Assembly (NCBI RefSeq): GCF_003008595.1
Contig: NZ_CP027669.1
Span: 3,162,001 to 3,226,000 of the forward strand
From: Simplicispira suum
Lineage (GTDB): Bacteria; Pseudomonadota; Gammaproteobacteria; Burkholderiales; Burkholderiaceae_C
Direction: 5' to 3'
DNA: 64,000 bases
The position numbers were made by a program, and so were the translations under genes. The notes beneath the pieces were generated by a model. It saw only the letters and a list, made by a program, of their open reading frames with translations, was not told where the DNA came from and searched no databases. Shown here piece by piece: positions 1 through 64,000 of the stretch (its first letter is position 1; each line of letters opens with the position of its first letter).

Positions 1-20
1 TCTCTACATGGAGGCAGACG

Positions 21-1103
21 ATGACTGGTCCTGATTCTCCGGTCGCGACCGTGTCCCGACGCGTTGCAATCCTAGGCGCTGGCGGCATCGCCTTTGGCTA
101 CGCGGCCTTTCTGCGACAGCAGGGCCACGAGGTGACGCTGTGGTCTCCGTCAGGCCACGGCACCGCGGCCCTGGCCAACGGGGCGGACCTGCGCGCCAGC
201 GGCGCTGTCGTCGGCGGCTGGAAAGTGCGTGTGGCCTCCACATGCGCGGAGGCGCTATCCAGCGCACAACTGGTCATTGTCGCCCTGCCGGCCTACGGCC
301 ACCGTACTGTCATTGACGCCATGGCGCCCCACGTGGAGAACGGGCAGGTCGTCGTTTTCAGCGCTCACCTCTCGCTGGCTGCACAGGTACTGCGGCGAGC
401 CTTGTCCGCGCGCGGTGTCGCAGCGCCCGTCGCGGCCCTGGGCACCACCGTGCTCACTGCACGCAAGTCCGAGCCCGACGCCGTGCGCATCGGCACAGTA
501 CGGCAGAAGGTGGACATTGCCGTGCTTCCGGTGGAGGCGACCGGGGATGTCGTGGCGCAATGCTGCGACCTATTCGGCGACCGCTTTGAGGCTACGCCCG
601 ACCTGCTGTCAGTGGCACTGGCAAACCTCAACCCGCAGAACCACTTGGCCATCGCGCTGTGCAACCTCACCCGCATGGAACTCGGCGAGACCTGGCGTCA
701 GGCCAGCCACATCACCCCGGCCGTCTGCCGACTAATCGAGGCGCTGGACGCCGAGCGGCTAGCCCTGGCCGCAGCCTTCGGCATTCAGGTACGCACGGTG
801 CACCAGCACATCCACCTTTCGTATGGTGTGTCCATTGGGTCTCTAGCCGAAATGGAACATGAGCTGGCGCAGCGACCAGGTGGTGTTAACGGCCCGGCGA
901 CCCTCGACACCCGCTACGTCACCGAAGACGTGCCATTCGGACTGGTGCCTACATTGGAGCTGGCCGCGCTTATGGGCGTTCCGATGCCGCTGCACGAGGC
1001 CGGCGTGCGGACGATGTCGGCCCTGTATGGGCGTGATTTCGCAGGAGAGAACGATCTGCTGCCAGCACTTGGACGACTGTCGAGGGAGATCTTGATTGGA
1101 TAA
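21..1103 (+). CDS. NAD(P)-dependent opine (octopine/nopaline) dehydrogenase family protein
   Basis: Opine dehydrogenases reversibly join or split an amino acid and a keto acid through a secondary amine, using NAD(P)H. The 360-residue protein opens with a Rossmann segment (VAILGAGGIAFGYAAFL, glycines at residues 19-22). The C-terminal half matches the helical octopine/nopaline dehydrogenase domain, with a conserved-looking N-P-x-N-H stretch near residue 203. Length is normal for the family. The ATG at 21 follows a strong GGAGG. The gene is cut off from the minus-strand transporter operon by IS elements but could have belonged to the same amino-acid-derivative pathway; that link is inference. 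The family also includes ketopantoate-reductase-like members, so the substrate is open. Confidence 0.8.
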   Translation: MTGPDSPVATVSRRVAILGAGGIAFGYAAFLRQQGHEVTLWSPSGHGTAALANGADLRASGAVVGGWKVRVASTCAEALSSAQLVIVALPAYGHRTVIDAMAPHVENGQVVVFSAHLSLAAQVLRRALSARGVAAPVAALGTTVLTARKSEPDAVRIGTVRQKVDIAVLPVEATGDVVAQCCDLFGDRFEATPDLLSVALANLNPQNHLAIALCNLTRMELGETWRQASHITPAVCRLIEALDAERLALAAAFGIQVRTVHQHIHLSYGVSIGSLAEMEHELAQRPGGVNGPATLDTRYVTEDVPFGLVPTLELAALMGVPMPLHEAGVRTMSALYGRDFAGENDLLPALGRLSREILIG

Positions 1104-1201
1104 GGTGAAGCGCCAGTGCTGTGATCCCACCAATTTCCCCAAGTCCGTTTTAGCCATAAAAAGCAAAGATCGGCTTGTCGAACCTTGGTGATTTAGGCTA
1201 G

Positions 1202-2025
1202 GGCTGTTAACACAAACCGCGAAGTCCATCCGCCACCAAGACAAAGCTGAGGAAGCCGAGAAACATGGCGTCGAGCTTTTCGAACCGGGAGAAGATTCGC
1301 CGATAGCCTTTCAGGCGCCGGAACAACCGCTCGACTTCATTGCGCCGCCGGTACATGGCCCGGTCGTATTCCCAGGGGTCGAGGCGTGTCCGCGTTGGAG
1401 GAACGACGGGAATGAACCCCATGTCCAGGGCCAATTGTCGTGTTTCGTTTCCTTCGTACGCACGGTCCATGAGCAGGTGGATTGGCCGACTCGTTGGCCC
1501 CAAGCTTTGCAGGAGGCGGCGGCCCTCAGGGGCATCATGCGCCTGTCCGGGCGACAGACTGAAAGTCACGGCCGTTCGAGCATCCGCGGCAACCAGATGA
1601 ACCTTGGTGTTCCATCCGCCTCGGGACTTCCCGATGGATTGAGGGCCGTTTTTTTTAACGCGCCGGTGCCATCTGGATGAACCTTGATGCTGGTGGAGTC
1701 GAGCGAAACGGCTTCGATGCGAATGCGCACTACCTGCTCGCGCTGGAGCTCCTGGAACATCTTGTCCAGCACACCAGCCTTCTCCCAGCGGCGCATGCGT
1801 GTGTAGATGGTGTGCCAGTTGCCAAACCTTTTGGGCAGGCCACGCCATTTGCAACCGTGCTCAGCCACGTAAAGCATGGCATTGACCACCTGAAGGTTGG
1901 TCATGCTGACGTTACCGCGTTGAGTCGGCAGGCAGTGTGCGATACGAGCAAACTGTTCGAGCGTAATTTCCATGCCTGCCAGTGTCGCCCATCAACCCCA
2001 TTTAGGAAATTAGTGTTAACACGCC
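1202..2025 (-). mobile_element. IS5-family insertion sequence with flanking CTAG
   Basis: The ends are inverted repeats: GGCTGTTAACAC on the left and, read inward, GGCGTGTTAACAC on the right (one-base indel). Each end is flanked by CTAG (1198-1201 and 2026-2029), which fits a 4-bp target duplication of the kind used by part of the IS5 family. The element is 824 bp and holds a transposase in two overlapping frames. Its right end directly abuts the IS21-family element. Confidence 0.8.
1207..1973 (-). CDS. IS5-family transposase, made by -1 frameshift
   Basis: DDE transposase in two frames. The upstream frame (start 1973) holds the DUF4096-like N-terminus and the first catalytic Asp (SLDSTSIKVHPDG). 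The downstream frame ends at 1207 and holds the second Asp (LLMDRAYEG) and the Glu (NEVERLFRRLKGY). Homologous sequence continues across a run of eight A on the minus strand (1649-1656 as T8), and moving one base back there fuses the frames into a protein of about 255 residues. Programmed -1 slippage on an A run is normal for this family, so I treat the gene as intact rather than broken. Confidence 0.8.
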
Positions 2026-2148
2026 CTAGTTCTGACCCACTTTCCTGCCTGATCGCCGAAGTAAATCTGACCCACCCGGGCTCCTTCGATTGCGCTGCTC
2101 GGGCGCGTAGGGCGTAGGCCGTAGCGGCCGGGCAGCGCGCGGCACCGC

Positions 2149-3935
<1,787 letters not shown>

Positions 3936-4021
3936 CGACGGCACCAAAAAAGCCGTCATCCTCTCCCAGGTGGGTCAGTTTTACGTCGGCGGGGTGGGTC
4001 AGTATTACTCCGGCGCTAACA

Positions 4022-4367
4022 CTCGGATTCGTCGCATCGTTGTTTTCGTCAAAACTGTCCAGCATTTCAGGCCATGTCCATATCGGTTGGTTCACATGGG
4101 GAGATGCTAGCAAGTACCACTTTGCTCTGGTGCGTAAGCGAACCTCAACCCTCGATTGACAGCAGTAGCGAACAAGTTTTGGCTGACTGAACAAGGTAGT
4201 TGAGGAGTCTCTGAGGAGCGCCGTCGCTCCCTATACCGGGGTTCGCACCGTACGAACTGCGCACCTGCTGGTCACCGTCCGGAGATTCAGGACGTCCGGC
4301 CAAGGCCTCGTCCACTTGCGCACAATTTTTAACCGTTGACCTGATACTCGAACAATCGTGCCTAACT
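4022..4367. other. Intergenic stretch between IS21 element and aminotransferase gene
   Basis: No convincing gene. On the minus strand a short open segment from a GTG near 4097 (VNQPIWTWPEMLDSF...) reads straight into the IS21 end and could be the start of a gene broken by that insertion. I do not recognise it, and no matching continuation is evident left of the IS pair. Confidence 0.35.
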
Positions 4368-5528
4368 TCACGGTGTGACGTTGAATTGTGCTTGGCGCTG
4401 AGCAATCAACCCGACGACTTGGTCAACATCGTCGAGCGTATTGAACACCCCAAACGATATCCTCACACCACCGCGCTCCGGCGATACGCGAACATGGTGC
4501 TGGGCAAAGTGGTTGACCCACTTGGCAACAGGCAAGTCGAGTACGTAAATGTGTGCCCGCTCTGTGCGCTTCCTTGGACCGACCACCGCCACACCCAGCT
4601 CATCCAGTTTCTCGAGCAAATGGTCCCCCAAGGACAACATGTGCGCTTCAATCTGAACGGGGTCCAAGCGGAGAATGAAATCCACTGACCGGCTCAATGC
4701 ATGCAAGTCGGGCAGGTTGAAGTTGCCAAATTCGAACCGCCCCGCATCGCGCCTCAACATCAAGTCCTCAGGTCGCGCGACGTAGTCGCTGGGCGGATTT
4801 TCCAAGCTGCTCATGGCCACGTAGGCTGGCTGAAGCTCTTGCAAGTCTTCCCTTACGAACAACAAGCCCAGGCCTTGTGGCACCAACAAGCCTTTGTGGC
4901 ACCCGGCCGCAAGCACAGAAACGCCCATGGCCTTGACGTCGACCGGCAACACGCCAATGGATTGCATGACGTCCACAACCAGGTAGATACCTGCCTTGGC
5001 ACACAGTCGACCAATGCTGGCGATGTCGTGCCGCTGCCCCGCATGGAAGGTCACGTGCGACAGCGAAATGACCCGAGTCGATTCGTCAATGTGGGACGCA
5101 AACGTATCGGCATTGGCGACCTGAGCATCTTGCAGCTTGAGAAACCGGACATTCACGCCTTTGCGCTTGAGGTTCAGCCACGCATAAGCGTTGTTGGGGT
5201 GGTCGCCTTCGAGCATCAAGACCGTATCACCTGTCTTGAGCGGCACGGCGTTGGCTGCGATGTTCAAACCTTCTGAGGTGTTCTTGGTGAACGCGATTTC
5301 TGTGGGCCTGGCGTTCAGTAGCTTCGCAACCTTCGCTCGGGTCTCCTCGACACGAGCCATCCACACCGGCTTAGGCCCCGCCATCTGGTTACCCTCAACC
5401 AGAAACTGATTCAAGGCGTCACGAACACAGTTGGCGAGGGGCGTTTGGTGTGCAGAGTCCAAGTACAGGCAATGCTGCATCACGGGAAACTCGCTCCGAA
5501 TGGATGCTGAGTCAAAAGTGTGGGTCAT
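4368..5528 (-). CDS. Class V aminotransferase-fold PLP enzyme (cysteine desulfurase/lyase-like)
   Basis: A fold-type I PLP enzyme of the NifS/kynureninase branch, 386 residues. The Schiff-base lysine is probably K212 (AAGCHKGLLVPQG). D186 and Q189 in VVDVMQSIG fit the cofactor-binding Asp and Gln, and R-I-S-F near the C-terminus is the usual substrate-carboxylate region. The family includes desulfurases, cysteine-sulfoxide lyases and isopenicillin-N epimerase-like enzymes, so the reaction cannot be fixed. It is the last gene of the minus-strand operon after two amino-acid ABC importers, so action on the imported compound is a reasonable inference. AGAGAAG precedes the ATG. Confidence 0.75.
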   Translation of the reverse strand: MTHTFDSASIRSEFPVMQHCLYLDSAHQTPLANCVRDALNQFLVEGNQMAGPKPVWMARVEETRAKVAKLLNARPTEIAFTKNTSEGLNIAANAVPLKTGDTVLMLEGDHPNNAYAWLNLKRKGVNVRFLKLQDAQVANADTFASHIDESTRVISLSHVTFHAGQRHDIASIGRLCAKAGIYLVVDVMQSIGVLPVDVKAMGVSVLAAGCHKGLLVPQGLGLLFVREDLQELQPAYVAMSSLENPPSDYVARPEDLMLRRDAGRFEFGNFNLPDLHALSRSVDFILRLDPVQIEAHMLSLGDHLLEKLDELGVAVVGPRKRTERAHIYVLDLPVAKWVNHFAQHHVRVSPERGGVRISFGVFNTLDDVDQVVGLIAQRQAQFNVTP

Positions 5529-5589
5529 GGTCTTCTCTGGTCGAATGAGGCCGGCAACTTGGAACGGGCATGTGACTGGCGTGTGTTGC

Positions 5590-6942
5590 TCAATGCAACT
5601 TGATGCGCGAGCCCCCGGACGGCATGAGACATCTGGCCAAGGTTTGCAATGTCACGCGCCTCCATCCATGCAGCGTGACTTCATGTGACTTGTACATGAG
5701 CCAATACATGGTCTTGGCGAACAAGCCCTCAATGAACATGCTGCGCCCCACCAGCCCGCCCATCAGGCTGCCAATGGTGCTGAACTTCCCCAAGGAGATA
5801 AGTGAGCCGAAATCTCGATACTTGTAAGGAGGTATCGCCTGGCCTTGGAGATGCAGGGGAAGATTGAGGGCAAGAAACGCGGCCTGCTGGTGTGCAGCCT
5901 GCGCGCGGGGTGGGACAACTCCATGACCGCCTGGTATCGGGCATGCCGCGCAATCGCCCATTGCAAAGATGGAAGGGTCCAGCGTGGTCTGCAAGCTGGG
6001 TTGAACAACCAATTGATTCAGGTGGTTGGTTTCCAATCCGGCAAGGGTCTTCAAGAAGCTTGGAGCGCGCACGCCCGCCGCCCAGACCGTGATGTCCGAC
6101 GGGATGCTCGAACCGTCGGACAACTGAACCGCTGTGCAGGTCACAGCAGAGACTTTCGCAGAAACATGCACCTGCACGCCCTGGTCAGTCAGGAGCCTGT
6201 GAGCAGCCTCGGAGAGGCGGGGCGGCAGCGCAGACAACACACGGTCCGTCGCCTCGACCACATGAACCTCAAGGGCGTCCGAACCCACAGAAGACGGAGT
6301 GTGACCATGGCCAAGCACTTCTCGCCCAGTTCGAAGCAGCTCTGCCGCCAACTCAACCCCGGTTGCACCTGCGCCAATGATGCAGATACGGAGTCGTCGA
6401 ACTTGTCCGGATTGGGATTGGCGTGATTGTTCACGGAAGCACGCGTTCAACAACTTGCGATTGAACTTGGCCGCATCGCATGTGCACTCCAGTTTCAGCG
6501 CATGCTCCTTCACCCCCGGCGTTCCAAAGTCATTGCTTTGGCTGCCGACGGCCAGCACCAGGGTGTCGTAGCCAAAGGTCCGAGCTGGCGTGATTTCCTC
6601 TCCGTCCGAATCAACGAACGGCGCGATGCTCACCTCTCGACTCTCACGATTCAGACCAGTCATCTCGCCCATGCGGTAGGCAAAGCCATTGTTTCGGGCG
6701 TGTGCCAGGAAACCCACTTCGTGCCCGCCAACGTCCATGCTGCCGGCAGCGATTTCATGAAGCTTGGGCTTCCATATGTGGGAGCGGGCCTTGTCAATCA
6801 AGGTGACTTCAAACTCAGCAGAACGGCCCAGCTTTGTCGCAAGCTCCAACCCGGCCGCCCCGCCGCCCACAATGACCACCCGATGTCGCTGCGCTCGGTC
6901 GGTGGACCGCAACCGCCTGGAGAACAAACTGAGGGCGTTCAT
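5590..6942 (-). CDS. ndh: Type II NADH dehydrogenase (NDH-2), FAD-dependent
   Basis: NDH-2 is a peripheral membrane flavoprotein that passes electrons from NADH to quinone without pumping protons. The 450-residue protein has an FAD Rossmann motif (VVIVGGGAAGLELA, residues 22-35), a second NADH-binding motif (CIIGAGATGVELAAELL, about 187-203) and the C-terminal FAD motif (IFAMGDCAACP, Asp330). The C-terminal segment with GSLMGGLVGRSMFIEGLFAK matches the membrane-anchoring part of the family. AGGAGC precedes the ATG. It lies in the transport/catabolic operon, where it could reoxidise NADH from the two dehydrogenases at the operon start. Confidence 0.85.
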   Translation of the reverse strand: MNALSLFSRRLRSTDRAQRHRVVIVGGGAAGLELATKLGRSAEFEVTLIDKARSHIWKPKLHEIAAGSMDVGGHEVGFLAHARNNGFAYRMGEMTGLNRESREVSIAPFVDSDGEEITPARTFGYDTLVLAVGSQSNDFGTPGVKEHALKLECTCDAAKFNRKLLNACFREQSRQSQSGQVRRLRICIIGAGATGVELAAELLRTGREVLGHGHTPSSVGSDALEVHVVEATDRVLSALPPRLSEAAHRLLTDQGVQVHVSAKVSAVTCTAVQLSDGSSIPSDITVWAAGVRAPSFLKTLAGLETNHLNQLVVQPSLQTTLDPSIFAMGDCAACPIPGGHGVVPPRAQAAHQQAAFLALNLPLHLQGQAIPPYKYRDFGSLISLGKFSTIGSLMGGLVGRSMFIEGLFAKTMYWLMYKSHEVTLHGWRRVTLQTLARCLMPSGGSRIKLH

Positions 6943-7163
6943 GTTTGCTCCTAGTTGTAGCCAAGAATGGCGACGTCCCGAAGGTCTGACTCCCTATCGA
7001 AGCCAATTGCCCACGAGGCGTCAGAACAGCTGGTCGTTCCGGCTGTCGATAACGGGTGGACTGCCTGAGGATGGCACTCACTTGCGGTGAATTCCGGGCG
7101 AAAAGGGCGCACCGAACCCTCCTCGGCAATGAGGATGCATGCAGATTGGTTGTTCATGGTGGT
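6943..7163. other. Gap between ABC permease and ndh; doubtful small ORF
   Basis: A 68-codon minus-strand frame (7157-6951) fills this gap. It has no visible Shine-Dalgarno, no recognisable domain and a composition like translated non-coding DNA. The ndh ribosome-binding site (AGGAGC) lies at the gap's downstream edge. An internal promoter is possible but not evident. Confidence 0.3.
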
Positions 7164-7826
7164 TTAGCTGCGCAGCTTTCGCTCAAGAAAACCGGCCAAC
7201 AGCGTGAGTGGGTAACAAATGGCGAAGAAAACAAACAGCACAGCGCAGTAAATTTCGACCGCATGTGCATCGGTGCTGACATAGGCCAGGCGCTCAATCA
7301 TCTGCCTCGCGGACCCCAGCAGGTCTGTCACCCCGACCACCGAGGTCAAGGCGCTTGCCTGGATAAGGACGGTCAGCTGCCCGACATATGGCGGAAGGAA
7401 TCGCCGCACCGCCTGCGGCATGACAGCGAACACCAGCGCTTGAACTTTGCTCAAACCAAGGGCCCGTGCCGCCTCGGTCTGGCGGGTCGATATGGACTTC
7501 AAGGCCCCGCGAGCTGTTTCTGCGATGTTGGCCCCACCCCAAACCGCCAAGCCCAAGACCGATGCGGTGATGGGGCCCGTGGATATACCAACATGTGGCA
7601 GCGCAAAGAAGACAAAGAGCAAGGTGATGAGTGAGGGGACGCCCCTGAAAATGTCTATGTAGAGACGCACCACCACCTGCACCCAGGTGCGTGTACTCGC
7701 CGACAACGCGCCGATGAAGACACCAATCACTGTGGCCAACAGCGTGGTCAGCAAGGACACCCAAAGGGTGACGTACAGACCACTGAGCATGTGAGAGGCA
7801 ACCGGACCAATCCACGGCTGATTCAT
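7164..7826 (-). CDS. Polar amino acid ABC transporter permease (system 2, second permease)
   Basis: HisM/GlnP-type membrane subunit of 220 residues with about five hydrophobic segments. The EAA loop contacting the ATPase is visible as EAARALGLSKVQALVFAVMP. Its start overlaps the end of the preceding permease (ATGA, 7823-7826), so the two are coupled and form a heterodimeric pore. With the SBP at 8533 and the ATPase at 9465 it completes the second importer of the operon. Confidence 0.88.
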   Translation of the reverse strand: MNQPWIGPVASHMLSGLYVTLWVSLLTTLLATVIGVFIGALSASTRTWVQVVVRLYIDIFRGVPSLITLLFVFFALPHVGISTGPITASVLGLAVWGGANIAETARGALKSISTRQTEAARALGLSKVQALVFAVMPQAVRRFLPPYVGQLTVLIQASALTSVVGVTDLLGSARQMIERLAYVSTDAHAVEIYCAVLFVFFAICYPLTLLAGFLERKLRS

Positions 7827-8485
7827 TTGGAAACTCCCAAACCCGGCACGGCCACGAATCGCTCAAAACGACGCGACGCGAATGCAATGATGTTGGACAC
7901 CACGAGATAGGCCAGCGCCGCCATTCCAAACACCTCGAAGACTTTGAAGGTGTCGGCCACCATGCGGTTCGCCACGTAGGTCAACTCCTGGTACCCCACC
8001 GCAATCATGAAAGACGAGGAGCGAAACTGCGTGATAGCCATCGTGGTGGCAGCGGGAATCGAGGTGCGTATGCCAAGTGGTAACGTCACATCCAGGAATG
8101 CACGACTTGCAGACATGCCAAGTGCCCGCGCAGCCACAACCTCGTTGGGATTCACGGCTCCATATCCTGCCCTAAATATCTCCGTGTGGTATCCCGCCCC
8201 CCACAGACCCAGCGCCAGCCATGAGGTTTCAAAGGGCGTCAGCTTGATGCCCACCTCAGGCAGCGCGAAGTACAACATCACAACCTGAACCAGCAAAGGC
8301 GTGCAGCGGAAGAAGGTCGCAAAAATCGCGATGCCTTGGCTCAAAAGAGGGACCCTGGCGTGGCGTGCAGCGCCAAAAATCATTCCCAGCGTGATGCCCA
8401 TGGTGATTCCGATACCGCTTATGAGCAGGGTACGGCCCAGCCCTTCAAGCAACATCAGCAAATCGGCTACAAAGTTTGTCGGCAT
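7823..8485 (-). CDS. Polar amino acid ABC transporter permease (system 2, first permease)
   Basis: HisQ/GlnP-type permease of 220 residues. The N-terminal region around LGRTLLISGIGITMGITLGM is the first transmembrane segment, and the EAA-like loop reads VAARALGMSASRAFLDVTLP. GGGAAA precedes the ATG. It lies downstream of the matching substrate-binding protein and is coupled by a 4-nt overlap to the next permease. Confidence 0.88.
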   Translation of the reverse strand: MPTNFVADLLMLLEGLGRTLLISGIGITMGITLGMIFGAARHARVPLLSQGIAIFATFFRCTPLLVQVVMLYFALPEVGIKLTPFETSWLALGLWGAGYHTEIFRAGYGAVNPNEVVAARALGMSASRAFLDVTLPLGIRTSIPAATTMAITQFRSSSFMIAVGYQELTYVANRMVADTFKVFEVFGMAALAYLVVSNIIAFASRRFERFVAVPGLGVSK

Positions 8486-8532
8486 CGAATTTCCCGCATG
8501 GAGAGTCGCACAAGCCAGCCAGGGTCAGCGTG

Positions 8533-9405
8533 TCACTTCAAACACTCAAGGGCACCACTCTTCGAGTAGTCCAGCTTGACGTTCGGCCCTGGCACAACAG
8601 CGCGGTATTTCGCAACAAAAGTCGGGTCCTTGACCTCCTGAGAGAAGGCCTTGAAGAAGGCGTCCTCAGCGCGCATTTGCTCCAGCACTGCGTTGACCCA
8701 GTCGAGCATCGGCTTGTTGCCCTTCTTGACTCCAACGCCCTGGACCGCCGACGCAGCCAAGGTGCCCACGACCTTGAAGTTCTTCTGCATTTGCGTGAAG
8801 TTGAAGCCGTAGACGTCGATGTAGGCAAACGCATCCGCGCGCCCCTGGCTCAGCATGGTCGAGCCCTCGGCGGCGGTCTGAACCGTTGTCAAATTGGCTT
8901 GTGGGTAGCACTTCTGCAACCAGGTTTGGTAGGTGCTCCCGGTTGGCGTAATGACGGTCTTGCCCGTCAAATCTGCATAGTCAGCGACCTTGGAATCCTT
9001 GGGCACGATGAGCTGCAAATTGCTCACCCAAATCGGACTGGAATAGTCCAGCTGCTCGGCCCTCGCAGGAGTGAACGCCAGAGACGCGAGAATCAAGTCA
9101 ATTTTTCCAGACTGCAAGAACGGAATACGGTTGCTGTCGTTCACGCACTGCGTCCGCAACCCCTCACCGGTGCCGAGCGCAGCCTCTGCAATCCGCTTCA
9201 CCATGGTGTACTCATAGCCAGCGGGTTTGCCGTCAATGCCAACGTAGCCGGCGGGCGGATAAGCGCAGTTGATTCCCACGGTCAAGAACCCGGCAGCTTT
9301 GACCTCCGCAGGCAGCGGGACATCCACCTTGGGAGCTGCGGCATGCGCGGCACAGGTGCCGGCGACAAGGGCAACGGCAAAAGCAGCAGACAGAACTTGT
9401 TTCAT
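8533..9405 (-). CDS. Periplasmic amino acid-binding protein (SBP family 3), system 2
   Basis: Solute-binding protein of a polar amino acid importer. I chose the ATG at 9405 because it begins a clear Sec signal peptide (MKQVLSAAFAVALVAGTCA, cleavage near AHA-AP) and follows AGGAAG; a frame extends 21 codons further upstream but lacks a leader. The mature part shows the family-3 pattern: LTVGINCAYPPAGYVG, IPFLQSGKIDLILASLAFTPARAEQLDYS and the hinge region ADLTGKTVITPTGSTYQ. The segment FTPARAEQ, where amino acid binders often have T-x-x-R, suggests an alpha-amino-acid carboxylate ligand. Confidence 0.9.
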   Translation of the reverse strand: MKQVLSAAFAVALVAGTCAAHAAAPKVDVPLPAEVKAAGFLTVGINCAYPPAGYVGIDGKPAGYEYTMVKRIAEAALGTGEGLRTQCVNDSNRIPFLQSGKIDLILASLAFTPARAEQLDYSSPIWVSNLQLIVPKDSKVADYADLTGKTVITPTGSTYQTWLQKCYPQANLTTVQTAAEGSTMLSQGRADAFAYIDVYGFNFTQMQKNFKVVGTLAASAVQGVGVKKGNKPMLDWVNAVLEQMRAEDAFFKAFSQEVKDPTFVAKYRAVVPGPNVKLDYSKSGALECLK

Positions 9406-9464
9406 TTTCGCTTCCTGGTATTGAGAGGTTGGGGAGGGCGTGAACGGACCAGCGGGGCGGTCCG

Positions 9465-10238
9465 TCAATGCTTTTTCAAGCGGGAGAGAAACTGTTTGGT
9501 GCGTTCGTGTTGGGGGTGGTCGAGCACCTCAGACGGGGGACCCTGCTCGACAATGTTTCCGCCTGCCATCAACACAACTCTGTCACCGACTTCGCGGGCG
9601 AAGCCCATCTCATGCGTGACCACGAGCATCGTCATGCCCGACTTCGCCAGGTCTTTCATGACCGCAAGCACTTCCCCCACGAGTTCGGGGTCGAGCGCGG
9701 AGGTCGTCTCGTCAAACAGCATCACGTGGGGTTGCATCATGAGCGCACGTGCAATGGCCACGCGTTGCTGTTGCCCCCCGGAGAGCTGGTCCGGATAGTG
9801 CTCAGCCTTTTCTGCCAAACCCACTTTGCGCAGATAGTCGAGCGCCCGACTTTCAGCTTGGTCAACTGGCTCCTTAAGGACCCGCCTTGGCGCCAGCGTC
9901 AGGTTCTTCAAAACCGTCAGGTGCGGAAAAAGGTAGTAGTGCTGAAACACCATCCCGACCCGCTGACGAATCTTGTTCTCATCAAAGCTGCCCGACGTGA
10001 TGTCGTCACCTTCAAGAAGAATTTGCCCAGCATCCACCCGTTGCAGCAAGTTGGCACACCTCAGTAGTGAGCTCTTGCCACCGCCACTGGGCCCGACAAT
10101 CACGACGACTTCGCCGCGCTGAACCTCCAGGTCGACCCCCTTGAGAACGACGTTTCCACCGTAAGAGAGGTGAATATCCCTCATCTCGATAATCGGCCGC
10201 TCACCGCGAGATGCTCCCAGCTTGCCTGTTGCACTCAT
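9465..10238 (-). CDS. Polar amino acid ABC transporter ATPase (system 2)
   Basis: HisP/GlnQ-type ATPase of about 257 residues. Walker A is GPSGGGKSS, signature LSGGQQQ, Walker [14 protein letters not shown]-loop VVTHEM. Start choice: the ATG at 10238 follows GAGAGTGGA and gives normal length; an alternative ATG at 10256 is 11 nt beyond the upstream stop. The longer open frame to 10409 overlaps the neighbouring ATPase and is not credible. The gene sits directly after the ATPase of system 1, so the two nucleotide-binding genes are adjacent. Confidence 0.9.
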
Positions 10239-10266
10239 GTCGTTGTCCACTCTCATAGATAGGGGC

Positions 10267-11076
10267 CTAGCCGCGGTGCACGTTCGACTGGAACCGTTTG
10301 ACGAAGGTTTGAAAACGCTCCGTCTTGGGGTTTTCGAACACCTCAGCCGGAGGACCGTCTTCGATGATGGCGCCCTGATAAAAGAACAAGAGCCGGTCGG
10401 CCACATCACGGGCGAACTGCATCTCGTGGGTGACGATAATCATGGTCATCCCATCGTTGCTGAGGTCGCGCAGTGTTTTGAGAACCTCGTCAACCAACTC
10501 GGGGTCGAGTGCCGAGGTCACCTCATCGAAAAGCATGACCTTGGGCCTCATGGCGAGTGCTCGCGCAATGGCCACCCGCTGTTGCTGACCACCCGAGAGC
10601 TGCGAAGGAAAATGGTCGGCCTTGTCTGCCAGGCCCACCTTGCCCAACAACTTGACGGCATGCGCCCGGGCTTCCTCCTTCGATTCCTTGTTGACCAGCA
10701 TCGGGCCCATCATCACGTTCTCGATGGCCGTTTTATGGGGGAACAGGTTGTAATTCTGAAACACCATCCCCGCTTTAGTGCGCAGGTGGGCAATGTCGGC
10801 CTCTGACTGACGCCGGCGCGAACCGCCGGCACTGCCGACATAGCCAACCCCCTCGCCATCAACCAGAATCTGACCCGCCTGGAACTCTTCCAGGAAGTTG
10901 ATGCACCTGAGCAGGGTCGACTTTCCGGAGCCACTCGGCCCCACCAAGACAACCACTTCACCCTCCTTCACATCAAACGAGATGTTCTTGAGCACCTGGT
11001 TATTGCCAAAGCTCTTGGAGACGTCTTTCACCTCAATCATGGTTCGACGAGGTTCACGCGAATGGGCAAGGTTCAT
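10267..11076 (-). CDS. Polar amino acid ABC transporter ATPase (system 1)
   Basis: 269-residue ATPase: Walker [11 protein letters not shown]-loop [11 protein letters not shown], signature LSGGQQQ, Walker [14 protein letters not shown]-loop VTHEM. A short Gly/Ser/Arg-rich insert ([16 protein letters not shown]) lies between Walker A and the Q-loop, where the system 2 ATPase has none. A strong GAGGAAAG precedes the ATG. It lies 9 nt after its permease gene. Confidence 0.92.
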
Positions 11077-11085
11077 CTTCTTTCC

Positions 11086-11727
11086 TCAGGAGGTCTTGAG
11101 CCGGCGCTGCAGGTAGGTCGCGCCAAGCGATATGGGGTAGCAGATGCAGAAGTAGATGAGCATCACCGCGAAGAAAATCTCAAATGCGGCCAGGGTTCGC
11201 TCCACCACTTCGCGAGAGGCGTACGTCAACTCCCACACACCGACAATGGAGGCATAGGAAGTGCTCTTGACGGCGATGGATGCAGTTGTCACAAGCGGTG
11301 GCAGCGCCAGGCGCATGCCCAGTGGGAGCTGGATTTGCATCAATATCTGGTGCTTGCGCAGGCCAATCGCCATGCCCGCCTCCACCGTTGTTTTTGGTAC
11401 CGCCAAGATGGCACCGCGAACAATGTCTGCAACAAAAGCCGCGAAATAGATGACCAGGGCGATGGTGGCCGCCACGTAATTGGGTGCGTTCACACCCAGT
11501 CGCGGCAAGCCAAAGTACGCAATGAATATCAGCACCAGAACCGGCACACCGCGAACCACATAGACATACACGGCGAGAGAGGAGCGAACCATCCAGCCCC
11601 CCAATGCTGCATACACGCCCAGCGCTGTGCCCAGAATCGAGCTGAGAAAAACCGTCGCTACGGCCATCTCAAGCGTCACCACTGCCGCTTTGAGCAGGTA
11701 CCCGAGGTTGAGAAATGCAACGTCCAT
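11086..11727 (-). CDS. Polar amino acid ABC transporter permease (system 1, second permease)
   Basis: 213-residue HisM/GlnP-type permease. The EAA loop is EAGMAIGLRKHQILMQIQLP, and YVYVVRGVPVLVLIFI fits the conserved second membrane region. It follows the other system 1 permease by 8 nt and precedes the system 1 ATPase. Confidence 0.88.
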   Translation of the reverse strand: MDVAFLNLGYLLKAAVVTLEMAVATVFLSSILGTALGVYAALGGWMVRSSLAVYVYVVRGVPVLVLIFIAYFGLPRLGVNAPNYVAATIALVIYFAAFVADIVRGAILAVPKTTVEAGMAIGLRKHQILMQIQLPLGMRLALPPLVTTASIAVKSTSYASIVGVWELTYASREVVERTLAAFEIFFAVMLIYFCICYPISLGATYLQRRLKTS

Positions 11728-11735
11728 GGCAGTCT

Positions 11736-12389
11736 TCAGCGCCGCTTGGCAGCAGGGGTTTCGAGCCAGCGGAAAACGCCGCTGGCCAAGGTCGTGAGAA
11801 CAAGGTAGAACGCTGCCACCATGATGAAAACCTCATAAGAGGAAGCGGTCCGCTCCATGATGAGCTTGCCGCTCAGCGTCAGGTCAACCACACCAATACC
11901 GGCCACCAAAGACGTGTCTTTGATGAGAACGACGACCTGGTTTCCGATGGCGGGAACCACTTTGAGGATGGCCTGGGGGAGCACAACGCGATAGAACACG
12001 CCTGAGGGCTTCAAGCCGATGGCGCGACCGGCATCCCATTGTGTTTTGGGAACCGCATCAACGCCGCCCCGAAAGACCTCGGCGATGTACGCGGTGTGCT
12101 GCACGGCAATCGCAATGGCTCCGCAGTAGAGCCCATCCAGGCGGGAGCCCAACAGCGGGGCACCGTAATAGACCACTAGGATGAGCAGGAAGGTCGGGAC
12201 GTTTCGAAGAAACTCGATGCCCGCATACGCCGGCACCCAAACCAAACGCTGCGAGGACGTGCGGGCGAGGACCAAGACCATGCCCAGGGCAATTGATGCT
12301 GGCAAACACATGGCCACCAAAGCCAGTGTCACCAGGAAGCCGTCGAGAAACTCAGGCAACCACCCGGAAGCCAGATTGAGCCAGTTCAT
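11736..12389 (-). CDS. Polar amino acid ABC transporter permease (system 1, first permease)
   Basis: 217-residue HisQ-type permease with the typical G-I-E-F-L-R-N-V-P segment and EAA-like loop DAGRAIGLKPSGVFYRVVLP. AAGGACC precedes the ATG. It lies just downstream of the system 1 solute-binding protein. Confidence 0.88.
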   Translation of the reverse strand: MNWLNLASGWLPEFLDGFLVTLALVAMCLPASIALGMVLVLARTSSQRLVWVPAYAGIEFLRNVPTFLLILVVYYGAPLLGSRLDGLYCGAIAIAVQHTAYIAEVFRGGVDAVPKTQWDAGRAIGLKPSGVFYRVVLPQAILKVVPAIGNQVVVLIKDTSLVAGIGVVDLTLSGKLIMERTASSYEVFIMVAAFYLVLTTLASGVFRWLETPAAKRR

Positions 12390-12421
12390 GCCTTGGTCCT
12401 TCGCCTGTCGTCTACCTAGAC

Positions 12422-13255
12422 TTACTTGTTGCCAACGTAGTATTTGGCATTCAGCGGCGCTTTACCGAACCAGGTTTTGTAGCTGGCGGCATAGTCGTTG
12501 AACATGGAGCCGGCACGCATCTCGTTCACATAGGTGTCCAGGGCCAGCCACCACTTGAAGTCACCTTGCTTCATGTAAATGGCGTTGTTGGTGACAGCGG
12601 TCATGCGCTCTTCCAGCACACGGACATCCTTGTTCTGCGAGGCGTACCACAGCGCGACCGGCTCATCGAGCTGCGCAGCGTCCACACGGCCACCTTTGAC
12701 TGCGGTGAACTGCGCGCCAATCGAGTCCAGCGTGGTGGTCTTCGCCTTGGGGAAGAACTGATTGGCACGGTCGGCCTGAACCGGCGTCGACAGGATGGCC
12801 GTGGTCACCTTCTCGGTGTTCAGGTCAGAAAACTTCTTGAACTTCGAGTCAGCTTTCACGATGACCACAATGGACGAGTCGATGTAGCCACGCGTGAAGG
12901 CCACACGGGCCACACGGTCCGGCAACACGGTGGCCACGTGGATACCAAAGTCCACCTTGCCGCTGTTGACGTTCTCCCAGCGAGCTGCGGAACTCTGCTT
13001 CACAAACTCGATGTGCTTGGGGTCATCGCTGCCGAACAGGCCTTTGGCAATGAGCTTGGCCACATCGATGTCGAAACCAACGTGGTCACCCTTTTCGTTG
13101 ATGAACCCAAACGGCGGGGACTCGCTGCTCACGCCCACGATGACTTTGCCGCGCGCCAGCACTTCATCCAACTTGGATTTTTCCTGGGCAACAGCTGCTT
13201 GGGACATCAGCAAACCTGCAGCGACAGCGCAGATGGCGTTAAGTATTTTTTTCAT
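12422..13255 (-). CDS. Periplasmic amino acid-binding protein (SBP family 3), system 1
   Basis: 277 residues with a Sec leader (MKKILNAICAVAAGLLMSQ, cleavage near AVA-QE). The mature part has the family-3 core: VIVGVSSESPPFGFINEKG, GFDIDVAKLIAKGL and KVDFGIHVATVLPDRVARV. It differs clearly from the system 2 protein, so the two importers are not a recent duplication and may take up different but related compounds. AAGGTG precedes the ATG. Confidence 0.9.
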   Translation of the reverse strand: MKKILNAICAVAAGLLMSQAAVAQEKSKLDEVLARGKVIVGVSSESPPFGFINEKGDHVGFDIDVAKLIAKGLFGSDDPKHIEFVKQSSAARWENVNSGKVDFGIHVATVLPDRVARVAFTRGYIDSSIVVIVKADSKFKKFSDLNTEKVTTAILSTPVQADRANQFFPKAKTTTLDSIGAQFTAVKGGRVDAAQLDEPVALWYASQNKDVRVLEERMTAVTNNAIYMKQGDFKWWLALDTYVNEMRAGSMFNDYAASYKTWFGKAPLNAKYYVGNK

Positions 13256-13297
13256 GGAAGCACCTTGTAGTGAAGTGAATGGATGGAAAGGACTGCC

Positions 13298-14296
13298 CTA
13301 CGAAACCAATGCTGGCTTGACTACCGCCCGCAGCATCTCTGCAAACGCCACGTGGATTTCCAGATGGAGACCATCCACGTTGGCATCAACAACGTTTTGA
13401 ACCGAATTGATAAGGCCGATATCGACCCCTCGGTTCAGCAATTGGCGCTCCAACTCAGGAGCATTCAGCAGGCGGACGTCTTTGCGCCTCGCAGCCATGG
13501 CGGCCGCAATCGCATTGCAGCCCCAGTTGGAACAAGCGGCGGTCACCAGCACATCGCAGGGTGTCACGGCCGCTATGGTGCCGCCAAATTTCACGTGCTC
13601 CGCAACAGCGGCAGAGACCACGCCCATGCCGATTTCGTTGCCACCGTCGCCGACCGCCACCGTCGGGACACCCTGCGCGATGGCTTCTTCAAAAAGCACA
13701 TCGATGCGGGCTCGCCCCATGCCGTAGTCAATGGCACGCATGCTGTAGTAAACGCCATCCTTGGCCCGCCCCACCCGCTCGGTGGAGAAGAACAGGCTCG
13801 GCTGGTACCGCGCCAGCAGTGCCTTGGCCTCGGAGGGTGCATCCGCATCACTCGTCGTGAATGGGAGGAGGGTTACCACCGCCAGGCTGCCGTCCTTGCA
13901 AGCGATTTGCGCCTGTTCAAACGGCAGAACTGTCAACCCAGCACTGGTCAGAATGGCTCGCATGCCAGGCAGGAGCGTTTCTTCTGCTAACACGACGCAA
14001 TGCACCCGCTTGGCCAACGACAGCGCGCGCGCGATGATGGCAGCTCCGGCCGGACCATCGTTCTCACCAATCTCCGTCGAAATCCACGCCCGAGAGACTG
14101 ACCCGGTGGTGACAAACACGGTGGCGCCATCTGGCACGGCCAGAAGCGCGTCAGCGGCTGCGCCCACCAGTGGACCGCCTTGCCGTGCCCTGGCTGCGGC
14201 ATACAAGTGCTCAACCCCTCGCCCACCGATGTCCAGGCTTACCAGTTTGTCCAGACGTTCGTCCATCGCCGCAATGATTTTTGGGTCAACGATCAT
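13298..14296 (-). CDS. Stand-alone D-glutamate-cyclase-like (DUF4392) protein, paralogue 1
   Basis: 332 residues matching the C-terminal domain of D-glutamate cyclase (DUF4392/GLUCM-like): ERVGRAKDGVYYSMR (about 173-187), VAVGDGGNEIGMG (213-225) and CSNWGCNAIAAA further on. The human enzyme turns D-glutamate into 5-oxo-D-proline and has a DUF1445 domain, which is absent here. The N-terminal part has GENDGPAGAA (77-86), shared with the paralogue at 15590. Its ATG overlaps the SelA-like gene stop (ATGA). The function is not established; a lactam-forming or lactam-opening step on an amino acid is a guess from the family. Confidence 0.75.
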   Translation of the reverse strand: MIVDPKIIAAMDERLDKLVSLDIGGRGVEHLYAAARARQGGPLVGAAADALLAVPDGATVFVTTGSVSRAWISTEIGENDGPAGAAIIARALSLAKRVHCVVLAEETLLPGMRAILTSAGLTVLPFEQAQIACKDGSLAVVTLLPFTTSDADAPSEAKALLARYQPSLFFSTERVGRAKDGVYYSMRAIDYGMGRARIDVLFEEAIAQGVPTVAVGDGGNEIGMGVVSAAVAEHVKFGGTIAAVTPCDVLVTAACSNWGCNAIAAAMAARRKDVRLLNAPELERQLLNRGVDIGLINSVQNVVDANVDGLHLEIHVAFAEMLRAVVKPALVS

Positions 14297-15576
14297 TTCG
14301 CCTCCCCCAGAATCAAGGTAGCCAGCGCCGACGGCGTCCGGACCATCTGTGCAATCTTCGTGAAGGATGCGTCCACCGCATCCACCACGCTACCCATGCC
14401 CCCAGCGCGCTCAATGGCCCCATGTGTGGGCTTGAGACGAACTGAAACCCGGGCGCCTGGCTGTCCGTGCGTGTTCACCGTCAAAATGCCGTGGTCACGC
14501 AGCAAGACCATACCGAGCGCCGATGTGATTTCTGCCGGTACAAGCTCGGTGTTTTCGGGTTTCAGACCCGCTCTCCTCAGGACTTCGGTCAGCGTCAGGT
14601 CTTCTTCAATCATGGGGCCGAGGTCGCTCTTGGCGACAAGTGCCGTTCCCAGACGCTCTTGCAGCGCTTGGGCCAGCTTCTGCCCACTTTGCGCTTCATC
14701 CAGCAAGTCCTGAGGCGAAAAGCGCTGAATCGAACGCAAGGCGCTCGCCGCGATGGGCGCCCGGGCCTCCATCCCGTACTCGGACGCCTTGGCCGCCACA
14801 CGCACCACCAGGTCAGGGCGGCCCACCAGAAGACCAGACCGAGGGCCGGACAGGCCGGCTTTGTCGCAGTTGGTGATGGCCAGGTCGCCACCCAGCTTCA
14901 GACTCAGAACACCACCGTGGAGCACGGGGCGCATCCGTGCGCCGTAAGCCTCATCCAGCAAAACATTCGCTTTCCTGGCCTTGGCCAATGCAGCGACGTC
15001 CATCGCCACCTCGTCGGCCAGGAATTCCAGGCTGCTCGTGACGGTGGTGATGACCACCAGGGCGGGCTCGTTTTCTTCGAGCGCCTTCACCCAATCCTTG
15101 TCGCCCTGCACTTCAATCAGCTCGACCCTGGCGATGCCACAACCGCGAATGACCGACGCATGTGAACGACCACCAGGCGGCACCACGGACACGACCGGCT
15201 TGCCACCAGCCAGCGCAGCGATGGTGGCGATGATGCCGGCGCTCGTGCGATTGACAGGCGCCACCGCATCATCCGGTTGACCACCCATGTGTTCGATGGC
15301 GGCCAACCGCAGTTCCTCGGCAAACAGCCCCGGACCCACCCACTCCTCGCAGTGGGTGTTGAGGTCTTCGACCTTCAGGGGAAAATCCCGTTGGTTTCCG
15401 GTAAAGACACCGATGGACTGGGGTCCCAATCTGCGGACACGGTCTGCGGCCACTTTTTGCCCCTGCCGAAGGCGGCGCGCCTCGTCAACACTGGATTGAA
15501 TGATGGCGCCACGGGCAAACCCGACGATGGGGTCGAGGATGTTGCCGAACGAGTCGCTTGTTTTTTTCGCCTGCAT
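14293..15576 (-). CDS. SelA/DgaE-like PLP-dependent enzyme
   Basis: 427 residues from the ATG at 15576, which follows TGGAG; the open frame extends to 15741 but that part overlaps the upstream gene. Fold-type I PLP features: LLDEAYGARM with Asp208, and the probable Schiff-base lysine K239 in TNCDKAGLSGPRSGLLVG. The latter resembles the lysine region of SelA and D-glucosaminate-6-phosphate ammonia-lyase. The conserved selenocysteine genes are not nearby, so an elimination or lyase role on a small amino acid derivative is more likely than tRNA-Sec synthesis. It is sandwiched between two DUF4392 genes. Confidence 0.65.
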   Translation of the reverse strand: MQAKKTSDSFGNILDPIVGFARGAIIQSSVDEARRLRQGQKVAADRVRRLGPQSIGVFTGNQRDFPLKVEDLNTHCEEWVGPGLFAEELRLAAIEHMGGQPDDAVAPVNRTSAGIIATIAALAGGKPVVSVVPPGGRSHASVIRGCGIARVELIEVQGDKDWVKALEENEPALVVITTVTSSLEFLADEVAMDVAALAKARKANVLLDEAYGARMRPVLHGGVLSLKLGGDLAITNCDKAGLSGPRSGLLVGRPDLVVRVAAKASEYGMEARAPIAASALRSIQRFSPQDLLDEAQSGQKLAQALQERLGTALVAKSDLGPMIEEDLTLTEVLRRAGLKPENTELVPAEITSALGMVLLRDHGILTVNTHGQPGARVSVRLKPTHGAIERAGGMGSVVDAVDASFTKIAQMVRTPSALATLILGEAK

Positions 15577-15589
15577 TTTTTGCTCCAGG

Positions 15590-16669
15590 TCACACGGCTG
15601 ATGCCGTGCGAATAGAAATTCCGGCGACCTCATTGAGCAGCCGCACAAAGGCCAGATGCCCCGCAAAGTCGATGCCATCCACCACCATGGACTGCTTGGA
15701 AGTCGCACCGTCTCGTGCACCAGCGGCAACCGTGACGGCAATCAGTTCGTGCTCCGTGTCTGCGTCATGCAGCACATCGGGGTTGGACAGGAGCACCGCC
15801 AATGCGGCGTTGACCGCACAAGCACCCCAGTTGGAAACCGCAGCGCTGACCGTGACGTCGGTCGCCACCACCGTCACGACACCCGAGGCATGGCCGGCCA
15901 TAGAGCGACCACGCAGGGGCAGGACATCACGGATGGCCTCGCGCATGGCGCCAAAGCCCACCTCGTTGCCGCCATCCCCAATGCCGACCGTCAAAACGCC
16001 CGCCTCGGCCGCGTGGTAGGCCAGCAAATAGACGTACCCGACAGCCAGTGGGTCACGGCAGTCACCCCGGACGCCGTGGAACTGGCCTTCCACATTGGGC
16101 CCATCACGCTCGACAAACACCACGGCGGTTGGTGACCAGCGCTCAATGAGCTCCCGTGACTTGGTCTGACCCCGATTCAGCCCGATGGGGAATGACTCGA
16201 CCGCCACCGGCGTGAAACTGCGCCCAGGTTGCTTGGCAGCCCATACCGCAAGCTTGGAGTTGATGAGTTCAACTGCGGCAACCACCGGCGGCAAGTGAGC
16301 GTCTTCAGTTACGAAAACCACTTTGGCCTGCAGCCCCTTGACGATGCCGGTCGCCAGCGCCGCGGCACCAACAGGACCGTCGGTTTCCCCCAGCGGGAGG
16401 TTGGGCGCCACACCCGCACCCGTGGCAATGAACACGGTGTCACCAGGCTTGACCCGCTCCTTGAGCGCGGACGCCGCGACCATCGAAAGGGGCGCGCCAT
16501 GGTGAGCCCGACACACTTCATACATCGGCACCACGATGCCGGGAGGAAGTCCCCCCGTCAGGGGGCGAATCTCCAACGTCATCAGTCGGTCGATTCGGTT
16601 GCCCGACTCGACCTGTTCCGACGTCAAGACGTCTTTCCAGGCGGCGGCTGCAATGGACGAAGTGTGCAC
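15590..16669 (-). CDS. Stand-alone D-glutamate-cyclase-like (DUF4392) protein, paralogue 2
   Basis: 359 residues from a GTG preceded by AGGGAGCC. It has the same family landmarks as the paralogue at 13298: GETDGPVGAAALA (94-106), ERDGPNVEGQFHGVRG, VGIGDGGNEVGFG (228-240) and VSNWGACAVNAAL. The two differ widely outside the motifs, so the pair is probably an old duplication that may act as a heteromer or on consecutive steps. A DUF1445 domain is again missing. Confidence 0.75.
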   Translation of the reverse strand: MHTSSIAAAAWKDVLTSEQVESGNRIDRLMTLEIRPLTGGLPPGIVVPMYEVCRAHHGAPLSMVAASALKERVKPGDTVFIATGAGVAPNLPLGETDGPVGAAALATGIVKGLQAKVVFVTEDAHLPPVVAAVELINSKLAVWAAKQPGRSFTPVAVESFPIGLNRGQTKSRELIERWSPTAVVFVERDGPNVEGQFHGVRGDCRDPLAVGYVYLLAYHAAEAGVLTVGIGDGGNEVGFGAMREAIRDVLPLRGRSMAGHASGVVTVVATDVTVSAAVSNWGACAVNAALAVLLSNPDVLHDADTEHELIAVTVAAGARDGATSKQSMVVDGIDFAGHLAFVRLLNEVAGISIRTASAV

Positions 16670-16684
16670 GTTGGCTCCCTGCTC

Positions 16685-18184
16685 TCAGATGCCGAAAGTC
16701 ACGCTTTTGCGGCTCGTGTAGCTTTCCAGCGCGCCTTCAATCGAATACTCCGCGCCGATGCCGCTTTGTTTGGCGCCACCGTAAGACATGCCCGGAATCT
16801 GGCCGCCCGCACGGTTGACCTGTATCCAACCGGCATCCAGCTGCTCGGTCGCGCGCATCGCGGCGTTGATGTCATTGGTGAACACGTAGGCAGCCAGGCC
16901 GTAATGCGTGTCGTTGGCCATCGCCAGCACTTCGCTTTCCTCGTCCCATGGAATCGCTACCAATACGGGGCCAAAGACTTCCTCGCGAGCGATACGCCAA
17001 CTGTTGTCTACGCCACTGAAGATGACCGGGGTCGGGAAGTAGCCCTTGGCCTCCCCGGCTGGCGGAGGCAGGGCGCCCACTTCCACCTTCGCGCCTGCGT
17101 CCATGGCTTCCTTGATGAAGCCACACACTGCGTTGTAGCGCTCTGCATTGATGACCGCACCAATGTCCGTCGTTTCGTCGAGCGCATCGCCCACTTTCAG
17201 TGCATTCACCTTCTGCACCAGCTTGGGCATCACCTTGTCCCAGATGGAGCGGTGAACAAAAAGACGCGAGCCGGCCGTGCACGATTGGCCCTGGCGGGCA
17301 AAACGCATGGCAGCGATGATGTTGTTGACCGTGGTGTCCAACTGGGCATCGACGCCTGCGTCCGCATACACGATGCAGGGGCTCTTGCCACCCAACTCCA
17401 GGGTCAGGTGACCGATGCGGTCTGCCACGGCATGAGCGACCTTCTGCCCCACCTCATGTGAGCCCGTGAACGACACCTTCGCCACATCGGCGTGCTGGCT
17501 CAATGGCGCGCCAGCCTCCAGGCCCTCGCCGGTCACCACGTTGAACACGCCGGCCGGGAAGAGGTCTGCAGCCAACTCCGCGATTCGAATGACGGCCAGG
17601 GGCGCGTCTTCCGCAGGCTTGAGCACCAAGGTGTTGCCCGTGCCCAGCGACATGCCGATTTTCACGGCTGCCAGCACCAGCGGCGAGTTCCAGGGAATGA
17701 TGGCACCCACGACACCAAACGGCTCACGGGTGGTGTAGCTGAAGAGGCCAGGACCCAAGGGAAGAGTCTCCCCCTTTTGCTCGGCAATCACGCCGCCGTA
17801 GTACCGCAGCACCTCTGCCGTGCTGGCCACTTCCGGTCGGCTTTGGGTGCGCAAGGCGTTGCCGGTCTCCGCCGCAAGAATTTTGGCGATTTCGTCGGCG
17901 TTCGCCGTGATGCGGTTGCCGAACTCGATGAGCAACGCACCCCGCTCGCGGGCGGCCTTGCGGCGCCACTTGGGAAATGCCGCCTTGGCAGCCGCCACCG
18001 CGAGGTCGATGTCTCGCGCATCGGCTGCACCAACGTCGGCGATGTGGTCAAGGCGGCAGGGGTTCACCACCGCCAGGGTCTTGCCACCAACGGGCTTGCA
18101 CCACTCGCCATTGATGAAGTTGCCAGCCAGGCCAGCGGTCGGCAGCTTGATGCCGCTGTAGGTTGTACTGAGAGTTTGGTTCAC
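16685..18184 (-). CDS. NAD(P)-dependent aldehyde dehydrogenase
   Basis: 499 residues, normal length. The catalytic Cys lies in RQGQSCTAGSRLFVH and the general-base Glu in LTLELGGKSPC; the cofactor region has IIPWNSPLVLAAVKI and SFTGSHEVGQKVA. The GTG at 18184 has only a weak Shine-Dalgarno. It is the second gene of the operon, after the beta-hydroxyacid dehydrogenase, so the two probably oxidise an alcohol and then an aldehyde, or handle related semialdehydes. The substrate cannot be read from sequence alone. Confidence 0.88.
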   Translation of the reverse strand: MNQTLSTTYSGIKLPTAGLAGNFINGEWCKPVGGKTLAVVNPCRLDHIADVGAADARDIDLAVAAAKAAFPKWRRKAARERGALLIEFGNRITANADEIAKILAAETGNALRTQSRPEVASTAEVLRYYGGVIAEQKGETLPLGPGLFSYTTREPFGVVGAIIPWNSPLVLAAVKIGMSLGTGNTLVLKPAEDAPLAVIRIAELAADLFPAGVFNVVTGEGLEAGAPLSQHADVAKVSFTGSHEVGQKVAHAVADRIGHLTLELGGKSPCIVYADAGVDAQLDTTVNNIIAAMRFARQGQSCTAGSRLFVHRSIWDKVMPKLVQKVNALKVGDALDETTDIGAVINAERYNAVCGFIKEAMDAGAKVEVGALPPPAGEAKGYFPTPVIFSGVDNSWRIAREEVFGPVLVAIPWDEESEVLAMANDTHYGLAAYVFTNDINAAMRATEQLDAGWIQVNRAGGQIPGMSYGGAKQSGIGAEYSIEGALESYTSRKSVTFGI

Positions 18185-18211
18185 TTTTATCTCACTGAGA
18201 ATGAAATGCGT

Positions 18212-19099
18212 TCAGGCGGCGTTCTGCAGGCGCACGTCCAGCAGCTCTTCGTAGAGTTCACAGATGCTGGTGGAGTCTTTGCCACCCAGACCCTTGGCAC
18301 GGGCCGCGTTGTAGGTTTGCTTGACCAGCTGACCCAGCGGCATGGGGTAGTTGGAGAACTCGTCCAGGCACAGGCCGATGTCTTTGTGCATCAGGTCAAT
18401 CGCAAAGAATGCGGGACGCTCGGCTGTGAACAGGGTCTTCTGAAACCAGTCCAACATCTTGCTGCCCGCCATGCCAGCGGTCAGCACATCGCACAACACT
18501 TCCAGGTTGCCGCCTGCTTTGACGCTTGCAGCCAGAACCTCGCCCAGGGCAACGGTGTTGATGGCGACGACCAGGTTGTGGCTGAGCTTGGTCAGTTGGC
18601 CGGCACCGATGGGGCCGCAGTGAACAATGCGACCGGCCAGGTGTTCAAGCATGGGCTTCACGCTCTCCAGCACATCTGCGCTGCCACCCACCATCAACAC
18701 CAGTTTGCCGTTGGCAGCACCTGCCACGCCGCCGCTGACCGGCGAATCCAGAAATTCCACCCCATGCTGCGCCGCAGCCTTGGCCAGTTCCTTGGTGGTC
18801 TCAGGGTCAACGGTGCTGAAGTCGATGAGCACACCACCCTTCTTGACCGCCCCCAGCACGCCATCGGTACCTGCCACAGCGGCGCGGAGGATGGCGGGCG
18901 TCGGGAGGCTGAACATCACAGCATCAGCACCTTCGGCCGCAGCCCGAGGACTGACGGCAGAGGCAGCGCCTTTTGCCACCAGCTCTTTGACTGCGGCTTC
19001 GTTCGGGTCGAACACAGTGACCGTGAAACCTGCCGCGACCAGACGGGCAGCCATCTGCGCCCCCATCTTGCCCACACCAATAAATGCAACCTTTTCCAT
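18212..19099 (-). CDS. Beta-hydroxyacid dehydrogenase (3-hydroxyisobutyrate/tartronate semialdehyde type)
   Basis: 295 residues. N-terminal Rossmann motif VAFIGVGKMGAQMAARL, substrate motif DSPVSGGVAGA and the catalytic lysine in GAGQLTKLSHNLVVA are those of the MmsB/GarR family. It is the first gene of the long minus-strand operon, with AGGAGCG before its ATG, and is divergent from the LysR gene. Family members reversibly oxidise beta-hydroxyacids to semialdehydes; the following aldehyde dehydrogenase fits that chemistry. Confidence 0.88.
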   Translation of the reverse strand: MEKVAFIGVGKMGAQMAARLVAAGFTVTVFDPNEAAVKELVAKGAASAVSPRAAAEGADAVMFSLPTPAILRAAVAGTDGVLGAVKKGGVLIDFSTVDPETTKELAKAAAQHGVEFLDSPVSGGVAGAANGKLVLMVGGSADVLESVKPMLEHLAGRIVHCGPIGAGQLTKLSHNLVVAINTVALGEVLAASVKAGGNLEVLCDVLTAGMAGSKMLDWFQKTLFTAERPAFFAIDLMHKDIGLCLDEFSNYPMPLGQLVKQTYNAARAKGLGGKDSTSICELYEELLDVRLQNAA

Positions 19100-19260
19100 A
19101 ACGCTTGCGCTCCTGTTTGAATGGAGCGAACTTTAGGCATGCAGGTCGCCGTTGATAAGACGACCGATGCTTACGCATGGCGTTAGAATTTCTTTCCAAT
19201 CAGGATTCGTTTCCGTGAGGACCTGGTGCTTGGCATTTTTATTGCATGCATCAACTTTTC

Positions 19261-19300
19261 GGTCTTTCCACTCTAGGGTTTACCCTAGTTTTGGAAGACC
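19261..19300. promoter_or_regulatory. 40-bp near-perfect palindrome, candidate LysR operator
   Basis: The core CTAGGGTTTACCCTAG (19273-19288) has perfect 7-bp arms around TT. Outside it GGTCTTTCCA (19261-19270) pairs with TGGAAGACC (19292-19300) with one unpaired base. It lies 45 nt before the LysR start and about 160 nt before the divergent operon start. The position fits an autoregulatory operator; binding is inference. Confidence 0.6.
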
Positions 19301-19344
19301 ATGAATTTTCAGTCCACACAAAGCGTTAGCTTTTCTATCGGCAC

Positions 19345-20265
19345 ATGCTGAATCTTTCACGCCTTCATCTGCTGAGCGAGCTGTCCGTGCTGGGCACGAT
19401 TGCCAAGGTCGCAGAGGCTGTGAACTTGACGCGTCCGGCGGTGTCCCAACAACTGGCCATCCTGGAACAGGAGACAGGCACAGTGCTTTTCGAGCGCTCC
19501 GGCCGAGGGGTCAGGCTCACGCTCGCGGGCGAGAGCCTGGTGGCAAGCTCCGCCAAAGTGTTCGACTTGGTCAACGAAATCGAGTCCGACTTGGCCTCAG
19601 CCAAAGGCGACGTTGCAGGTGAAGTGCGCATCTCGGCCTTTGGGTCGGTCGCAACAACGTTCATCCCCGCCGTCTTCAAGGAGCTGGTGAAACAACACCC
19701 TCAGCTGGCACTTCGATTTGAGGAGCTGGAGCCCGGAGAAAGCCTGAAAGCCGCAGCAGCCAAACAGGTGGACCTGGCACTGGTGGATGACTCCATCAGT
19801 GCAGAAGCACTCTCCAGCATGCTGTACTTTCGCCCGGTTTATGAAGACCACCTGGCCGTGGTCATGGCATCCAGCCATCGACTGGCCAACGCCACATCCA
19901 TTTCCATCACGGACCTCGCTTCGGAGAACTGGGCCATCAACCGAAATGCCCAGACGTACAAGGCCCAAATCGTGAATGCATGCCACGAAGCTGGCTTCGC
20001 GCCAAAAGTGGTGGCCAGTTGCAGAAACATCGCAGCGACACTTGAAATGGTGCGCACGGGCTATGTCATCACAGTGTTGCCCGCTTTGGCGCTTAGAGCC
20101 GCTGCAACCGACCCCGCGTTCTCGGTGGTCCCCGTGGCGCCTCTGATGGTGCGCCGCATTTTTGTGGCCATGGTTCAGGGGACTTTCCGGCGACCGGCAA
20201 TTGCCGCAGTCCTACGCGCGCTTGACAGCGTCGTGCCACTTTTCGAGACGCAGCCCCAATCGTGA
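19345..20265 (+). CDS. LysR-type transcriptional regulator
   Basis: 306 residues. The N-terminal winged HTH (VAEAVNLTRPAVSQQLAILEQETG, residues about 21-44) is followed by the linker helix and a periplasmic-binding-fold effector domain (GEVRISAFGSVATTFIPA...). It is divergent from the 15-kb minus-strand operon, the classic arrangement for a regulator of the adjacent pathway, so it probably activates that operon in response to its substrate. The ATG has a weak Shine-Dalgarno. Confidence 0.9.
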   Translation: MLNLSRLHLLSELSVLGTIAKVAEAVNLTRPAVSQQLAILEQETGTVLFERSGRGVRLTLAGESLVASSAKVFDLVNEIESDLASAKGDVAGEVRISAFGSVATTFIPAVFKELVKQHPQLALRFEELEPGESLKAAAAKQVDLALVDDSISAEALSSMLYFRPVYEDHLAVVMASSHRLANATSISITDLASENWAINRNAQTYKAQIVNACHEAGFAPKVVASCRNIAATLEMVRTGYVITVLPALALRAAATDPAFSVVPVAPLMVRRIFVAMVQGTFRRPAIAAVLRALDSVVPLFETQPQS

Positions 20266-20314
20266 TGCGCTTTCACGACAGGCGAGGCCGGACAACAGGC
20301 GTACGATGTGATTC

Positions 20315-20758
20315 ATGAGCACATTCGCAAACTCATTGAAATCAGAAATCGCACGCATCGCTCGCAAAGAGTTGAAAGATGAACTGACGGCATTGAGAAA
20401 ATCCGCTGGGCACCACCGCTCAGAGATTGCCGGCCTCAAGCGCGACCTGAAAGCGCTGCAGCAGCAGTACAAGGCTCTGGCCAAGGGAGTTCAATCGGCT
20501 GGCAAACAAGCCGAACCAACTCAATCTGCACGTGCATCCAGGGGCACGTTTGATGCATCCAAACTGGCCGAGTACCGAGCGCACCTCGGCGTTACGCAAG
20601 CCCAACTGGCAGTGCTCCTGCAAGCATCCAGCTTGTCGGTATACAAATGGGAAAGCGGAAAGGTCCAGCCACGTGCCGCCCAGCTTGAGCGGATAACTGC
20701 TTTGTTCAAGCTCGGAAAACGCGCAGCACTGAAACAGCTCGACGCACTCACCGAGTAG
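20315..20758 (+). CDS. XRE-type HTH protein with N-terminal coiled coil
   Basis: 147 residues. The N-terminal half is charged and helical (KSEIARIARKELKDELTALR onward), probably a coiled coil. The C-terminal part has an XRE-like HTH (GVTQAQLAVLLQASSLSVYK followed by WESGK). This architecture is common in small Burkholderiales DNA-binding proteins of unknown role. It starts 49 nt after lysR. The IS3-family copy begins 31 nt past its stop, so any downstream partner has been lost. Confidence 0.75.
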   Translation: MSTFANSLKSEIARIARKELKDELTALRKSAGHHRSEIAGLKRDLKALQQQYKALAKGVQSAGKQAEPTQSARASRGTFDASKLAEYRAHLGVTQAQLAVLLQASSLSVYKWESGKVQPRAAQLERITALFKLGKRAALKQLDALTE

Positions 20759-20806
20759 TCAAGACCAGCGCTGAATAGACTCGAGGGCTGAATCGACCCG
20801 GGTTTT

Positions 20807-21682
20807 CTAGACACCTGCGAACCGTTGGGAATGGCGTCGTTCGAACTCGACCGGCGAAGTATCGCCGGCCGTTGCGTGTCGCCGCTTGGGGTTATAGAAC
20901 ATCTCGATGTAGTTGAAGATATCGACGCGTGCGTCGTGGCGCGTGGCATAGATCTGGCGGCGCACCCGCTCACGCTTGAGCAACTGAAAGAAGCTCTCGG
21001 CGACGGCGTTGTCGTGGCAGTTTCCGCGCCGGCTCATGCTGCTGACCAAATTGTGTTCCCGCACGAACGTCTGCCAGTCATGGCCTGTGAATTGACAGCC
21101 CTGATCCGAGTGCACCGTGACAGCCTCTTGAGGCCGACGGCGCCATAACGCCATCACAAGCGCGTCCAGGACCAAGCTGGTGTCGATACGGCTGCCCATG
21201 GACCAGCCCACCACTTGGCGCGAGAACAGGTCGATCACGACCGCCAGATACAGCCAGCCTTCGTGTGTGCGGATGTAGGTGATATCGGTCACCCAGGATC
21301 GATTGGGCTGGGTCACCAGAAACTCGCGCTGCAGATGATTGGGCGCGACCACGGCAGGCGCTCCTGCACGCCCGCCAGGGCGGCGGCGGTAACCTGTCTG
21401 CGAGCGCAGCCCTTCGAGCTTGAGCAACCGAGCGACGCGGTGCTTGCCGCAACGCTCGCCCAGATCGCGCATGTCCAGCGTCAGCTTGCGATAGCCATAC
21501 ACGCCGCCGCTCTCCAGCCAGGCTTGCTTGAGCAGGCCAGTCAGCCGTTGATCGTCCTGTGCGCTTGCACTGGTTGGCTCGACTTTCCATGCGTAATAGC
21601 CGCTGGGATGCACCTGCATGACCCGACACATCCGCCGAACGCTGTACTGTGCCTCGTGCGCCTTCATGAACGCGTACCTCAC
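20807..21682 (-). CDS. IS3-family transposase OrfB (copy 1)
   Basis: 291-residue integrase-core protein with DDE residues in SWVTDITYI, TVHSDQGCQF and NAVAESFFQLLKRE, preceded by an HTH_21 region. It differs from copy 2 by two substitutions seen here: Met for Thr in LVSSMSRRG and Ala for Gly in RRHATAG. The coding region is intact, but it normally needs -1 frameshifting from orfA, which the IS30 element has separated by 1.2 kb. Confidence 0.9.
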   Translation of the reverse strand: MRYAFMKAHEAQYSVRRMCRVMQVHPSGYYAWKVEPTSASAQDDQRLTGLLKQAWLESGGVYGYRKLTLDMRDLGERCGKHRVARLLKLEGLRSQTGYRRRPGGRAGAPAVVAPNHLQREFLVTQPNRSWVTDITYIRTHEGWLYLAVVIDLFSRQVVGWSMGSRIDTSLVLDALVMALWRRRPQEAVTVHSDQGCQFTGHDWQTFVREHNLVSSMSRRGNCHDNAVAESFFQLLKRERVRRQIYATRHDARVDIFNYIEMFYNPKRRHATAGDTSPVEFERRHSQRFAGV

Positions 21683-21707
21683 CCGGACTGCTTGGCAAAG
21701 TACGCTG

Positions 21708-22937
21708 CCTTGGATTCAACCCGTCGCTGCAACACCTTTGATACAAGTGTGCAGCGAGGAAGATATTCATGGCGAGATTGGGACGTCCCGGACTGTCGGA
21801 TGCGCAGCGGCGAGAGTTGTGGGAGCGATGGAAGGCAGGGGATTCCATCAGCGACATCGGTCGTGCATTGTTCAAGCACCCTGGGTCGGTGCATGGGGTG
21901 CTCGCGTTGGGCGGCGGCATCTACAGCCCGGCGCGCAAACGGGCCGCCTCAGCCTTGACGACACACGAGCGCGAGCAGATCTCTCGCGGTCTGGCGGCCG
22001 GTCATTCATGCAGGCAGATCGCCGCGGAACTTGGCCGATCGCCTTCAACGGTCAGCCGAGAGATCCATCGCAATGGCGGTGCCGAGCGATATCGTGCAGC
22101 ACTGGCCGATGGGCGGGCCTGGGAGCAGGCGCGCCGACCTCAGCCCTGTGCCCTGGCGCTCAATCCTGAGCTGGCCCGGCTCGTGTCCCAGAAGCTGGCG
22201 TTGCAGTGGTCTCCTCAGCAAATCGCTGGATGGCTGCGACGAGAACACCCCGATACTGAGCGCATGCAGGTGTCGCACGAGACGATCTATCGCAGCCTCT
22301 TCGTACAGGCCCGTGGGGTGCTGAAGAAGGAATTGATGGCTCATCTTCGTACTCGCCGCTCCATGCGGCGAACGCGCGCAGGCCTGGGCAAGGCATCGCC
22401 TCGAGGGCAGATCCCTGACGCGGTGTCCATCCTCGATCGTCCCGCGCAGATCGAGGACCGCGCCGTTCCTGGTCATTGGGAAGGTGACTTGGTCACGGGG
22501 GCAAAGAATAGCCACATTGCAACGCTGGTGGAGCGTCATTCACGTTTCGCGCTGCTGGTCCAGGTCGATGGCAAGGACACGGCCAGCGTAGTGCAGGCGT
22601 TGACGCGCGAAGTCAAGCGACTCCCAGAAGGCTCGATGAAATCGCTGACCTGGGACCGAGGCATGGAGCTGGCCCAGCATCGGATGTTCTCGATGGCCAC
22701 TGAGGTCGATGTGTTCTTCTGTGATCCACGAAGCCCATGGCAGCGTGGCACCAACGAGAACACGAACGGGCTGGTGCGTCAGTACTTGCCCAAGGGAGCT
22801 GACCTCTCGGTCTACAGTCAAGCGGATCTGGATGCTATCTCCATGCGGCTGAACACGAGACCTCGAAAGACGCTGGACTATGAAACGCCTGCAAGTAGAC
22901 TTCAGCGAGCCGTTGCAGCGACGGGTTGAATCCAAGG
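21708..22937 (+). mobile_element. IS30-family insertion sequence inside the IS3 element
   Basis: Inverted ends begin CCTTGGATTCAACCCGTCGC on both sides. It sits inside orfA of the IS3 copy. The 3-bp flanks are CTG (21705-21707) and CGG (22938-22940), consistent with a 3-bp duplication carrying one change. The size is 1230 bp. Confidence 0.9.
21769..22929 (+). CDS. IS30-family transposase
   Basis: 386 residues. The N-terminal HTH region includes RRELWERWKAGDSISDIGRA, followed by a second HTH (HSCRQIAAELGRSPSTVSRE). The catalytic core has Asp in GHWEGDLVTGAKN, Asp in TWDRGMELAQH and Glu in GTNENTNGLVRQYLPKG. Length and layout are typical and no damage is visible. Confidence 0.93.
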   Translation: MARLGRPGLSDAQRRELWERWKAGDSISDIGRALFKHPGSVHGVLALGGGIYSPARKRAASALTTHEREQISRGLAAGHSCRQIAAELGRSPSTVSREIHRNGGAERYRAALADGRAWEQARRPQPCALALNPELARLVSQKLALQWSPQQIAGWLRREHPDTERMQVSHETIYRSLFVQARGVLKKELMAHLRTRRSMRRTRAGLGKASPRGQIPDAVSILDRPAQIEDRAVPGHWEGDLVTGAKNSHIATLVERHSRFALLVQVDGKDTASVVQALTREVKRLPEGSMKSLTWDRGMELAQHRMFSMATEVDVFFCDPRSPWQRGTNENTNGLVRQYLPKGADLSVYSQADLDAISMRLNTRPRKTLDYETPASRLQRAVAATG

Positions 22938-22940
22938 CGG

Positions 22941-23190
22941 CCTTTTTTAGGATGTCGCGCTCCTCTGTCACGCGCCGCAGCTCGGCCTTCAGGCGGCGCA
23001 GTTCCTCCGTCTGCGACGCCTGCGCCTGCCGCTCAGCAGCCGGCAGCGCATACGACTTGATCCACTTGTACAGGCTGTGCTGGCTCACGCCGATCCGCGC
23101 GGATACATCGGCCACCCGATGGCCTCGCTCCGTGATCTGCTTGACCGCTTCGATCTTGAATTCTTCAGGGTAAGGTTGTTTGCTTGTCAT
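22941..23190 (-). pseudogene. IS3-family OrfA (copy 1), interrupted by IS30
   Basis: Starts at the ATG at 23190 with the same N-terminus as intact copy 2 (MTSKQPYPEEFKIEAVKQI). It is identical through EERDILKKA, where the IS30 end interrupts it; the last codons (YFAKQSG) lie on the far side at 21684-21707. The HTH and leucine-zipper-like region remain, but the frameshift route to OrfB is cut. Confidence 0.88.
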
Positions 23191-23309
23191 GGCACCTCCT
23201 ATTGGGCCTCAGGTTTGAGGCTCGAAGGTGTCTACTGAAGCCGGGTCGATTCAATGGCCCAATAATTTACCCAAGCTGAAGAAGCAGTGGGGACTTTTTC
23301 AGCATTGCC

Positions 23310-24482
23310 TTAAGTCTTGACGGCCCGGGGAAGCGACGTCAAACCAAGTGCTCTCGCAATAAGTCCAATCTGAATCTCGCTGGTTCCGTCTCCAATCCTC
23401 AAGACTCTCCCATCGCGCCAAAAGCGGGTAGGTGCGCACTCATTCATGAATCCATAGCCGCCGTGGACCTGAATTGCCAAGTCTGCGCATTGTGAGGCCG
23501 CCTCCGTGGAGTAGTACTTTGTCATCGAAAGGAAGCCGTCATCGAGTTGGCCTTCGTCGCGCATCCAGGCAGATTTGCGGACCATGAGCCGCGAGGTTTC
23601 GACGCGGATTGCAATGTCAGCGATGGCTTTCTGCACCAATTGAAAGTCAGCGATCGATCCACCAAACGCCTTGCGCTCACGGGCATACGCGATCGCATGG
23701 TCCAGGCAACCCTGAGCCATGCCGACGGCCATTGCTGAAATAAGAATACGTCCGACCTTGAAGGCTCCGTGTACCAGGTGGCGGCCGTCGCCAACTTTGC
23801 CCACGATGCTGGTGGCTGGCGCCGATACGCCGTCCAGGAACACCGGCCGCGTTTCCGATGAGCGCCATCCCAACTTGTCGTATGGCTTGCCGTAAACGAG
23901 TCCAGGCGCATCTGCTGGCAAAGCAAACATTGTCATTTGAGGCTTATCCGGCTGGCCACCTGTTACGGCGCATACAAGAACGACAGAGGTGATCGGCGCA
24001 CCCGCATTGGTTATGAATGCCTTTTCCCCGTCGATTCGCCAGCCGGTGGCGTTCTCCACAGCCCTCGTTGTGTAGCCGGCAGTCCACGATCCGGCTTGAG
24101 GCTCGGTACCGGCCACAGCGCCCAGTGCCGTGCCGGCCACGATGCCCGGCAGGTACCGCTCAATCTGCTCGACGCTCCCATTCTCGACAAGCATCAGGCC
24201 GGCCGCCATCGAGACCATCAGTGTTACGGCCAACGACTGGTCCTGGCGTGCAATTTCCTCGATTGCCACGCTGGTCTCCTGCATACCTGCACCTGCGCCG
24301 CCGAACTCCTCCGAGAAGGGAAGACGCGTGATCCCTAGATCACGCCCACAGCGCAGATAAAGCTCTGGGTCGAACCGCGCTTCCGTGTCGCGTGCGTTGG
24401 CACCTGGAGCGAGCTCCCGCTTCGCCCAGTCTGCTACAGATGCCTGGATGGCTGTCTGCTCTTCTGACTCCATGAAGTTCAT
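23310..24482 (-). CDS. Acyl-CoA dehydrogenase
   Basis: 390 residues; FAD-dependent alpha,beta-dehydrogenation of an acyl-CoA with electrons passed to ETF. Helical N-terminus, then the middle beta domain and a C-terminal helical domain ending in VHGGYGFMNECAPTRFWRDG. The usual catalytic-base motif (Y-E-G-T) reads IGDGTSEIQ, so Asp stands where Glu is common. The gene is divergent from the acyl-CoA synthetase at 24565 and opens the catabolic island. Confidence 0.88.
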   Translation of the reverse strand: MNFMESEEQTAIQASVADWAKRELAPGANARDTEARFDPELYLRCGRDLGITRLPFSEEFGGAGAGMQETSVAIEEIARQDQSLAVTLMVSMAAGLMLVENGSVEQIERYLPGIVAGTALGAVAGTEPQAGSWTAGYTTRAVENATGWRIDGEKAFITNAGAPITSVVLVCAVTGGQPDKPQMTMFALPADAPGLVYGKPYDKLGWRSSETRPVFLDGVSAPATSIVGKVGDGRHLVHGAFKVGRILISAMAVGMAQGCLDHAIAYARERKAFGGSIADFQLVQKAIADIAIRVETSRLMVRKSAWMRDEGQLDDGFLSMTKYYSTEAASQCADLAIQVHGGYGFMNECAPTRFWRDGRVLRIGDGTSEIQIGLIARALGLTSLPRAVKT

Positions 24483-24499
24483 GTGTGTTCTCCGATTGA

Positions 24500-24539
24500 G
24501 GGTTTACCCGGTAGGAAGACTATTATTCCCGTGGGTATA
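24500..24539. promoter_or_regulatory. Divergent promoter region with two short palindromes
   Basis: Between the divergent acyl-CoA dehydrogenase and synthetase genes lie GGGTTTACCC (24500-24509) and TATTCCCGTGGGTATA (24524-24539, arms of 7 with one mismatch). Either could be an operator, for instance for the TetR protein encoded at 32894. Binding is inferred from position only. Confidence 0.4.
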
Positions 24540-24564
24540 TTAACGTACTTGCAGGAAACATCAC

Positions 24565-26112
24565 GTGCATCTCATCGATTACATAGAACGCGCCGGCTCC
24601 TTGCGAAGCCATCACCCGGCTCTGGTTGCGAAGGGGCAATCCCTGAGCTTCGAGGAGGTGGCGAAGCGTGCCCGCCAAGTCGGCGCATCCCTGGCGGAAC
24701 AGAATCTTCCACTCGGCTCGACGGTGGCGATCCTTGCGGACAACTGTCCCGAGGTGTGCTTACTGCAACTGGGTATCAACCTTGCCGGTCTCGCTTGGAC
24801 ATCAATCCATCCTTCCACCACGACGGACACGACCGCGCAAGTCCTCGACTACCTTGACGCTCGGCTGGTCTTCTTCCAGGCTCAGTATTTCGCCAAGGCA
24901 GAGGCGGCTGCGAAGGCTATTCCCGGGCTCATGACGGTCTGCATTAACGGCAGCGCGCCTGTCGGGCGGAGCCTCGATGCCTGGCTGACAACGAATCCGG
25001 ACCACGAGGTCCTGGGCTCGTTGGCTACGCCCACGACGGCGGCCTGGCTGCAGCACACGGGCGGCGCCGCTGGGCCTTGCCATGGAACTGTGCATTCCCG
25101 CAGCGCGATTGAGATCGGCCTCGCCAATGTTGTTGATGCGTTGGGTGCCGGGCAGGAATCGAAGCATTTGGTTGTGGCGCCGCTGACCCATGCGGCCGGA
25201 ATCTTCTCGCTCGCGTTTGCCTCGGTTGGAGCCACGAATGTCATTCACGAGTTATTCGACGCGGATGCCGTCGACGCTGCCTTGCGCAGCGAGGGGATCA
25301 CCCATCTCTTCCTTCCGCCCACGGCACTGTATGCACTTCTTGATTTCCTCGATGGGCCGGCCGCCTATCCGGCCCTGCAATGCCTGGTTGTGGCCGGCGC
25401 GCCAGTAGCGCCGGAGCGGTTCGAGCAGGCCGTGAACTACCTCGGCCCGGTTTTGCATGAGGTCTATGGCCAGACGGAAACTCTGCTCGCACTAGTTAAG
25501 CGCCCGGGAGACTATTTTCTGGGTGGGCGGCTTGATGCCCGTGTGGCTCGTTCGGCCGGAAGGCCCGTCCGTTTCGCGCGCGTCGCACTGCTTGATGACG
25601 AGGGTTCTCTAGTGGCTCCAGGGGAGAGTGGTGAGGTGGCAGTTCGGACTTCGATGCTAATGGACGGCTACTACAAGAAGCCTGAGCTCACGGCGCGCAG
25701 CCGACGTGGGGGCTGGCACCTCACGGGGGACATCGGTATCGCGGACGAAGCGGGCTTCGTCACTATCGTCGATCGCAAGCGCGAGATGATCATTACGGGT
25801 TCCTTTAATGTGTTTCCGGGCGAGGTTGAGGAGGTGCTGTGCGGGCATGAGGGGATCCAAGACTGCTGCGTCTTCGGCATCCCGGACGGCAAGTGGGGCG
25901 AAAGCGTGCACGCCGTCGTCAGCCTACGCGAGTGCTCCAGTCTCCAAGAAGACCAGCTTCTGCAATGGTGCAAGGCCGGTCTTGGAAGCATCAAGGCGCC
26001 AAAGTCCATCACTATCGTCCCCCAGTCCGCGATTCCGCGTGCGGCCGATGGCGCGGTGGATCGCGCGAAGCTGAAAGCTCCATATTGGGACGGCCAATGG
26101 AGGCGGGTATGA
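24565..26112 (+). CDS. AMP-binding acyl-CoA synthetase-like protein with degenerate catalytic motifs
   Basis: 515 residues from a GTG preceded by AGGA. ANL fold: A5 motif EVYGQTETLL and A7/A8 region HLTGDIGIADEAGFVTIVDR are normal. Two catalytic sites are not. The phosphate loop, usually T-S-G-T-T-G-x-P-K-G, reads TGGAAGPCHG (165-174) and lacks the Lys. The C-terminal A10 motif reads PRAADGAVDRAKL, with Ala497 where the adenylation Lys is expected. It may be impaired in adenylation or may act mainly in thioester formation. The stop overlaps the next gene (ATGA). Confidence 0.8.
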   Translation: MHLIDYIERAGSLRSHHPALVAKGQSLSFEEVAKRARQVGASLAEQNLPLGSTVAILADNCPEVCLLQLGINLAGLAWTSIHPSTTTDTTAQVLDYLDARLVFFQAQYFAKAEAAAKAIPGLMTVCINGSAPVGRSLDAWLTTNPDHEVLGSLATPTTAAWLQHTGGAAGPCHGTVHSRSAIEIGLANVVDALGAGQESKHLVVAPLTHAAGIFSLAFASVGATNVIHELFDADAVDAALRSEGITHLFLPPTALYALLDFLDGPAAYPALQCLVVAGAPVAPERFEQAVNYLGPVLHEVYGQTETLLALVKRPGDYFLGGRLDARVARSAGRPVRFARVALLDDEGSLVAPGESGEVAVRTSMLMDGYYKKPELTARSRRGGWHLTGDIGIADEAGFVTIVDRKREMIITGSFNVFPGEVEEVLCGHEGIQDCCVFGIPDGKWGESVHAVVSLRECSSLQEDQLLQWCKAGLGSIKAPKSITIVPQSAIPRAADGAVDRAKLKAPYWDGQWRRV

Positions 26113-26906
26113 GTTCCGGTCTCCTAGGCGCAGCCGTTCCCGGACAGCTCCTCCAGGTCGAAGCAGTCGGCCTGCGCTTCGGTGGGATCGCCGCGTTGCA
26201 GAATGTAACGATGCAGGTGAACCGCGGCGAACTGCTAGCGCTTATTGGCCCCAACGGGGCCGGCAAGAGTTCACTGATTAATTGCATCAGCGGCTTCTAC
26301 CGGCCGACCAGTGGACGCGTCACCTACCAAGGCGAAGACATTACGGGTAGGGCGGTACACCATGTTGCCCGCAGGGGGGTCGTCCGGACCTTTCAGGGAA
26401 CGCAGCTTTTCGGTTCGCTCACCGTGGCCGAAAGTCTGCTCGTAGCCCGCGAGCAGCGGTTTTCCTACGGCTTGGCATCCGCGTTCTTCTGGACGCCCCG
26501 AACGCGCGTCCAGGAGTCGCGTGAGCGCGAAGCCGTGGAAGAAATAATCGAGTTTTTACAGATCGAGCCCTACCGGCACCAGAAAGTCGGAACCCTCGCC
26601 TACGGACTGCGCAAGCGTGTCGACCTGGGCCGGGCGCTAGCCTTGGAGCCAGAACTCCTCATGCTTGACGAGCCAATGGCTGGAATGAATGTGGAAGAAA
26701 AGGAAGATCTTGCACGCTTCATTGTGGACGTGCGGGAAACAAGAGGAACCTCAATGCTGCTGATCGAGCACGACATGGGCGTTGTCATGGACCTCGCAGA
26801 CCGTGTGGCCGTCCTGCAATATGGAAAGAAGATTGCCGATGGAACGCCGAAGGATGTGCAGAACGACCCGATCGTGATCGCGGCCTACCTGGGGGCGCAC
26901 CCATGA
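26109..26906 (+). CDS. livG: Branched-chain-type ABC transporter ATPase (LivG-like)
   Basis: 265 residues from the ATG at 26109 that overlaps the upstream stop. Walker A GPNGAGKSS, Walker B LLMLDEPMAGMN, H-loop LIEHDMGVVMDLADR. The signature region is LAYGLRKRVDLGRAL rather than L-S-G-G-Q, as is usual in LivG proteins. It is part of a complete Liv/HAAT importer (26109, 28846, 29733, 30833, 32073) which in such islands often carries aromatic or branched carboxylates rather than amino acids. Confidence 0.9.
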   Translation: MSSGLLGAAVPGQLLQVEAVGLRFGGIAALQNVTMQVNRGELLALIGPNGAGKSSLINCISGFYRPTSGRVTYQGEDITGRAVHHVARRGVVRTFQGTQLFGSLTVAESLLVAREQRFSYGLASAFFWTPRTRVQESREREAVEEIIEFLQIEPYRHQKVGTLAYGLRKRVDLGRALALEPELLMLDEPMAGMNVEEKEDLARFIVDVRETRGTSMLLIEHDMGVVMDLADRVAVLQYGKKIADGTPKDVQNDPIVIAAYLGAHP

Positions 26907-28849
26907 TGCCGCTGGCAACACTTCCACAGCTTCTGATGGAAAACGCTCGCGTCCGTCCGACTGAGGCCGCACAGCGGCAGAAAAAGCGTGGCATCTGGCG
27001 TGAGTACACATGGGCCGAGGTCGCATCGCAGGTTTTGTCGGTCGCTTCCGCATTTGAGCGCTTCGGCGTCGGCCAGGATGACTCGGTGCTGGTCGTCGGC
27101 GACAACGAGCCGGAGCATGTTTGGGCTCAACTCGCCGTCCAATGCGTCGGCGCCCGGGCCGTATCTTTGTACCCGGACATCTCGGGAGCCGAACTCGAGC
27201 ACGTGGCCGCGGACAGCGGTGCCCGCTTTGCAGTCGCTCAGGGCCAAGAGCAGATCGACAAGCTGTTGACTTGCAAGCTCGAGAAGCCACTCCGCAAGCT
27301 GGTCTACTGGAAGCAGGACGGCATGTGGTCATATTCCGACGACAGGCTTGTCAACTTCTTTGACCTGACTGCAGGCGGCGACATCGGTGAAACCGTAAAG
27401 GCAAGAATCGAACGGGGTACACCGGATGACATCGCGTGCCTCGCCTATACGTCCGGCACCACTAGCATGCCCAAGGGCGTCATCTGTTCGCATCGGTACT
27501 TGCTTGACAATGCAGCGCGGCTGCAGGCAGCGGTTCAGTTGCAGCCAGGTGACTCCTACCTCTCCTACACGCCGTTTGCCTGGGCCACCGAGCAATACCT
27601 TGGCGTGGCCCTAGCGGTGGCCTTGCCGCTCGTAGTTCATTTTCCTGAGCGGCCCGACCAGGTCCCGGAAGCCATCCGAGAAATTGCCCCGCATTTTTTG
27701 GTCTTCGGTTCGCGGCAATGGGAGGCATTGGCCAGCCAGGTTCGAACGCGCATGCTAGACGCGGGCCCATTGCGGCAGCGGTTTTTTAATAGCGTTCTGG
27801 ATCTTGCCGACCAACTAGAAGCGCGCCGCCGTGATGGAAAGGCAAAGTTCACCGATGAGTTCCTGAGGCGTTGCCTCGACTACGTTGCAATTCACGGCGT
27901 GCGCGACCAGTTGGGATTGACGCGTGTCCGAACTGCCTTGCTTGGAGGCTCGGCCATGGCTCCCGAGGCATTCGCGTTCTTTCACGCGCTACGTGTTCCA
28001 TTGAGGAACGCCTACGGCTGCTCCGAATATGGCGTGGTCATGGGCCATGTGGGTCATGAAGTCCGGGTCGAGTCGATTGGAGCGCTTCTTCCCGTGGAGG
28101 AGCAGTTTGGCCCGAAGTTAGAGGCGCAGGTTTCTGCCAGCGGCGAGTTGGAAATTCGCGGTGGCTCGGGCTTCAGTGGCTATTGGAACGCGCCCGAGAA
28201 AACGGCAGAAAAATGGCGGGACGGCTGGTTCCAAACCGGCGACGTCGTCTCGCGCAACGGCGACGACTTTATCTATATAGACCGCGTGCAGGATATGCGG
28301 ACGCTGTCGGAGGGCTCAACCTTTTCGCCACAGTTCTTAGAAGTACGCCTTCGCTTTTCACCCTATGTCAAGGATGTGCTGGTCATTGGTGATGAAAGTC
28401 GGCCGTTCGTAGTCGCGCTCATCAACATCGACGGCGCAGCGTTGTCGCAATGGGCCGAGTCACAGAAAATTTCTTTCGGTGGTTATCCCGATCTTTCCCA
28501 GCATCCGCGCGTGGTTGAACTTATCGGAGCGGAAATTGGCAAAGTGAACGGGCTGCTGCCCGCGTCAGCGCAAATCCGACGCTTTGCCAACTTCCCCAAA
28601 GAGCTCGATCCCGATGAGGGAGAGCTGACTCGTACCCGCAAGCTCAAGCGCGAAGTTGTGCAAGCGCGATACGGCAAGCTCATCGACGCGTTGTATGACG
28701 GCGGCACCAGCCATCACCTGAGCATTGATGTCACGCTGCAGGACGGCCGCAAGGGCATCTTCGCCTGGGATGTAACTCTGCGCGACGCAGGAGCTTCAAT
28801 CAACAAACACAAGACATCTGCCGCCCGTCGCGATGAGGTGACAACATGA
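26903..28849 (+). CDS. Long-chain fatty-acid-type AMP-dependent acyl-CoA synthetase
   Basis: 648 residues. The P-loop is YTSGTTSMPKG (about 182-192) with the Lys present. A5-like NAYGCSEYGVV and A7 WFQTGDVVSRNGDDFIYIDR are normal, and the C-terminus GELTRTRKLKREVV resembles long-chain acyl-CoA ligases. It is translationally coupled on both sides (ATGA overlaps). With the degenerate synthetase at 24565, this one is the more likely activator of the imported acid to its CoA ester. Confidence 0.88.
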   Translation: MMPLATLPQLLMENARVRPTEAAQRQKKRGIWREYTWAEVASQVLSVASAFERFGVGQDDSVLVVGDNEPEHVWAQLAVQCVGARAVSLYPDISGAELEHVAADSGARFAVAQGQEQIDKLLTCKLEKPLRKLVYWKQDGMWSYSDDRLVNFFDLTAGGDIGETVKARIERGTPDDIACLAYTSGTTSMPKGVICSHRYLLDNAARLQAAVQLQPGDSYLSYTPFAWATEQYLGVALAVALPLVVHFPERPDQVPEAIREIAPHFLVFGSRQWEALASQVRTRMLDAGPLRQRFFNSVLDLADQLEARRRDGKAKFTDEFLRRCLDYVAIHGVRDQLGLTRVRTALLGGSAMAPEAFAFFHALRVPLRNAYGCSEYGVVMGHVGHEVRVESIGALLPVEEQFGPKLEAQVSASGELEIRGGSGFSGYWNAPEKTAEKWRDGWFQTGDVVSRNGDDFIYIDRVQDMRTLSEGSTFSPQFLEVRLRFSPYVKDVLVIGDESRPFVVALINIDGAALSQWAESQKISFGGYPDLSQHPRVVELIGAEIGKVNGLLPASAQIRRFANFPKELDPDEGELTRTRKLKREVVQARYGKLIDALYDGGTSHHLSIDVTLQDGRKGIFAWDVTLRDAGASINKHKTSAARRDEVTT

Positions 28850-29730
28850 TCGACTTTCTCAACTATGCCGTGCTGGGCATCCTAACCGGTCAGCTATACG
28901 CCATCGTGGCCATGGGGTTCGTGGTGATCTACCGGGCAAGCCGCGTCTTCAACTTCGCACAGGGTGAATTGATTGTCTTAGGCGGCTTCATCGTGTGGAC
29001 CTTCGTGATGGTTTTCAAGCTTCACCCAGTAATTGGTGCGCTGCTTTCCATTTTGGCCGGTGCGCTCGTCGGCATCCTGATCGAACGGCTGTTTTTCCGC
29101 CGCCTAGTAGGGCGCAGCGTGTTCGCGATGGTGATGGTGACAATTGGAATGATCATCCTCCTGCGCGGAGTGATGCTCATTCTATGGGGGGCGCATGAGC
29201 GGCAGTTCCCCGCGATCTTCCCGTTGGAGCCCGTGATCATCGGCGAGATATTCATCCCCTCGCCCCTGCTGGCCAGCGGTTTCCTCTCGGTCGTAGCTGC
29301 GCTGGCCCTGCACCATTTCTTCAACCGTAGCCGCGCAGGCCTCGCGTTATCTGCGGTCTCAGAAGACCATGAGGTAGCGCAGTCGATGGGCATCTCAGTA
29401 CGCAAGTCGATGGCCCTGGCCTGGGCCCTCGGCGTATCGTTGTCCATCGTGGGAGCGATGACGTACCTGAGCGGCAAGACGCTTACCTACAACGCCGCCG
29501 AGATCGGTTTCGCTGCATTGCCCATCGCATTGCTGGCAGGCCTGGAGTCCATCCGTGGGCTACTTCTGGGCGGCGCCATCATCGGTTTGATACAAGGACT
29601 TACGTCAGCGTATATCGACCCGATCTTCGGAGGGCAAGCCTCTGCAATCGTGCCGTACCTGTTCATGCTGGGCGTGCTCCTGATCCGTCCCACCGGCATG
29701 TTCGGCTGGAAAATTATCGAGAGGGTGTGA
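28846..29730 (+). CDS. livH: Branched-chain-type ABC transporter permease (LivH-like)
   Basis: 294 residues and strongly hydrophobic, with eight or so membrane segments. The conserved motif YAIVAMGFVVIYRASRVFNF is the classic LivH start, and the EAA-like loop (SEDHEVAQSMGISVRKSMAL) precedes the last membrane spans. Its ATG overlaps the synthetase stop and its own stop is overlapped by the next permease. Confidence 0.92.
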   Translation: MIDFLNYAVLGILTGQLYAIVAMGFVVIYRASRVFNFAQGELIVLGGFIVWTFVMVFKLHPVIGALLSILAGALVGILIERLFFRRLVGRSVFAMVMVTIGMIILLRGVMLILWGAHERQFPAIFPLEPVIIGEIFIPSPLLASGFLSVVAALALHHFFNRSRAGLALSAVSEDHEVAQSMGISVRKSMALAWALGVSLSIVGAMTYLSGKTLTYNAAEIGFAALPIALLAGLESIRGLLLGGAIIGLIQGLTSAYIDPIFGGQASAIVPYLFMLGVLLIRPTGMFGWKIIERV

Positions 29731-29732
29731 GC

Positions 29733-30785
29733 ATGGATCCCGCTGGTCGTTTCTCCAAAACCTATTCGGCTGACGTAGCGTTGGTGCGTACGCGTCCACA
29801 AGCCGTGGCCCTCGTGCTCACACTCATCGCCCTGTTGGTGTTCGCGTTCATGGGTTCACCCCGAATGCTCTCCGTGCTGACGTCTATTTTCACTGCGGCA
29901 ATCATTGCCGTCGGCCTGCAGGTCACCACCGGCTTTGCTGGTCAGGTCAATCTCGGCCAGGCTGCTTTCGCTGGAGTGGGGGCCTACTGCACCGCCTTTC
30001 TGGCTCAACGCTTCTCCGTACCGTTCTATCTGGTTATTCCACTGTCGGGTTTCGCTGCTGCCGGCTTCGGGTGGATCTTCGGCATGGCGGCCGTGAGGAT
30101 CCGCGGTTTTTACCTTGCATTGACGACGATCGCCGCTCAGGCGCTGTTTCCCTTCGTGATTCTCAACCTGCCATCCAACTGGCTGGGCGGCTCGTCCGGT
30201 CTCACAGTGCCACCGGCAACGCTTGGCAGCTGGCGGTTGACGTCGGAGCGCGACCTATACCTCATGGCGCTTGTCGTTGGAATTGTCATGGTAGCCGGCG
30301 CATTCGGGATCGTGCGTGGCCGCCATGGACGCGCCTTCCTGGCCGTGCGCGACGATGAACTCGCTGCGGGCATGACGGGGATAGCTGTGGCCCGGACAAA
30401 AGCCATGGCCTTTTTTGTCGGCGCGTTCTACGCCGGTGTCGGGGGCGCGCTGATCGCATACCAACTGCGGCTCGTCAACACCGAAGGCTTCACCCTCTTT
30501 CAGTCCATTTGGTTTATCGCGATGGTGATCGTTGGGGGCCTTGGCTCAATAGTCGGTGGCATCGTGGGCGCCGCAGCGATCCGGGGCGTTCAGGAAATCC
30601 TGTCCACCATCGGGCCGACGCTGGCGGGACTACTCCCCTTGTTGGGAAATTCCTTCGTCTTTGCCGCGATGAACGTCTTCTTGGGAGGAGTCATTGTCGC
30701 CTTCCTCATCTACGAGCCGGACGGTTTGATGCGCCGCTGGAGCATTCTCAAATCACAGTATCGCCGCTGGCCGTTCCCGCGCTAA
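29733..30785 (+). CDS. livM: Branched-chain-type ABC transporter permease (LivM-like)
   Basis: 350 residues from the ATG at 29733, preceded by GAGAGGG; a GTG at 29727 in the same frame is an alternative. Multi-spanning, with the LivM hallmark VTTGFAGQVNLGQAAFAGVG and the ATPase-contact loop DDELAAGMTGIAVARTKAMA. It is coupled to livH. Confidence 0.92.
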   Translation: MDPAGRFSKTYSADVALVRTRPQAVALVLTLIALLVFAFMGSPRMLSVLTSIFTAAIIAVGLQVTTGFAGQVNLGQAAFAGVGAYCTAFLAQRFSVPFYLVIPLSGFAAAGFGWIFGMAAVRIRGFYLALTTIAAQALFPFVILNLPSNWLGGSSGLTVPPATLGSWRLTSERDLYLMALVVGIVMVAGAFGIVRGRHGRAFLAVRDDELAAGMTGIAVARTKAMAFFVGAFYAGVGGALIAYQLRLVNTEGFTLFQSIWFIAMVIVGGLGSIVGGIVGAAAIRGVQEILSTIGPTLAGLLPLLGNSFVFAAMNVFLGGVIVAFLIYEPDGLMRRWSILKSQYRRWPFPR

Positions 30786-30832
30786 GCGGGGAGTTTCGAA
30801 CCCCTCTCATAACCAACCAAACGGAGACAAGC

Positions 30833-32050
30833 ATGTTGAAGATCAAGAACCTGATGGCCATTGGCCTGGCTGCCGTACTTTCTATGAGCACAGGACAGGC
30901 GCTGGCGCAGAAGACCTATAACGTTGCCTCGCTGGGCGACTATAGCGGGCCATTCGCAAGCATCTACCCGCCTGTGGAGGACGCGCGGCGCGCCGTCATC
31001 GAATGGTGGAACAAGGAAGTTGGCGCGAAGAGCCAGGTTACGCTGAAGATGAAGACTTATGACACCCGCTATGACGTTGCGCAGACCGCTTCACTATGGC
31101 CGGGCATCAAGTCGGAACTCCAGCCAATTGCGATCCTTGGGCTCGGCGGTTCGGACTTCGCGGCGCTGCAGACGCGCCTACCCGACGATAAGATTCCACT
31201 CACCGCTGCCAATGGCGCCTATGGCTTCGCGTGGAAGGCGGATCCCTGGGCCTTCCTTTCGCGCCCGACCTACGCGCACGAGACGGGTGCGTTTGTCAAC
31301 TGGATGAGCGAGCGTCTGAACCGTCCAGTCAAATTTGTTACGGTCTCCTCCGAAGCCAGCGCCGGCTTTGCCGACATGGCGAAAGGCATACAGACCTATG
31401 CCCGAGAGAATCCCACCAAGGCCCAACTCATTGAGACGGTTTTCACCGACCTCCAGCCATCCGATCTCACGCTGCAGATGCGCCGCGTGACGGCTGCCAA
31501 CCCGGACGTCATCGTGGTGCTAGGCACGATGGGGCAAGTCATCGCTACGAAACGGGCCCTCCAGACGCTCGGCAAGAAGATCCCGGTGCTTGTCTCATCG
31601 CACAACGGGCTCGCGACGCTCGGCCCTGTCCTCGGGGGCATGGCGGCCGTTGAAGGAGACTATGAGGCGCATGCAACGGCCCTTGCGACCGCCGAAGCGT
31701 CGGACGCGCACGCGTTCTACGAGATGTTGCAGAAGAATTACGGACTAAAGGCAGCCTGGAATGGCTTCACGATTATGGGCCTGGCGCAGACGGTCTATAC
31801 GGTTCGCGCCATCGAGCGTGCTCAGCAGAAGGCCGGAAATGCCGCCATCACGGGTGCGGATGTTCGCGCGGCGCTCCTCGCTGGCCCCTTCCGCTCGTCC
31901 GATCTGTTCGGCCTGGCCCCGGACCTAGAGTTCACCAGTCAGGCGCCTTTCCCCACCACAAGTGCAAAGGTGAACATCGGCACGGTCAAGGACGGGAAGT
32001 TCGTCAGTGTGGCGCAGGGCGTTCCTGTACCTACCGTGAGCAAGTGGTAA
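30833..32050 (+). CDS. ABC transporter substrate-binding protein (Peripla_BP_6, LivK-like)
   Basis: 406 residues from the ATG after ACGGAGAC; the frame is open further upstream but overlaps livM. The signal peptide is MLKIKNLMAIGLAAVLSMST with cleavage near ALA-QK. The mature protein is a two-lobed type I periplasmic binding fold (VASLGDYSGPFASIYPPVED; PVLVSSHNGLATLGPVL). Family members bind branched-chain amino acids, amides or aromatic acids. Its place next to acyl-CoA ligases suggests a carboxylic acid ligand. Confidence 0.9.
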   Translation: MLKIKNLMAIGLAAVLSMSTGQALAQKTYNVASLGDYSGPFASIYPPVEDARRAVIEWWNKEVGAKSQVTLKMKTYDTRYDVAQTASLWPGIKSELQPIAILGLGGSDFAALQTRLPDDKIPLTAANGAYGFAWKADPWAFLSRPTYAHETGAFVNWMSERLNRPVKFVTVSSEASAGFADMAKGIQTYARENPTKAQLIETVFTDLQPSDLTLQMRRVTAANPDVIVVLGTMGQVIATKRALQTLGKKIPVLVSSHNGLATLGPVLGGMAAVEGDYEAHATALATAEASDAHAFYEMLQKNYGLKAAWNGFTIMGLAQTVYTVRAIERAQQKAGNAAITGADVRAALLAGPFRSSDLFGLAPDLEFTSQAPFPTTSAKVNIGTVKDGKFVSVAQGVPVPTVSKW

Positions 32051-32072
32051 GAGGCGAAGGACGGCACCTGCC

Positions 32073-32864
32073 ATGCTGAGGCTCAATAACGTCGAAGTCG
32101 TCTATTCAGACGTCGTCTTGTCCGTGCGGGGCGTGTCCCTCGCTGTTAGCCGCGGCCAGAGCGTGGCCCTACTGGGCGCCAATGGCGCCGGCAAGAGCAC
32201 GACTCTTAAGGCGATTTCCGGGTTAATCCACGGCCAGTACGGGAAAGTGGCATCAGGCTCGGTCGAATTCGAAGGCAAATCGCTCGTTGGCATGGCGCCG
32301 GACGAAGTCGTCGCCTCGGGCGTTTCGCACGTGATGGAGGGACGCCGCGTCCTGCGTCACATGACAGTGGACCAGAACATTTCCGTGGGCGGCCACAGGC
32401 TCGCTAGCAAGGGTGAGATGCTGCGACGTAAAGAGTGGGTCTATGAACTTGTGCCTCAGCTGAAGGACCTGCGGAGCCGCGTGAGTGGCTACCTCTCAGG
32501 CGGCGAGCAACAGATGCTTCTGATTTCCCGCTCGCTTATGTCCGAGCCCAAGCTCATGTTGATCGACGAGCCCTCGCTCGGCTTGGCGCCACAGATGGTG
32601 GAGGCGATCTACACCCTGCTCAGTCGCTGCCGCGCGGAAGGGACGGCCATGCTCATCGTCGAGCAGAACGCGTCCGCGGTGCTGCAAGTGGCGGATTACG
32701 GCTACGTGATGGAAGGTGGACGCATCGTGCTGGAAGGTGCGGGTGAAGAGCTGGCACTCAATGACGATGTCCGGGAGTTCTACCTAGGCGTGGATACCTC
32801 CGGCGAGCGAAAGTCGTTTCGTGAGGTTAAGCACTACCGACGCCGCAAGCGCTGGCTAGGTTGA
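32073..32864 (+). CDS. livF: Branched-chain-type ABC transporter ATPase (LivF-like)
   Basis: 263 residues. Walker A GANGAGKSTTLKAI, signature YLSGGEQQMLLISRSL, Walker B LMLIDEPSLGLAP, H-loop VEQNAS. It ends with a basic tail (KHYRRRKRWLG) beyond the usual LivF C-terminus. It completes the importer. Confidence 0.92.
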   Translation: MLRLNNVEVVYSDVVLSVRGVSLAVSRGQSVALLGANGAGKSTTLKAISGLIHGQYGKVASGSVEFEGKSLVGMAPDEVVASGVSHVMEGRRVLRHMTVDQNISVGGHRLASKGEMLRRKEWVYELVPQLKDLRSRVSGYLSGGEQQMLLISRSLMSEPKLMLIDEPSLGLAPQMVEAIYTLLSRCRAEGTAMLIVEQNASAVLQVADYGYVMEGGRIVLEGAGEELALNDDVREFYLGVDTSGERKSFREVKHYRRRKRWLG

Positions 32865-32893
32865 AGTATTAAGAGCCAAGAAGGGAATGCAAT

Positions 32894-33619
32894 ATGGCAG
32901 CAAGCAAGGCAGGACGGCCTCCGTCACAGGGCGCTATCACTGGAACAGATGATTTCCGCGGCCCGTTCGACAAAGAGTCCGAACATGCACGTAAAAGTAA
33001 CGCCATCCTGCTGGTGGCGGCGCAAGCGTTCGTCCATGCCGGCTTCCACCACACGTCACTGCAGGACATAGCCAACCGGCTCGGTATTTCCAAGCCGACG
33101 CTTGCTTACTATGTCGGCAGCAAGGAAGAAATCCTGTTCAAGTGCCAGCACACAGCGCTGGAACACCTGAAGTTGAACATCCGGGATGGACGGGACGCAA
33201 CGGGGACAGGTCTCGAGCAGTTGTCTGAGTTCATATTGCACCTGGCTGAGTGGACAGGGAGCGATTTCGCTCGCTGTCTCGTCCGATGCCAGTGGGATCT
33301 TCAGGACGAGGAGGCGCTCAACCACCTCGCCACGGAACGGCACCTTATCGATGCGGCACTACAAAAAACCATCGAGAGAGGTCTTAAGGACGGGTCGATT
33401 CGCGAGGTTCATGCGCCACTCGTGTCTGCCGCAATCCTCGGCTCGTTGAACTGGATCGCGACCTGGTTCGACCAGACCCGCAGCAAACGTACCGCCCGCG
33501 ACGTTGGGGTCGCCTTTCTCGACCTCTTCCTAAGCGGCCTCAAAGCGCCGGTTCGCCCCAAAAAAGGGGTGAAAGCTCAGCTCGGCGTTGTGCCGAAAGC
33601 TGGTGGAAAAGCCTCATGA
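32894..33619 (+). CDS. TetR-family transcriptional regulator
   Basis: 241 residues. The HTH lies at about residues 40-70 (GFHHTSLQDIANRLGISKPT followed by LAYYVGSKEEIL) after a 30-residue N-terminal extension. The C-terminal ligand domain resembles regulators of acyl-CoA catabolism, so a CoA thioester inducer is plausible. It sits inside the plus-strand operon, its stop overlapping the enoyl-CoA hydratase start, so it is probably co-transcribed and autoregulated. Confidence 0.9.
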   Translation: MAASKAGRPPSQGAITGTDDFRGPFDKESEHARKSNAILLVAAQAFVHAGFHHTSLQDIANRLGISKPTLAYYVGSKEEILFKCQHTALEHLKLNIRDGRDATGTGLEQLSEFILHLAEWTGSDFARCLVRCQWDLQDEEALNHLATERHLIDAALQKTIERGLKDGSIREVHAPLVSAAILGSLNWIATWFDQTRSKRTARDVGVAFLDLFLSGLKAPVRPKKGVKAQLGVVPKAGGKAS

Positions 33620-34401
33620 ATGCAATCAAATACCACTTTGCCGATTCAATTGCAACGCTCACATTCGTGCGTGAAGAGTCGCGCAATGCCATCGACGAAT
33701 TGTTGATCGCCGAGATGGGTGAAGCCATCCGAAAGGTGTGCATCGACCAGGCGCGCGCGCTCGTCGTTACCGGAACAGGCTCCGCGTTCTGCGCAGGCGC
33801 CGATCTGAAGATGGTAAGTCGGCTTATGGAGGAGGGGCCATCAGCGGTTGTCACCCGGTTTCTTGCTCCGCTCCAAAACGTGCTCGCAGCGCTCCGGTCG
33901 CTACCGCTTCCGGTGATTGCGGCGGTCAACGGGTCGTGCTTTGCCGGAGGCCTGGAACTGGCACTGTGCTGCGACCTCGTCCTCGCATCTGACGACGCCC
34001 GATTCGCCGATGCGCACTCGCGGCATGGGCTCCTGCCCGCGATCGGTGGCGTCCAAGGGTTGCTACGCAGCGTGGGAGCGTTCAAGGCCCGGGAAATGCT
34101 TTATACGGGTGATGCGTATGACGCGCAGCAGATGATGGCGGCTGGAATTGTCAGTCGTGTCATCCCCAAGGCTGATCTCGCCGTCGAGGCGCGGAAGCTC
34201 GCCTTGAGCTTATGTGAGCGTAGCCCTGCAGGCCTTGCGCGCATGAAGCAGATGGTCGCAGACGAAGAAACGATGGACTGGGGAACGGCTGCGCGTTACG
34301 AATTGGCTGTCACCAGTGCTCGCCTTAGCGGAAGCGATCCTGCTGAAGGCGTCCGCGCCTTCCGGGAAAGACGGAAGCCCGAATTCACGGATGCGCCATG
34401 A
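33616..34401 (+). CDS. Enoyl-CoA hydratase/isomerase family protein
   Basis: 261 residues of crotonase fold. The oxyanion loops are SAFCAGADLKMV and CFAGGLELALCCD. The first catalytic Glu is present (GLELA) but the position of the second, usually P-E-x-x-L-G, reads HSRHGLLPAIGG, so His replaces Glu. This points to an isomerase, hydrolase or lyase variant rather than a textbook hydratase. Start and stop overlap the neighbours. Confidence 0.88.
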   Translation: MNAIKYHFADSIATLTFVREESRNAIDELLIAEMGEAIRKVCIDQARALVVTGTGSAFCAGADLKMVSRLMEEGPSAVVTRFLAPLQNVLAALRSLPLPVIAAVNGSCFAGGLELALCCDLVLASDDARFADAHSRHGLLPAIGGVQGLLRSVGAFKAREMLYTGDAYDAQQMMAAGIVSRVIPKADLAVEARKLALSLCERSPAGLARMKQMVADEETMDWGTAARYELAVTSARLSGSDPAEGVRAFRERRKPEFTDAP

Positions 34402-35456
34402 ATCAGGGACCTCTCGCCGGCGTGCGAATCATCGAAGTCGAAGGCTTAGGGCCGGCGCCTTTTTGCGGCATGTTGCTGGCTGACCTCGGCGCCGAGGTGA
34501 CCCTGGTCGGCCGCCCTGACACCGGTGCCACCTTCGGACGCATCTTCATGCGAGGCAAGCGTCGGATCGCACTGGATCTCAAGTCGGACGCCGGCCGCGA
34601 GGAGTTACTGGGCTTGTTGGATGCCGCCGATGGATTGATAGAAGGCATGCGCCCAGGGAAGATGGAGCGCATGGGGCTGGGGCCGGCAGAGTGCCTCGCG
34701 CGCAACCCGAAGCTTGTCTACGGCCGTATGACGGGCTGGGGTCAGGACGGTCCGCTGGCCCACACAGCTGGTCACGACATCAACTATGTGTCGGTTGCCG
34801 GCGCCGCGTGGTACGCAGGTGCGCCGGGCGGTCCGTCTTTGCCGCCCCCAACGCTAGTGGGTGACATCGGTGGCGGCGCGCTGTACTTGGCCGTCGGCAT
34901 TCTCGCTGGCATCACCCACGCAAGGACTACGGGCCAAGGTCAAGTCGTCGATGCGGCAGTGGTCGACGGTGTCGCCCACATGCAAGCGCTGCTCCACTCC
35001 CTGGCCGGCGTGGGGCAACTAGTGGAGGAGCGCGGCGCGAGCTGGATCGACGGGTCGCCCTGGTATGGGACTTACGTGTGTTCCGACGGGAAGCAAGTCT
35101 GCGTTGGCACGCTGGAGCCGCAGTTCTTCGCGGAGCTCACTACCCGCCTGGGGCTCGCGGAGCGCTTTCCGGCGGAAAGCCAGTTCGACCAGGCTCAATG
35201 GCCTCACATGCGTGCAGCATTGGCTGAAAAATTCGGTGAGCGAACTTCAGCAGAGTGGGCGGAAACATTGGAATTGACGGACGCTTGCGTTTCTGCCGTC
35301 CTGTCGTTGCAAGAGGCAGCCGCTCATCCACACAACGTGGCGCGGCGCACGTTCGAGCGCGTCCAGGGCGTGCTGCAGGCCCGCCCTGCGCCGAGATTTT
35401 CGCTCTTCCCAGCGCTGCCAGTGAATGAGGTGTCTGCCATTGAGGAGAAGGGATGA
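34398..35456 (+). CDS. Alpha-methylacyl-CoA racemase-type CaiB/BaiF protein
   Basis: 352 residues of CoA-transferase family III. GKRRIALDLKSDAGREELL, NPKLVYGRMTGWGQDGPLA, AGHDINYVSVAGA and VVDAAVVDGVAHM closely follow AMACR/Mcr, including the Asp of GHDINY. These enzymes interconvert 2R- and 2S-methylacyl-CoA so that beta-oxidation can proceed, which points to a 2-methyl-branched substrate. It is coupled by 4-nt overlaps to both neighbours. Confidence 0.85.
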   Translation: MNQGPLAGVRIIEVEGLGPAPFCGMLLADLGAEVTLVGRPDTGATFGRIFMRGKRRIALDLKSDAGREELLGLLDAADGLIEGMRPGKMERMGLGPAECLARNPKLVYGRMTGWGQDGPLAHTAGHDINYVSVAGAAWYAGAPGGPSLPPPTLVGDIGGGALYLAVGILAGITHARTTGQGQVVDAAVVDGVAHMQALLHSLAGVGQLVEERGASWIDGSPWYGTYVCSDGKQVCVGTLEPQFFAELTTRLGLAERFPAESQFDQAQWPHMRAALAEKFGERTSAEWAETLELTDACVSAVLSLQEAAAHPHNVARRTFERVQGVLQARPAPRFSLFPALPVNEVSAIEEKG

Positions 35457-36262
35457 TGATAAAGGTCGACTACGCGGGTAAGCATGTTTTTGTGGCAGGC
35501 GGTACGAGCGGGATCAACTTAGCACTGGCTGAAGCCTTTGCAAGTTCAGGTGCCAGCGTGAGCGTCGTCAGCCGAGATGGTGAACGGGTGCAGCGCGCCG
35601 TGGAGCGGCTCCGAGCTCTTGGTGCGAAAGCGGCTGGCGCGGCTGTGGACGTGCGCGATCCCGTAACACTTACCGAGACCGTTGGCGGCTTTTCCGCCCA
35701 ACTGGGGCTGATCGATGTCGTGGTGTCGGGTGCCGCGGGCAACTTCCTTTGCCCAGCGGAACGACTTTCACCGAATGGATTCCGCACGGTTGTGGACATC
35801 GACTTGAATGGATCATTCAACGTCATGCATGCAGCCTTCGAGCACCTGCGCAAACCGGGCGCGAGCCTCATCCACATCACGGCACCTCAATCTAGCGTGC
35901 CGATGCGCTATCAAGTCCATTGCGCTGCCGCCAAGGCCGGGGTTGACCAAATGACACGCGTGCTGGCCCTCGAATGGGGTCCATTGGGCATTCGGGTAAA
36001 CGCAATCAGCCCTGGGCCCATCGACGAGACGGAAGGCTTTGCGCGTTTGATCGCTCCGGATGAGAAGACGCGATCGCGCGCGCAGGGCCATGTCCCGCTC
36101 CGTCGCTTCGGGCGTACAGAAGATATCGCCAACCTCGCGTTGTTCCTTGGATCCGATCACGCGGGCTACGTGTCCGGCGCGGTCATTCCATGTGATGGGG
36201 GCGGAGCCCTCGAGAGTGTGAAACCCGCCATTGAAGCGGCGGGCAGTAAGGGAAATCAATGA
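35453..36262 (+). CDS. SDR oxidoreductase resembling 2,4-dienoyl-CoA reductase
   Basis: 269 residues. The cofactor loop is VAGGTSGINLALAEAFA. In place of Y-x-x-x-K the active-site helix reads YQVHCAAAKAGVDQMTRVLA, followed by EWGPLGIRVNAISPGPI. The H-x-x-x-A-K pattern with L-A-x-E-W-G-P is typical of peroxisomal-type 2,4-dienoyl-CoA reductases. The reaction would remove a double bond during degradation of an unsaturated acyl-CoA. The family assignment is moderately sure; the substrate is unknown. Confidence 0.8.
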   Translation: MMIKVDYAGKHVFVAGGTSGINLALAEAFASSGASVSVVSRDGERVQRAVERLRALGAKAAGAAVDVRDPVTLTETVGGFSAQLGLIDVVVSGAAGNFLCPAERLSPNGFRTVVDIDLNGSFNVMHAAFEHLRKPGASLIHITAPQSSVPMRYQVHCAAAKAGVDQMTRVLALEWGPLGIRVNAISPGPIDETEGFARLIAPDEKTRSRAQGHVPLRRFGRTEDIANLALFLGSDHAGYVSGAVIPCDGGGALESVKPAIEAAGSKGNQ

Positions 36263-37353
36263 TGAATGTGCATGTGCTGGGGGTGGGCCAGGTTGAGCCC
36301 ACGTTTCAATCTGGGCTGCGGTTGGAGGAGATGGCCTATAGAGCTTGCTCCGCTGCGCTGAAGGATGCGTGTGTCTCACGGGGCGAACTGGACCACGTCA
36401 CCCTCGCCGCGTGCGACGAGCTGGATGGGCGGCCCATTTCGAGCATGTTGATGACGGCTCCCTCGGGCGGCTACCTCACCGACGAAATCAAGGTCACCGA
36501 CAACAGCGCGATGGGCTTGGTCCTGGGGCATGCTCGCATTGCCTCGGGCGATTTCGACATAGGCCTCGTGGTGAGTTGGTGCAAGAGTTCCAAGACGGAC
36601 ATTGATGCCGTCATGCGAATGCGTGCGGACCCGTTTTACGTGCGGCCAATGGGCATGGACGGGCGTGTCGCCGATGCGCTGTTCGCCCAGTCCGTCGCGA
36701 AGAGACATGGCATCGATGACGAAGGGCTGGCCCGCCGCGTGGGGGTGGCCTATCGACGTGCCTCTACAAATCCGCGCGGCATGCGCCATGCAGTACCGAC
36801 CGCGGCGCAGGTGACTTCTTCCGGCTTTGAAGCTACGCCCCTTCGCGGCAGTCACCTCGCCCCGGCAACCGATGGCGCCGTGGCGATGGTTCTTGCTTCG
36901 GATCGTTACCTTCGGACGCGTCCGGAGATTCGTCCGCTCTGTCGCGTAGCGGGTGTGGGTTGGAACTCCGACAGCTACCGGCTGGACAGTGAGCGACTCG
37001 GCGCTATGCGTTCCGCACGAAGGGCCTGGGACCAAGCGCTCGCCGCAGCGGGTGTTGCCTCGGCGCGAGACCTGGACCTGGTTGAACTGGACACCCCGAC
37101 CATCTTCCATGAAGTTGCCTACCAAGAAGCGCTCGGCATTGCCGATTCTCAAGTCAGTCCTTCGGGAGGGTCTTTTGCGCAGAATCCGGTTTTCTGCACC
37201 GGCATAGTCAACGCTATGGAGGCCGTCCTGCAGGTGAGCGGCAGGGCTGGGCCGAACCAGCGCGTTGGCGCACGTCGCGCGGCGGCACATGGCTGCCACG
37301 GTTATGCCCAGCAAGGGAATGTCTTTGTCGTGTTTGAGGGAGCCTCTAAGTGA
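36259..37353 (+). CDS. Thiolase-fold protein without canonical Cys/His, subunit 1
   Basis: 364 residues. The fold is that of SCP-x/lipid-transfer thiolases, but the nucleophile position reads VTDNSAMGLVLG (80-90) with no Cys. The G-H-P motif reads SPSGGSFAQNPVFCTG with no His, and the C-terminal motif reads HGCHGYAQQGN. Ordinary thiolysis therefore seems unlikely. It is coupled to a second thiolase-fold gene (GTGA overlap), and both precede a DUF35 gene, as in BbsAB and Ltp2-ChsH2 complexes. Confidence 0.78.
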   Translation: MMNVHVLGVGQVEPTFQSGLRLEEMAYRACSAALKDACVSRGELDHVTLAACDELDGRPISSMLMTAPSGGYLTDEIKVTDNSAMGLVLGHARIASGDFDIGLVVSWCKSSKTDIDAVMRMRADPFYVRPMGMDGRVADALFAQSVAKRHGIDDEGLARRVGVAYRRASTNPRGMRHAVPTAAQVTSSGFEATPLRGSHLAPATDGAVAMVLASDRYLRTRPEIRPLCRVAGVGWNSDSYRLDSERLGAMRSARRAWDQALAAAGVASARDLDLVELDTPTIFHEVAYQEALGIADSQVSPSGGSFAQNPVFCTGIVNAMEAVLQVSGRAGPNQRVGARRAAAHGCHGYAQQGNVFVVFEGASK

Positions 37354-38543
37354 GTTCATCAGTTGCAGTCCTGGGTACCTTCCAATCGCGCTTTAAGACC
37401 CAACACCCTGAGTTGACGTATGTCGAGCAGGCGCAGGAAGCCGCGGTGGGCGCCTTGCATTCCGCCGGTATGACTCCGGATGACATCGACGCCATCGTCT
37501 TCTCGCTCGCACCGACCAACTTCATGGGCGTTGCAGATGCCGACCGTTGGGCCATTGACGACATCTTCGGCGCTGGCAAGCCGATCTTCCGCGTCCATAC
37601 CGGCGGTGCGACCGGTGGATCGGCTGTCCATGCCGCGTACAACCTTGTGCGTGGGGGCATGGCGAAACGTGTGCTGATCGTTGGTGCTGAGCGAATTGCC
37701 GAAACACCTGACGCGCAAAAGGTGCTCAACCTCATCTTCGACACCTTTTACGAACGCGACCTACCGCTGTCAACGAATACCTCAGTGGCCTTACAGGCCA
37801 GCAGGTACATGAAGGATTTCAACCTTACACAGGAGGACTTGGCACGGGTTGTTGTGCGCGCGCGTGGGAACGCCATGCGAAACCCCAACGCCCACTTGCG
37901 CGGCGAGATCACCATTGACGACGTGCTGAAATCGCCCGCTATTGCCTACCCGTTGAAACTCTTTGACATCTGTCCCAGGTCATCGGGCGGGGCTGCCATG
38001 ATCGTCGGGGACCAAGCTTCTGCCGAACGCCACTGCCCGAATCCGGCCTATATCAACGGCATTTCCAGCATGACCGAAACCTATTGGCTTGGTGACCGGA
38101 TGGGGCCCACTTCGCGATACGGCTATTCCAACCTTGAGTTGATGGGCCTGATGGCGCAGAAGTGTTTCGCACAAGCAGGTATCCGGGATCCCTTGCGCCA
38201 GATCCAGGTCACCGAACTCTACGATCCGTACAGCATCATCGGCGCCATGACGCTGGAGCAGTTGGGGTTTTGCAGCCCCGGTACTGCCCTTCGCCTCGAG
38301 CGGCAAGGATTTTGGGATTGGGAAAACGGCGTGGTAGCCGTGAATCCTTCGGGCGGTACTTTGTGCACTAACCCGATCGCTGTTACCGGGCTTGTTCGCG
38401 CGATAGACGCGGCAAACCAGGTCATGGGCCGCGCGGGCCAGATGCAGCGGCCCGATGTGAAGACGGCCATCTCTACCGCCATTGGCGGTATCGCCCAGTT
38501 TTGCAATTGCACAGTATTCGGGACCGAGCCGGTCCTTCACTAA
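37350..38543 (+). CDS. Thiolase-fold protein without canonical Cys/His, subunit 2
   Basis: 397 residues from a GTG overlapping the upstream stop. The nucleophile region reads HTGGATGGSAVHAAYNLVRG (84-103), Gly in place of Cys. The C-terminal site reads NPSGGTLCTNPIAVTGL instead of G-H-P-x-G, and GGIAQFCNCTVFG closes the protein. Gene order and mutual overlap suggest a heteromer with the 36259 product. Ltp2-type members of this superfamily perform retro-aldol C-C cleavage with Tyr residues rather than Cys, a possible model. Confidence 0.8.
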   Translation: MSSSVAVLGTFQSRFKTQHPELTYVEQAQEAAVGALHSAGMTPDDIDAIVFSLAPTNFMGVADADRWAIDDIFGAGKPIFRVHTGGATGGSAVHAAYNLVRGGMAKRVLIVGAERIAETPDAQKVLNLIFDTFYERDLPLSTNTSVALQASRYMKDFNLTQEDLARVVVRARGNAMRNPNAHLRGEITIDDVLKSPAIAYPLKLFDICPRSSGGAAMIVGDQASAERHCPNPAYINGISSMTETYWLGDRMGPTSRYGYSNLELMGLMAQKCFAQAGIRDPLRQIQVTELYDPYSIIGAMTLEQLGFCSPGTALRLERQGFWDWENGVVAVNPSGGTLCTNPIAVTGLVRAIDAANQVMGRAGQMQRPDVKTAISTAIGGIAQFCNCTVFGTEPVLH

Positions 38544-38554
38544 TGGAGACTCAT

Positions 38555-39016
38555 ATGCAGCCGACAATGGAACAAGAATACATTGATGATGAGATCACCT
38601 TGCGTTACCGCTATTCCCTTGGGGAGGTGGCCGGGAAGTTCATGAACGGCCTACGCGAAGGCGAAATCCTGGCCACCCGCTGCTCAAAGTCTGGGTTGAC
38701 CTATCTGCCGCCTCGCAGCTATTGCGAACGCAGCTTTGAACGCTGCGATGAATGGGTACGGGCTGGGCTGGAAGGTGTAATTGAAGCCTCGACCATCGTG
38801 GTCCGTGGATTCGAAGGTAAACGCCCTGCGCCAGTAGCCATCGCATATGTGCGGCTAGATGGTGTGGACTCTGCCATTGCGAACTACATCGACGGCGTTG
38901 AACTTTCTGATTTGGACATTGCGATGAAGACCATCGAGCCGGGCACACGGGTCAGGGTGGTGTTTGCAGCGAAGCGCGAAGGCCGCATGACGGATTTTTC
39001 CTTTCTCCTTGTTTGA
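38555..39016 (+). CDS. DUF35 OB-fold protein, thiolase partner
   Basis: 153 residues from the ATG preceded by TGGAGA; an ATG at 38543 in frame is the alternative. The N-terminal part has a degenerate zinc ribbon (ATRCSKSGLTYLPPRSYC then ERC) in which one of the four Cys is Ser. The C-terminal OB fold (EASTIVVRGFEGKRPAPVAI onward) is standard. DUF35 proteins bind CoA and complex with thiolase-fold enzymes (BbsA, ChsH2, archaeal HMG-CoA pathway), so it should be the third subunit with the two upstream proteins. Confidence 0.82.
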   Translation: MQPTMEQEYIDDEITLRYRYSLGEVAGKFMNGLREGEILATRCSKSGLTYLPPRSYCERSFERCDEWVRAGLEGVIEASTIVVRGFEGKRPAPVAIAYVRLDGVDSAIANYIDGVELSDLDIAMKTIEPGTRVRVVFAAKREGRMTDFSFLLV

Positions 39017-39080
39017 CCTGTTGCCCCGTCAGGACAGGCTCTTTGGGACTGTTACTTCTCCAGGGTGGATTCCGAAAGCC

Positions 39081-39107
39081 GCCGCACGGTTGCAACTGCT
39101 GTGCGGC
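39081..39107. terminator. Candidate terminator hairpin after the catabolic operon
   Basis: GCCGCAC (39081-39087) pairs with GTGCGGC (39101-39107) around a 13-nt loop, about 65 nt after the last stop. There is only a weak T-rich tail, so it is not a textbook Rho-independent terminator. The rest of 39017-39361 holds no convincing gene. Confidence 0.45.
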
Positions 39108-39361
39108 CTTACCTCGTTGTAGTCCTGCCGTCAGGCGGTGACGGCCGACCTGGCCTGCATTAATCCCAATAAGTGTGCTGTGCCGACGCGGTTGGACGCG
39201 GGTCTGCGAATGGGCGCGGCCGATGGGCTTGCGTCGATTGCCAAGGTCCTGGGCCCCGAGTGGGGCTCACCTGGGTTCGCGCGGGGCGATGGCGGGCGTT
39301 AACTAGAGGCACCATCGAGCAACCGACGCGTCTTATGGGCACGGAAATTCTTGGAGTCTCA

Positions 39362-42508
<3,147 letters not shown>

Positions 42509-42525
42509 GGGAGCCACCACGCCGC

Positions 42526-43872
42526 TTATCCAAAGTGCCCGTGCAGAAACCAGGCCGTCTGCTCTCCCGCCAGCCGCTCCTGGTAAATCCACAGCACCCC
42601 CGCGTGGGGGCTCAAGGCCAGCCAGTAGTCGCGCTGGACGTTGAGCGGCTGGGCACCAGCCTCCTCGCTGCTTCTGTGCCACCAGCCCCCCTCTACGCGA
42701 TCAGGACCGAGCAGCATTTGCAGGCGGCCCTGGTAGATCGGAACATGCTCACGTTCGGGCAGGCGCAAGGGTTCCCTGAGCAACCAAGTGGGCAGAGGCA
42801 GCGCATGCGCTTTGCTGCCGCATGCAGGCGCGGGCGCACCCTGGGTGCTCGGTGAAGAGAAAGGCAGCGCGCTCTCCCAGCACTGCATCCATTCAAGGCG
42901 GTGGTCCTGGCGGAGTACCGGGCGGCGCACGGAGTCTGCACCCAGGCGCGCCTGGATGCGCTCGAGGGCCAACTCGATGCCCGCGCCCTTGGAGGTGGTC
43001 TCTGGAAGAAATGAACGGCTGCTCTCGACCACCGACGCTACTTCGGTCGCGACGAGTTCGATGTTGCCGACGGGCGCCAGCAGCCTGGTCCTTTCCAGAT
43101 GCTCCGAGAGGAGCCGGGCAAAGTGCGCCACACTTTGCATGGGCTGCGCGGTGCGGATGGTGATCTCGCCGCTGGTGCCCGCGTCCTTGGGGCGCATCAC
43201 ATCGTGAAACCAGCGCAGCGTGAACGCGGTGGCCCCCAAGCGGCGCGCGCACAGCCATGCAGCCATCTGCACCAACAGGCGGTGCGCGCCAAACAGCAGT
43301 CCGGGAGCGGTCTCGACCCGGGACATGAACTCCAGCTTTGCAGAAAAACACTCGGGCAGCGTGAGCCAGTCGTAGGCTTCGGGGCGCAGGCCATAGGCCT
43401 GGTCAAGCGCGCTCAGCAACTGCTTGTCAAAACGCCGCCCGAGTCCCCCGCGCGGCAGTGCCCGCACATCGCCCAGGGTGCGGCAGCCGACGCGCGCCAG
43501 GGTGGCTTCGTGGCGCGCCACCTGGGTGAGCGAGGTGAGGGGCAGGGCGTCGAGCAGCCTGGGCAAAGGATGCATGAAGCCGTCGCCTCGGCCGGCGCGG
43601 GCCAAGGCCAGGGCAGCGAGCCCCGTCGGTGCCCAGGTGATCTGCGCCCCCAGCTCCGCGGCGCCGTCCTCCATCGCCTGGCGCAGAGCCTCCAGGCCGC
43701 CAAACAGCCGCGCGCTCGCTTGCACCTCGGCCAGCACGGCCTCTTCGAGCAAGGTCACCCTCGGTGTGAACTGGAGCGCCCAGACGCCGAGGGCGGCTGC
43801 ATCAATGGGCGAGTGGGCGGGCGACGAGGTGGGCGACGGGACGGGGAGCAACGCGGCCCAATGCCCGAGCAT
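42526..43872 (-). CDS. imuB: Mutasome protein ImuB (Y-family polymerase-like)
   Basis: 448 residues. ALQFTPRVTLLEEAVLAEVQ and ASARLFGG match the palm region of ImuB, a catalytically dead Y-family homologue that bridges the beta clamp, ImuA and DnaE2. The thumb/finger region (VGCRTLGDVRALPRGGLGRR) and little-finger domain are present. The start overlaps imuA by about 70 nt; MLGHWAALLP aligns with the usual ImuB N-terminus, so this start is preferred. It is slightly short for the family. Confidence 0.85.
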   Translation of the reverse strand: MLGHWAALLPVPSPTSSPAHSPIDAAALGVWALQFTPRVTLLEEAVLAEVQASARLFGGLEALRQAMEDGAAELGAQITWAPTGLAALALARAGRGDGFMHPLPRLLDALPLTSLTQVARHEATLARVGCRTLGDVRALPRGGLGRRFDKQLLSALDQAYGLRPEAYDWLTLPECFSAKLEFMSRVETAPGLLFGAHRLLVQMAAWLCARRLGATAFTLRWFHDVMRPKDAGTSGEITIRTAQPMQSVAHFARLLSEHLERTRLLAPVGNIELVATEVASVVESSRSFLPETTSKGAGIELALERIQARLGADSVRRPVLRQDHRLEWMQCWESALPFSSPSTQGAPAPACGSKAHALPLPTWLLREPLRLPEREHVPIYQGRLQMLLGPDRVEGGWWHRSSEEAGAQPLNVQRDYWLALSPHAGVLWIYQERLAGEQTAWFLHGHFG

Positions 43873-44617
43873 CGGCAGCCTCCAGTTGGGAAGATGGGGT
43901 GGCAGCGGTAGCGGCAGCGGCGGCAGCGACCGGCGCGGGGAGCCGGATCAACCGGGGCGGCAGCACGCGTGCCAATTGGCCTGGCAGGGCGTGCAGGTGC
44001 AGGGCCTCGTCCATCGAGGCGCCGCGGCGCTTTGCGATCCGCACCTCCAGTTGCCAGCCCGCGCCCAGGGCTATAGAGAGGCGCAGCGGCGCCGATGACG
44101 CATCGCGCAGCGCCGTCACCGGTCGCAGCAGAAACACCGGTGCCTCGCAGCCATGGGCTTGCACCTGGAGCCTTCGAATCTGCTCCGGCCTCGCCTGGGG
44201 CAGCCAGGAGACGATGGCGCCTGCCGGATCGGCCTTGATCAGCTGCTCGGTTGCCCAGAGGCGCTCTGCAGGGGTAGCGGCCTCTATCCAGACCACCTGG
44301 TCGACCGAGAGGCCCAGCTGGCACAGCCCGCCCACATGCGGCTCCTTGGGAGGCGCCACCAGGTACAGGCGACCGCGCTCCCGCGTGAAAGCAGGGAGGG
44401 CAGGGCCGAGCAGGCGCCATTCGCAGACCGCTGCCTGCGCCGTCAGGAGCTCGGTCAGGCTGCGCCTGGGCCAGCCTCCACCGGGCAACTGGGCATCGAG
44501 CGCAGCAAAGCCCGTGGGGACCGTGGCCGCAGCCTGCCCTCCGATCTCGGTGCCGCGCCAAAGGGCCTCTGCCACATGCGCTGGCAAGGGCCTGGGCTCT
44601 GGTGCACACGGGCGCAT
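43802..44617 (-). CDS. imuA: Mutasome protein ImuA (SulA/RecA-like)
   Basis: 271 residues from the ATG at 44617. The RecA-like region includes VPTGFAALDAQLPGGGWPRR followed by SLTELL, then LYLVAPPKEPHV, a typical ImuA layout without an intact Walker A. It ends in an Ala-rich tail (PAPVAAAAAATAATPSSQ) overlapping imuB. The open frame continues to 44992, but those residues lie upstream of the SOS box and are not conserved ImuA sequence. Role: SOS-induced partner of ImuB and DnaE2. Confidence 0.82.
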   Translation of the reverse strand: MRPCAPEPRPLPAHVAEALWRGTEIGGQAAATVPTGFAALDAQLPGGGWPRRSLTELLTAQAAVCEWRLLGPALPAFTRERGRLYLVAPPKEPHVGGLCQLGLSVDQVVWIEAATPAERLWATEQLIKADPAGAIVSWLPQARPEQIRRLQVQAHGCEAPVFLLRPVTALRDASSAPLRLSIALGAGWQLEVRIAKRRGASMDEALHLHALPGQLARVLPPRLIRLPAPVAAAAAATAATPSSQLEAADARALGRVAPRPVAHLVARPLAH

Positions 44618-44698
44618 GCCGACTGCTGGGTGCAGGTCGGGCGCGTCGTCCGGGCAGAAAGGAAGGGGGAGGGCGGGGGGCAAGGTGCTGGCCGATAA

Positions 44699-44714
44699 CT
44701 GTACAAAAACACAG
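44699..44714 (-). promoter_or_regulatory. LexA (SOS) box upstream of imuA
   Basis: CTGTACAAAAACACAG fits the CTGT-N8-ACAG consensus, and on the minus strand reads TACTGTGTTTTTGTACAG. It is about 80 nt before the imuA ATG, fitting LexA repression of imuA-imuB-dnaE2. Confidence 0.8.
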
Positions 44715-45039
44715 TATATGACCGCGTCGCAAGGGCATGTCAGGAGATTTTTGCTTCGGCCAGGGCGCTGCACTTGCCATCTTGAGATTGATAGCAGGCG
44801 ATGTTGGCGCGGTGCGCCTTGCCTCTGAGTGGCGAGGCGCGCTCTCGGAGATAACCCCGTGCCCTGCTCGGACATGCAGTGATAAAGCTTTTCCGAGATG
44901 CGGAGAGCTTCTTGTCCGTCTATTCCAATCAGGATGCCTGGGCGCCAAGCGCTTTTGGAAGCGGCAAGCCTCGCGGCCTCAACAATGACCAAAAATTTAG
45001 GGGGTCATAGTTGGCAGTAGTATCAACAGACTACCCGCA
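44715..45039. other. Region upstream of imuA with no assigned gene
   Basis: A minus-strand open segment (from 44992) begins MVIVEAARLAASKSAW and runs through the SOS box into imuA, so it is probably not translated as such. Its first 45 codons look protein-like and may be a relic of another gene. No domain recognised. Confidence 0.3.
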
Positions 45040-45339
45040 ATGAGAACGCAACTCGCCAAGGCGCGATTATTAATCTTGGACGACTGGGGCGTTGCCCCAA
45101 TGACCGAGCGCGGTAGGCAGGACCTGCTGGAGGTCATTGATGATCGAGTGCCTGGAGGGTCAGTGCTCATCACCTCACAGCTTCCCTGTGAGGCTTGGCA
45201 TGACTATCTTGGCGAGCCTACGATCGCAGATGCAATCTTGGACAGGCTCCTCCACAACAAGCACTCTATTGAACTGAAGGGTGATTCAATGCGCCGTAAA
45301 GCCAAATTTGGAGTTTCAGCTTCTAAGGCTCATACGTAG
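45040..45339 (+). pseudogene. 5'-truncated IS21-family istB remnant
   Basis: 99 codons matching the C-terminal half of IstB: Walker B LLILDDWGVAP, then SVLITSQLPCEAWHDYL and AILDRLLHNKHSIELKG. The N-terminal domain and Walker A are absent and no istA is nearby. The sequence is distinct from the istB at 2149, so it is the trace of a different element. Confidence 0.8.
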
Positions 45340-45767
45340 TCTCGCGGAGGCTTCAGCCATTTACTCGCTGTTGGCGTGTGATTAACTGATATCGATTCTC
45401 CTGACACCACGGGCCCGGCCAGCGTCTGGATGCCGCCCAGCAGCACCGTGACCAGGCCGTCCACAATGACAGCCACAGGAGGATCTCATTAGGTGGATCA
45501 CACACGGGAAGTTGCGAGCCATGTTGCAGTGCTCGTTATGTCACGCGGCTGACGTGTGGTAGATGGCCTGGAGGTGAAAACTGAAGAGCGCGGCAGCGGC
45601 GCTGAAGGTACTTGATCAGTCGCGCAGATGGGCGACAGTGACGGTCTGCGCACCCCTATCTTGGAGCGGGATGTAAGCGCCCCCCCGGCCATAGAGCGAA
45701 TCGTCGTGCCCGCTTTTGTGCAAGTGCCGCGACTCTCTATGATGTGAGCATAGAGAGGCCGCCACAG
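45340..45767. other. Gene-free stretch before the NYN gene
   Basis: No confident gene. On the minus strand a frame ending at 45616 gives a protein-like C-terminus (SLYGRGGAYIPLQDRG), possibly debris of a lost gene. The NYN Shine-Dalgarno (AGAGAGG) lies at its right edge. Confidence 0.3.
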
Positions 45768-46499
45768 ATGGCAAACAATCACCACATTGCAGAAAATGAG
45801 TCCAGGGTTGCCGTATTGGTGGACTGCGACAATACCACTCCTGAAATCCTCGAATATGCGCTGCGCGTAGTTGCCCAGTTTGGTCGGGTAGTGCTGCGGC
45901 GTGGCTACGGAAACCACAGCACGCTTGCAAACAAATGGCAGGAAGCGCTGGTTCGCCTGGCCTTCACGCCGTGCTTGCAATACCAGTACGCTGCCGGTAA
46001 AAATACTTCTGACATCGCGCTGGCGCTGGATGCCATAGAAGCCCTCTTCGATCAGAGGGCTGACACCTTTTGCCTGGTCACCAGCGATTCTGACTTCGCG
46101 TACCTCTGCCGTAAGCTGCGCGAACGTGGGGCCACTGTGCACATTGTTGGCGAAGAGAAAAGCCCGCCTGCATTGCGAAATGCTAGTGACCAGTTCTTTG
46201 AGTGGGTGAAGCCTGAACCGCCTCCACCGGAGCCACCCAAAGCAGCTGCGAAATCAGAGGTAGCAAAGCCTGACCCAAACAAGCCTGCTCCTAAACTTCG
46301 CCCCAAGTACATCGTGGAAGCCGTCACACTCCTCGCTGCCGATACCCCAGAAGGCAAAGTCAGCGTTGGAGGTTTGGGTTCCTATCTGAAGCGCGCCGAC
46401 CCATCGTTCTCCCCCAAGAACTACGGCCATTCAGGCTTGCTCGACATGCTCAAGACCTACGACCTCCTCAAGGTGCATGAATCGACCCGGCTTCAGTAG
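45768..46499 (+). CDS. NYN-domain (LabA/PIN-like) protein with LOTUS domain, 3' end replaced by IS3
   Basis: 243 residues. The NYN ribonuclease-like domain has conserved acidic residues in VAVLVDCDNTT, NTSDIALALDAIEAL and LVTSDSDFAYLCRKL. A Pro/Lys-rich linker (PPPPEPPKAAAKSEVAKPDP) leads to an OST-HTH/LOTUS domain (KYIVEAVTLL to LLDMLKTYDLLKV). The IS3 copy at 46478 cuts the last part and adds HESTRLQ. Removing the IS and one GCA restores a frame ending QQENGGHWTVRLAAAVA at 47764. The ATG at 45768 follows AGAGAGG; a GTG at 45744 is weaker. Such proteins are thought to act on RNA. Confidence 0.82.
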   Translation: MANNHHIAENESRVAVLVDCDNTTPEILEYALRVVAQFGRVVLRRGYGNHSTLANKWQEALVRLAFTPCLQYQYAAGKNTSDIALALDAIEALFDQRADTFCLVTSDSDFAYLCRKLRERGATVHIVGEEKSPPALRNASDQFFEWVKPEPPPPEPPKAAAKSEVAKPDPNKPAPKLRPKYIVEAVTLLAADTPEGKVSVGGLGSYLKRADPSFSPKNYGHSGLLDMLKTYDLLKVHESTRLQ

Positions 46500-46540
46500 A
46501 CACCTTCGAGCCTCAAACCTGAGGCCCAATAGGAGGTGCC

Positions 46541-46819
46541 ATGACAAGCAAACAACCTTACCCTGAAGAATTCAAGATCGAAGCGGTCAAGCAGATCACG
46601 GAGCGAGGCCATCGGGTGGCCGATGTATCCGCGCGGATCGGCGTGAGCCAGCACAGCCTGTACAAGTGGATCAAGTCGTATGCGCTGCCGGCTGCTGAGC
46701 GGCAGGCGCAGGCGTCGCAGACGGAGGAACTGCGCCGCCTGAAGGCCGAGCTGCGGCGCGTGACAGAGGAGCGCGACATCCTAAAAAAGGCAGCGTACTT
46801 TGCCAAGCAGTCCGGGTGA
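46541..46819 (+). CDS. IS3-family transposase OrfA
   Basis: 92 residues: HTH_Tnp_1 domain (GHRVADVSARIGVSQHSLYK) followed by a leucine-zipper-like heptad region (TEELRRLKAELRRVTEERDI). Near the end, CTAAAAAAGG is a slippery run for -1 frameshifting into OrfB to make the OrfAB transposase. Confidence 0.93.
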   Translation: MTSKQPYPEEFKIEAVKQITERGHRVADVSARIGVSQHSLYKWIKSYALPAAERQAQASQTEELRRLKAELRRVTEERDILKKAAYFAKQSG

Positions 46820-47691
46820 GGTACGCGTTCATGAAGGCGCACGAGGCACAGTACAGCGTTCGGCGGATGTGTCGGGTCATGCAGGTGCATCCCAGCGGCT
46901 ATTACGCATGGAAAGTCGAGCCAACCAGTGCAAGCGCACAGGACGATCAACGGCTGACTGGCCTGCTCAAGCAAGCCTGGCTGGAGAGCGGCGGCGTGTA
47001 TGGCTATCGCAAGCTGACGCTGGACATGCGCGACCTGGGCGAGCGTTGCGGCAAGCACCGCGTCGCTCGGTTGCTCAAGCTCGAAGGGCTGCGCTCGCAG
47101 ACAGGTTACCGCCGCCGCCCTGGCGGGCGTGCAGGAGCGCCTGCCGTGGTCGCGCCCAATCATCTGCAGCGCGAGTTTCTGGTGACCCAGCCCAATCGAT
47201 CCTGGGTGACCGATATCACCTACATCCGCACACACGAAGGCTGGCTGTATCTGGCGGTCGTGATCGACCTGTTCTCGCGCCAAGTGGTGGGCTGGTCCAT
47301 GGGCAGCCGTATCGACACCAGCTTGGTCCTGGACGCGCTTGTGATGGCGTTATGGCGCCGTCGGCCTCAAGAGGCTGTCACGGTGCACTCGGATCAGGGC
47401 TGTCAATTCACAGGCCATGACTGGCAGACGTTCGTGCGGGAACACAATTTGGTCAGCAGCACGAGCCGGCGCGGAAACTGCCACGACAACGCCGTCGCCG
47501 AAAGCTTCTTTCAGTTGCTCAAGCGTGAGCGGGTGCGCCGCCAGATCTATGCCACGCGCCACGACGCACGCGTCGATATCTTCAACTACATCGAGATGTT
47601 CTATAACCCCAAGCGGCGACACGGAACGGCCGGCGATACTTCGCCGGTCGAGTTCGAACGACGCCATTCCCAACGGTTCGCAGGTGTCTAG
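46816..47691 (+). CDS. IS3-family transposase OrfB (copy 2)
   Basis: 291-residue integrase catalytic subunit in the -1 frame relative to orfA. DDE residues lie in SWVTDITYI, TVHSDQGCQF and NAVAESFFQLL. The overlap with orfA and an undamaged slip site make this copy potentially active. Confidence 0.93.
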   Translation: MRYAFMKAHEAQYSVRRMCRVMQVHPSGYYAWKVEPTSASAQDDQRLTGLLKQAWLESGGVYGYRKLTLDMRDLGERCGKHRVARLLKLEGLRSQTGYRRRPGGRAGAPAVVAPNHLQREFLVTQPNRSWVTDITYIRTHEGWLYLAVVIDLFSRQVVGWSMGSRIDTSLVLDALVMALWRRRPQEAVTVHSDQGCQFTGHDWQTFVREHNLVSSTSRRGNCHDNAVAESFFQLLKRERVRRQIYATRHDARVDIFNYIEMFYNPKRRHGTAGDTSPVEFERRHSQRFAGV

Positions 47692-47808
47692 AAAACCCGG
47701 GTCGATTCAGCAGCAGGAGAATGGAGGGCATTGGACGGTTCGCTTGGCTGCTGCGGTGGCTTAAAAAAGAGAACGTTGCTTGCGAGCACTAATGGATCTA
47801 GCTATCAA

Positions 47809-50607
47809 ATGACGTACTCAGAAGCGGCCACCAGGTCAGCGCTGATTGACAACGCCCTCGGCCAATCGGGCTGGAATGTCAAAGACCCAACCCAGGTCGT
47901 TGAAGAGTTCGACATAAAGGTCGGCCTGGCCCCCGGCGTCAAAGAGCCACGTACCCCTTACGAAGGGCATCACTTCAGCGACTACGTGTTGCTCGGCAAG
48001 GATGGCAAGCCATTGGCGGTGGTTGAAGCCAAACGAACCAGCAAAGACGCAGCCCTGGGCAGGGAGCAAGCCAAACAGTACTGCTACAACATTCAGAAGC
48101 AGCTCGGGGGCGAACTGCCGTTCTGTTTCTACACCAACGGTCACGACACCTACTTCTGGGACTTGGAGAACACTCCCCCCCGCAAGGTGGTGGGATTTCC
48201 GACCCGCGATGACCTAGAGCGCTTCTCCTACATCCGCCGCAACCGCAAGCCGCTGACGCATGAGTTCATCAACACCTCGATTGCGGGCCGCGACTATCAA
48301 ATCCGCGCAATTCGTTCAGTGCTTGAAGGCATTGAGCAAAAGAAGCGGGACTTCCTGCTGGTGATGGCAACGGGAACTGGAAAGACCCGAACCTGCATCG
48401 CCCTCGTCGATGCTCTGATGCGGGCAGGTCATGCCGAGAAAGTGCTTTTTCTCGTGGATCGTATTGCTTTGCGTGAGCAAGCCCTGGCTGCCTTCAAAGA
48501 GCACATGCCCAACGAACCACGTTGGCCAAATCCAGGTGAAAAGCTGGTCGCTAAAGACCGCCGCGTCTATGTCGCGACCTACCCGACGATGCTCAATGTC
48601 ATCAGGGACGAGGCGCAGCACCTCTCGCCTCACTTCTTTGACTTCATCGTGGTCGATGAGAGCCACCGCTCCATCTACAACACCTTTGGCGAGGTCCTTG
48701 ACTACTTCAAGACCATCACCGTAGGGTTGACCGCAACTCCCACGGCGCTGATCGACCACAACACCTTTCAGCTGTTTCACTGTGAAGACGGCATCCCGAC
48801 GTTTGCATACACGTACGAAGAGGCCGTCAACAACTTCCCGCCCTATCTCTCCAACTTCCAGGTCATGAAGATTCAGACCAAGTTCCAGATGGAGGGCATC
48901 AGCAAACGAACCATTTCGCTGGAAGACCAGAAAAGGCTCATCTTGCAAGGCAAGGATGTTGAAGAGATCAACTTCGAGGGGTCGCAACTCGAAAAGCAGG
49001 TCATCAACAAGGGCACCAACACCTTGATCGTCCGCGAGTTCATGGAAGAGTCCATCAAGGACGCGAACGGTGTTCTGCCCGGGAAGACCATCTTCTTCTG
49101 CGCCACCAAGGCCCACGCGCGCCGCATGGAAGAGATCTTTGACAAGCTCTACCCGCAGTACCACGGCGAGCTCGCCAAAGTCCTGGTGTCAGACGATCCG
49201 CGGGTCTACGGCAAAGGTGGTCTGCTCGATCAGTTCACCAACAACGACATGCCGCGCATTGCCATCAGCGTGGACATGCTCGACACGGGCATCGACGTGC
49301 GCGAAATCGTCAACCTCGTCTTTGCCAAGCCGGTGTACTCTTACACCAAGTTCTGGCAGATGGTCGGGCGGGGTACCCGCTTGCTCGAAACGAACAAGCC
49401 CAAACCATGGTGCCTTGAGAAGGACGTGTTCCTCATCCTCGATTGCTGGGACAACTTCGAGTATTTCAAGCTCAACCCCAAAGGCAGGGAACTGAAACCG
49501 CAGTTGTCACTGCCGGTGCGTCTGGTCGGCCTGCGGCTCGACAAGATCGAAAGGGCCAACGACAGCGAGCATGCAGAGACTGCCGCACGGGAAGTGACCA
49601 AGCTGCGTTCGCAGATTGCGGCGTTGCCCAATGAGTCCGTCGTCATCAAGGAAGCCGCTGCAGTGTTGGCAAGGCTGCAAGACGAAAACTTCTGGATCAG
49701 CCTCAACCACGATCGGCTGGAGTTCCTGCGCGCAGAAGTCAAGCCGCTCTTCCGCACCGTCTCGGAGGCCGACTTCAAGGCCATGCGCTTCGAGCGCGAC
49801 GTGCTGGAGTACTCGCTCGCCGTCTTGAGCGAAGCCAAGGAGCAGGCCGAAACCCTCAAAGACGGCATCGTCGAACAGATCGTCGAGTTGCCACTGTCGG
49901 TCAGTTTCGTGAAGAAGGAAGAAGCCCTCATCCGCGCCGCCCAGACCAACCACTACTGGGCCAAGGCCGACGAAGATGCGTTCGATGAACTGGTGGCCAA
50001 GCTCGGGCCGCTGATGAAATTCCGCGAGCACAACACGGGTCAGGAGCAAACTCATCTCGACCTGGCCGACGAGTTGCACAAGAAGGAGCGGGTGGAGTTC
50101 GGCCCTCAACACGAGTCGGTCAGCATCACCCGCTACCGCGAGATGGTCGAGGCCTTGGTCACAGAGCTGACCGACTACAACCCTGTGCTGCAGAAAATCA
50201 AGAACGGCGAACCCATCAGCGCTGAAGAAGCCAGCCAGTTGGCCGACCTGCTGCACGAAGAACACCCGCACATCACCGAAGACCTGCTGCGTCAGGTCTA
50301 CAAGAACCGCAAGGCGCGCTTCATCCAGTTCATCCGCCACATCCTGGGTATTGAAGTGCTCAGGAGCTTCCCGGACGAGGTCAGCGCCGCCTTTGACCAA
50401 TTCATCCGCGCCCACACCACCCTCAGCAGCCGGCAGATGGAGTTCCTCAATCTTCTGAAGGGCTTCATCATCGAGCGCGAAAAGGTGGAGAAGAAGGACC
50501 TGATCAACGCCCCCTTCACGGTCATCCATCCGCAAGGCATCCGTGGCGTGTTTAGCCCACTTGAAATCAACGAGATCCTGCAGCTGACCGAACGGTTGGC
50601 TGCCTAA
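47809..50607 (+). CDS. hsdR: Type I restriction endonuclease subunit R
   Basis: 932 residues from the ATG at 47809; the frame extends to 47731 but that part is the NYN tail region. The N-terminal PD-(D/E)xK nuclease has Asp58 and VVEAK (Glu73, Lys75). The SF2 translocase has Walker A VMATGTGKT (184-192) and DESH (282-285), later motif VI MVGRGTRL, and a C-terminal helical region for HsdM binding. It cleaves unmodified DNA after ATP-driven translocation. It is the first gene of a five-gene operon. Confidence 0.93.
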   Translation: MTYSEAATRSALIDNALGQSGWNVKDPTQVVEEFDIKVGLAPGVKEPRTPYEGHHFSDYVLLGKDGKPLAVVEAKRTSKDAALGREQAKQYCYNIQKQLGGELPFCFYTNGHDTYFWDLENTPPRKVVGFPTRDDLERFSYIRRNRKPLTHEFINTSIAGRDYQIRAIRSVLEGIEQKKRDFLLVMATGTGKTRTCIALVDALMRAGHAEKVLFLVDRIALREQALAAFKEHMPNEPRWPNPGEKLVAKDRRVYVATYPTMLNVIRDEAQHLSPHFFDFIVVDESHRSIYNTFGEVLDYFKTITVGLTATPTALIDHNTFQLFHCEDGIPTFAYTYEEAVNNFPPYLSNFQVMKIQTKFQMEGISKRTISLEDQKRLILQGKDVEEINFEGSQLEKQVINKGTNTLIVREFMEESIKDANGVLPGKTIFFCATKAHARRMEEIFDKLYPQYHGELAKVLVSDDPRVYGKGGLLDQFTNNDMPRIAISVDMLDTGIDVREIVNLVFAKPVYSYTKFWQMVGRGTRLLETNKPKPWCLEKDVFLILDCWDNFEYFKLNPKGRELKPQLSLPVRLVGLRLDKIERANDSEHAETAAREVTKLRSQIAALPNESVVIKEAAAVLARLQDENFWISLNHDRLEFLRAEVKPLFRTVSEADFKAMRFERDVLEYSLAVLSEAKEQAETLKDGIVEQIVELPLSVSFVKKEEALIRAAQTNHYWAKADEDAFDELVAKLGPLMKFREHNTGQEQTHLDLADELHKKERVEFGPQHESVSITRYREMVEALVTELTDYNPVLQKIKNGEPISAEEASQLADLLHEEHPHITEDLLRQVYKNRKARFIQFIRHILGIEVLRSFPDEVSAAFDQFIRAHTTLSSRQMEFLNLLKGFIIEREKVEKKDLINAPFTVIHPQGIRGVFSPLEINEILQLTERLAA

Positions 50608-50622
50608 ATATCAGGGCACATC

Positions 50623-52287
50623 ATGCTGCAAAACAACCCCGAACTCAAAAGCAAGATCGACCAGCTCTGGAACAAGTTCTGGAGCGGCGGCATCAGCAAC
50701 CCGCTCACCGCCATCGAGCAGATCACTTACCTGCTGTTCATGAAACGACTGGATGAGCTGGACCAGAAGCGCCAGGCCGATGCCGAGTGGACTGGCGAGA
50801 ACTACATCTCCAAATTCACGGGCAAGTGGATTCCGCCCGAGGAACGCAACTGGCCAGCAGCAGAACAGCGCCCCATCGAAAAGCGCGGCCTACGCTGGAG
50901 CGAATTCAAGCGCATGCAGGCTGAAGACATGCTGCAGCACGTGCAGGGCAAGGTGTTCCCGTTTCTTAAGGACCTGAACGGCGCTGAGTCCAACTTCACA
51001 CACCACATGAAGAACGCGGTGTTCGTCATCCCCAAGCCCGCCCTGCTGGTGGAAGCTGTGAAGACCATCGACGACATCTTCGATGTGATGGAGAAGGACT
51101 CGAAGGAAAAAGGCCAAGCCTTCCAGGACATCCAGGGCGATGTCTACGAGTTCCTGTTGTCCGAGATCGCCACCGCAGGCAAGAACGGCCAGTTTCGCAC
51201 CCCGCGCCACATCATCAAGCTAATGGCCGATCTGGTGCAGCCGCAACTGGGCCACAAGATTGCCGACCCGGCCTGCGGTTCCGGCGGCTTTTTGCTCGGC
51301 GCGTATCAGTACATCGTCACCGAACTCGCAAAAAAAGCGGACGCCAGAGACATCAGACCCGATGAAGACGGCTTCACCCGCACCTCGGTGGCCGCCGCGC
51401 TCACCGAAAAAGCGCAAGCCATTCTGGCCAGCTCACTGTGGGGCTATGACATCGACCAGACCATGGTGCGCCTGGGGCTGATGAACCTGATGATGCACGG
51501 CATCGACGAGCCGCGCATCGACTACAAGGACACGCTCAGCAAGAGCTACACCGAGGAAGCCGAGTACGACATCGTGATGGCCAACCCGCCTTTCACCGGC
51601 AGCATCGACAAGGGCGACATCAACGAGCACCTGCAACTGGCCACCACCAAGACCGAGCTGCTGTTTGTCGAGAACATCTACCGCCTGCTCAAGAAGGGGG
51701 GCACTGCCTGCGTGATCGTGCCGCAGGGCGTGCTGTTCGGCTCCGGCGGGGCCTTCAAGACGCTGCGCCAGATGCTGATGGAGCGTTGCGACCTCAAGGC
51801 CGTGATCACCCTGCCCAGTGGCGTGTTCAAACCCTATGCCGGGGTCAGCACTGCCATTCTGCTGTTCACCAAGGTCTGGGGTCCGAAAGACAAGGTGAGC
51901 AAAGTCGCCACCGAACACGTCTGGTTTTACGAAATGGCCGCCGATGGCTATTCGCTGGACGACAAGCGCAGCAAGCAGGAAGGCTTCGGTGACCTGCAGG
52001 ACATCATTGCCAGGTACCACACACGCGATGCGGCGACCGATACCGACCGCACCGCTAAATGCTTCATGGTGCCGCGCGCCGAGATTGCTGATGAGAAGAA
52101 CAACTTCGACCTGTCGCTCTCGCGCTACAAGAAAGACGTGTTCGAGGAAGTGTCCTATGACGCGCCGGGTGTGATTCTCCATCGGTTGATTCAGGCTGAG
52201 GTCGGCGAAGTAGACGAGGCGGACCTGACCAAAGTGCAAAGTGGCATCGTGCGCGAGTTGCTGGAGTTGAAGGGGATGGTGGGATGA
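50623..52287 (+). CDS. hsdM: Type I restriction-modification DNA methyltransferase subunit M
   Basis: 554 residues. The N-terminal HsdM helical domain (NPELKSKIDQLWNKFW onward) precedes the N6-adenine methyltransferase core with SAM motif I ADPACGSGGF (214-223) and catalytic motif IV NPPF (321-324). It follows hsdR by 15 nt and its stop overlaps the hsdS start. Confidence 0.94.
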   Translation: MLQNNPELKSKIDQLWNKFWSGGISNPLTAIEQITYLLFMKRLDELDQKRQADAEWTGENYISKFTGKWIPPEERNWPAAEQRPIEKRGLRWSEFKRMQAEDMLQHVQGKVFPFLKDLNGAESNFTHHMKNAVFVIPKPALLVEAVKTIDDIFDVMEKDSKEKGQAFQDIQGDVYEFLLSEIATAGKNGQFRTPRHIIKLMADLVQPQLGHKIADPACGSGGFLLGAYQYIVTELAKKADARDIRPDEDGFTRTSVAAALTEKAQAILASSLWGYDIDQTMVRLGLMNLMMHGIDEPRIDYKDTLSKSYTEEAEYDIVMANPPFTGSIDKGDINEHLQLATTKTELLFVENIYRLLKKGGTACVIVPQGVLFGSGGAFKTLRQMLMERCDLKAVITLPSGVFKPYAGVSTAILLFTKVWGPKDKVSKVATEHVWFYEMAADGYSLDDKRSKQEGFGDLQDIIARYHTRDAATDTDRTAKCFMVPRAEIADEKNNFDLSLSRYKKDVFEEVSYDAPGVILHRLIQAEVGEVDEADLTKVQSGIVRELLELKGMVG

Positions 52288-53822
52288 AATCGCACCGCTT
52301 TTCCGAGGTCGTTACTGACGTCACCGCCCAATTCACGAAAATCAAAGCATCCGACTATCAAAGACAAGGTCAATACAAAATTATTGACCAAGGAAAAGGG
52401 CCAGTTGCTGGGTACACAGACGACGTCCGCCTCGTTAATGGAAAGTTGCTCCCGGTAGTGGTTTTTGGTGACCACACACGAGCCTTGAAATATGTAGATG
52501 AACCAATTGCACTTGGCGCCGATGGTGCTAAAGCGCTATGGGTAAATCCGGACCTGGCAAGTGCTCGCTATGTTTACTACTACCTACGTTCCGTTCAGAT
52601 CAAGGAGGCGGGTTACAGCAGGCACTTTAAGTTTCTCAAAGAAGTTGAGATACCAATCCCTTTCAAAGACGGCGCCCCAGACTTCGACGACCAAATCCGC
52701 ATCGCCCATCTGCTCGGCAAAGTGGAAGGGCTGATCGCGCAGCGCAAACAACACTTGCAACAACTCGACGACCTGCTCAAGAGTGTTTTTCTGGAGATGT
52801 TTGGTGACCCGGTGCGGAATGAGAAGAGGTGGGACAAACCTGCGTTGAAAGCCTTCGGCAAGATTTCGACCGGCAACACGCCACCCAGAAATGACCCTGC
52901 AAATTACGATGGCGATTTCATCGAGTGGATTAAAACGGACAACATCACAGGTGATGCTGTTTTCGTCACGCCGGCCATCGAGCACCTTTCTGAGGTTGGA
53001 GCAAAAAAGGCGAGAACGGTCACGAACGGTGCCTTGCTTGTGGCCTGTATCGCGGGTAGCGTTGAATCAATCGGGCGTGCCTCATTAACAGATAGGACGT
53101 TGTCGTTCAATCAGCAGATCAATGCCATCCAGCCTGGCGAGGATGTCAATCCCCTATATTTGTATGGCCTGTTTAAATTGTCGCGTGCCTACATACAACG
53201 CCATGCCACCAAGGGGATGAAGAAGATTCTCACAAAGGGTGATTTTGAGAAGATCAAGTTGATCAAGCCACCCATTGAAATCCAGAACGACTTCGCAGTT
53301 GTTGTAGAGAAGATTGAGGGCATCAAATCCCGATATCAGCAGACCCTCAGTGATCTCGAAGCCCTCTATGCCGCTTTGAGCCACGCAGCATTCAAGGGGG
53401 GGCTGGACTTATCTCGGGTGCGTGTGCCCGAGTCACTTGCACCCAACTCTAACGAAATGAATAGCGCTCAATCGCTGCAACCTGAGGCGGCTGCGCTTCT
53501 CTTATACGAAACAAAAATTCTGTTGGCCGCGATTGATGATCGAGAAAAAATCAAGCCAATGCTTAACCACTGGTTAGGGACATATACCGAACAGCTCGGA
53601 GAGAAGGCGTTCTCCATCGATGAATTCATACGTGAGGTTAAGACGCGTGCGGAAGTGACCTTCCCCGATCGTGAGTTCGATTTGGGCGCCGATGCCTATG
53701 ACCTGATCAAGGCTTGGGTGTTTGATGCGTTGCGTGCGGGGCGCTTGGAACAGGTTTATCCCAATAGTGACGATGACATCCGCGTGGCCTTGCGAAAGCC
53801 ACGTGCCGCTGCCGAGGGTTGA
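52284..53822 (+). CDS. hsdS: Type I restriction-modification specificity subunit S, with C-terminal extension
   Basis: 512 residues, longer than the usual 400-460. TRD1 spans about 1-145, followed by the conserved helix with RIAHLLGKVEGLIAQRKQ and QQLDDLLKSVFLEMFGDP. TRD2 spans about 185-330 (GKISTGNTPPRNDP), then a second helix (VEKIEGIKSRYQQTLSDLEA). About 120 further residues (from LQPEAAALLLYETKILLAAI) match neither and may be a helical module for contact with the downstream proteins. Overlaps tie it to hsdM. Confidence 0.9.
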   Translation: MKSHRFSEVVTDVTAQFTKIKASDYQRQGQYKIIDQGKGPVAGYTDDVRLVNGKLLPVVVFGDHTRALKYVDEPIALGADGAKALWVNPDLASARYVYYYLRSVQIKEAGYSRHFKFLKEVEIPIPFKDGAPDFDDQIRIAHLLGKVEGLIAQRKQHLQQLDDLLKSVFLEMFGDPVRNEKRWDKPALKAFGKISTGNTPPRNDPANYDGDFIEWIKTDNITGDAVFVTPAIEHLSEVGAKKARTVTNGALLVACIAGSVESIGRASLTDRTLSFNQQINAIQPGEDVNPLYLYGLFKLSRAYIQRHATKGMKKILTKGDFEKIKLIKPPIEIQNDFAVVVEKIEGIKSRYQQTLSDLEALYAALSHAAFKGGLDLSRVRVPESLAPNSNEMNSAQSLQPEAAALLLYETKILLAAIDDREKIKPMLNHWLGTYTEQLGEKAFSIDEFIREVKTRAEVTFPDREFDLGADAYDLIKAWVFDALRAGRLEQVYPNSDDDIRVALRKPRAAAEG

Positions 53823-53827
53823 ACCCG

Positions 53828-55651
53828 ATGAAACTGCTACGCCTGAAGATCACGGACCCGGACGGCTTCCGCAGCTTGCCGGCCGGTTTTGAGCATTGCT
53901 TCCGAACCGAGATCACCTTGGAGGACGAAGGGGATGAGTTCGCCCCCTTCGTTTGTGCGGGACGCAACGGCAGTGGCAAGTCGAACCTGTTGGAGGCGTT
54001 GGCGGCGATCTTCTACCAGTTGGAGTTGCTGCGGGTGCGACGCAGCTTTCTGCCAGAGGTTTTTCAGTACGACGCAGTCGACAACCCGCAAGGCATCAAG
54101 GAGGGGGCAGGGTTTCCAAATGCCTTTGAGCTGGAGTACCAGATCTATCCGTCAACCTTTTCGCTGGCTGCATTGGGTCGGCTGGCAACCATCCGAGTAG
54201 AAAAGCTCAAGGACGAGTCGCCTCGCATGTACTGGACCAACGCCCAGGAGTTCAGTCACTTGGCCGACGGCTTGGGAGAAGACGGCCTTTGTGGCGAACA
54301 GCATCGCGACTTTCTGCTGCCAGATTTCGTGGTGGGTTATTCGTCGGGTGAGAACGAAATCTTGAGCCTGCCGTTCTTCAAGATGCGATTCATACAGTTC
54401 GACGAGTACTGGACGAGCCTGAGGGAAGGGCTGCCGTACCCGGGGCGGCCAGAGACACGCCTGACCTACCTGGACAGCAGCTTCAGCCAAGCGATTCTGC
54501 TGTGCAATTTGCTGTTCGCCGGGAATGGCAGGGAAGAGCTCTTCACGCGCGACATTGGCATTGAGGCACTGACGGACTTCCGCATCGTGCTCAGGCGCTA
54601 CGTGTTGCTGAACGAGGCGCAAGCCAGGCCATTCATCCGCCCCATCGAGCGCTCCACCGCTTCGTCTGATGAGGCGTTCTCGATGAACCGAACTGCCGTA
54701 TCTATAGACGACAAGACGGGGCTGTATCAGTTGGATGTGCTTCGCCTGCTGGAAGAGCAGAACCCCAAGAAGCGCCGCATGTCGCAGCACCCATTGGACG
54801 CGTTGCGGCGCTGTGCCACGCTGGAGTTCTACGACGAGGCCTCCGACACGCTGACCCTGGACTACTGGGTGAACTCGGCGACCCTGCAGGCTTTTCGCGA
54901 GAGCTTTTCTGACTCGCGTACGCTGTTTCAGGCGTTCCAGGTATTGCTCACTTTGAACCTGTACACGGTAAGCGACCAGCTGAAATCGGACCTCTACCGG
55001 TCAGACAGCCACTACGTGAGCGAAACGGTGCCAAAGCTGGCGTCGGACGAGCGGGTGATGCGCTTCAAGCTCGTCCGCTTTGCCAAGACGGGCGTGGAGG
55101 AGCCGCTGATGCTCAAGAGCCTGTCAGACGGCGAGCATCAGTTGCTGCACAGCCTGGGCCTTTGCCTGCTGTTCCGGGATACCAACAGCTTGTTTCTGCT
55201 CGATGAGCCGGAAACACACTTCAACCCGGACTGGCGTGCCAACTTTATTAGTCGCTTGCGCCAGGGTTTGAAGGTGGGCCGGGAGTTCGTTGGACAGGAA
55301 ATGCTGATTACGACCCACTCACCGTTCCTCATTTCGGACAGCAAGCCTAACAAAGTGCTGGTTTTTGAGAAAGACAAGGGCAGCGGCAATGTGACCATTG
55401 AGCACCCCGAGTACAACACGCTGGGTGCTTCGATCAACAAGATAACCATGAACACCTTTGGTAAGCGCGAGACCGTTGGTGGCATTGCTGAAGCGCTGCT
55501 CGACGGCTTCAAGGAGCGCTTTGACGCTGGTCAGGAGGACTTGTCGGCTCTGGTCGATGAGATTGGAGCCGAGCTGGGGGACTCCGTTGAAAAGATACTC
55601 TTGATAAAGGCGATACAAGACAAGCTCGAAAATTCACGGAAGGATGCATAA
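53828..55651 (+). CDS. Restriction-system-associated AAA/ABC-type ATPase (PtuA/OLD-like)
   Basis: 607 residues from the ATG at 53828, after GAGGG; a TTG at 53819 would overlap the hsdS stop. SMC/ABC-type features: Walker A GRNGSGKSN (45-53), signature-like LSDGEHQ (about 431-437), Walker B FLLDEPETHF (about 455) and H-loop LITTHSPFLI (about 493). Such ATPases are known next to type I restriction genes, and PtuA of Septu is similar in layout. No TOPRIM nuclease domain is visible, so nuclease activity should lie in the next protein. Confidence 0.85.
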   Translation: MKLLRLKITDPDGFRSLPAGFEHCFRTEITLEDEGDEFAPFVCAGRNGSGKSNLLEALAAIFYQLELLRVRRSFLPEVFQYDAVDNPQGIKEGAGFPNAFELEYQIYPSTFSLAALGRLATIRVEKLKDESPRMYWTNAQEFSHLADGLGEDGLCGEQHRDFLLPDFVVGYSSGENEILSLPFFKMRFIQFDEYWTSLREGLPYPGRPETRLTYLDSSFSQAILLCNLLFAGNGREELFTRDIGIEALTDFRIVLRRYVLLNEAQARPFIRPIERSTASSDEAFSMNRTAVSIDDKTGLYQLDVLRLLEEQNPKKRRMSQHPLDALRRCATLEFYDEASDTLTLDYWVNSATLQAFRESFSDSRTLFQAFQVLLTLNLYTVSDQLKSDLYRSDSHYVSETVPKLASDERVMRFKLVRFAKTGVEEPLMLKSLSDGEHQLLHSLGLCLLFRDTNSLFLLDEPETHFNPDWRANFISRLRQGLKVGREFVGQEMLITTHSPFLISDSKPNKVLVFEKDKGSGNVTIEHPEYNTLGASINKITMNTFGKRETVGGIAEALLDGFKERFDAGQEDLSALVDEIGAELGDSVEKILLIKAIQDKLENSRKDA

Positions 55652-55656
55652 GGGCC

Positions 55657-56730
55657 ATGCTGTTTCCTTATATCTATGTTCCGCACAAGATGGAAAAAAT
55701 GCAGTCGTTTGTGGACTTCATCTTCTATGCGGTTTGGTGCCAAGCGCCTTCAAAAGGAGCATATTGCCTGGAGCTGTTCGCTTCCAATCCTGATCTTTTT
55801 GAGGTGATGTTAGCGTTTCACTACGATGACAGCAAAGGAGCGCAGTTCTTTGCGGGACATGTGGAACGGATTTACGGGCTCTTCGCGCAGTTAAACCCTT
55901 GCCAGATCGAGCAGCTCCGACTCTGGTACAGAGCTAACAATGATATCGAGCGTGTCTGTGCGAACGATGCTACCGTGCCCACAAAGCGGTATGTAGACTT
56001 CCCTGCAGAATTTAAAGAACTCTGTGACCAACTAGCCTCTTTTTTCAAAGGGCTGTATTCGCAGGTGGGAGTGGCTGTTCTAAAAAAATTCATCGGTGAT
56101 GTCGATGACCATTACAAGACTTTTACCTCTATTAATAAGAGTGGCAAATGCCCGTTCTGCGGTGTCAACGACCTTCTAGGCGAGTACAACAGTAAGCGCG
56201 AGGCTTACGACCACTATCTGCCGAAAGCGCTGTATCCATTCAACTCCATCAACTTCAAAAACCTTGCACCAGCCTGCCATCACTGCAACAGTAGCTACAA
56301 GACAAGCAAAGACATTGCTCATCCGGTGAAAGACCCGGCAGGGACTCAGGTACGCCGGAGAGCCTTCTACCCTTATTCGAATGTGCCTTACCAAATAAAG
56401 ATCTCGTTCAATCTGGACGCTTCGAATCTTGCATCCCTGGAACCCAAGCACGTGTCTCTTCAATTTGGTCCAGCTGTGCTGCAAGAGCAGATTGACACTT
56501 GGCGTGATGTTTATGGAATTGATGAGCGCTACAAAGCCAAGGTATGCGGTGAAAACGATGGTAAATACTGGCTGGAGCAGGTGTTAGGGGAGTGGAGAGA
56601 AATGAGCAGAGATCCACAGGAGTTGTTGTCAGAGATCCGCAGAAGTGCTAGCAGGAGACCGTATGGTGAATGCAACTTCCTGAAGGCGCCCTTCCTTTCA
56701 GCCTGCGACGCTAGTGGGGCTTTCTCGTGA
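55657..56730 (+). CDS. HNH endonuclease (PtuB-like effector)
   Basis: 357 residues. The HNH/zinc-finger core spans about 165-215: CPFCG (165-169), AYDHYLPKAL, NFKNLAPACHHCNSSYK, i.e. two CxxC pairs with the catalytic His in DHYLPK. The N-terminal 160 residues have no recognised domain. It begins 5 nt after the ATPase gene and is clearly more AT-rich than its neighbours. An ATPase-HNH pair is the Septu (PtuAB) arrangement, here appended to hsdRMS. Confidence 0.85.
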   Translation: MLFPYIYVPHKMEKMQSFVDFIFYAVWCQAPSKGAYCLELFASNPDLFEVMLAFHYDDSKGAQFFAGHVERIYGLFAQLNPCQIEQLRLWYRANNDIERVCANDATVPTKRYVDFPAEFKELCDQLASFFKGLYSQVGVAVLKKFIGDVDDHYKTFTSINKSGKCPFCGVNDLLGEYNSKREAYDHYLPKALYPFNSINFKNLAPACHHCNSSYKTSKDIAHPVKDPAGTQVRRRAFYPYSNVPYQIKISFNLDASNLASLEPKHVSLQFGPAVLQEQIDTWRDVYGIDERYKAKVCGENDGKYWLEQVLGEWREMSRDPQELLSEIRRSASRRPYGECNFLKAPFLSACDASGAFS

Positions 56731-57027
56731 ATAGCATCGGGCACTACGAACCTGTGTAATTCCTATCACGCATTCCTAAGCGGCGATTGACCCTAATTAC
56801 TTGTGTACTCGCACTAAACGATGCAAAATGGCCATGTCATTAGCGACAAAGAAAACTGGCAAGGGGCATGTCGCCGACCAGGTCGAGGCGAGAGCTTACT
56901 CATGACTAAATGACAGCGGCTACATAATTTTTGGCCGATAGGACCGCTCAAAAACGCATTAACTTACGTGGCCGCTCTTCCATCGCTGCCGTATGGTTAG
57001 AGCATAGAGTGCGAGCTTAGCTACAAA
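56731..57027. other. AT-rich gap after the defence operon
   Basis: No supported gene. A 25-codon plus-strand frame near 56830 (MAMSLATKKTGKGHVADQVE) is too short to assign. No clear terminator hairpin with a T tract was seen. Confidence 0.3.
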
Positions 57028-57272
57028 TCACCACAGGCCTCGCTTATTCACTTGGGCGAGTGCGGTCGATAAGGCTGCCAGTGTTTGTGCATCGGCCAAA
57101 ACCTCGGTGACCTTGAGCGTTGGGAGCATGGGAATCCCGGCGACCTCATGGGTCCGCCGGAGCACTTGCTCCATTAGGCTCGTTCGAGGTACGAACGTGT
57201 AGTGAACTTCGCAGTCCAGCCCGTGAGCCAGACGTGCCAAAGTGTTCAGCGTGATGGTCCCGTTGGCCTCCA
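57028..57272 (-). pseudogene. Fragment of a small HTH antitoxin-like protein (C-terminal part)
   Basis: The minus-strand frame reads MEANGTITLNTLARLAHGLD then CEVHYTFVPRTSLMEQV. This resembles the C-terminal half of HTH proteins of the mobile-mystery-protein-A/XRE type, where the N-terminal HTH should precede it. The expected upstream HTH is missing: at 57272 the sequence changes to plus-strand AbiEi-like coding. It is therefore a truncated remnant. Confidence 0.55.
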
Positions 57273-57352
57273 TGGACGAGCTGAGCCACTTCGCCAAGAT
57301 CAATCGCGTCGAACGGGTCATGCAACCTTACCTGGAGGCGATCACTCAATGA
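57260..57352 (+). pseudogene. AbiEi-type antitoxin, C-terminal remnant
   Basis: The plus-strand frame reads ASMDELSHFAKINRVERVMQ then PYLEAITQ-stop, and its stop overlaps the ATG of an AbiEii-like fragment (ATGA). This matches the end of type IV AbiEi antitoxins and their usual coupling to abiEii. Only about 28 residues remain. Confidence 0.5.
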
Positions 57353-57504
57353 GCGCGAATCTCCTGGCGTCCATCCTGGCCCGGTTGCTGATGCTTGCCA
57401 GGCAACGGGGTGACGATTACAGCCTGCTGCTCAACCGCTTCGCGATGGAGGCATGGCGCAAAGGCGGTCCGACGCAGGGGGCCTCGACAATTGTTGGGGT
57501 TTAA
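57349..57504 (+). pseudogene. AbiEii-type nucleotidyltransferase toxin, N-terminal remnant
   Basis: It opens MSANLLASILARLLMLARQR then GDDYSLLLNRFAMEAW, the characteristic start of AbiEii/AbiGii toxins. Homology stops after about 35 residues, before the nucleotidyltransferase core. It is broken and cannot act as a toxin. Confidence 0.6.
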
Positions 57505-57560
57505 GGCGTAGGTTTTGGCGTAGGAAAATATCAAAAAGTGCCTTTTACCTATAGGATGCC

Positions 57561-57584
57561 GTTCTACCATTGAACTACACCCGC
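57561..57584 (-). pseudogene. Truncated tRNA-Gly (acceptor strand and D arm only)
   Basis: The minus strand from 57584 reads GCGGGTGTAGTTCAATGGTA then GAAC: the 5' acceptor strand and complete D arm of a bacterial tRNA-Gly. The anticodon arm, T arm and 3' acceptor do not follow. Instead the sequence continues GGCATCCTATAGG into the toxin scar. Its promoter is still present. Probably an island insertion or deletion point. Confidence 0.75.
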
Positions 57585-57594
57585 GAAGGCGTGG

Positions 57595-57600
57595 ATTATA
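57595..57600 (-). promoter_or_regulatory. -10 box of the truncated tRNA-Gly
   Basis: TATAAT on the minus strand, 10 nt upstream of the tRNA 5' end. It supports the reading that a real tRNA promoter and 5' end remain. Confidence 0.6.
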
Positions 57601-57665
57601 GGGCGCGGCACGCGCCTGCCCTATGCCACGAATATCTGATCAAATTTCAAGAGAAATGAGCCTCC

Positions 57666-57700
57666 AGCGCTTACCCACCAAGCGCAAGCAGCTATCAAAA
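57666..57700. repeat. Dispersed hairpin repeat, copy A
   Basis: Begins AGCGCTTACCCACCAAGCGC (stem GCGCTT/AAGCGC) and ends AGCAGCTATCAAAA. It lies just past the gabD stop. Same length (35 nt), same ends as copy B at 59321. I recall similar short elements in Comamonadaceae genomes. Confidence 0.6.
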
Positions 57701-57734
57701 CAGTAGTTTCCTGCCCGATAGCCGCCCGCTGGCC

Positions 57735-59225
57735 CTACTGCTGGATATCCCCCAGGCACAGGTACTTGATCTCCACATAGTCGTCCATGCCGTGGTGGGA
57801 ACCCTCGCGCCCCAGGCCCGACTGCTTGACGCCGCCAAAAGGCACATGCTCGGTGGCCAGAATCCCGACATTGATGCCCACCATGCCGTACTCCAGCGCC
57901 TCGCCCACGCGGAAGATGCGCCCCACGTCGCGGCTGTAGAAGTAGCTGGCCAAGCCAAACTCGGTGTTGTTGGCCGCGTCAATGGCTTCTTGCTCGGTCT
58001 CGAACTTGAACACCGGGGCGAAGGGGCCAAAGGTCTCTTCGGTGGCGCAGAGCATGTCGGCGCTGGCATTGGAGATGACGGTGGGCTCGAAGAACTGGCC
58101 TGAGCCCAGCGTCTTGAGGCGCTTGCCGCCCGTGAGCACCTTGCCGCCCTTGGCAAGGGCGTCGTCTACATGGCGCTGCACCTTGACTAATGCGGCTTCT
58201 TCGATCAGCGGGCCCTGGTTCACACCGTCCTCAAAGCCATTGCCCACTTTGGCCGTGGCCACCTTGGCGGCGAACTTCTTGACGAATGCGTCGTAGACCC
58301 CGCTTTGCACGTAGAAGCGGTTGGAGCAGACGCAGGTCTGGCCGGCGTTGCGGTACTTGCTGGCAAAGGCGCCTTCGACGGCGCTGTCGATATCCGCATC
58401 GTCAAAGACGATGAACGGGGCGTTGCCGCCCAGTTCCAGCGACATTTTCTTCACTGTGGGCGCACTCTGCGCCATCAGGATGCGGCCGACTTCGGTGGAG
58501 CCGGTAAAGCTGAGGTGGCGCACGATGGGGCTCTCGCAGAGCACCTTGCCAATGGCAATGGAGTTGTCGGCGTCGGCGCAGAGCATGTTGAGCACGCCTG
58601 CGGGAATGCCGGCGCGCTGGGCCAGTTCGGCGGCGGCGAGCGCCGAGAGCGGGGTGAGTTCTGCAGGTTTGATGACCACGGTGCAGCCCGCGGCCAGGGC
58701 GGGCGCGACCTTGCGGGTGATCATGGCGAGCGGGAAGTTCCAGGGCGTGATGGCGGCGCAGACGCCAATGGGCTGCTTCAAGACCAGCAGGCGCTTGTTG
58801 TTGTCGAACTGCGGCAGGGTTTCGCCATTGACGCGCTTGGCTTCTTCGGCAAACCACTCGACAAAGCTGGCGCCATAGGCGACTTCGCCTTTGGCCTCGG
58901 GCAGCGGTTTGCCCTGCTCGGCGGTCATGATGCGGCCGAGGTCGTCCTGATTGGCCATGAGCAGGTCAAACCATTGGCGCAGGATGCTGCTGCGCTCCTT
59001 GGCGGTTTTGCTGCGCCAAGCCGGCCAGGCGGCGTTGGCGGCGGCTATGGCGGCCTGGGCATCCTGGGGGCCCAGGTTGGCGACGTCCACGAGCTTGGCG
59101 CCGGTGGCGGGGTCATGGACGGCGAAGCGGCTGGCGCCGGCGAGCCACTCGCCGTTGATGAGGGCGTCGGTCTTGAGGAGGGTCGGGTCTTTGAGGGTGG
59201 CGAGGGGGGAGGTGTTCTGGGTCAT
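57735..59225 (-). CDS. gabD: NAD(P)-dependent succinate-semialdehyde dehydrogenase
   Basis: 496 residues from the ATG at 59225; the upstream frame to 59297 has no support. LGPQDAQAAIAAANAAWPAW, ITPWNFPLAMITRKVAPALA, catalytic Glu in MSLELGGNAPFIV and Cys in NAGQTCVCSNRFYV are those of the GabD branch, including the two nearby Cys. It oxidises succinate semialdehyde to succinate, or related omega-semialdehydes. It is probably transcribed with the GntR gene upstream. Confidence 0.9.
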   Translation of the reverse strand: MTQNTSPLATLKDPTLLKTDALINGEWLAGASRFAVHDPATGAKLVDVANLGPQDAQAAIAAANAAWPAWRSKTAKERSSILRQWFDLLMANQDDLGRIMTAEQGKPLPEAKGEVAYGASFVEWFAEEAKRVNGETLPQFDNNKRLLVLKQPIGVCAAITPWNFPLAMITRKVAPALAAGCTVVIKPAELTPLSALAAAELAQRAGIPAGVLNMLCADADNSIAIGKVLCESPIVRHLSFTGSTEVGRILMAQSAPTVKKMSLELGGNAPFIVFDDADIDSAVEGAFASKYRNAGQTCVCSNRFYVQSGVYDAFVKKFAAKVATAKVGNGFEDGVNQGPLIEEAALVKVQRHVDDALAKGGKVLTGGKRLKTLGSGQFFEPTVISNASADMLCATEETFGPFAPVFKFETEQEAIDAANNTEFGLASYFYSRDVGRIFRVGEALEYGMVGINVGILATEHVPFGGVKQSGLGREGSHHGMDDYVEIKYLCLGDIQQ

Positions 59226-59320
59226 GGCAGGTTCAGGCAGGACAAAAGAAAAAGGGGAAAGTGGGCGTTTGCAGTAACGCGAGCGGTCCAAACGCAAAAA
59301 TTTCAGTGTTTTAGGCCTCT

Positions 59321-59355
59321 AGCGCTTGCTGGTAAAGCGCCAGCAGCTATCAAAA
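59321..59355. repeat. Dispersed hairpin repeat, copy B
   Basis: Begins AGCGCTTGCTGGTAAAGCGC and ends CAGCAGCTATCAAAA; GCTGG and CCAGC can pair. Lies between gabD and the GntR gene. Confidence 0.6.
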
Positions 59356-59395
59356 GTGTTGCAACAATACCGCCCGCGAAGCACGAATCACGGCA

Positions 59396-60070
59396 CTACT
59401 GGTTAATGATGCGCCGCGCAAAGAGTTCAAGGTAATCCATCAATTGGTTGGCCCCCGCCACGGCGTGGGCTTCGTTGCCGGTGGCAATGCCTTGCGCCAG
59501 ATGCATGTGGGCGCGTGCGCCTTCACGCACATCGCCCTCGTGCTGGTAGGCATACCAGAAGCGCCGGCACTGGACGATGAGTGGCACCACGCACTGCACG
59601 GCCGAGCGGTTGTGGCTGGCCTGGTGGTTGACGACGTCGAGCGCATGGTCGGCGCGCATGTAATCGTCCAGGTCGCCACGCTCAGCCGTCTCCAGCATGC
59701 GTTCGGCGCAGCGCACGATGTCCTTGCGTTGCAAGGCCGTGGCGCGGCGCGCCGAGCACGCGGCAATCAGCCCTTCCAGGGCGCGGCGCGTCTGGATCAC
59801 GTCGAGGTGCTCGGCCAGGTCGATGTTGGAGACCAGCAGTCCGCGGCGCGGCTGCTGCACGATCAGGCCGCTGGTCACCATGCGCAGCAAGGCTTCGCGC
59901 ACAGGTGTGCGGCCAAGCTTTGTGCGGGCGGCAATGTCGGCCTCCACCACCGGGCTCCCAGGTGCGATCTCCAATGTGGAGAGCATGCTTTCAATCGCGT
60001 CGTACGCAACGTCGGCCGCGCGCCGTTTGGGTTGAGCGTCTGGAATGGGAAGAGGGTTGGACGAAGTCAT
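59396..60070 (-). CDS. GntR-family (FCD) transcriptional regulator
   Basis: 224 residues from the ATG at 60070; a TTG two codons upstream is less likely. The winged HTH (VEADIAARTKLGRTPVREAL) lies near residues 41-60 and the C-terminal all-helical FCD ligand domain has the metal-binding His pattern (RADHALDVVNHQASHN). It lies between the TRAP transporter and gabD on the same strand and probably controls them in response to an organic acid. Confidence 0.9.
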   Translation of the reverse strand: MTSSNPLPIPDAQPKRRAADVAYDAIESMLSTLEIAPGSPVVEADIAARTKLGRTPVREALLRMVTSGLIVQQPRRGLLVSNIDLAEHLDVIQTRRALEGLIAACSARRATALQRKDIVRCAERMLETAERGDLDDYMRADHALDVVNHQASHNRSAVQCVVPLIVQCRRFWYAYQHEGDVREGARAHMHLAQGIATGNEAHAVAGANQLMDYLELFARRIINQ

Positions 60071-60138
60071 GGGCAAACAAGCAGGCGGGGCGGGGTGCGT
60101 AAGTCACTATGGTACGCACCCGCGCCGCAGCACTGCGC

Positions 60139-61140
60139 TTACAGCGAGGCGCCCGCCTTGCGCAGCTCCGCAATCTGCGGTGCCTTGGGCAGCCAGAGCT
60201 TGTCGAATTCCGCAATCAGGCTATCGGGGTTGAACGCGGTGGCCGTGTGGAAAGCAATGGACGTGGCCTTGAACTTCTCGATCAGGCTGGCTTCGGTGGT
60301 GACGATGTCGTTGATCTGCGCGTCCAGCGATTGCGCCACCAGGCGGCGGATCAATTCCTTGTCCTTCGCGTCCAGCCCTTGCCAGATGCGGCCCGAGACC
60401 AGCGGCGCGAAGGGCATGAACAGCGCATTCATCTGCAGCAGTGATTTGGCCACCTTGTCGAAGCGCTGGTTCCAGGAGAACTCGATGTCGGCTTCCAGGC
60501 CATCGACCTGGCCATTGCTCATGGCGTCGAACACCTGGGGCGTGGGAATGGGTGTGGGCGCCGCGCCCAGCATCTGGTAGAAGTCGCGGTACACGGGTGT
60601 GGGGTTGATGCGCAGCTTCATGCCCTTCAAGTCGGTGGGCACGGTCACATCCTTGGTGGCAAACACGGCGCGCATGCCGGTGATGCCCCAGCCCAGGCCG
60701 ATGGTGCCGGTCTCGCGCGGCAGCACTTCCAGGAGCTTCAGCGCCTGCGGCGTCTTGACCAGCTTGGCGACTGCGGGTGTGGAGCGCACCAGGTAAGGCG
60801 CATTGATGGCCGCCACGCTGGAGACGCGTGAGCCCAGTTCGGCGGCCTGGATCCAGCCCATGTCGAGCGCGCCCGATTGGAGTTGCTGCATCATCGCCGC
60901 CTCGTTGCCCAACTGGCCCGAGTGGAAGACCGTGACGGTCAGGCGACCGTTGGTTTCCTTCTTCAGCGCTTCACCAAACTGCAGTGCCGCGCGGTTCCAC
61001 GAGTGGCCGGCGGGCGTGATCAGGCCGAGGCGCAATTCCTTGGCCGAATCGGCGCGCACCAAGGATGGAAAAGCCAGGGGAGAAGCAGCGGCAAAAGCGG
61101 CAGCGGAGGTCTGGATGAACTGGCGACGGGTAGGTTTCAT
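60139..61140 (-). CDS. dctP: TRAP transporter solute-binding protein (DctP)
   Basis: 333 residues. The leader MKPTRRQFIQTSAAAFAAA has twin Arg followed by a hydrophobic stretch, so Tat export is plausible. The mature part shows the DctP fold (LRLGLITPAGHSWNRAAL; LKGMKLRINPTPVYRDFYQM), with the Arg that usually binds the ligand carboxylate. It is the last of the DctQ-DctM-DctP set. Confidence 0.92.
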   Translation of the reverse strand: MKPTRRQFIQTSAAAFAAASPLAFPSLVRADSAKELRLGLITPAGHSWNRAALQFGEALKKETNGRLTVTVFHSGQLGNEAAMMQQLQSGALDMGWIQAAELGSRVSSVAAINAPYLVRSTPAVAKLVKTPQALKLLEVLPRETGTIGLGWGITGMRAVFATKDVTVPTDLKGMKLRINPTPVYRDFYQMLGAAPTPIPTPQVFDAMSNGQVDGLEADIEFSWNQRFDKVAKSLLQMNALFMPFAPLVSGRIWQGLDAKDKELIRRLVAQSLDAQINDIVTTEASLIEKFKATSIAFHTATAFNPDSLIAEFDKLWLPKAPQIAELRKAGASL

Positions 61141-61203
61141 GAATGTCTCCGGGGGTTGGGCAGGGGTTGCAGTGGGAAAGGCAAGGCACAGCAGCGCATG
61201 GCG

Positions 61204-62469
61204 CTACTTGATCAGTCCGAGTGAGAGGCTGGGAAACAAGGACAACACCACCAGCGCTACGCAGCTGATGATGAAAAAGGGCAGGGTGACGATGAACATC
61301 TTTCCCGGCTTGGCCCCGGTCACGGCAGACGCCACGAAGAAGCTCAAACCCACGGGCGGCGACATCAGGCCGAGCACCAGGTTGATGACGGCTACCACGC
61401 CAAAGTGGCGGGGATCGATGCCATAGACCTCGGTGGCGATCGGCAGCAGGATCGGTACCGTCATGATCAGGCCGGGAATGCCGTCAATCACCGTGCCAAT
61501 CACCAGCAGGATGACGTTGGTCAGCAGCAAAAAAGTGACCGGGTCGTGCGCCACGGTCTGGATCCAGGCGGCTACCGCCTGCGGCACCTTGCCGTAGATC
61601 AGCAGCCACGAAAACACGGCGGCGGCGGCCACCAGAAACAGCACGATGGCCGAATACATGGCCGAGCGCAGCAGGATGCGCGGCAGGTGGCCAAAGTGGA
61701 ATTCCTTGGTGACGTAGCGCCCCACGAGCGCCGCTGCCACAGCGCCGACGGCCGCAGCTTCCGTGGGGTTGGCGAAGCCGCCCAGAATCGATCCCACGAT
61801 GACGATGGGGATCAGCAGGGTGGGGCTGGCGCTGAGGGCGGTGCGGGCGCGCTGGCGCAGGGTGCGGTACTCGCTGCGCGGGTAGTCGTAGAAGAAGCCC
61901 ATGCAGGCGATCACCAAAAAAAACAGCAGGGTGAGCAGGATGCCGGGGATGATGCCGGCGATCAGCATGTCGCTCACGGCCACCTGGGCCAGCACGCTGT
62001 AAACCACAAACATCACCGACGGCGGAATGATGGGGCCCAGCATGCCGCCGTAGACCGTGAGGCCCGCCGCAAAGGTTTTGTCGTAGCCTTGCTTTTCCAT
62101 CTCGGGCACCATCACCTGCGACATGATGGCCACCTGGGCCGTGGCCGAGCCGATGATGGACGACACCATCATGTTGGCCAGAATGTTCACGTAGGCCAGG
62201 CCCCCTTTGACCGAGCCAATGAAGGCCATGGCCAGGTCCACGAGCCGCCGCGTGATGCCGCCGCTGTTCATGATTTCGCCGATCAGGATGAACAGCGGGA
62301 TCGCGATCAGGCCGTAGCTGTCCACACCCGCGAACATCTGCAGCGGAAACGACTGGAACAGTACCGTGCTGCCCGAGTTGAGGATAAAGACGACGCCTGC
62401 CAGGCACAGGCAGATGCCAATGGGCACGCCCACCAGCAGGATGGCGAGAAAGAAGAGACTGGTGATCAT
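61204..62469 (-). CDS. dctM: TRAP transporter large permease (DctM)
   Basis: 421 residues, about twelve membrane segments. VGVPIGICLCLAGVVF, GGITRRLVDLAMAFIGSVKG and LGPIIPPSVMFVVYSVLA are hallmark DctM motifs. It couples sodium or proton entry to uptake of the DctP-bound acid. It lies 37 nt after dctQ. Confidence 0.94.
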   Translation of the reverse strand: MITSLFFLAILLVGVPIGICLCLAGVVFILNSGSTVLFQSFPLQMFAGVDSYGLIAIPLFILIGEIMNSGGITRRLVDLAMAFIGSVKGGLAYVNILANMMVSSIIGSATAQVAIMSQVMVPEMEKQGYDKTFAAGLTVYGGMLGPIIPPSVMFVVYSVLAQVAVSDMLIAGIIPGILLTLLFFLVIACMGFFYDYPRSEYRTLRQRARTALSASPTLLIPIVIVGSILGGFANPTEAAAVGAVAAALVGRYVTKEFHFGHLPRILLRSAMYSAIVLFLVAAAAVFSWLLIYGKVPQAVAAWIQTVAHDPVTFLLLTNVILLVIGTVIDGIPGLIMTVPILLPIATEVYGIDPRHFGVVAVINLVLGLMSPPVGLSFFVASAVTGAKPGKMFIVTLPFFIISCVALVVLSLFPSLSLGLIK

Positions 62470-62506
62470 GGCAAGCGGTGCGTGGGTGGGCTGGGCAAGA
62501 GGGGCA

Positions 62507-63139
62507 TCAGTTCACCGCATCGGCGCTGACCACATCGAAACCGGGGTGCACGATGCGGGGGCAAACCTCAAGCTCTTCGAATAGGTTGGCGATCGCGTGC
62601 ACGGTAAGGCTGAGCGAAAAGATCGGCAGGATCAGCTGAATGACCCAGGTGGGCCATTCCAGCGTCTGGGTGTGCTCGGTGTAGAGAAAGTTGAAGCTCG
62701 CTTCGGCGTAGTCCTTGGCGTTGAATCCGGCGGCCGCAATGCCGCGCGGGTCCATCCAGACCCAGCACATCCAGACCAGCGCGAGCGCAAACACCAGCAC
62801 GCCGAAGGTGGCAAGCACCTTCATGGCCTTCGCGCCACGGGGCGGCAGTTGGTCCGATACCAGGCCCACCGCAAAATCCATCCGCAGGCGTGTCATGACC
62901 GAGGCGCCGACAAACGTCAGCCAGACCATGGTGAATACCGCTGCCTCATCGACCCAGTAGATCGGAATGCCCGAATAACGTGTGACCACATTGAGCAGGA
63001 TGAGCAGTACCAGCAGCGTCATCAAGGCCGTCAGTACGCCGCGTTCAAAGCGCAGCAGCGCGCTGGACAGGGCGATCGCCCAGCGCACGGGAGCCCGCGG
63101 GGCAGGCAGGGGTGCAGGGGGCAGGATGCGGTCAGACAT
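62507..63139 (-). CDS. dctQ: TRAP transporter small permease (DctQ)
   Basis: 210 residues with four membrane segments (LTALMTLLVLLILLNVVTRY; WVDEAAVFTMVWLTFVGASV). It is the first TRAP gene. The stretch upstream (63140-63260) is strikingly AT-rich (ATATATTTACAACATATTTC on the minus strand) and likely holds the promoter and perhaps the GntR operator. Confidence 0.9.
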   Translation of the reverse strand: MSDRILPPAPLPAPRAPVRWAIALSSALLRFERGVLTALMTLLVLLILLNVVTRYSGIPIYWVDEAAVFTMVWLTFVGASVMTRLRMDFAVGLVSDQLPPRGAKAMKVLATFGVLVFALALVWMCWVWMDPRGIAAAGFNAKDYAEASFNFLYTEHTQTLEWPTWVIQLILPIFSLSLTVHAIANLFEELEVCPRIVHPGFDVVSADAVN

Positions 63140-63272
63140 GGAGTGCAGACAAGTTGATCGGAGCTTTGATCGGGGTATTTTAGAAATATGTTGTAAATAT
63201 ATCTATAGATCGAAGATGCCCGTATTGGGGGAAACCAGCGGTTGGGTTACTCGCTGGCCAATGAGACCGCTG

Positions 63273-64000
63273 TCAGGAAACGAGCCGCAAGATCTCCGCG
63301 TACAAAGCGGCAGGTACTGCGATGCCCTCTGCCTGGCTGCGCTCCCGGGCAGCAAAGCGCCGCTGCGATGGCAGGCGCGCGCCCTGCGCGGTGATGGCGT
63401 CGAGAAGGGTCTCGGCGCGCGCCGTTTGTGCTTCGCCGTCGCCACCGGAAAATGCGGCCGGATCGAAGGCCAGCACCAGTTCGCCGTGGCAAGGCGTGAC
63501 GCCCGCGCCGTCGTCAAACGCCAGCGATTCCTGGCTGGTCCAGTCGCCAATCAGGGCGCCCGCCATCAGCTCCACCATGGTCGCAAGGGCCGAGCCCTTG
63601 TGCCCGCCAAAGGCAAGCATGGCGCCGCGTGCGATCTCGACCGGGTCGGTGGACGGCTGACCCGCAGCATCTACGCCGCAGCCTTCGGGCAGAGATTTTC
63701 CGGCACGCCGGTGCAACTCCAGATCGCCGCGTGCGATGGCACTGGTGGCGAAGTCAAATACGTAGGGATAGGGGCCTGGGCGCGGCCAGCCGAAAGCGAT
63801 CGGGTTGGTGCCAAAAAGCGGTTGGTTGCCGCCTGCGGGCGCCACCCAGGCATGGCTGGGCGTCAGCGCGAGGGCGGCGAGGCCGTGCGCGGTGATGGCT
63901 TCGATCTCGGGCCACAGAGCGGAAAAGTGAAAGCAGCGGCGAATGACCAGCGCGCCCAGGCCGTGGCGGCGCGTGGCTTCCACCAGCGCGGGCAGGCCGC
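63273..64000 (-). CDS. Ldh_2-family NAD(P)-dependent dehydrogenase (partial)
   Basis: The C-terminal 242 or so residues of a malate/L-lactate/ureidoglycolate/delta1-piperideine-2-carboxylate reductase-type enzyme; the start is beyond the right edge. Seen: GGNQPLFGTNPIAFGWPRPG, FDFATSAIARGDLE, LAFGGHKGSALATMVELMAG. These match the family's NAD(P)-binding and active-site segments. It lies upstream of the TRAP genes on the same strand and may reduce or oxidise the imported keto or hydroxy acid. Confidence 0.88.
   Translation of the reverse strand, partial: GLPALVEATRRHGLGALVIRRCFHFSALWPEIEAITAHGLAALALTPSHAWVAPAGGNQPLFGTNPIAFGWPRPGPYPYVFDFATSAIARGDLELHRRAGKSLPEGCGVDAAGQPSTDPVEIARGAMLAFGGHKGSALATMVELMAGALIGDWTSQESLAFDDGAGVTPCHGELVLAFDPAAFSGGDGEAQTARAETLLDAITAQGARLPSQRRFAARERSQAEGIAVPAALYAEILRLVS

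Follow-up and report, generated by a model that had tools for sequence, protein, structure and literature searches.

A conserved aldehyde dehydrogenase, SelA-like and DUF4392 gene core in a putative catabolic operon of Simplicispira suum

Some soil, root-nodule and marine bacteria probably use a mobile gene set to degrade an amino-acid-like compound, and one version of it lies in the window, the stretch of 64,000 nucleotides of Simplicispira suum DNA analysed here. The constant core of the set comprises genes for an aldehyde dehydrogenase (ALDH), a SelA-like PLP enzyme and a DUF4392 protein (DUF4392a), which stand close together and often overlap. A first-pass annotation had proposed a pathway for an unusual amino acid; an operon dedicated to the catabolism of an unusual amino compound is supported and the core is conserved, while the conserved unit and the order of steps have been revised. 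At just short of even chances, the window carries a mobile catabolic module, in its type I form, whose single core, oxidising and deaminating its substrate, is fed by exchangeable entry enzymes that would lead to the same or a related aldehyde.

Layout and mobile setting of the locus

The operon is a single minus-strand run (4368-19099) in which the ORF list and a profile search placed every part named earlier, with the LysR gene divergent as annotated (Table 1). Both binding proteins and one permease were profile-scanned, and the other five importer genes are named by homology to annotated genes. Importer 2 spans 10267-13255 and importer 1 spans 7164-10250. Intergenic gaps from the β-hydroxyacid dehydrogenase (HIBDH) gene to the last importer gene run from -4 to +47 bases if the importer 1 binding protein is taken from 9465, its preferred internal ATG at 9405 giving a gap of 59. 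A further 221 bases precede the oxidoreductase gene, so this gene and the class V gene may form a separate transcript. Both are present, and the labels NDH-2 and class V aminotransferase hold only as generic names, the best NCBIfam scores falling far below cut-off (TIGR03169, 130.3 bits against 310; TIGR01979, 150.6 against 475.1). The SelA-like ORF is overlong as listed; close relatives begin at the codon starting at 15576 on the minus strand. The palindrome in the LysR/HIBDH gap is a candidate LysR site only; a related GGGTTTnCCC motif occupies the same gap in the four nearest relatives (L032-L035) of 17 loci examined, and no such motif was seen in the other 13.

Table 1. Features of the operon and its divergent regulator
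Feature	Coordinates	Strand	Basis or remark
Class V aminotransferase-fold PLP protein, type I accessory	4368..5528	-	PF00266
FAD/NAD oxidoreductase (NDH-2-like; pyridine-nucleotide-disulphide), type I accessory	5590..6942	-	PF07992
Importer 1 permease	7164..7826	-	PF00528, TIGR01726
Importer 1 permease	7823..8485	-	ORF; homology to annotated genes
Importer 1 substrate-binding protein	8533..9405	-	PF00497; start set at internal ATG
Importer 1 ATP-binding protein, start uncertain	9465..10250	-	ORF; homology
Importer 2 ATP-binding protein	10267..11076	-	ORF; homology to annotated B. elkanii plasmid region
Importer 2 permease	11086..11727	-	ORF; homology to annotated B. elkanii plasmid region
Importer 2 permease	11736..12389	-	ORF; homologous region is 'amino acid ABC transporter permease', B. 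elkanii plasmid
Importer 2 substrate-binding protein	12422..13255	-	PF00497
DUF4392a (GLUCM-like_C), core gene	13298..14296	-	PF14336, 217.8 bits; 4-base overlap with SelA-like gene
SelA-like PLP enzyme, core gene, related to TIGR03576/MJ0158	14293..15576	-	
DUF4392b (GLUCM-like_C), second metal enzyme, type I only	15590..16669	-	PF14336, 191.7 bits (cut-off 27.9)
Aldehyde dehydrogenase (ALDH), core gene	16685..18184	-	PF00171, 499.2 bits
β-Hydroxyacid dehydrogenase (HIBDH family), type I entry enzyme	18212..19099	-	PF03446 and PF14833
Inverted repeat CTAGGG-TTTA-CCCTAG, candidate operator	19273..19288	.	In LysR/HIBDH gap
LysR regulator, divergent	19345..20265	+	PF03466 and PF00126

Two identical IS30-type copies in direct orientation flank the IS-rich segment that holds the operon, and the operon is missing from all four congeners searched. 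An opine-oxidase-like operon adjoins it inside the same segment. Neither opine-related neighbour proved a conserved partner: among 68 loci scanned, a pair related to the opine-oxidase pair (L173) occurs in one only (L054), and the octopine-dehydrogenase-family gene at 21-1103 has no match inside any. Elsewhere this gene finds matches in 10 of 20 type I genomes: one at 52% (Antarcticirhabdus), five at 28-30% covering most of its length, and four short weak pieces. The Antarcticirhabdus copy sits on a contig of at least 171 kb, other than the 57.9 kb contig that bears the operon.

One core in two versions

A pattern search through the genomes of 84,980 species yielded 63 loci with the SelA-like gene. 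In 59 of the 62 pairs that could be scored, one DUF4392 gene adjoins it (gap of -29 to +8 bases), with the same ALDH gene upstream; outside type I, ALDH and SelA-like genes overlap by four bases in 29 of 41 pairs. The order of the core is kept in relatives from both Proteobacteria and Actinomycetota (identity 50-82% for the SelA-like protein, 51-86% for DUF4392a, 61-90% for ALDH), which indicates that the gene set is no chance cluster. The trio of DUF4392, SelA-like and DUF4392 genes on which the first-pass annotation was built is found together in 20 of the 63 loci, contiguous in 19 and with DUF4392b divergently upstream in L067, so that the lack of conservation which would have refuted the first-pass annotation was not seen; the unit that recurs throughout is ALDH-SelA-DUF4392a. 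Exceptions to the core are few: a scorable DUF4392a is missing from two of 38 type II loci (L084; L092, cut by a contig end), and L093 holds a partial SelA-like frame only.

Loci with DUF4392b and HIBDH were classed as type I and those with MttB or a class III aminotransferase as type II, under identity thresholds that we set, which gives 20 type I loci, 38 type II loci, none with both and five with neither. ALDH is present in all loci of either type, HIBDH (by definition) in 20/20 of type I, and DUF4392b in 0/38 of type II; absences from loci are lower bounds, the loci ending at 10 kb flanks or contig ends. Genes outside the definition separate the two versions as well, namely DMGDH1 (type I 0/20 against type II 35/38), the class V enzyme '13' (0/20 against 31/38) and LysR (20/20 against 0/38). 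The core proteins themselves differ little. Among positions at least 95% conserved within each version, the two versions carry the same residue at 120 and different ones at 2 in the SelA-like protein, 97 against 3 in DUF4392a and 204 against 9 in ALDH. The counts cover 21 type I rows including the window; the type II side has 40-41 rows and takes in three untyped loci, and L049, L089 and L035's second SelA were left out.

The second DUF4392 gene, the amino-acid importers, the oxidoreductase and the window's class V enzyme are, on comparative grounds, type I accessories. Homologues of the binding proteins are found in 9/20 (importer 2) and 6/20 (importer 1) type I loci. The oxidoreductase is found in six of the 20 (at least 40% identity), the class V aminotransferase-fold protein in seven, and a LysR homologue (at least 41% identity) in all. 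Type I also occurs on a plasmid of a soybean rhizobium (B. elkanii).

Type II loci are mostly marine, as far as habitat can be read from record titles, and carry an MttB demethylase, dimethylglycine-dehydrogenase-like enzymes and a class III aminotransferase whose solved relatives include 4-aminobutyrate, putrescine and polyamine transaminases. One type II locus has a TRAP binding protein whose best, weak match among solved structures (E 5.4e-15) is 2pfy, which we take to be a pyroglutamate-binding Bordetella receptor. The genomes searched, those of 18 of the 38 type II loci, hold two to eight MttB homologues each, so the cluster copy looks specialised; against the Ruegeria cluster copy, identity is 58-100% for the best homologue of each genome and at most 50% for the others, save one partial copy at 64%. 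Given these further MttB copies, glycine-betaine catabolism is unlikely for type II, and it was rejected for the window, whose genome has no match to MttB (PF06253; the control matched one of 14 genomes, Methanosarcina acetivorans). This absence also places the window in type I. The reported glycine betaine demethylation of marine Roseobacter by MtgB, of the MttB family (PMC12478193), resembles type II, where an MttB-family gene is accompanied by one or two FAD-GcvT genes (dimethylglycine/sarcosine dehydrogenase-like), but in type II MttB is joined to a class III aminotransferase, ALDH, the SelA-like gene and DUF4392.

Enzymes of the core and of the type I entry

The best NCBIfam matches of ALDH are to betaine-, hydroxymuconate- and amino-aldehyde enzymes, with no curated cut-off reached among the matches listed; against the BADH equivalog TIGR01804 (cut-off 668.6 bits) the window ALDH scores 424 and a type II ALDH 403.6, both below. 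Cys302 is present in 63/63 rows. Positions 167 and 174, presumably the aromatic box site of betaine-aldehyde enzymes, are Ser and Val instead, which argues against a quaternary aldehyde as the substrate. Position 170, which we assume to line the substrate tunnel, is V in 21/21 type I rows and Q in 40 of the 41 other rows having a residue, and position 458 is mostly R in type I versus Q in the others, so that the aldehydes of the two types may not be identical. For HIBDH the best NCBIfam model is TIGR01505 (230.2 bits, cut-off 340.75) and the best solved relative is 3cky, a 2-hydroxymethyl glutarate dehydrogenase (E 8.8e-54). The importer 1 binding protein has 2yjp and 1xt8, both from amino-acid transporters, as its nearest solved relatives, and the importer 1 ATP-binding protein is 72-73% identical to its counterparts in two Bradyrhizobium loci, of which one bears the annotation amino acid ABC ATPase. 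Homology links the importers to many amino-acid systems and does not fix their ligand.

At E 0.001 the sole NCBIfam match of the SelA-like protein is TIGR03576/MJ0158, no SelA model appearing; at 195.3 bits against a cut-off of 304.45 it is, by this profile, homologous to that family yet outside its curated bounds. Its closest solved fold is MJ0158 itself (2aeu), with a Thermotoga threonine aldolase as second-best structural neighbour; families missing from the match lists of the fold search carry no weight here. Selenocysteine synthase (SelA) shares with it the fold-type I PLP architecture and a weak sequence match (8uzw, E 5.6e-6), but the window protein stands in a context of amino-acid catabolism. 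Several database records name the SelA-like gene SelA. TIGR03576 was too loose to serve as a phylum-wide co-occurrence marker, 184 of 398 genomes matching at E 0.001 and none over cut-off; the window's own match (E 1.1e-57) is the one strong hit, the next being 3.7e-13. Distant SelA-like genes in other genomes of the order (L103-L108) were set aside as a different subfamily: the five of six that were aligned show 27-29% identity, and all five carry another residue or a gap at 37 positions invariant in 30 core rows. A TctC-type gene lies beside or near five of these six genes (L107 is without), and a BLAST comparison at the level used showed no DUF4392 in the sequence retrieved around them.

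PF14336 is found in 10 of the 398 genomes of the phylum, the window's own included. All six acidic metal ligands are present in 38/38 aligned DUF4392 rows, including 15/15 for DUF4392b, so that the metal site is complete in both proteins, as in TON_0340 of Thermococcus (4dwz, 5gl2), a reported Mn-dependent phosphatase of very low activity from a family whose reported homologues span archaea to humans (PMC5132392). Mammalian D-glutamate cyclase (DGLUCY, 9030617O03Rik; PMC5339696) shares the DUF4392 domain and possibly an acidic amino acid substrate; it is described as a DUF1445-DUF4392 fusion, whereas the window has standalone DUF4392 in two copies coupled to a PLP enzyme. The absence of DUF1445 claimed for the locus extends to the whole genome, where a profile search for PF07286 gave no match (the control matched one of 14 genomes, Bacillus subtilis).

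A proposed pathway and its alternatives

The first-pass annotation had the PLP enzyme eliminating and the dehydrogenases finishing the carbon skeleton of a D-amino acid, lactam or opine-like compound, each of which is a candidate substrate only. This order is not favoured; HIBDH is exchanged in type II for the N-demethylase and class III aminotransferase set, which suggests that HIBDH makes the aldehyde entering the core. In type I the amino-acid ABC importers would bring in a hydroxy amino acid (R-CH2OH), which HIBDH would oxidise to R-CHO. In type II, MttB and the dimethylglycine-dehydrogenase-like enzymes would demethylate a quaternary amine, R-CH2-N(CH3)3+, from which the class III aminotransferase would form the same or a closely related R-CHO, as might alternatively a 3-hydroxyisobutyrate-dehydrogenase-like enzyme with a TRAP importer. 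ALDH would then yield R-COOH, an amino dicarboxylate akin to glutamate or aspartate with unusual stereochemistry or substitution; the SelA-like enzyme would bind the amine as an external aldimine and remove the alpha proton, with elimination or epimerisation to follow; and DUF4392a, a di-metal protein of the D-glutamate cyclase domain family, would act on the same acid, perhaps in lactam opening or closing. DUF4392b might handle a second form (e.g. ring or stereo) met only in type I, and the products would join central metabolism at the level of glutamate or 2-oxo acids, in line with the glutamate enzymes downstream of the core in three of the 63 loci. A Pseudorhodoferax unit of LysR-SelA-DUF4392a-TctC lacks ALDH, so that the SelA-like enzyme and DUF4392a may take an imported carboxylate directly. 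Somewhat below even odds, we would also hold that the core breaks down a single unusual amino dicarboxylate in both habitats, soil bacteria arriving at it from a hydroxy amino acid and marine ones from a trimethylated amino compound. In ectoine-type degradation a class III aminotransferase and then an ALDH lead to an amino dicarboxylate. The logic of amine to aldehyde to acid is common to both, but here the SelA-like and DUF4392 proteins are added, and no ectoine hydrolase or deacetylase gene was seen among the annotated neighbours.

The Thermotoga threonine aldolase, as second-best structural neighbour, lends some help to another chemistry, in which the SelA-like enzyme would be a retro-aldolase splitting a β-hydroxy-α-amino acid into glycine and R-CHO, the coupled ALDH would form R-COOH, and the accessory sets would act downstream. 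HIBDH would then take an omega-hydroxy acid in type I; in type II, MttB, the demethylases and the class III aminotransferase would process an omega-betaine, γ-butyrobetaine for instance, in parallel with 3-hydroxy-trimethyllysine breakdown. This we consider unlikely. Less probable again is use of D-glutamate or 5-oxo-D-proline. The mouse DUF4392-bearing protein is reported as a D-glutamate cyclase (PMC5339696), and glutamate enzymes lie downstream of the core in three of the 63 loci, in different lineages (NAD-GDH in L048, GDH in L040, a glutamate-synthase domain in L049), with GDH missing from the second Bradyrhizobium locus, L150. The 2pfy relative of the type II TRAP protein points the same way, but weakly. 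Against this, the characterised cyclase is reported to carry DUF1445 (PMC5132392), and its absence from the genome makes simple D-glutamate or 5-oxoproline use improbable; the demethylation set and HIBDH would be superfluous for D-glutamate, and ALDH, as constant as the SelA-like gene, would be left without a role. A mosaic of independent transport, dehydrogenase and SelA/DUF4392 genes, assembled by insertion sequences and sharing no pathway, would suit the IS setting, the absence from congeners and the variation of importer, MFS and class V genes among type I loci. It is nonetheless very improbable, the core genes being adjoining and syntenic across phyla, with SelA, DUF4392a and ALDH distances in agreement (pairwise correlation 0.91-0.93, 60 loci), although shared descent alone may produce such agreement.

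As the first-pass annotation had it, no description of this gene set was found in the open-licence literature, seen mostly as titles and beginnings of abstracts, and it may still be published elsewhere; DUF4392 is named in two of its papers and MJ0158 in none, although an MJ0158-like structure has been public since 2005 (2aeu). If the reading of one acid degraded in soil and sea is true, two widespread orphan families, TON_0340/DUF4392 and MJ0158/TIGR03576, would gain their first physiological pathway; DUF4392 also forms the C-terminal half of a human mitochondrial enzyme. The pairing with ALDH and the two interchangeable entry sets narrow the possible chemistry of both families. Type II would add a quaternary amine route in the sea. 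Soybean rhizobia carry land copies of the module on plasmids; these rhizobia, Ruegeria, Leisingera and Variovorax are named organisms in which the compound could be sought. Candidate substrates weighed were trimethyllysine, trimethylornithine, homoserine, trimethylhomoserine, carnitine, beta-glutamate, 4-hydroxyglutamate and rhizobitoxine-like ethers.

The operon and its constant unit

The minus-strand run claimed in the first-pass annotation, with its named parts and a divergent LysR gene, is present by open reading frames and profiles in the window (C1:3162001-3226000 of a 4.15-Mb genome) as 15 genes that all point in the same direction. It encodes a beta-hydroxyacid dehydrogenase (HIBDH), an aldehyde dehydrogenase (ALDH), DUF4392b, a SelA-like PLP enzyme, DUF4392a, two four-gene amino-acid ABC importers, an FAD/NAD oxidoreductase and a class V aminotransferase-fold protein; the genes for the last two had been called NDH-2 and class V aminotransferase, names that are only generic. 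Intergenic gaps from HIBDH to the last importer gene run from -4 to +47 bases, one being 59 bases if the preferred start of the importer 1 binding protein is used, and because 221 bases separate the importers from the oxidoreductase gene, the oxidoreductase and class V genes may form a separate unit. In a profile search the two DUF4392 genes were the only matches to PF14336 in the genome, and the domain was absent from all 14 control genomes. We class the operon as one for amino-acid catabolism, with two enzyme families of unsettled function at its centre. Searches of the open-licence literature found no mention of MJ0158 or the NCBI product names, and DUF4392 by name in two papers; among the 30 matches listed of 59, none was to UPF0425, TIGR03576 or PF14336, all being to TON_0340 (2) or DGLUCY (28).

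Coordinates of the operon, its flanks and related features in other genomes (window positions unless a locus or the genome is named)
Feature	Position	Strand	Content or remark
Operon	4368-19099	-	15 genes
DUF4392a	13298-14296	-	core
SelA-like PLP enzyme	14293-15576	-	core
DUF4392b	15590-16669	-	type I only
HIBDH	18212-19099	-	
LysR gene	19345-20265		divergent from operon
IS30-type copies	genome 3147569-3148729; genome 3183769-3184929 (= window 21769-22929)		identical, direct
IS3-type transposase ORFs	20807-21682; 46816-47691		near-identical, compared by eye
Opine-oxidase-like operon	L173:5352-15535 + window 21-1103		DAO oxidase, FAD/SO_alpha_A3 protein, Opp-type importer, octopine-dehydrogenase-family protein (21-1103), two LysR genes
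Catabolic-looking cluster	57735-63983		
Second Pseudorhodoferax cluster	L035:892-4571 (= L109:12399-16755, same region)		LysR, SelA, DUF4392a, TctC-type binding protein
3573-aa ORF	L174:5680-16401	-	intact; two DUF4392 matches, DUF4781 match
HalD-like dioxygenase gene	L152:9570-10439		also in L153

A scan of one genome per species (84,980 species) with two short conserved peptides, which misses relatives without either peptide, recovered 63 distinct SelA-like loci. Across these, SelA-like and DUF4392a could be scored as a same-strand pair 62 times (L035 counts twice, and no DUF4392a could be scored in L084 and L092). The gap lies between -29 and +8 bases in 59 pairs and measures 75-134 bases in three (L072, L090 and L093, the SelA-like frame of L093 being only partial). 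ALDH occurs in all 58 loci that could be typed. Outside type I, 29 of the 41 pairs show a 4-base overlap of ALDH with the SelA-like gene; type I loci have DUF4392b, and often an MFS gene as well, between the two. The trio DUF4392b-SelA-like-DUF4392a had been proposed as the set to look for, and it is contiguous in 19 loci; the constant unit is ALDH/SelA-like/DUF4392a, and DUF4392b belongs to type I only. The Pseudorhodoferax locus L035 carries a second cluster that adjoins, and diverges from, a full type I operon; we take this cluster for a minimal unit that receives an imported carboxylate. Six loci of the same order (L103-L108) hold a distant SelA-like subfamily, with a TctC-type gene near in five and no DUF4392 seen in the fetched stretches. 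The long open reading frame of L174, from another genome of this order, is an unexpected setting for DUF4392.

Two versions of the module

Type I was defined by DUF4392b plus HIBDH and type II by MttB, a demethylase, or a class III aminotransferase, with identity thresholds set after matches had been seen. Of the 63 loci, 20 fall under type I and 38 under type II; none fits both definitions and five fit neither (L049, L052, L060, L079 and L089, several of them short). Gene absences are to be read as lower bounds, since the loci are cut at 10-kb flanks or contig ends. The types also part by genes outside the definition, namely LysR (20/20 type I versus 0/38 type II), DMGDH1, a dimethylglycine-dehydrogenase-like gene (0/20 versus 35/38), a class V enzyme, "13" (0/20 versus 31/38), and LysR2 (0/20 versus 30/38). 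HIBDH is, by definition, in 20/20 type I loci; the importer 1 and importer 2 binding proteins (6/20 and 9/20), the MFS carrier (10/20), the class V enzyme (7/20) and the oxidoreductase (6/20) are variable. Type II loci hold MttB (34/38), class III aminotransferase (31/38), DMGDH2 (24/38), a 3-hydroxyisobutyrate-dehydrogenase-like gene (16/38) and a TRAP carrier (6/38), with profile matches to MTTB (PF06253), DAO+GCV_T (two genes), Aminotran_3, Aminotran_5 and DctP/DctM. In two type II plasmid loci, the HalD-like dioxygenase gene adjoins the Opp importer.

The SelA tree has a branch with support 82 that sets type I, with the window and one partial locus, to one side; Mycobacterium and Saccharopolyspora are in this group, a sign of transfer between phyla. 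No single branch strictly delimits type II: its label changes four times, because the group encloses short or atypical loci.

Possible shared chemistry and a proposed route

Positions at least 95% conserved within both versions were compared between 21 type I rows, the window included, and 40 or 41 rows of the other side (with L052, L060 and L079; L049, L089 and the second SelA of L035 left out). The same residue was found at 120 positions of SelA and a different one at 2, with 97 and 3 for DUF4392a and 204 and 9 for ALDH. The shared residues of SelA and DUF4392a argue that the PLP step and the DUF4392 step are each the same reaction in both versions. ALDH position 170, four residues past Asn166, is V in 21/21 type I rows versus Q in 40/41 other rows with a residue, and position 458 is mostly R in type I versus Q; by ALDH numbering both are close to the substrate tunnel. 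The aldehydes of the two types may therefore be related rather than identical, an argument against reading the module strictly as acting on "one compound". With Ser167 and Val174 where betaine-aldehyde enzymes have aromatic residues, the ALDH is unlikely to act on a trimethylammonium aldehyde.

In the route that we propose from gene content, type I would enter by oxidation of R-CH2OH to R-CHO by HIBDH and type II by stepwise demethylation and transamination of R-CH2-N(CH3)3+ to R-CHO; in both, ALDH would yield an amino dicarboxylate that SelA-like and DUF4392a would convert to a central metabolite. The type II entry cannot be open to the window, since its genome has no MttB. An exit at glutamate or a 2-oxo acid would fit the downstream glutamate enzymes of three loci: an NAD-GDH (L048) or a glutamate-synthase domain (L049) directly after DUF4392a, and a GDH 3.3 kb further on, past importer 1 (L040). 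Such neighbours occur in only 3/63 loci, and the B. elkanii locus L150 has no GDH. The main rival, to which we give a low probability, is that the SelA-like enzyme performs a retro-aldol cleavage to glycine and R-CHO, the accessory genes acting afterwards; an aldolase is the second-best of its closest structural neighbours and the ALDH-SelA gene overlap agrees, but DUF4392a would be left without a role. It is less likely that D-glutamate is used as by the mammalian enzyme, since ALDH would be idle and the partner domain DUF1445, already noted as missing, proved absent from the whole genome.

Distribution and mobility

The module is rare, mobile and widely shared. Among 399 genomes of the order, only the window's own has a close SelA-like gene, and six more have distant relatives (28-31% identity, E < 1e-30). 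Within the taxonomic family, two of 399 genomes, the window's own included, match at E 1e-60, and none of the four other genomes of the genus does. By record title, the 63 loci include Variovorax, Paracidovorax, Pseudorhodoferax, Paraburkholderia, Caballeronia, Pandoraea, Trinickia, Bradyrhizobium, Sinorhizobium, Shinella, Pantoea, Mycobacterium, Saccharopolyspora, many Roseobacter-group bacteria and Acidimicrobiia. Eighteen plasmid records carry the SelA-like gene, 13 of them predicted to be conjugative; 14 are from Bradyrhizobium or Sinorhizobium, with Glycine as the source for 12, and the four plasmids examined for version comprise two of type I and two of type II.

The operon lies between the only two IS30-type matches in the genome, and the ~37-kb segment that they bound is possibly a composite transposon or island. 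IS5-, IS21- and IS3-type elements flank the operon (families read from ORFs, with a domain check for the IS30-type gene only), the IS21-type stretch being single-copy; two IS3-type transposase ORFs lie in the window. The segment also holds the opine-oxidase-like operon and octopine-dehydrogenase-family gene; in relatives these have no link to the module, apart from an oxidase pair near the module of L054. At its far end the window carries a catabolic-looking cluster with an ALDH, a TRAP binding protein and a malate/lactate-type dehydrogenase by profile, and GntR-like and DctM-like ORFs by eye.
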